Shown here: piece after piece, positions 1-24,425 of the stretch
How positions within the stretch are numbered: the first letter of the stretch is position 1
How the letters are laid out: each line of letters starts with the position of its first letter
NCBI GenBank assembly: GCA_900128565.1
Contig: LT636004.1
Location: forward strand, 1-24,425
Source of the DNA: Stramenopiles sp. TOSAG23-6
Lineage: Eukaryota > Sar
Direction: 5' to 3'
Length of the DNA stretch: 24,425 bases
Notes under the pieces: model-generated
Told to the model about the DNA's origin: nothing
Seen by the model: the letters and a program-made list of their open reading frames with translations, nothing else
Databases searched by the model: none
Program-made: the position numbers and the translations under genes

Positions 1-55
1 TCATACGAAATTTTGTACCTAACGAATTTTTTTTTGAAATATTTTTCCAAAATAC
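1..55 (+). repeat. 3' part of a repeat-family intron (intron a of gene A)
   Basis: The window opens inside the family core: ATACGAAATTTTGTACC at 3-19, followed directly by TAAC. The family 3' block GAAATATTTTTCC lies at 36-48. The 5' part and 5' splice site are outside the window. The exact 3' end is not determined: the reading frame is open through the element, and the exon probably begins between about 49 and 60. No AG lies between the core and the start of plausible coding sequence except the one in TTGGAGTT at 56-63. Confidence 0.75.
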
Positions 56-60
56 TTGGA

Positions 61-1004
61 GTTAATGCGAATAAAAAATTAATGCTAAAAACAGAAATGG
101 AACGAAAAAAATATGATGGTGCGAAACTGAGACTCATTCAAAAGTCAATTAAAGATTCTTCTAAAATTTCTTCATCTTTACAAAAATATCAAGAAAAGTT
201 TGAAAATATGTATGATGAAATTTCTCAATGCCAAAAACCTGGGATTATCAAATCTCGACATAGGAATTGGTATGGAACAAACCCATTGAAAGTTGGTACT
301 AAAGTAATTGGATATAAAATGGGTCATACTCGACCTCAACGACTTGACTCAAATATTGGTGTAGTTACTAAAGTTGCATCTTCTGGTCGTTTTAAGGGGT
401 TTTATGAAGTTAAATGGTCTGATGGGAAAGTTGTAAAATGGATAAAAAGGGGTGATATTAGAATTTGTCCATCAAATTTGATTAAAGATAAAATAAATGA
501 TGATGAAGATAAAGAAGAAAACACAAAAGTTTCAATAAAAGAAAAAGTGCAAACAAACAAACTAATGTCATCAGAATCATCAGATACAATTAGAAGAAAA
601 CGAACTAAAACTGGTGAAATGAAGATCTCTGAATTTCCCAGGTATAGAGATATGACAAAGTGGTTAGATGATGTTCGTTTTTATCATCAAATCTTGAATT
701 ATTTTTTTTTGTACGAAAATTCCATACTAAACATTTTTTTTTTCGAAACATATTTTTCACAATGAATCCTTGGACGGTTAGAAGTCCATCTAGTTATAGG
801 CAACAAATGAATAGACTATCTACAGGTTTAAAATTGCTTGAGATTGAACTCTCTCAGGCCAAACATCGAAGGAGAACACACAAATATACTCAATTGCAAA
901 ATATGGCTATGAAGCATCAATATTTACCAACACATCAAAAGAATATTTTTACACCTTTTGGTAAACACGGCGAAGGAGAACTCACTCATTCTGGAATTTG
1001 GTAA
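61..1004 (+). CDS. Gene A: protein with a Tudor/SH3-like segment (5'-partial, two exons)
   Basis: Two coding stretches, about 61-672 and about 762-1004, separated by a repeat-family intron; the first exon or exons lie before the window. Exon 1 is lysine- and glutamate-rich and enters a beta-rich segment at about 290-475 (GTKVIGYK... IGVVTKV... FYEVKWSDG... VVKWIKRGDI). This looks like a Tudor/SH3-type barrel, but I cannot assign a family. A charged acidic/basic linker follows. The last exon is a basic tail ending in HSGIW before the stop. It is convergent with gene B, with about 108 bp between stops. Function unknown. The open frame of exon 2 (80 codons) and its composition support coding, but the exact splice is uncertain: the obvious boundary repeat (ATG at 671-673 and 762-764) would put exon 2 out of frame. 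Confidence 0.6.
673..761 (+). repeat. Repeat-family intron b of gene A
   Basis: The element begins GTTCGTTTTTAT (673), compared with GTACGTTTTCAT in siblings. It carries a core variant GTACGAAAATTCCATAC, then TAAAC, and the 3' block GAAACATATTTTTC at 745-758. Between 673 and 764 there is no AG dinucleotide. The frame-preserving end is 761 (..TTCACA) or 764; joining at the ATG/ATG direct repeat gives an early stop (TAG at 779-781). The 3' boundary is uncertain by a few bases. Confidence 0.65.
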
Positions 1005-1112
1005 TCCAATGGATAATAAACTAATTTTATTATACTGTTTTAAAAATTTCATACTCATCAGAAAATAATTTTTTTTTTTTTAGATTTCATAACTTTCAAA
1101 AAAAAACGACAC

Positions 1113-2138
1113 TCAATCTAATTTTAAAGGACAATCGGTTTGCTTCCGTTTGATTCTTGACCATGGCCCAATTTCTGGATCAGTAATGTATTGCCATATC
1201 ACTGCACACCAAGAATCGTGGTATGGCAAGGTATCATAAAATTCAGGTGCCATCGCACGCAACGTTGGCAACCGAGATCCAGGGATGAAAGGAAAGTCAT
1301 GATGCTCGTTATGATAACCAACATTAAATGAAAATACATTGAGAGGTCCATAATATGAGTACGTCTCTTGGCCCTTTATGAAAGTGTAATGCTCGGCAAC
1401 AAAATGCCCAGCCATAGGGTGAATTCCCATGCCTAATAGAGTACCTGCAACTAGATATACAACGCCTTTACTACCAGCTAAATAATAAATACTACAATTA
1501 AATGCAATCTGCATAGTCCAATTAATAGCTTCCCACTTCTGCGGCGCTTTTGGTAGGCATACCAATGGTCTTAATGCATAGAAAGCAGGCTGTAGTAACA
1601 TCCATAAAACTTTCTTCAGAGGTCCAACAAAAAAAGACACTTCCCAGTCTGTTGGAACATCAGCGTCAATGACATCAAGACCTTGATGGCGATGATGGTC
1701 TGCATGATAACGCTTGAAAGATGCTGATGCGGGTATACCAAGAGGCAAATTTGCAACCATCCCAAACAACTTGTTGTACACCATCTTCCGGAAAGCAAGA
1801 CCGTGACTTATCTCGTGCATAGCAAGAGTCATGGCGTGGTTTATAGTTCCACCAATGCAATATGCGCACAAAAACAAAGAAAGCCAAGACATATCCTTCA
1901 CCAACCAACACATGATTACCTGAAGTGCCACCGCAAAAAGAACTTTCCACTTGGTATTAGTATCATGCCCAAACAACTTCTTTACTTGAGGATATTTAGC
2001 CATAATGGCTTTACGGCGAGAGGCATGTGGTTCATCAGTGTAACTCCACTCAAAGTCACGATTTTTCTTAGAAACTTTTCCAGAAACTTTAGGCTCGATA
2101 TCAGGTATACTTATCTGATTGATTGCTTTAGGTGGCAT
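1113..2138 (-). CDS. DEGS1: Gene B: sphingolipid (dihydroceramide) delta-4 desaturase
   Basis: A 341-residue, intron-free, integral membrane di-iron desaturase. It introduces the 4,5-trans double bond into dihydroceramide at the ER to give ceramide. The three histidine boxes of the family are present: HEISH (108-112), HADHH (145-149) and HNEHH (276-280). A further His-containing segment, GHFVAEHY, lies at 244-251. The N-terminus has the DFEWSYTDEPHASRRKAI type of motif (29-45) typical of DES1 proteins, and IPG/YHDSW segments near the C-terminus also match. Hydrophobic spans lie at about 65-107 and 165-240. Length matches the usual 320-340 residues. The start (ATG at 2136-2138) gives the expected N-terminal lead before the DFEW motif. 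The family also contains C4-hydroxylase/desaturase members; delta-4 desaturation is the default assignment. The gene is divergent from C across an AT satellite. Confidence 0.95.
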   Translation of the reverse strand: MPPKAINQISIPDIEPKVSGKVSKKNRDFEWSYTDEPHASRRKAIMAKYPQVKKLFGHDTNTKWKVLFAVALQVIMCWLVKDMSWLSLFLCAYCIGGTINHAMTLAMHEISHGLAFRKMVYNKLFGMVANLPLGIPASASFKRYHADHHRHQGLDVIDADVPTDWEVSFFVGPLKKVLWMLLQPAFYALRPLVCLPKAPQKWEAINWTMQIAFNCSIYYLAGSKGVVYLVAGTLLGMGIHPMAGHFVAEHYTFIKGQETYSYYGPLNVFSFNVGYHNEHHDFPFIPGSRLPTLRAMAPEFYDTLPYHDSWCAVIWQYITDPEIGPWSRIKRKQTDCPLKLD

Positions 2139-2272
2139 TCTAACTAGCTATGGAACGATGTGCTTTTAGATGTGTTTCCAGATGTGTTTCGAATTCAACA
2201 CAAAAGAATACACAATTGCTGCTGATGTGGAGTTCAACGCTTTTTGTAAGGAAATAAAACAGACCGACTTGA

Positions 2273-2280
2273 TGACGTCA
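2273..2280. promoter_or_regulatory. CRE-type palindrome TGACGTCA upstream of gene B
   Basis: A perfect 8-bp palindrome TGACGTCA lies 135 bp upstream of the gene B start, between the gene and the satellite array. This is the classic bZIP (CREB/ATF) half-site pair. Occurrence in an AT-rich intergenic region makes chance less likely, but regulatory use is inferred only. Confidence 0.4.
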
Positions 2281-2321
2281 TATTAGTCTAAATGGACAGG
2301 TTTGTGCAAGAAAAAAATAAT

Positions 2322-2935
2322 TTTTTATCTGTATGATATATGTATATTTTTGTTATATGTATTTTTTTGATATAATACATATAGTATTTTTTTACATATA
2401 ATTTAAGTGTTTTTGTTATATGTATTTTTTTTTATATAATACATATAGTATTTTTTTACATATAATTTAAGTGGTTTTTTTTATCTGTATGATATATGTA
2501 TATTTTTGTTATATGTATTTTTTTTGATATAATACATATAGTATTTTTTTACATATAATTTAAGTGTTTTTTTTTATCTGTATGATATATGTATATTTTT
2601 GTTATATGTATTTTTTTTTATATAATACATATAGTATTTTTTTACATATAATTTAAGTGGTTTTTTTTATCTGTATGATATATGTATATTTTTGTTATAT
2701 GTATTTTTTTTGATATAATACATATAGTATTTTTTTACATATAATTTAAGTGTTTTTTTTTATCTGTATGATATATGTATATTTTTGTTATATGTATTTT
2801 TTTTTATATAATACATATAGTATTTTTTTACATATAATTTAAGTGGTTTTTTTTATCTGTATGATATATGTATATTTTTGTTATATGTATTTTTTTTGAT
2901 ATAATACATATAGTATTTTTTTACATAATTTTTGT
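2322..2935. repeat. AT-rich satellite array, about 93-bp units in a 186-bp higher-order pattern
   Basis: The phrase ATCTGTATGATATATG recurs at 2327, 2483, 2576, 2669, 2762 and 2855, giving steps of 156, 93, 93, 93 and 93. The first step is longer because it holds a complete unit plus a truncated one. Units alternate strictly between two types: one has T-run plus GATATA and ends AAGTGT, the other has T-run plus TATATA and ends AAGTGG. Each unit contains the inverted repeat TATATGTATT / AATACATATA, a 10-bp stem with a short T-rich loop. The array fills most of the space between divergent genes B and C and ends about 65 bp before the gene C ATG. No coding potential is seen. Confidence 0.95.
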
Positions 2936-3000
2936 AAGATTTATTGAGTTTCCGGTCGTTATATGTTTTAGTTCATAATATAATTGTTGAATAATATAAA

Positions 3001-3915
3001 ATGCCAGTATCTTTGTCTGATTTATTTGAACATGTTGGTCCATACGGGAATGACTCAAGTTGTGACATTCTATCGTTTGCTTCAAATCGTTTTTATGTAT
3101 ACCATAAATCAAATGATGGTACAACAATGCAATTTCCGAATGGATATGTACCTTCGTTATTGGCAGAGTTGGCAGTGCGTGGAGTTCTAAGAGAATGTGT
3201 TCGTACCTTTTTCTTTGAAGATACTGTTGATGATGCGGTACGTGTGCAACTTCAAGATGCAGGTTTTAATGTCCTCGATGCAGTTAACAGTGGTTCTTCA
3301 AATTCGGTTTGGACTTGTGGTGTGCCTTACAAAGAGAAGCTTTCAATACCACCATGTTTAACCGCTGTGAGGCGTCGATTACAATCTGAAGGATTGATAC
3401 TATCAATTCCCTTTATTCAGGATCATTTTGAAAATGTGTATATTTTTATTACTTCTCCTGGTATATCATTTAAAGGAACTGAGCTTGAATTGTTAATCAA
3501 CTGTCCCGATGGTGGTACGTTACTACCTCGTATATTTTGTGCGTCTGCGTCTCATAAACGTTTATGGAAAAAGTTACCTATGGCAATGCTAATGAAGAAC
3601 GATGGAGTGTTATTCGGAACTGATGTTTCAGACATTGATACGCGATCGTATGGTATAGCATGGCAGAGAAGTATTATGCGATATCGAGTTAAATCACCCG
3701 ATATAAATGGTGACAAATGGATGTTTTTCATTGAGAAAGGTTATCCGCCTGCTTATGTAAAATGGTTGATTAAAAAGGGATTGACATTTTATACGCGAGA
3801 AATGAGTTCACGTTTATCAGACAAGTATGATAATGAAGTTCGTGGGATAGGTGACGCATCATCTTCCAAGAACTCCACATTGGTGTCACCAGTGACAATC
3901 CCGCGCCGGTGGTAG
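3001..3915 (+). CDS. Gene C: unknown 304-residue soluble protein
   Basis: An intact frame of 304 residues starting at ATG 3001, about 65 bp after the satellite ends. I do not recognise the family. There is no signal peptide or membrane span. It reads as a mixed alpha/beta globular protein with several Cys and aromatic residues. The segment from about residue 105 to 260 (VPYKEKLSIPPCLTAVRRRL... IPFIQDHFENVYIFIT... LLINCPDGG) looks like the folded core. The C-terminal roughly 35 residues are Ser-rich and probably disordered. Gene-like codon composition, length and a poly(A)-type AATAAA about 100 bp after the stop support a real gene. It lies head-to-head with gene B and tail-to-tail with D. Confidence 0.85.
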   Translation: MPVSLSDLFEHVGPYGNDSSCDILSFASNRFYVYHKSNDGTTMQFPNGYVPSLLAELAVRGVLRECVRTFFFEDTVDDAVRVQLQDAGFNVLDAVNSGSSNSVWTCGVPYKEKLSIPPCLTAVRRRLQSEGLILSIPFIQDHFENVYIFITSPGISFKGTELELLINCPDGGTLLPRIFCASASHKRLWKKLPMAMLMKNDGVLFGTDVSDIDTRSYGIAWQRSIMRYRVKSPDINGDKWMFFIEKGYPPAYVKWLIKKGLTFYTREMSSRLSDKYDNEVRGIGDASSSKNSTLVSPVTIPRRW

Positions 3916-4015
3916 AAACTCATGGAAGCAAGAAAGAATTAGTTATTTCTGGTTTGTTGTTCATCTCCAGAAATATTCACATTGAAATGGTTATTTATAA
4001 TATTTTATTATTTTC

Positions 4016-4021
4016 AATAAA
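4016..4021 (+). terminator. Poly(A) signal-like AATAAA after gene C
   Basis: AATAAA lies 100 bases downstream of the gene C stop, in a 203-bp spacer that separates it from the convergent gene D. The position fits a 3' end signal. In sequence this AT-rich a single hexamer is weak evidence. Confidence 0.35.
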
Positions 4022-4118
4022 ATAACACTATACCTTGACACTATATCAATCTCATATTGTAATCGTTTTCACACATTGGGTAAGGATTCTGGAATTATAC
4101 TTTATTCAAATGTAAAGA

Positions 4119-4877
4119 CTAATTTATATCTTCATAAACAACAAATCCTCCATTAGGAAAACCAATCCCAGTTGCAACTGGATTATCATTGGGTATACTA
4201 CTTACTTCACTCTTAAATTGACCTACAACATCAATCTCATCATCAATAATTAATGTGAAACTCAAAGACTCCTCATTAAATGTAATGCTGACTGTATGTT
4301 CCTCTCCATCATTGACTTTCTTTGACCCAAATATTTGCTCACCGCCACGAAATCGAAATCCAACCACACCACCATGCTCTACATCTATGAAAAGATCTCG
4401 ACTTTCCTTTTTGGTAAATCTACCAATTACAGTATTTTTGAATAAAAAATTATTCACATCATGTATACCTGAGTCCAATATTTCATACAGAATATGCTGC
4501 TCGCGTGCGTTACTATTCGTGAGAAATTTAACTGGCCCTACATTTTGCCAATCAACTCTGTTTGCTAATATTACATTATCATTTCGTATTTGACGAACTT
4601 CGAGTTCACTTTCGTAATCTATTTCATTAAAAGTCAAGTAGAATGAAAATCCTGCGACGAAAAGGCTAACTATAATAAAACAAACGCCTGTTAAACACAT
4701 AGATGAGGCATAGCTTGACTGTCGTTTCTTTTTTTTATGTTTTTTGGTTTTTTTGGAAGAATTCTTTGGTGTAACTTTTTGAGAAGGAAGACTTGTTTCA
4801 TTCAATTCTGGAGAAGCCAACGATACTGAAGATGTTTCAGGTTTAGCCATTATACAGTTGATACGTTTTGAATCCAA
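4119..4877 (-). CDS. Gene D: type II single-pass membrane protein with a LamG/concanavalin-like ectodomain
   Basis: 252 residues. A Ser-rich cytosolic N-terminus runs into a very basic lysine stretch (about 42-53). One hydrophobic span follows (about 61-83). The C-terminal part (about 100-252) appears to be a beta-sandwich. The string DGEEHTVSITFNEESLSFTL resembles the laminin-G/concanavalin-fold hallmark (a D-G-x-x-H-x-V strand followed by an I-D-D turn). Lys before the span and the absence of a signal peptide suggest N-in, C-out topology. The start may be Met1 (4877) or Met10 (4850); Met10 still leaves the whole protein intact. Function unknown. A TTACCCGGTA motif lies 126-135 bp upstream. 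Confidence 0.8.
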   Translation of the reverse strand: MDSKRINCIMAKPETSSVSLASPELNETSLPSQKVTPKNSSKKTKKHKKKKRQSSYASSMCLTGVCFIIVSLFVAGFSFYLTFNEIDYESELEVRQIRNDNVILANRVDWQNVGPVKFLTNSNAREQHILYEILDSGIHDVNNFLFKNTVIGRFTKKESRDLFIDVEHGGVVGFRFRGGEQIFGSKKVNDGEEHTVSITFNEESLSFTLIIDDEIDVVGQFKSEVSSIPNDNPVATGIGFPNGGFVVYEDIN

Positions 4878-5002
4878 GCTGTGGTATTGTATATGGAGGG
4901 CTTTTCACGTATTGTTGAGTCAGAGTTATGTGGGGGACGGTACGTTTTATAAATGAACACAGATATGAATATCGCCGAGATCGCCGAAACGACAATAACT
5001 AG

Positions 5003-5012
5003 TTACCCGGTA
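5003..5012. promoter_or_regulatory. TTACCCGGTA motif upstream of gene D
   Basis: TTACCCGGTA lies 126-135 bp upstream of the gene D ATG, in the 163-bp spacer after the end of gene E. It matches the first ten bases of the 11-base element found twice before gene I (14401 and 14420). The element is dyad-symmetric, TTACC-N-GGTAA. It is a candidate transcription-factor site; function is inferred. Confidence 0.4.
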
Positions 5013-5040
5013 CACCATTATTTTGTGATTTCTTCATTTA

Positions 5041-6275
5041 TTAATCTCGAAAATAGAAGTAAGTAATAAGACCACTACACAGAGCAACAAGAAAAGGCTC
5101 AAATGCATTTGATATAATTCTTTTGTACATATTTGATTTTTTTTCACAAATATTTATAACGATTGTTTCTTTTCCATTATCTAAATCATTTAATATTTCA
5201 TTTTCATGTTTTCCATTATCTAAATCATTTAATATTTCATTTGCATGTTTTCCATTATCTACTTGATTCTTTATGTTTGTTTTAGTTGATGTAGACGCAA
5301 ACATTCTCTTTGCACTCATTTTACTTCTACGATTATATAGGGCAATGCATTTTTGTAAGGAAGATTTTTCTTGTATGAGAGTAGAACAATTATTTTTTAT
5401 CTTTAGTGCTTTAGTAATATCATCCGTTGCGCCACTGAAATCAAATAATAAACGTCTCGCTTTGGCTCTTCGATATAAAGCTTTGACATTTGTAGGATCT
5501 TTTTGTAAGACCAAGGAACATGTATGGTAAAAAAATGTGTTACATTAAAAAAAAATATGTTACATTCGAAATTAGTCAAAAAAAATCTTTAGGTACAAAA
5601 TTTCGTATGAAAAAAAAAATGAAATTCATGATATGAAAACGTACACGCAGAACATGCTTCGGAATACTGTTGTGTTCTAATTTTACAACAAGCTAAGTTC
5701 AGCTGAGATTGTTGTAATATTTTTTCTACTTCTTGCTCTTCAGTAAGAGTGTCAGGAAAACAATAATCAAAGTATACCGAAACTCGACGATACTCAGCCG
5801 CCGCACGGTACCACTGGCCTTCTTTATAATAATCATTTCCAAGTTGTTTAAAACTCTTGCACTTTGAAATTTGCTCTTTTGTACTCAAGTCATAAATTGC
5901 ACGTTCTGCAGATTTATCATGATTACAACCAGACAAACCTTCGCGCTTTTTTTGAGTCTTCAATAACTTTTCAGAACGCTCATTTAAAATACGATTTTTT
6001 TCCGCAACGTCCTGCTCTGCACCCCAAATATCCCATCTATCATATTCGTCGCTGATACTCGTATCAATTCTTCCTTCCAATTCTGTGCGTCGTTTTTCAA
6101 GTGCACTTTTACGACGCCTCAAAAGATCTGTATCACGTTTTGTAGATTCCAAATTCTCTGAGACACTTTCCACCTGAAATTGGGCTGCTTTGGTAAATAG
6201 GTTTTCCATTTCAGGATATTTACGTTTCTCGTTAGATCTTGGCATTACCTGGATTAATTGGTTTTCGTTTCTCAA
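5041..6275 (-). CDS. Gene E: TPR-domain protein with a C-terminal membrane tail (two exons)
   Basis: Exon 1 spans 6275-5645 and exon 2 5519-5041, giving 369 residues. Charged coiled-coil sequence occupies about 40-120. TPR helices run from about 135 to 275, including a canonical unit joined by the splice (..YSEACSAC / SLVLQKDPTNVKALYRRAKA), whose Tyr, Ala, Leu and Pro fall at the expected spacings. A linker with a 13-residue repeat follows, and the C-terminus ends in a hydrophobic segment (FLVALCSGLITYFYF) suited to tail anchoring in ER or mitochondrial outer membrane. The layout recalls FKBP8-type or other Hsp90 co-chaperone TPR proteins, but no FKBP domain is present, so only a TPR adaptor role is inferred. 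The start may be Met1 or Met11. Divergent from gene F. Confidence 0.8.
5171..5261. repeat. 39-nt tandem repeat inside gene E
   Basis: TTTCCATTAT recurs at 5171, 5210 and 5249, a period of 39 bases, with two full units and a partial third. The period is a multiple of three and encodes about 13 residues (NGKHENEILNDLD) between the TPR region and the membrane tail. Near-identity of the units suggests recent expansion by slippage. Confidence 0.9.
5520..5644 (-). repeat. Repeat-family intron of gene E (125 nt)
   Basis: Read on the minus strand, the element starts GTACGTTTTCAT, contains the core CATACGAAATTTTGTACC followed by TAAAG, and ends ..TTACCATACAT. The TPR register fixes the join at SAC / SLVLQKDP. 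TGT is present at both junctions (5645-5643 and 5520-5518), so the cut can slide three bases without changing the product. None of the permitted cuts ends in AG. The only AG in the element directly follows the core. Confidence 0.85.
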
Positions 6276-6495
6276 CGTAGCATGCCCATCTATGAACTAT
6301 TAATGATCTGATCTGAACTGAAGACAGAGTACTGGAAAAATATAGTTTATTGAAAGAAAACATCACGTAATAATAAATATAATAATCTGACCGCTGCATC
6401 GATCAAAGACCGCGCGCGACGTGGCCAAATTTGCGTGATTTGAAAAGTCCGTAAAAGTCGTCTTAAGTATATAAGGGATCACTCATTAATAGAAA
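6276..6495. promoter_or_regulatory. Divergent promoter region between genes E and F
   Basis: A 220-bp spacer between two start codons. It holds a locally GC-rich stretch at about 6409-6425 with a GACGTGGC box (6418-6425, ACGT core as in bZIP G-boxes). TATATAAG lies at 6468-6475 on the gene F side. The TATA-like box begins only 28 bp before the gene F ATG, which would place transcription initiation at about the start codon. Either the leader is extremely short or this box is not used. Confidence 0.4.
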
Positions 6496-7299
6496 ATGAA
6501 AGCATTTCCACTAACACATGTGGTATATGAGGAGAATGATATTCTGGGTTTTCTTGCAGCCCTTCTCTCTTTAACTCCCGTTTTTGCAGTCGTAGCTTAC
6601 GTGTCTATTATCCTTGCAAGACGTGAAATTTCGGTTTTTATCTTGTTTTGTGGCCAAGTTTTTTTCAACTTACCTTTGAACATAATACTAAAGAAAATTA
6701 TTGCACAGCCCCGTCCTTTGGGTAGTCCTGGATTACATAGTTCATATGGTATGCCTTCGGATCATACACAGTTTAGCTTTTTTCTCAGCTGTTATGCTAT
6801 ACTCTGGATCAATAACAGCAGTTTCGGAAAATTTCTCATACGTCAAAACAAATATTTTCGAATAATTTTCAGTTGCACACTGTTTCTATGGGCATCCTCT
6901 GTTGGGTGGTCAAGAGTTTATTTGAGTTATCACTCCAACCAGCAAGTTGTTGCTGGTGCAGTTGTTGGCATTATAAGTGGTATATTTTGGCGAATATTTG
7001 TTTTATCTTGGATAGAACCGAATGTCAGTCATATTTTTCTACCATATCTCGAATCGATTACAAATGGAATATTTTGCTTCAGAGATAGTACACATGTTCC
7101 TAGTGTCTGCTATCTTGAAGCAATGATGACATCGGCTTTCCTTCAAGGACGTGACGCAATTTTAAATAGGGGCAAAGAAAAACGAAATTATGTAGGGACG
7201 ACTTCAAGTGAATTTTTGTACTTATTTGAAGAGAATGAATATGAAGTTGAACTCAAAATATCTTTTCAGAAATCGAATTCAAAATACAAGAAAAGTTGA
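6496..7299 (+). CDS. DOLPP1: Gene F: dolichyldiphosphatase (PAP2 family)
   Basis: 267 residues, intron-free. It hydrolyses dolichyl diphosphate to dolichyl phosphate on the luminal face of the ER, recycling the lipid carrier for N-glycosylation. The N-terminus LTHVVYEENDILGF matches the family start (LTHVxY), supporting this ATG. PAP2 motifs are present: K66..R73-P74 (KX6RP), Y84-G-M-P-S-D-H90 (the PSGH-type box, with Asp where Ser or Gly is usual), and S139-R140..H146 followed by SNQQ. The last has Gln in place of Asp, as is typical of dolichyldiphosphatases. Four or more hydrophobic spans lie between 15 and 175. The C-terminal tail is about 30 residues longer than I expect for the animal enzyme. 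Convergent with gene G; the stops are 61 bp apart. Confidence 0.93.
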   Translation: MKAFPLTHVVYEENDILGFLAALLSLTPVFAVVAYVSIILARREISVFILFCGQVFFNLPLNIILKKIIAQPRPLGSPGLHSSYGMPSDHTQFSFFLSCYAILWINNSSFGKFLIRQNKYFRIIFSCTLFLWASSVGWSRVYLSYHSNQQVVAGAVVGIISGIFWRIFVLSWIEPNVSHIFLPYLESITNGIFCFRDSTHVPSVCYLEAMMTSAFLQGRDAILNRGKEKRNYVGTTSSEFLYLFEENEYEVELKISFQKSNSKYKKS

Positions 7300-7360
7300 T
7301 ACCCAATACGTTGTCCAAAACAAATGCATATAAAATATCAAACTACTTTTATTACTTCGA

Positions 7361-10300
7361 TTAGTGAATTAAACCTAAAAGATTTTCAGACAGTTTTTTT
7401 GTATCCGGCGAACAGTCAGACGTTCTAATATTTCGTAATAATGCAATAATTTGTCCCAAAGCCCCTGAACGTGATTCTTTTAACAGGTTTTGAAGTTCCA
7501 CTGTTGTCAACAATATACCAAGAAGTTTTAATCCTTCCAGACGAATATTTTCAAAAGAATCTTCTATTGCAGAATATGCAATGGAAAATAATTCATTTGA
7601 ATAATGTTTCACTATTTTTTTCGAGTGATAGGCTATAGTAAATAGTAACCGAATAACCGCCTCTCTAATTAAAGGTGATGTCGTCACAGTATTCACTCTA
7701 CCAGGAGAATCGTCCTTAGTCGTAGGTATTTTTGTTTTGTATACTGTATGTATAATAGAATTAATACACAAGACACCAAATAAATGCATTTGGTGTTTCT
7801 TCAACATCTTCATGACAGTTAATAAAGAATTTACTAAGCAAATACGCACTCGTTCGGATACTTCATAACTTTTCAGTGATATTGTATATGTCTTGACACG
7901 TTTACTTATATCACTTGTACCATTTGTAAGGTACGAAACTATATCATTACATTCTTTACTAAATTGAATTATTGGAAGCTTTGTTTCTCCTTTTTCAATT
8001 AGTTCTAAGCAAATTGAAAGTATAGTAGCACCTATATGACCATTTGAAAACCTAGAATCGGGAGAGGGTATCTGCTTCACCTCTGAAATGAGAGGTCGAT
8101 TGTACATGTGTTGTTTCAATACATTTGCACTATCATTGGGTAGGCGAAGTTGAAATTTATGGGGTCTACTTTCCTCTGTATTATCATCATTGACAATATT
8201 TGTAACACCTTCACCAATATCGATAGAAATTCGTAATATGCACGCCATTGTATCAATACACCCCTGCTGCAATTTATATATATCATCTGGTATTTCTAAT
8301 GAAGTACAATGTAAAAATGAACTTTGAAGAATTTGTAAAACAACCTCAAAACCTCCCTTACAAATATCGCCATTACACTTTGTAACAACATCTCTTATAT
8401 TTTCATGCACGGAGGAATAAATCATGATCGATGTGCACAAACAATATAACATTGTTTTTGCAGAAATAACAATGCTGCTACATTTCCTCGGATTTTTCTC
8501 ACTGCGTACGAATTGCTGTAATTCATTAGATATTGTACGAAGTTTGGAAAATAGTATGGGATGTAATACTTTCGGTGGAAAACGTGCAAGAACTTCTGCA
8601 GATTGTCGGCGAACGGATTCAAACTCTTGTGATGCGGTAACACTTTGTATTAGAACTTGAATCAACCGCTGGGGAATACAGTTTTGTTTTTCAACTCGAG
8701 TTCGATCGCATAGATGAACAAATTCAAATACAGGAAATGATTTTAGTATGAGTACTTGGTTCAATCGACGGAATAAAATTTCTTGTGTATGTTCATTGTC
8801 CAAAGAATAATTAGAGGGTAACTCTTTTGAAGTATGCAAAGATTCAGTCATATCTTTAGAAGTGTGTAGTTCCGTTTCCATGGGAATGAGTACTAATGAC
8901 CAAATAGAATCAGTGTAATAATGTTCATCTAATATATCATTGGTGTTATGTTTTTCAAAATAGATCTTTTGTAATCGACATTGGATTCTTTCTCCTAAAA
9001 TTCTCAAAATTCGAATAATGGTGTGATCCCTAGGGAAAATCATTGCTTCATTTATAATGACAGTACCTACACACATCCATTGACTATGATTTATTACAGA
9101 TGCCCAACGAGATAATATTTTTATTAAACGATCACACAAAGAGATTTTTTCTTCGGTATCAACTTTTTTAGTTGTATTTTCTGAATTATTTACTATAACC
9201 CGTAAGTTTTCCTTTTTTACTGCAATATTTTTAACTATTTTTTCCTGCCTCTTTTCATTCATTAAACGAATCTTAAAACGCCCATTTTCCAATAAAGAAC
9301 TAATTATATAACCCCTACGTCCATTTAAATGTAAGGCTGATAAATTTTGAAGAAGAACCATATCACCCAATTTTAATTGTTGACTATCTATTTGAGAAGT
9401 ATTACGTATATACGACATCAAAATACACATAACATCTTTTGGATTTCTGAGATGTTGAAGTACTTGAAGAAGTGAAGAACTCGCTGCAGAACGTATTTTT
9501 GTCTGCTTATTTTCTATTCTTTGACATAGTTGAGGGATAATCCACGATGCATCAAATCTTCCAAGCAATTTTGCAGCTTCTGTTCTAATCTTTGCCTTTT
9601 CATCACCAAGACAAATGAGTAAATGTTCGCCTAAAATGAACAGTAAACAATTTTCATCCAGAATAGTGTTTCTAAGTTGAAGTGATGAAGTTGTAATGAG
9701 TTCATCCACTACAGCTAAAGCATTCCATCTCGTCAGTGATGAACTTTTCATCAAACGAGAAATTAATGCAGGTATAGATTTGAGGGGATCCTGAATTGCA
9801 AAATAACAAACCATTTTTATACCTGCTTCAGACATACTGTGTTTATTCCAAATGTCTTCCTCAATATTATCATTATCATCTAACAAGGTAAATAAAACCT
9901 CTAAAACTTCATCAAATTTTTCTTCTCCGCCGTTTAAAGAAAGCAGCGCAGTGATTGTCTCTTGTAACAAACTAGCAACTAATTTAGGTATAGGGCCACA
10001 AATTCGACTATTCATATGTTCCACAGCAGCTCGAATAATTGAGTGGGACAAATTTTGATCTGATAGGAGAGAAATGCGTTCTTTCAATTTTAATTTACCA
10101 GTATACAGTATAGCCAAACGTAATAAAGTACGAACTTGATCATATGTTATAATTTCTACATTCACCCAGTTATTTATGGAATCTCGAGCAATCGCCGTTT
10201 TACTATAGAGAAACCGCCCATGGCTGGATATAAGAGATGGGGCACAGGTAAGCCATTGTTTACATAACCATAATTCATAATCTAAAATACTTTCATCTTT

Positions 10301-11872
10301 TATATCATTTATCTTTGAAAGGCCATCTCTATCTCTTGTGCGATTTATTGCAGCAGAAATCGATGTTCTTTGAAGTTCGTTCGAACGTTTTTCACTTACG
10401 AAATTAACTACGGATTGTAAATCCTTTACACCTGTCAAGAACAATCCTGTCTTTTTTGTGCTCTCCAAGTTCCATTCACATAGCAATACTAATATTTTTT
10501 TAAGAGTGTCGATTGGCAAACGGAATTGATTTTTATTCTCAAGTTTTTCAATTGAATTTTCTGAATTATTTTCTGAATGAAAATGTATACACAGCGATGA
10601 AAATAATAATGATATACGAATTGCAGTATCCAATGCAAAACGCGTGAGTCGCGTTGGTTTTCTTTTTTCATTGCAACCCTCAAAAACAGCACTATCATTA
10701 CATGCACATGTAATATGAAGAAATATTTCAAAACTTTGAAATTTGTCAGACACAAAAAAATACTTTAAACTTTGCAATTTGTCAGACACAAAAAAATATT
10801 TCAAAACTTTGAAATTTGTCAGACACAAAACCTTTGTAATTCTACGAGTCTGTCGGAAAAAGAATAAAAAAATAAAAGTTGAAAGGAATGATGAAAACGT
10901 ACATGAAATGAGTGCGTTGCATAAATTCATTAGCATATTCTTCAATGTTTTTCTACGTTTTAAATTTTCACTTTCTGTCCCAACAGTCGACTTTGAATTA
11001 TTTATTTCGTGTTCTAACCGAACAGGGTTAGGGTTATTTACCTTTGTTGTTTCTATTCTCGCAGAATGATGTGATTTAATCCCAAGATCTTCAAATGTTA
11101 CCGAGAGTACTTCCCGCTTTGAATTGGCGTCTATGTGTTCGTCCGATTCAATCAGAGATAATAAATCACCAAGCAAAAGTATATAGATTAGTTTTTCACT
11201 CCGATTTGAGCTAGAAAGTACTTGTTGAAAATACAGAGCACTGGGTAACAAATTACATCCAATACTAGTATTTTGATGACGTCCTCGTAAAATAAATAAC
11301 CATTGGAAGATAAATAACAGACGTGAACGTTCGGCGTCACCAATATTATTTGATTTTATACTTGAAGTCCTTTCACATCTGGCTCTACCATTTTGACGCT
11401 TCCACAAAAAAAACCACCGATGAACTAAAGGCTCCATGATTGTCCTAAAAACATGAGTATCTGTAGATTTAGATATACATGATGTAATCATATGAATTGC
11501 ATGACATAGGGTCTTACTTGATTTATAGGGTGTGTTCTTCTCACGATGTAGCGATGACGTCGAACGTAAAAAAGTATTCTCATCCAGATGGGTCAAATTT
11601 GCTCGCGCAGCGACTTCTTTGCCTCCAAGAAGGGCTTTCACGTGGCGAGTGGCTTTTTCAGAATCATCATTACATCCTGAAATCAATAATCTTGAAACAT
11701 TTGCATATTTACTTGATGGAGAAAATTGCCCTGATTCTGAAGAGTAAATAGAACGTAAAATTTCCCCACGAGATTTGGTAGCAGCAGCATCCAAAAGTAG
11801 TGTCAAAGATTGGCCTAAAGAGAGATCTACAGACATATTCCCATCAATTCCAAGTGCAACCTTACAATACAA
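7361..11872 (-). CDS. Gene G: large HEAT/ARM-type alpha-solenoid protein (one in-frame intron)
   Basis: The uninterrupted frame is 1503 codons, but 10702-10902 is a repeat-family intron of 201 nt, giving a spliced product of about 1436 residues joined at ..NALISC / NDSAVFEG... Most of the protein is helical with HEAT-like helix pairs, clearest at about 583-748 of the spliced protein (for example AKIRTEAAKLLGRF and TKIRSAASSSLLQVL). An inserted beta-rich SH3/Tudor/KOW-like segment lies at about 765-826 (LKLGDMVLLQNLSALHLNG, then a GYIIS / GRFKIRL pair). Further solenoid helices follow to the C-terminus. No catalytic motif or membrane span is seen. I cannot name the family; INTS4-like and other large HEAT scaffolds are possible. 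The start may be Met1 (11872) or Met13 (11836). Confidence 0.75.
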   Translation of the reverse strand: MYCKVALGIDGNMSVDLSLGQSLTLLLDAAATKSRGEILRSIYSSESGQFSPSSKYANVSRLLISGCNDDSEKATRHVKALLGGKEVAARANLTHLDENTFLRSTSSLHREKNTPYKSSKTLCHAIHMITSCISKSTDTHVFRTIMEPLVHRWFFLWKRQNGRARCERTSSIKSNNIGDAERSRLLFIFQWLFILRGRHQNTSIGCNLLPSALYFQQVLSSSNRSEKLIYILLLGDLLSLIESDEHIDANSKREVLSVTFEDLGIKSHHSARIETTKVNNPNPVRLEHEINNSKSTVGTESENLKRRKTLKNMLMNLCNALISCTFSSFLSTFIFLFFFRQTRRITKVLCLTNFKVLKYFFVSDKLQSLKYFFVSDKFQSFEIFLHITCACNDSAVFEGCNEKRKPTRLTRFALDTAIRISLLFSSLCIHFHSENNSENSIEKLENKNQFRLPIDTLKKILVLLCEWNLESTKKTGLFLTGVKDLQSVVNFVSEKRSNELQRTSISAAINRTRDRDGLSKINDIKDESILDYELWLCKQWLTCAPSLISSHGRFLYSKTAIARDSINNWVNVEIITYDQVRTLLRLAILYTGKLKLKERISLLSDQNLSHSIIRAAVEHMNSRICGPIPKLVASLLQETITALLSLNGGEEKFDEVLEVLFTLLDDNDNIEEDIWNKHSMSEAGIKMVCYFAIQDPLKSIPALISRLMKSSSLTRWNALAVVDELITTSSLQLRNTILDENCLLFILGEHLLICLGDEKAKIRTEAAKLLGRFDASWIIPQLCQRIENKQTKIRSAASSSLLQVLQHLRNPKDVMCILMSYIRNTSQIDSQQLKLGDMVLLQNLSALHLNGRRGYIISSLLENGRFKIRLMNEKRQEKIVKNIAVKKENLRVIVNNSENTTKKVDTEEKISLCDRLIKILSRWASVINHSQWMCVGTVIINEAMIFPRDHTIIRILRILGERIQCRLQKIYFEKHNTNDILDEHYYTDSIWSLVLIPMETELHTSKDMTESLHTSKELPSNYSLDNEHTQEILFRRLNQVLILKSFPVFEFVHLCDRTRVEKQNCIPQRLIQVLIQSVTASQEFESVRRQSAEVLARFPPKVLHPILFSKLRTISNELQQFVRSEKNPRKCSSIVISAKTMLYCLCTSIMIYSSVHENIRDVVTKCNGDICKGGFEVVLQILQSSFLHCTSLEIPDDIYKLQQGCIDTMACILRISIDIGEGVTNIVNDDNTEESRPHKFQLRLPNDSANVLKQHMYNRPLISEVKQIPSPDSRFSNGHIGATILSICLELIEKGETKLPIIQFSKECNDIVSYLTNGTSDISKRVKTYTISLKSYEVSERVRICLVNSLLTVMKMLKKHQMHLFGVLCINSIIHTVYKTKIPTTKDDSPGRVNTVTTSPLIREAVIRLLFTIAYHSKKIVKHYSNELFSIAYSAIEDSFENIRLEGLKLLGILLTTVELQNLLKESRSGALGQIIALLRNIRTSDCSPDTKKLSENLLGLIH
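10702..10902 (-). repeat. Repeat-family intron of gene G, 201 nt, in frame and without stops
   Basis: On the minus strand it starts GTACGTTTTCATCAT, identical to gene E's element over the first 12 bases, and ends ..TTACATGTGCAT. CATGT is present at both junctions, so the cut is ambiguous within five bases. The core is degraded (CTCGTAGAATTACAAAGG). The 3' block GAAATATTTCTTC is present, and related copies occur in a three-unit tandem repeat. Length is 3 x 67 and the gene frame stays open, so only the family match and the low-complexity Phe/Lys-rich translation reveal it as an intron. Confidence 0.75.
10729..10831. repeat. Three-copy 36/37-nt tandem repeat inside the gene G intron
   Basis: GTCAGACACA recurs at 10745, 10781 and 10818. 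On the minus strand each unit reads roughly TGTGTCTGACAAATTTC, then AAAGTTTTGAAATATTTT, so units carry the intron-family 3' block GAAATATT or a close variant. This is local expansion of the 3' part of the element. Confidence 0.9.
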
Positions 11873-12188
11873 ATAGCAATACTATGCGTGGTGCATTTGG
11901 TCACACATATACATGTCGTAATTGATGATTACTATTTGTATTCAAGAGATTATTACTACAGTCGTTATAATAAGACTGAAGTGTATTCACCACTCAAGTT
12001 TATTTTTCTGTCATGACTCAGCTCAGACTTTTTTTTTCGCGCCTTTTCGAACAGGTTTGTCACGCTTTTCCGTTGCCGACCGTTTCAAAAAGTTCATCAT
12101 GGACTATCAGATTTTCATACCCACATCAATTTGATAATCATAAAATGATTTATTAGCCCAAAAACTCAACAATTGATCAACACTTACA
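11873..12188. promoter_or_regulatory. Divergent intergenic region between genes G and H
   Basis: 316 bp between the starts of G (minus) and H (plus). It contains TGACTCA at 12014-12020 (an AP-1/GCN4-type bZIP heptamer), a poly(T) run, and otherwise AT-rich sequence. No RNA gene or extra coding frame is convincing here. Confidence 0.35.
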
Positions 12189-14162
12189 ATGAGCGAAATG
12201 ATGAAAATATCAACTATATCTCGAGCAGATGGTCTATCTCGAGCACGCATGCGTGCAATGGAACGACGTAAGAAAAGACGGGAAATGAAGAAGAAGAAAG
12301 ATGAAGAGCTCAAGTCAATAGAAAAAACATTAGGTATTGAAGACAATAAAGATACCGTCGATGATAGCGATATTCTTGCAAGAAATATGCAGGCCGAACT
12401 ACAAGCGTTACAGAAGCTTTCGGCTCGAGATTTTACTATGGGTGAGCGTGTCAAGGTCAACAACTGTAAACTAGGAACGTTTGGTGAAGTCTGTGCAAAG
12501 ACTTCAACGAAAGTAAAAATAAAGTTTGAGGATCCCAATCGACCAGGTAGATTCAAGAGTAAATGGATTTCAAAGATTGACATAGTCGACTTTCAAGCAA
12601 TCACATCAAACTTTATGAGCAAATGGAAATCTGGTGCAAAAGACCGAGCCAAAGAAAAGGAGAGGCTAGCCCGGCTTGCTGCACAGAGAGAAGAAGAAAG
12701 ACGGATAGCAGCTCTGCGTAAAGCTGAGTTAGACGCGTTTCTTTTAGCTCAAAAAAAAAAGGACGAAAAAATTCCCTTCTATATCCTTCGGGGGCGGCTG
12801 AAAAAAGCGGCAAGATGTGCAGCATTATCTAGTATGATAAATCGTTATAAAATAAAAGAGAAAACTTCTGAAGACACGTCACTAAAAGACAGAGAAGCGA
12901 GAGAGAGAATTCGACGGCAGCGGCAAATGGCAGCTGCAAAGATCCAAAGCCGCGCTCGGGGTCGCCAAGCAAGAAGTCAAATGCGACAGAGACAGCTTTC
13001 TGCACGAAAGCTTCAAGCGCATTACCGTGGTTATTGGAATAGAAGAATATTTAAGAGTACACTGTTTGTCTCAAAAAAACTACAATCTGTGTGGCGTGGT
13101 CGACGTTGGCGGATTCGCCTCTGGGCACTCATAAATTTTGCCTCCTTGATTCAGAAAAGAATTCGAGGCTATGTTGTACGGCGAAGAGAACGAATGCGCC
13201 AAGAGATGGCACGTCGTGTAATGGTTCATATGATTCAGGAACTAGAAGCTAAACATGGTGTAAACATTCATAATGACCTCGCCGCAATTCGAAGAATAGC
13301 AAACGAGGCCCGACGTTTAGTTGCTGTATTCTACACAAACGATCCGGAAGGATTGCCCGAAGACGATGAGGTCTCTTTTTTTTCTGAGTCATTTAAAGTT
13401 CCGCGAATAAGAGGAACAAAGCCATTTAAAGGCCGCTTGAGCTATAAGCAGTGGCGTCTTCTTTGCTCTGATCTTATCTTGCCATGGAAAAATAAAACAC
13501 CAGAGCAGTATAGCTATATATGGAGAAAGCAATTACGTGATGGAAAAATTGATGAAACAAGTAAAAATAGAAAGGGTTCGCCACGTTTGAAGAAACGAGC
13601 ATCATATAGTCCATTTAAAAATGGTACACCTGGTAATTGGAAGCACAAGTCGCGAGTTGCAGCGTGGCAACTTGAAGATGAGAATTCAATGACACGCCCC
13701 AAAACATCCGCAAGATTTACTATTCGAAGGGTCTCCCCGATGCCAGTAAAATCTGAAGAAGGTTACTTTTATGCACCATTTCGAATAGTTGATCGAAAAG
13801 AGTTTTTTTCAACATATAGGCCACCAACATATCGACCTCGAATACAAAATAGACAGTATCCTAATAGCCGCATGAAACCTCAAACTTCACCAGCATTTAG
13901 TGGAAATAATAGTAAAACAATGTTTTATACGACTCGTCCTGGTACAGCGAAACGACGAAGTTCTACATCACGTAAGTTAAAAAGAGGCACTTCGTTAATG
14001 TTTTTGAAGTTGCCACGGTCACAAAATGCTTCAAATAATCGGATAGTTCCAGAGCTAGAATTAAAGTGTAAGCTCAAAAACAACAGAAATTTCCGCGAAT
14101 CTATCAAAAATAAAAGGAGACAAAAACATAGTGGCAACAATAAAATAGATTTGGAACTTTGA
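12189..14162 (+). CDS. Gene H: IQ-motif protein with an SH3/KOW-like segment, probable flagellar/cytoskeletal component
   Basis: 657 residues, single exon. The N-terminus is basic and helical (about 15-45). A compact beta-rich segment spans about 84-135 (MGERVKVNNCKLGTFGEV... KVKIKFEDP... KWISKIDIV), resembling an SH3/KOW barrel. A charged helix (about 145-195) leads into four IQ calmodulin-binding motifs: KIQSRARGRQAR (about 248-264), KLQAHYRGYWNRR (271-286), KLQSVWRGRRWRIR (294-310) and LIQKRIRGYVVRRR (317-333). The C-terminal half is very basic and disordered, with TRPKTSARF and TRPGTAKRRSST motifs. Four IQs with basic tails suggest a calmodulin-binding cytoskeletal or axonemal protein; this is inference. 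No ortholog named. The start follows an in-frame AT-rich leader. Confidence 0.85.
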   Translation: MSEMMKISTISRADGLSRARMRAMERRKKRREMKKKKDEELKSIEKTLGIEDNKDTVDDSDILARNMQAELQALQKLSARDFTMGERVKVNNCKLGTFGEVCAKTSTKVKIKFEDPNRPGRFKSKWISKIDIVDFQAITSNFMSKWKSGAKDRAKEKERLARLAAQREEERRIAALRKAELDAFLLAQKKKDEKIPFYILRGRLKKAARCAALSSMINRYKIKEKTSEDTSLKDREARERIRRQRQMAAAKIQSRARGRQARSQMRQRQLSARKLQAHYRGYWNRRIFKSTLFVSKKLQSVWRGRRWRIRLWALINFASLIQKRIRGYVVRRRERMRQEMARRVMVHMIQELEAKHGVNIHNDLAAIRRIANEARRLVAVFYTNDPEGLPEDDEVSFFSESFKVPRIRGTKPFKGRLSYKQWRLLCSDLILPWKNKTPEQYSYIWRKQLRDGKIDETSKNRKGSPRLKKRASYSPFKNGTPGNWKHKSRVAAWQLEDENSMTRPKTSARFTIRRVSPMPVKSEEGYFYAPFRIVDRKEFFSTYRPPTYRPRIQNRQYPNSRMKPQTSPAFSGNNSKTMFYTTRPGTAKRRSSTSRKLKRGTSLMFLKLPRSQNASNNRIVPELELKCKLKNNRNFRESIKNKRRQKHSGNNKIDLEL

Positions 14163-14583
14163 AAAAGGTGCTGTCCTGAATATAAACAAAAAAGAAAAGT
14201 ACAAGGAAAAGAATCTGGTGACCAAAAAAAAATCCTGATTTTGGAGTAAAGCACGACAAAAAAAACTACATGAAATCTCACGAAATACTTGATACTGAAT
14301 ATGAGATTTGTGTTGGATATTACATTTTGATTATACTTCACTTAACGATACTTTAAATTTGAGTTAATAAAAGAATCTGATACATTCTGAAATTTTGTTG
14401 TTACCCGGTAATCTTTGTGTTACCCGGTAACTTTTAGGATTCTCGCGGCAAACGTTGCATCAAAAGAGATCAAAAACGTCGGTTGGAGCGAGTGTGAGAA
14501 CACTTTCTTCTCTAAGTAGTATATAACGTATATTACATTCTTTTCATTTCCCTGATTTTGTCAAAGGTAAATAAATAAACATC
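14163..14583 (+). promoter_or_regulatory. Intergenic/promoter region of gene I with paired TTACCCGGTAA elements and a TATA box
   Basis: 421 bp between H (stop) and I (start), same strand. Two identical TTACCCGGTAA elements lie at 14401-14411 and 14420-14430, centres 19 bp apart (about two helical turns). TATATAA is at 14520-14526, 58-64 bp before the ATG. The spacing fits a promoter with TSS near 14550. The first 180 bp look like the 3' region of gene H. Confidence 0.5.
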
Positions 14584-17298
14584 ATGACAATAATTCACGG
14601 AGTTTCCGTAATCATACTCTTTCTGAGTTGTGTTCCGAATGCATATTCGTATACGCAACACTCAGCAGTACTTGATGTTATGAATGGTTTGGCAGAAAAC
14701 AAATACATCTGCCTAACGGCTGTAGAAGGTTTTGGTGCGGACGTTCCGGTAAAAGACAAGGCAACGGAGACACAACTTGTCGGAAAGACGAGTCAAAGAT
14801 GGGGGCCTAACGGCACTATTGACAGTAAACTTTGTACAAAGGACATCGACTCGGTTGCTGTAGATTCGGATGTGAACGGTAAAATTATGCTTGTCGATCG
14901 AGGTGGTTGTTTTTTTTCAGAGAAGGCACACGTTGCTCAAAAACTTGGCGCAGCAGCCATGATAATCGTAAACAATGTCGCGAATCCACTAAGGATGAAA
15001 TCTGAAGTAGCTCATGATATCAAAATACCTCTATGTTCCATTGGAAGTGAAGATGGAGAAAAAATTCGGCAGAGTTTAACCGACACCACGGGACCTAAAG
15101 CAAAGCTATACCATCAGGGCCAGATTACTCTTGATGATATCACACACCAAAAAGCAGGTGATAAGCTTACAATTAAGTGGAAGACCCAAGGCATTGAAAA
15201 TGAAGGTAACCTGAAAGTAAATATTTTACTTTTACAGGGAAGAATATCATTGGCTGATGATTTTATTGTCAAAAGATCAATTGCGAAGGATATCCCACTA
15301 ACTTCAAAAAATGGCACAAATTGTGGAGAATTCTATTGTGTTGATTATTCTATACCAAAGGATATTACTGCAGACAAAAACTACACCGTTCAAATATATG
15401 TAAGTGATGATCGATCGATAATGCATGGCTCTCCGTACTATTTTGCTATTGATAATGACTCTGATTTCCAAATATTCATCAAAAGTCCAAACGGACCAGT
15501 TAACTGGAAAAATAATGATGAAGTAACCGTGACTTGGGAATTTCAAACGGAACAAGATACAAAAAACGATGACTCAAAATTCAGCATCTTGTTGAGGCGC
15601 GGGAAATGCACAGATCGAAGTGCTTGTAATGCAGAAAAGATGTTTTATTCAGAACATAAAATGATTACTTTAGCATCAGGTCTCTCACCTAACACGGACC
15701 AATCTGAACCCAAAAATGATAAAAAAGTATACAAACAATCGTATAAATTAAGGCTGAGAGATGCGCTAAGTGGTAGTGGAACACAAGAGTTAGAAGCAAG
15801 TAACTGGTACGAATTACAAATTAAAAACAAACATGCTACAGCAACAAGTTGGTTTTTTATTACTGTTGACGGCAGTATTACCTTAATTAGCGACTTTTCA
15901 AACCTGCCACTTGCTTCTCCTGTAAGGGACGGTCATTCTATTATGCTCGAATGGCGCTACACGGGATATATTTCAGCGTTTAATGTGAATTTAATGACAG
16001 AGACTGGCGTGTCAAAACAACTAATTGGTAATGTGTCACACTCGGAATACTGTTCCATCGACCACCTCAAATGTCGAATGAGATGGACAGTTGACTCATT
16101 TGTTGTTTCAGGTACCACTCCATACTTCATTGAAGTTTCTTCTGCTATGGATGCTACTATATATACTAAACTCCAGGAAAACTTTTTTTATGTGCATGAC
16201 AAAGTCGGTAAGTATTGCACAAGTCAGCATGTTGTTGACAAATCTTGTGAAAACTGTCCAGCTGGTAAAGCGCCTGGACTGGCACTAAATGATAAATCAG
16301 GTCCAGATACACCTTGTGTTGATGCAGCTAAAGCTCCTAAACCGGCACCGTTTCCAACAGGTGCAGGGGGTGTACATTTTGCTCTGGAAGCGGCAAATCG
16401 TGAAAAAAATGGCGCTACCTGCAGACCGCCTAACCCAGATTGTGGTTTCCTCCATGCACAAAATTGCCTTGATGCGTTTCTCAATAAAGGCAAGAAAAAA
16501 TGTGACTGGTCGGAAGATCCATCGAAATACTTACACGGTGTTATGTGTGGACAGTATGCAAGCTGCTTCTTTGACGGATGTAATTCGACAGAGGCTCGAA
16601 GAAAATTTACGTTAGATTGGATGGCAGATGATCAATGTTGGACTGACCACTGTACTGATGGTATTTGCTGTAGTGAGTCTACTTGTAACAATCGTGGTAA
16701 GTGTGTAAAGCAGAATATTAATGGAAATAATGTATACAAATGTCTATGTGCTGCTGGAAGTGAAGGCCCAAATTGTGATGGTACAATGGTACCTGTACCA
16801 ACTCAAAAGGCACCTCCTAATGCCGATGACGGTTCGAGCGGAAATTCTGGTAATGTTGGTGGTGTCATTGTTGTTGTTATCCTCTTTCTTATCATTGTTT
16901 CTGTTTCAGTTTGGAAAAAAGATCAAATTTGTCGGGCCTCTACTGCTTTGAAAAATCTCAACAGAACAACAACCGTTGGTGTTGGTCACTATGGAGATGG
17001 CCCAGGTTTTGATGGTGTTGAAATGCAGATGAAACCAGGTGGGGTGGCAATGCCTGGACTTGATGCAAACAATGATTTCCCAGATGGAAGTGAGACGAGA
17101 ACGAACCACTTTCAGGGTCAAGGTAAACAGTATTATGAAGATAATGATATTGTTGATACAGTTGTTAACCTTGATCAAGATTCTGCATACTTGGATTTCG
17201 ATACAAGCAACGGGGCTGCAATATCAGATAGTCCTCGCCGAGGTGCTAATGTAGTCGGTGTATCAAACAACCATCATGACAATCATGTAGCAGTGTAG
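14584..17298 (+). CDS. Gene I: type I membrane protein with PA domain, beta-sandwich repeats, Cys-rich and EGF-like modules
   Basis: 904 residues, single exon. Signal peptide at about 1-22 (VSVIILFLSCVPNAYS). A protease-associated (PA) domain lies at about 60-170, with the hallmark GKIMLVDRGGCFFSEKA (99-115) and LGAAAMIIVNN (121-131). Two or three beta-sandwich modules follow at about 185-290, 297-428 and 440-536, each with a W-K/E-W-type strand (LTIKWK, VTVTWEF, IMLEWRY) resembling Kre9/KNH-like repeats. A short Cys motif lies at 545-580, a Cys-rich block at 613-700, and an EGF-like domain at about 701-734 (C-x5-C, C-L-C, G-P-N-C). One membrane span (759-777) precedes a Gly/Asp-rich cytosolic tail. 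PA plus EGF recalls plant-type vacuolar sorting receptors, but the middle differs, so cargo-receptor or adhesion roles are inferred only. Confidence 0.88.
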   Translation: MTIIHGVSVIILFLSCVPNAYSYTQHSAVLDVMNGLAENKYICLTAVEGFGADVPVKDKATETQLVGKTSQRWGPNGTIDSKLCTKDIDSVAVDSDVNGKIMLVDRGGCFFSEKAHVAQKLGAAAMIIVNNVANPLRMKSEVAHDIKIPLCSIGSEDGEKIRQSLTDTTGPKAKLYHQGQITLDDITHQKAGDKLTIKWKTQGIENEGNLKVNILLLQGRISLADDFIVKRSIAKDIPLTSKNGTNCGEFYCVDYSIPKDITADKNYTVQIYVSDDRSIMHGSPYYFAIDNDSDFQIFIKSPNGPVNWKNNDEVTVTWEFQTEQDTKNDDSKFSILLRRGKCTDRSACNAEKMFYSEHKMITLASGLSPNTDQSEPKNDKKVYKQSYKLRLRDALSGSGTQELEASNWYELQIKNKHATATSWFFITVDGSITLISDFSNLPLASPVRDGHSIMLEWRYTGYISAFNVNLMTETGVSKQLIGNVSHSEYCSIDHLKCRMRWTVDSFVVSGTTPYFIEVSSAMDATIYTKLQENFFYVHDKVGKYCTSQHVVDKSCENCPAGKAPGLALNDKSGPDTPCVDAAKAPKPAPFPTGAGGVHFALEAANREKNGATCRPPNPDCGFLHAQNCLDAFLNKGKKKCDWSEDPSKYLHGVMCGQYASCFFDGCNSTEARRKFTLDWMADDQCWTDHCTDGICCSESTCNNRGKCVKQNINGNNVYKCLCAAGSEGPNCDGTMVPVPTQKAPPNADDGSSGNSGNVGGVIVVVILFLIIVSVSVWKKDQICRASTALKNLNRTTTVGVGHYGDGPGFDGVEMQMKPGGVAMPGLDANNDFPDGSETRTNHFQGQGKQYYEDNDIVDTVVNLDQDSAYLDFDTSNGAAISDSPRRGANVVGVSNNHHDNHVAV

Positions 17299-17528
17299 TC
17301 GCACAAATTAACACCGTTGTCATTTCCCGTTTTTCAATTAAAATTAAAAATTAATACTGCAATAAAATCACACTATTCTCAAATATTTATTAAATTTTTC
17401 CTTTAACCCTAACCTACTATAGTCGCTAAATTAGATCGATCCGTGGTCAACATTACCAATGATGTGACATAACATGAAATCGTCTCCTAATTTTTAAGGA
17501 AAAGTCGGAAAAACTGCTGCTCTATGAA

Positions 17529-18602
17529 ATGACTGCACCATCTACTTCGCGATTATCTGTTCGGCCTATACCAGTATCTACGTCAACAATATTTGATGGA
17601 GTTGTTACTCGGCAGTGGAAATTTCAATTAGGTGAAAGCTCGTTATCAGAAACTGCGTGGCATATTGTAGGCATTAGGCATTCAACATTGTCAGGTTTTA
17701 GATATGCTCTTTTAAATGGAAAAGAGATATACGATTCTGATGGTACAGTGAATATGTATACTTTGAGGGGTCTCACATATGGTCGCGATTCGCTTATATT
17801 AAATATTGGTGGATCTGAGGTGATATTGTCAATCTCAAAGCCAAAAAATAGAACTCTTTATGAGTATACTTGTACAATAGATGGCCAGGCAATTCCAGAA
17901 ATGAATTCTAGGGATGAAGATTCCATTATCTGTAGTAAAAGCTATGATATTGTAATCGATCATGCTGAAGTACAGTTAGTTAAGGAGGAACCTGTTGTTT
18001 TCTTCGTTATCCGTGTGAAAGATGGTAGCGATGAGAAAATATTACGACGTCGCTTCAAAGAATTTTACGATCTTAATTTTGACTTATCTTCAGTCTTGAA
18101 AGGAGTGAACACTACAACTCTCCCGTATTTTCCACCTCGGTCTTGGAAACGTGTTCGTGATCATTTTGATCATACTTTTATTGAAAATAGAAGAAAACAA
18201 TTAGAATTGTATGTCCGATATCTTGCCTTGATTCCACGTGTCACTTCGGACCCCTCATTTTTATTATTCTTTGATTTGTATAATGTACCAAATGTGACTT
18301 ATAACATTGTATTTAATGAAAAACATGGTGGTATATTTGGACATCCTGCAAAAAAACCTTGGTATACAAAATTAAGCGAAATGTTTTCTACTGATTCACA
18401 AAATACTACGAAGATAAATAACAAAAACAGTAATAATCAAAATACTTCTGATGGTGTAATCGATACTAATACTATTAGTACAAATATTGATGATACTAAT
18501 ACTACTAGTACAAATACTGATGAATCCCAATCAAATTCAGTAACATCTAAAGAACTGAAAGATTCGAAGTCAATTCATTTTGTCGAGTCGAAAGATTTAT
18601 AA
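17529..18602 (+). CDS. Gene J: FAIM1-like domain fused to a PX domain
   Basis: 357 residues, single exon. The N-terminal region (about 28-125) has the strand pattern of Fas apoptotic inhibitory molecule: WKFQLGE, HIVGIRHSTLSGFRYALLNGKE, TLRGLTYG and YEYTCTIDGQAIPE. It corresponds to about one FAIM1 repeat. A PX phosphoinositide-binding domain follows (about 135-255) with RRRFKEFYDL (basic K/R plus F-x-x-F/Y), the PxxP-like loop LPYFPPRSW, the RRKQLELYVRYLALIP helix and a SFLLFF end. The C-terminal tail is an Asn/Thr/Ser low-complexity region with short repeats (DTNTISTN / DTNTTSTN). Likely acts at endosomal membranes via PI3P; the FAIM1-like role is unknown. It is convergent with gene K. Confidence 0.82.
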   Translation: MTAPSTSRLSVRPIPVSTSTIFDGVVTRQWKFQLGESSLSETAWHIVGIRHSTLSGFRYALLNGKEIYDSDGTVNMYTLRGLTYGRDSLILNIGGSEVILSISKPKNRTLYEYTCTIDGQAIPEMNSRDEDSIICSKSYDIVIDHAEVQLVKEEPVVFFVIRVKDGSDEKILRRRFKEFYDLNFDLSSVLKGVNTTTLPYFPPRSWKRVRDHFDHTFIENRRKQLELYVRYLALIPRVTSDPSFLLFFDLYNVPNVTYNIVFNEKHGGIFGHPAKKPWYTKLSEMFSTDSQNTTKINNKNSNNQNTSDGVIDTNTISTNIDDTNTTSTNTDESQSNSVTSKELKDSKSIHFVESKDL

Positions 18603-18606
18603 ACTT

Positions 18607-18700
18607 GTTTAATTTTCAAATCTTAATTTATAGGTCATTTATTTTACATTGTGTTTAATTTGCAAATCTTAAAATTTATAGGTCATTTATTTCAGATTGT
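18607..18700. repeat. Tandem duplication (46 and 48 nt) across the end of gene K
   Basis: Two adjacent copies begin with GTTTAATTT at 18607 and 18653 and share AAATCTTAA..TTTATAGGTCATTTATTT. They differ by a 2-base indel and a few substitutions. The second copy contains the last codons and stop of minus-strand gene K (stop at 18676-18678). The first copy is non-coding and lies just after the stop of gene J. Confidence 0.85.
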
Positions 18701-21700
18701 AGTGCAACTAACTTCTTCCGTGTAGCACGGGATCTTTGAATTGCAGCAATCCTGGTCACAGCTGAATGATCATCGAAATTTGCTGATCCTAGGATATCAC
18801 CAATATTCGTTGCTGCAAATGTACACTTTATAGTGTTGAAATTGATTACATCTGCAATTTGTTGTTGTACATTTTGACATTCCATATACGTAATATCTAC
18901 TCCATCGATGGCGATCAATTCGTCACCGGGGCGAACACCCCTCTGAGAAAGCAAACAATCCAACCCTCCATCTAAATGTTTAACAACTGTGCCCCCAGTA
19001 CCAGAGTCTTCAAGTGGTGCTAAATCTAATCCTAATGTCACTGGGCCCAACTCAATAGTGCATTCTCGCAAAAACTGCCGACGTCCTTTAAATGTACCAC
19101 CTGGGTACATTAGAGAAATTGTTCGACTACGACCACTTGATGTCTTTCTATCTACAAATTGAATTGCATCTTTATGAATCATACCTCCAATACCAATACC
19201 ATCAATAGCTACTAACCACATACCCACTTCAATTCTATCATCTAGTGAAAGTACAGTTTTGGATCCAAAAGAAAGTAAACAAATACCAGTACGTTTTTCA
19301 ACGCCATATTCATTTTTATGTGGCCCAAGTTTCCAATCCACAGCTCCCGGGGGAAGTCTCACTGAAATAATTTCGATTGGGTTATCTCTTCGCAATGCTC
19401 GTTTCTCAATTTCTCGCTTCTTTTTTGCTTCCGCTATCCTTTTGCTGCGACGCACTTGGTGTAAATCCCACGCTTCTTCAATGACTTGTACCAAAGAATA
19501 TCTTGCGCATGCTAATGAAATATCCACCGTATCAAGCCACACTAATTCAAATATTTTTTCAACCACATAGTTAACTGCAATTTTCCGTGTTAGGATATTT
19601 TCAGCAATACGATGCTTCCTACCCCGCCACCATGCTTGCATACCAATCAATGAATGCATAATATTATTACGTGCTTTTCTAGCTAGATAGCCTCTTCCAA
19701 TTTTATTTATTTTCTCGGCAAGTTCGCTAGCTTGCTTTACTCTCCAATTGCTCCAGGTTCCACTGGGCATTCCTTGAAGCATTGGTAAATTCTCAAATGT
19801 AGTTCCACGAAAAGGCTGAGGATGAGCGCCATATGTATGCTGGTGTTTTCGCTTGGTAAAACCAAAACTTATAGTAGATGCACGCTGGAAGACTTTTCGT
19901 GCAGCTTTAACATTTTTCTTTTGCATATAAATATATTGCTGGCGCAAAAGGACTTCGTGTAACATTGTCTCCCACTCAATCGTATTGGACATATTACTCG
20001 GTAAGCGACCCAATGCGGATTCAAAACTTAGGAAATCTTTCATTGCTTTGTCCCATTGATTACGCTTTGACAATAAGATGCCATGGTAATATAAAATCTT
20101 TGTGCGAATAATCGACATATTTACCTTTTCTTTTTCAAGTATAACCTGTGCATCATGTTTGTTCGTTTCTGATAGCATTGACCAACGTTTTACTCGCTCT
20201 ATCTCTTTCCGGATACCCTCACGAATCATGATACGCTCTCGGTCTTCTTCCATCTGTTGTTTTATTATTTTCTCTATTCTAGCCTGGACTACAAAATAGT
20301 CTTCATCATCAGAAAAGGTATCGTCCTCAGTTTCTTCTTCACTAGTACTTGGCTGAATAATGTCACCAAATGCGTCATATTTTACTGGTGCATTTTTTCG
20401 CCGTTCTTCTCTTTCTTTGAGTCGCTGTTGATTGCGTTCTTCACGACGTTTCTCGTGTCTTGCAGCTCTATCCTTATCATCTATGGCTTTCAACTCAGAC
20501 ATTCTTTCTTCGTAGGTTTTTTCTACGACTTGTGGTTTCGCATCATTTCTGGATAGAATATGATCACATCCTTTTGCGATTTCTAAAAATTTTTTATCTG
20601 TACTATGTACACTATTAAACTCTTTCGTTAATTCTGGTATAGACATTCGGCGCAGTTGCATAAGCATTTCAAGACTGTTCTCTTGATCTGCTGTCCAACC
20701 TGGTGCGGGTTCATCGATACTTTCAAGAGATCGTTTTGTTGTCGGTCGTGAAATTGATACATCTTTACTGTGTGCTGTACTGGGCCTTGAACTAACTTTA
20801 GATGCAGCTGTTGTTGGACGAGAATTGAGCATCAGCAGTTCTTCGCGCGTCAAGCTAGTATCAATTTCCTCTTCTTTATCCTCAACTTTAAGACTTTTCT
20901 CTTGTTGTTCTTCTTTAGGCTCGGTGAGCTCCAGTAATTCTTCAAATTGCTGAAAAGCACGAGAATTTATTCCCATTTCATAAGTGGTTAGAGCCCTCTG
21001 ATATAATATTTCATAGTTAAGAGGATCTTTTTCATTTAGAAAGTTCCAGTCACTTAAGCTATCTCTATATCGACCTATTTGGTGAAATAATCGACCTCGT
21101 AAATAATATGGAGGAAGGTAATCTGGTTTAATCTTGATGATTTCATTGGCATCCACGAGTGCCTCATACGGTTTATTTAATTTCTCTAATAGAAGGCCTT
21201 TGTAATAGAAAACCTGGGGTTCACGATATTCTGCCTCCATTGCAACATTGAAATCTTTCTCGGCTGACGTGAGCCTTTCTTGATCACTCATTTTTTTACT
21301 TTCGTTTTGTTTTAACCCATCCCAAAAGTAGTAGCAGATTCCCCGGAGAAAGTATAACTCCCCCATTGTGGCATTTTCAAATGAAAGATTTCTAAGAGCT
21401 ATTGTAAACATTTCGATTGCCTTTCCAAAACACTTTTGTTTTAAATAAACTCGACCTTGGCTAGACATGACTTCTGATTCAGTCTCTGTAGTTTCCTTTG
21501 CGTCTTGTGAGAATGTATTGTTGCCAGTCATATCACAGAAAGCCCAATTACGAAGTGTTTTGAAAGAAATTGGTGCAGATCGAAGCTGGTTATGTGCGAG
21601 ATTACACCCTTGTAAAGCTCGAAGTTTCTTCATACTTTGAGGTAATTTATCTATATTATTATGCTGAATTTCCATTGATTTGAGTCGCGTGAGCAACCCT

Positions 21701-23609
21701 AATGTATCTGGTAATCGTTTAAGCTGATTGTATGAGAGTTTTAATTTTGTTAGCCCGGTACAACAACCCAAGGAATTTGGAAGACTTTCTAATTTGTTTC
21801 GTGTGAGATTTAAATCAGTTAAATTAATGCAGCCCCCAAATCCTTTACACAGAGAAACTAAATCATTTTCCAAAAGATTCAGTGTCTTTAACCCAATCAA
21901 ACCACCAAATGAATTTGGTAAGTCTACAAGTTTATTTCCTCTAAAATCTAATTCAGTCAAATCTGTCATTTTACCAAAACTTTCCGGAAGATGCTTTAAA
22001 TTGTTATCATGTAAAGTCAATCTTCGTAACGAATGGAATGAACCAAATCCATTTGGTAGATTTGATAGCCGATTTGGACTAAGTAGTAAAGTTTTCAGTG
22101 ACGTTAGATGTCCGAATGAATTTGGTAAAGATAATAATTTGTTTTGCGATAAATTTAAATATTTCATTAGATTACAATTCCCAAAGTTTTCTGGAAGATC
22201 TGAAAGCTGATTTTTTGATAAAGAAAGTTCTGTCAACAAAATACAATTACATAGTTCTATTGGAATTGATTTCATACCATTACTACTAAGATTTAGAGAT
22301 GTAAGTTTTGTCAGCATTCCAATTTCTCCTCCAAGTGTATGCAACTTATTATAGCTCAAATTACAGCTTTCTAATTGTTTCAATTTACCAAATTCTGATG
22401 ACTCTGTCAAGTCATTGTAGACTAACCTCTTTAAACCTAAATTATTTATATGTAATGACTGCAATGCTGTAAGTCTTCCTACACGCCAAGGCAATTCTTT
22501 TAGCTTATTCCCCCCAACTCGGAGGTCAGTTAACATCGTGGCAGCACCAACAGTTTCTGGTAAAAGTTTAATAAAGTTATGTGTTGTGAAAAAATATTTC
22601 AAAAACAAATTAATTTTTTGTTATTTACAAAATTTCGTACGAAAACAAAATTCAAAATTCAAAAAAAAATAAAACATACATACTCTGCATTAAATATTTC
22701 AAGATATTTAAGTTCGACAAAGAATTGACTTGGTATGACTTCAATTTCATTATTACCAAAATCAATCTCTCGGAGATATTTACATTGAACAAACTCTTCG
22801 TACATTTCTTGAATATGATTTCTTCCGAGTCGGATTGTCGTTAAGGATTCTCGTAAGCTCAAGATCTCACGAGGTACTTGTTCAATCATATTATCTGAAA
22901 AATCCAGAATTCGAAGAAATTCACAATTCTCCATTGTCATTGACATGATTCCCCATAAAGAAAGAGTTTCCATTTTTTCTAGAGTATCATTTGGAATTTC
23001 TCTTAGGAGATTTCCACTCAAATTTATGGTCTCTAAAGATGTTATTGCCCAAATGCAGCTGGGACATTCCTGTAGTCTATTATTTGCGAGAGAAAGTTCT
23101 GTAAGATTTTCCCTGTAATCCATTATTTCTTGTGGAAATTTCTTCAAGGAAATGTTTTCTATTTCAATTTTTTTTATATCTGTATAAACACCATTTGTAT
23201 CGGGTTCGGGTTCATTGTACTGTCTGCGGTATGTAGCTAACTTTTGTTGTAAAATATCAAACTTTTTCTTTCTAATTTTAAATTTTGANTCTCGCTTTGC
23301 ATAACGAAGGGCATCAATACTCTCCTCAAGAGTTAGTTCTTTTTCAATATTTGGCGTTTCGAAAGCATCGATTTCCTCGGTTTCTTGCCAAGCAATTTCG
23401 CCAACTTGTTCTTGGAATCCTTCGAAGTTATTTTCATCTTTCCATTCATCACTTTCTTTCCATTCCTTACTATTGTCGAATTCATCATTTTCTTTCCATT
23501 CCTGATTACTTTTATACTCATCGCCATCGTAATAACCACCATAACTTTCGACATATCTTTCTTCAGTGTACTCATGACTAGTTGGGTCTATCCTGGCAGT
23601 ATCTCCCAT
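18676..23609 (-). CDS. Gene K: giant LRR-TPR-IQ-PDZ scaffold protein (two exons)
   Basis: Exon 1 spans 23609-22680 and exon 2 22578-18676, giving 1610 residues. An acidic N-terminus has EWKExDE repeats (36-58). About 20 leucine-rich repeats cover 146-665, with an unbroken L-x-x-L..N-x-I/L-x-x-LP register across the splice. A TPR array lies at about 683-860. RP-[TS]-T repeats follow at 896-924 (SRPTTA, SRPSTAHS, SRPTTKRS), then a charged coiled coil (about 1000-1110) and a TPR-like pair (about 1138-1215). IQ motifs lie at about 1265-1300, then two PDZ domains (about 1378-1470 and 1483-1567; the second has GDELIAIDG) and a final IQ (about 1584-1600). The combination suggests a calmodulin-regulated cytoskeletal or axonemal scaffold; no ortholog named. 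Codon 107 is GAN (Asp or Glu) because base 23289 is undetermined. Confidence 0.88.
22579..22679 (-). repeat. Repeat-family intron of gene K (101 nt)
   Basis: On the minus strand it starts GTATGTTTTATT, contains TCGTACGAAATTTTGTA followed by AATAAC, carries the 3' block GAAATATTTTTTC and ends ..ACAACACAT. The LRR register demands Tyr310 followed directly by Asn (AEY / NFIKLLP), which fixes the join; AT is shared by both junctions. No AG dinucleotide occurs anywhere in the 101 bases, so a canonical 3' splice site is impossible at this position. Confidence 0.88.
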
Positions 23610-23923
23610 TTTGGTAATTAAAAATGCCCCAAGGAAAAAATAGTCTGTACTACGATTTAGATTCGTAGTACGTGTACCATTTAAAGGTACCAGTACCTAC
23701 ATGCGTTAAAATGCAAAAATCATGAAACTGCCACTTTTTCGATTTTTCAAAATGTATATTTTCGATTTTTGATTTGATTGAACCATTTCGCTTGCCCATA
23801 ATATTATTTAAGATTAACATAATGCATAAAATATAAAATAAAAATCCTATCTAATTGACCCAACAAAGTAAGTCGTCTACTTCGACCCACGCTTAATGGC
23901 CTAAAACCAGACATTTTTATACA
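23610..23923. promoter_or_regulatory. Divergent intergenic region K/L with two stem-loops
   Basis: 314 bp between the starts of K (minus) and L (plus). Near the gene K start lies a perfect 9-bp inverted repeat, GTACTACGA (23647-23655) and TCGTAGTAC (23663-23671), with a 7-base loop. It is followed by GTACC (23674-23678) and GGTAC (23686-23690) around ATTTAAA, then another AGTACC. They sit 38-81 bp upstream of the gene K ATG, so they could be in its 5' leader or be protein-binding palindromes. The rest, towards L, is AT-rich without clear signals. Confidence 0.5.
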
Positions 23924-24363
23924 ATGGGTTTATGTTCATCATCCCCAACAATAAAACAAAATTCCCGGAACGATTCTTCCGCGAATACTTCAGAAAAAGT
24001 CATCGTTCATCACAAAAAAAAATCAGTTGCTTGTGGCTTTGCACCTCATCGGCAGGTAAAAGGTTTCACTTCAAAGTTTGTAGTACATAAGACATTGGGT
24101 CGTGGTATGACTGGTAACGTAAAGTTAGTTTCTCGTGTAGGTGAACCAAGTAAAAAATTTGCCTTAAAGTCAATTTACAAGCGACTGATCAACGAAAGCG
24201 ACTTAAAAGTGTTAAAGAAAGAAATGCACATTTTATCTCGTCTTAGTCACCCAAATATTGTACACTTATATGAAACGTTTGAAGACAGTGATTGCATATA
24301 TTTTCTTCTGGAATACTGTGGCGGTGGTGATATATCACAGCGTATGCTTGAAGCTTCAAAAGA
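23924..24363 (+). CDS. Gene L: CAMK/CDPK-type protein kinase, N-terminal exon (3'-partial)
   Basis: About 146 residues before a repeat-family intron. The start MGLCSS gives Gly2 for myristoylation and Cys4 for palmitoylation, so membrane attachment is likely. A disordered 45-residue lead precedes the kinase N-lobe: glycine loop LGRGMTGNV (58-66), catalytic lysine in FALKSI (K82), C-helix glutamate in VLKKEMHIL (E100), then LSHPNIVHLYETFED and the hinge FLLEYCGGGDI (about 127-137). The HPNIV and ETFED strings are typical of calcium/calmodulin-dependent and CDPK kinases. The C-lobe and any EF-hands lie beyond the window. Exon 1 ends after GA of a split codon. Confidence 0.88.
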
Positions 24364-24425
24364 GTACATTTTCATTATGAATTTCAAATTTATTTTTTTT
24401 TCGTACGAAATTTTGTACCTAACAA
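24364..24425 (+). repeat. 5' part of a repeat-family intron (gene L)
   Basis: It starts GTACATTTTCATTATG and runs through a T-rich stretch into TCGTACGAAATTTTGTACC then TAAC, where the window ends. The matching segment at the window start (1-23) is nearly identical. The frame stays open to the window end, so the 3' boundary is not visible. Confidence 0.85.

Follow-up and report, generated by a model that had tools for sequence, protein, structure and literature searches.

The window, a stretch of 24,425 nt that makes up a whole contig, holds six interruptions in five genes. The contig starts inside the first of these, of which the 3' part (intron A1, 1..57, + strand) comprises the core, CTAAC, a T-rich run and AATAC followed by TT; the exon restarts at 58 (GGA GTT AAT). 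The same gene contains a second, diverged copy (A2, 673..767, + strand) that runs from GTTCG to AATGA plus AT. Its 5' flank is AT, which gives an AT/AT direct repeat of 2 nt, and its removal joins KWLDD to PWTVRSP in frame. Intron E of a TPR-containing gene (5520..5644, - strand) extends from GTACG to CATAC plus AT, with GT as the 5' flank and AT as the 3' copy; removal gives SACSLVLQKD, and the Pfam domain TPR_2 begins just downstream of the junction. Intron G lies in a HEAT-repeat gene (10708..10902, - strand), starts with GTACGTTTTCAT and ends with ATTAC plus AT, again with an AT/AT repeat. At 195 nt (65 codons) it leaves the open reading frame open through the element, and it contains internal tandem repeats of 36-37 bp and no clear core. 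Intron K of an LRR/TPR gene (22579..22679, - strand) runs from GTATG to CACAACAC plus AT, and its removal restores the leucine-rich repeat such that Pfam LRR_8 spans the junction. The 5' part of intron L (24364..24425, + strand) is found in a protein kinase gene, downstream of the Pkinase domain, where the 5' flank is GA rather than NT. The contig ends just after its CTAAC, which explains why no 3' block had been seen there in the first-pass annotation.

The core TCRTACGAAATTTTGTACCTAAC is present in intron E at 5588..5610 (- strand) with one mismatch (CTAAA for CTAAC) and in intron K at 22620..22642 (- strand) with two (GTAAATAAC). Allowing up to three mismatches, a search of the window retrieves four places (A1, E, K and L) compared with none in 100 shuffles, in agreement with the near-identical cores reported earlier for the two window ends, E and K. 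E and G do share 12 identical bases at their 5' ends, and excision of A2, E, G and K yields one joined reading frame each. All six interruptions that had been assigned to a single family are where they were placed, with weaker support for A2 and G, which are diverged, fall in gaps without a profile match and were assigned from their ends, the 2-nt repeat and the reading frame.

Across the 8.03-Mb assembly the core 20-mer occurs exactly 814 times, and the pattern ATGTAYGTTTTN{30,60}GTACCTAAC has 805 matches. The full pattern, run with each of four 5' bases, gives 50 + 49 + 16 + 466 = 581 matches, and the reversed controls give 0 in every case. Distinct copies are fewer than these raw counts: by eye, 17 of about 100 rows listed for the 805-match pattern are one copy counted twice, the source being palindromic or doubled contigs in the assembly, and one copy (C28) entered the 581-match set with two ends. 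The elements are about 97 nt long, with a nearest-neighbour identity between whole elements of up to 0.93, and they reside in unrelated conserved genes (ABCC transporter, SNF2/CHD helicase, UCH_1, M16 peptidase, TBC and RING). An asparagine-synthetase-like label given by eye to one further gene was dropped, as a PDB search returned no match at E 1e-4. The host is an uncultured marine stramenopile, probably of MAST-3, judging from a EukProt record that carries the same desaturase. Two variants of the core 20-mer have no exact match in viral contigs and one has none in prokaryote species genomes, so lateral spread leaves no trace at the level of exact identity.

The excised unit appears to be NT^GTAYGT...CTAAC...AATAC-NT^ (^ marks the boundary), ending in CAT, CTT or CGT and usually in CAT. 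The first-pass annotation had missed the acceptor, the boundary being NT^ and not AG. Most copies of the strict set (42/48) begin with GT, largely as GTAYG, while the other six start with GA (two), AT (two), TT (one) or GC (one). An exact CTAAC is found in 39/48, at a median of 38 nt from the 3' end, and the consensus has GTAYGTTTT as the donor and GTACCTAAC as the branch site. The terminal inverted repeat is restricted to about 4 nt (GTAY with ATAC). Outside the NT the flanking columns are mixed, except for a G that follows (29/48) and a scarcity of G at -3 (2/48), so the family similarity reaches both intron ends and stops there. Of the features of U2-type GT-AG introns, the GT donor, CTAAC and the U-rich tract are present and the AG acceptor is absent. 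U12-type AT-AC introns have an ATATCC donor and a TCCTTAAC branch site, which the consensus donor and branch site do not match.

The NT dinucleotide is a target-site duplication of 2 bp, in which the 5' copy appears to be exonic and the 3' copy intronic. Insertion sites are NT, mostly AT and mostly with G next. Where the 5' N is not A, the 3' N equals it in 20/54 copies (7.2 expected; reached in 0 of 5000 shuffles), and all 34 mismatches have A as the 3' N. The -2 base falls at the codon wobble position in 13/28 mismatches versus 1/19 matches; in 12 mismatched copies it is at codon position 2, and silent drift cannot account for those. The only transposase family searched for in the assembly, DDE_Tnp_4, gave no match.

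Removal at the exact register restores the reading frame in 33/42 copies, compared with 2-7 of 42-44 when the register is shifted. Among 60 fetched copies, 41 are consistent in frame, two are inconsistent and 17 are ambiguous. In a larger set of 74 copies that includes these 60, the NT boundary restores the frame in 61/69 versus 6-9 of 69 for shifted registers, and retention of the element would be disruptive in 66/69. Some of the copies in which the frame is not restored (9/42 and 8/69) have mis-called ends. In the SNF2 copy the ADEM^GLGKT junction aligns without gaps with CHD1 (PDB search, E 1e-54), as does the junction of the ABCC copy with ABCC2. Pfam domains run across the junction in three of five proteins (TBC, UCH_1 and M16_C), and also for RING and LRR; in the other two of the five the matches do not cover it and are uninformative. 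Spliced TBC and aspartyl-protease-like queries found no same-species match in a protein search, the best having 28% and 37% identity.

Copy number, boundaries, sense bias, frame restoration, the 2-bp duplication and the lack of AG at the boundary can be read directly from the assembled sequence. They suggest a family of hundreds of introners scattered in unrelated genes, apparently through transposon-like spread. The propagation as introner-like elements put forward in the first-pass annotation is upheld by hundreds of copies, by their sense orientation in unrelated conserved genes and by the target-site duplication, and the further genomic copies on which it hinged are found in the hundreds. 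An element of about 97 nt would insert at an NT dinucleotide and duplicate these two bases, each copy bringing the donor GTAYGT, the branch site GTACCTAAC and, at its 3' end, a U-rich module that closes with AATAC. Removal from the RNA as NT^GTAYGT...AATACNT^ would restore the empty-site mRNA and make the acceptor (C)NU^, mostly CAU^, and not YAG^. We consider it likely that this is a large introner family with its own donor, branch site and non-AG acceptor, which the major spliceosome would remove by way of the U-tract and CAU. A U-tract combined with a U(-1):G(+1) contact has been proposed to specify HAU sites when yeast lacks Prp18 (PMC10711555), and CAU^ may be read in the same way. Spread may depend on a DNA transposase supplied in trans.

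A further step, to which we give slightly less than an even chance as a whole, is that hundreds of introns are routinely spliced at NU^ (above all at CAU^) by the ordinary spliceosome, and that a shift in the host's second-step fidelity, such as the loss or modification of Prp18, made this invasion possible. Any transposon that brings a donor and a branch site and lands on AT would then be an intron, even where the target offers no AG. The Prp8 core of the host aligns without gaps with human Prp8, its aligned region looks ordinary and nothing was found in it that accounts for a relaxed choice of acceptor; Slu7 is partly recovered. Prp18 (PF02840) has no match in the partial assembly and the Rfam U2 and U6 models have none in the host genome, and in neither search did a control match.

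Removal from the RNA outside the major spliceosome, by a hairpin-guided route as suspected for Amoebophrya introners and the nonconventional introns of euglenids, is improbable. Such a route would suit a boundary without AG, direct repeats at the ends and the copies that lack the donor GT, and the expected number of end-end pairs (2.49) exceeds that after shuffling the interior (1.98) or the whole element (1.12). Nevertheless, pairing is close to zero in many copies (range 0.01-8.95), the inverted ends of about 4 nt fall short of the 8-20 nt of the Amoebophrya class, to which the elements hence do not belong, and the elements repeatedly carry what a spliceosome requires (the GTAYGT donor, CTAAC and U-tracts) in a genome where Prp8 and Slu7 are present.

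It is very unlikely that these are ordinary GT-AG introners in which an AG near the 3' end is the true acceptor and the CAT end is an alignment artefact. The donor and branch site look canonical, an AG lies between the branch site and AATAC in 21/69 copies and the same genome contains a canonical GT-AG intron. However, the frame is kept in only 15/67 copies when the cut is placed at the first AG that follows the branch site, and likewise in 15/67 with the first AG downstream of the boundary. In the SNF2 copy it is CAT^ that restores ADEMGLGKT, although two AGs precede the boundary.

Still less probable is programmed DNA elimination, with the elements cut from somatic DNA as internal eliminated sequences (IESs) and not spliced. 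IES excision is exact and leaves one copy of a 2-bp repeat, which fits, but ciliate-type IESs have no orientation preference relative to genes. Among 90 profile matches the coding neighbour, called by codon-usage segmentation (a stop-to-stop ORF gap scan was discarded as too noisy), is sense in 60, antisense in one and not called in 29. The joined flanks are open in sense in 65/74 and in antisense in 8/74, and the longer open stretch is the sense one in 70/74 and the antisense one in 4/74. This sense bias speaks against the ciliate type, a donor and branch-site layout is not expected of IESs and we know of no nuclear dimorphism in the host's group. That the copies are ancient immobile introns, alike because they are AT-rich and have splice signals in common, or that they arose as an artefact of amplification, can practically be dismissed: low-complexity T-runs ease alignment and some contigs of the assembly are palindromic or doubled, but neither reading accords with the exact recurrence of the 20-mer against empty reversed controls, with the identity between whole elements or with the 2-bp duplication, and chimeras would not place units of this length in sense in different genes.

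An introner family read with a CAU^ acceptor joins two questions, that of bulk intron gain and that of how strictly the spliceosome needs AG. Introners are known from diverse and often aquatic eukaryotes, Aureococcus being an example among the stramenopiles (Gozashti et al. 2022, PMC9860276), and they share with the present elements the occurrence of similar introns in unrelated genes, similarity to near both ends, target-site duplication and an mRNA length usually unchanged after insertion and splicing. The duplication is 2 bp here versus 3-9 bp in earlier families, and the acceptor is not AG, unlike theirs. The survey, as its search is outlined there, starts from annotated introns and would probably miss the present ones under an annotation that assumes GT-AG; the words 'stramenopile' and 'MAST' are absent from its main text. 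The Amoebophrya elements (Farhat et al. 2021, PMC7789003) are likewise repeated non-canonical introns of a marine protist, and direct repeats span their exon/intron boundaries. They have 8-20 nt inverted and 3-5 nt direct repeats and no clear splice signature, whereas the stramenopile elements have a recurrent donor and branch site, inverted ends of about 4 nt and a 2-nt repeat. In Fritillaria borealis (Henriet et al. 2019, as cited in parts of PMC7789003 and PMC12621601) non-canonical introns largely replace canonical ones and are thought to be removed by a U2-type spliceosome, but their ends are mostly AG-A(N) and not GT...AT. Hemistasiid diplonemids resemble our case in that most introns are non-canonical beside a nearly complete spliceosome, and differ in their variable ends and strong end pairing (PMC12621601); 'introner' is absent from the main text of that paper. 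A parallel in the acceptor is yeast without Prp18, where HAU 3' splice sites are used, CAU and UAU being the best non-G sites, aided by poly(U) (PMC10711555). A CAU/UAU acceptor after a U-tract and a GU donor are common to both, but such sites are minor in the mutant, whereas in the present genome hundreds of introns apparently have them as their normal acceptor. If transcripts confirm this, a natural genome would have as its norm CAU^ acceptors that were hitherto minor sites of a yeast mutant.

In the literature searched, which left subscription journals mostly aside, no joint treatment of MAST-3 and introners was found; for MAST-3F, 'intron' is absent from the main text of PMC8163842 and occurs twice in that of PMC5778133. 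Introners are most, not all, of the introns found in the genome. The earlier statement that all introns belong to one family holds within the window but not genome-wide, since a canonical GT-AG intron with homology support is present in an FKBP gene (L013:2397-2496). A scan for canonical introns gave four distinct donors with a YAG acceptor versus one or two for each of five control acceptors, and among these four the FKBP intron alone has homology support. Unusual acceptors may also explain the poor annotation of such genomes: in the MAST-3F assembly as published, complete proteins were too scarce for gene-finder training (PMC5778133), and the EukProt model of the intronless desaturase of the window lacks two stretches, both of which start with GT and end with AG.

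Excision of the ∼97-nucleotide element as NT|GTAYGT...CTAAC...AATAC-NT|, where NT is a two-base target-site duplication, restores the reading frame of its host genes in most copies. In a first set of 71 copies with both ends assigned (two substitutions allowed), 42 have one open frame per side, and in 33 of these such excision puts both sides in the same frame. Moving the 3' end by −2, −1, +1 or +2 keeps the frame in 2/44, 7/44, 2/42 and 7/43 copies. The three phases are represented by 10, 11 and 12 of the 33 frame-keeping copies, and phases 0, 1 and 2 by 32, 17 and 16 copies in a later set that was chosen by 5' dinucleotide. Sixty copies were retrieved to determine their exact ends; the frame is consistent in 41 of them, inconsistent in two and ambiguous in 17. 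Together with 14 others these give 74 exact-pattern copies, five of which were left out because their upstream frame is non-unique. The NT boundary is open in 61 of the remaining 69, compared with 9, 7, 9 and 6 of 69 when it is moved by −2, −1, +1 and +2. Cutting instead at the first AG that follows the branch site, or at the first one past the boundary, leaves 15/67 open in each case. If the element were kept, the gene would be broken in 66/69 copies.

Homology locates the junction itself. The SNF2 motif ADEM|GLGKT aligns across it without gaps with CHD1, as does an ABCC transporter with ABCC2 once the element is excised. TBC, UCH_1 and M16_C domains cross the junctions in three of five proteins; in the other two no domain match covers the junction. 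Domains of the RING and LRR families cross junctions as well. The copy in the RING gene reads CACTAT|GTATGC...AATATAT|GTGCTCC, and every register that the repeat allows ends without AG. An AG lies between the branch site and AATAC in 21/69 copies; the SNF2 copy has two between the branch site and the boundary, yet CAT| alone restores the conserved motif.

The anatomy was derived from 48 strict copies, in which neither end has more than one substitution. Their consensus is GTAYGTTTT...TTTTTTTCGTACGAAATTTTGTACCTAAC...T-run...GAAATATTTTTTCACAATAC plus two bases, with a median length of 97.5 (range 69–125). GT starts 42/48 and exact CTAAC is present in 39/48, its second A lying a median of 38 nucleotides (24–47) from the element end. 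The core GTACGAAATTTYGTAC is nearly palindromic. Mean pairwise identity is 0.61 and nearest-neighbour identity ranges from 0.52 to 0.93. Certain 5' and 3' ends co-occur: TCATAATCC is found solely with GTACG (four copies), and CCAAAATAC with GTATG in six copies and GAATG in one.

The six interruptions proposed by the first-pass annotation are real, and the ends of all six can be assigned. Two are in gene A (A1, 1–57; A2, 673–767) and one each in the genes for a TPR protein (E, 5520–5644), a HEAT-repeat protein (G, 10708–10902), an LRR/TPR protein (K, 22579–22679) and a kinase (L, 24364–24425); both window ends fall within copies, A1 and L. A2 and G have no profile match and are among the unexplained gaps between coding segments. 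By the family anatomy A2 is GTTCG...AATGA-AT with AT/AT on its flanks, and its excision brings KWLDD and PWTVRSP into one frame. The 12 bases said to be common to the 5' ends of G and E are indeed shared, and G ends in ATTAC-AT. G is an introner-like intron that has grown through duplication of internal sequence, and its length is a multiple of three. Tandem repeats of 36–37 bp lie within it (10718–10830). Gene E has a 39 bp tandem repeat (DNGKHENEILNDL repeats) in its 3' coding portion (5163–5268).

In 37/48 strict copies the base at −2 and the one directly following AATAC are identical (29.9 expected; 1/1000 shuffles as high). In a set enriched by choice for a non-A base at the 5' side, the 5'/3' pairs are A/A 6, C/A 12, C/C 2, G/A 11, G/G 9, T/A 11 and T/T 9, giving 20/54 matches among non-A (7.2 expected; 0/5000 shuffles). 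All mismatched pairs carry A at the 3' side, a direction that is partly due to the selection. Among the strict copies, which were not so chosen, nine have 3' A with 5' non-A versus two with 5' A and 3' not A, one of the latter being likely a mis-called end. Where the frame is clear (47/60 copies), the −2 base falls at codon positions 1, 2 and 3 in 5, 13 and 1 matching and in 3, 12 and 13 mismatching copies. The wobble excess in mismatches can be read as silent drift of a 5' copy that is exonic, with an intronic 3' copy. Another cause is needed for the 12 mismatches at codon position 2, and we suggest that the intronic copy changes towards A, i.e. towards CAU|.

Insertion at NT would create a 2 bp duplication that provides the last two bases of the intron, so that splicing would return the original coding sequence. 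The first step would use GTAYGT and CTAAC, and the second a C-N-U acceptor following the U-tract. PMC10711555 describes a yeast spliceosome that takes HAU acceptors in the absence of Prp18, with CAU and UAU the best non-G acceptors, a helpful poly(U) and a proposed U(−1):G(+1) contact. By analogy, use of a CAU-type acceptor is the most likely mode of removal. Hairpin-guided removal is less likely, since the element ends on average pair weakly, with 2.49 expected pairs compared with 1.98 and 1.12 in two kinds of shuffle. Elimination from DNA is opposed by the sense bias, which speaks for removal from RNA: when 232,706 bases were segmented by codon usage (182,663 of them called coding), 90 element matches have sense coding neighbours in 60 cases, antisense in one and none within 60 nucleotides in 29, and joined flanks are open in 65/74 sense versus 8/74 antisense.

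Of the host spliceosome, Prp8 has a 2,021-residue open frame followed by a second frame past some N; residues 1–567 of a 572-residue piece align without gaps with human Prp8 and are mostly identical by eye. Slu7 was found in part. Prp18 has no match in the assembly, which is partial, making this a weak sign of absence.

The earlier claim that all window introns belong to one family holds for the window, but the genome also contains a canonical intron. The segmentation left 47 short gaps separating coding segments; of these, 31 overlap a profile match and 16 do not. Fifteen of the latter were read: about eight, including A2 and G, have introner-like ends by eye, and one, in an FKBP gene, is clearly canonical (GTAAGT...TCTAAC...AACAG), its excision restoring FKBP_C. 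The remainder resemble gene borders or errors in the sequence. An AG acceptor is therefore in use in this host, seen once. In contrast to canonical introns the element has no AG acceptor, and it lacks the inverted repeats by which Amoebophrya elements are recognized. By its testable features it works like, and belongs with, the introners. The kind itself is known; its 2 bp duplication and GT...AT ends are without a match in the literature searched.

The exact 20-mer TACGAAATTTTGTACCTAAC occurs 423 + 391 = 814 times in the assembly (reversed control 0) and ATGTAYGTTTTN{30,60}GTACCTAAC 393 + 412 = 805 times (control 0). By eye, 17 of about 100 listed matches to the latter are duplicate sightings of a copy. 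The full pattern to AATACNT, with TT, GT, CT or AT before GTAYGTTTT, gives 50, 49, 16 and 466 matches (controls 0), one copy appearing with two ends in the AT listing. These counts leave out diverged copies, of which A2 and G are examples, and the palindromic or doubled contigs C2, C4, C13/C14 and C27 inflate them. Such contigs resemble amplification chimeras and would fit whole-genome amplification of single cells. Contig C13 is very dense at 1–3400, with at least nine copies in ∼3.1 kb, perhaps one gene bearing many introners. In a TBC gene (stretch L001, 1357–1553) two introners abut without an exon between them, the second seemingly having landed at the first one's AT edge.

The assembly comprises 8,027,113 bases in 408 contigs, and the window is one of these in full (C54). 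Among the core matches listed, which extend as far as C40, the core lies within 60 bases of the start of nine other contigs (C11, C13, C14, C15, C19, C23, C29, C30 and C38, with C13 nearly a duplicate of C14), a pattern that a repeat breaking up the assembly would produce. At its start contig C1 carries the 5' third of a eukaryotic gene for 18S rRNA (stretch L009, 1–564, minus strand). The window's sphingolipid desaturase gene (1113–2138) is intronless, and its product matches EukProt GSMAST32.ASY1.ANO1.2400.1 with 93% identity. By eye the sole differences are two stretches absent from that model; their DNA begins with GT and ends with AG, and they are apparently false introns from a GT–AG predictor. 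Judging from the record name, GSMAST32 is probably one of the single-cell genomes of MAST-3 described in PMC5778133. The interval from the desaturase gene to its next neighbour holds a 93 bp AT-rich tandem repeat of about six units (2317–2935). Short TTAGGG/CCCTAA-like runs occur at about 11024–11037 and 17403–17414, one intragenic and one intergenic.
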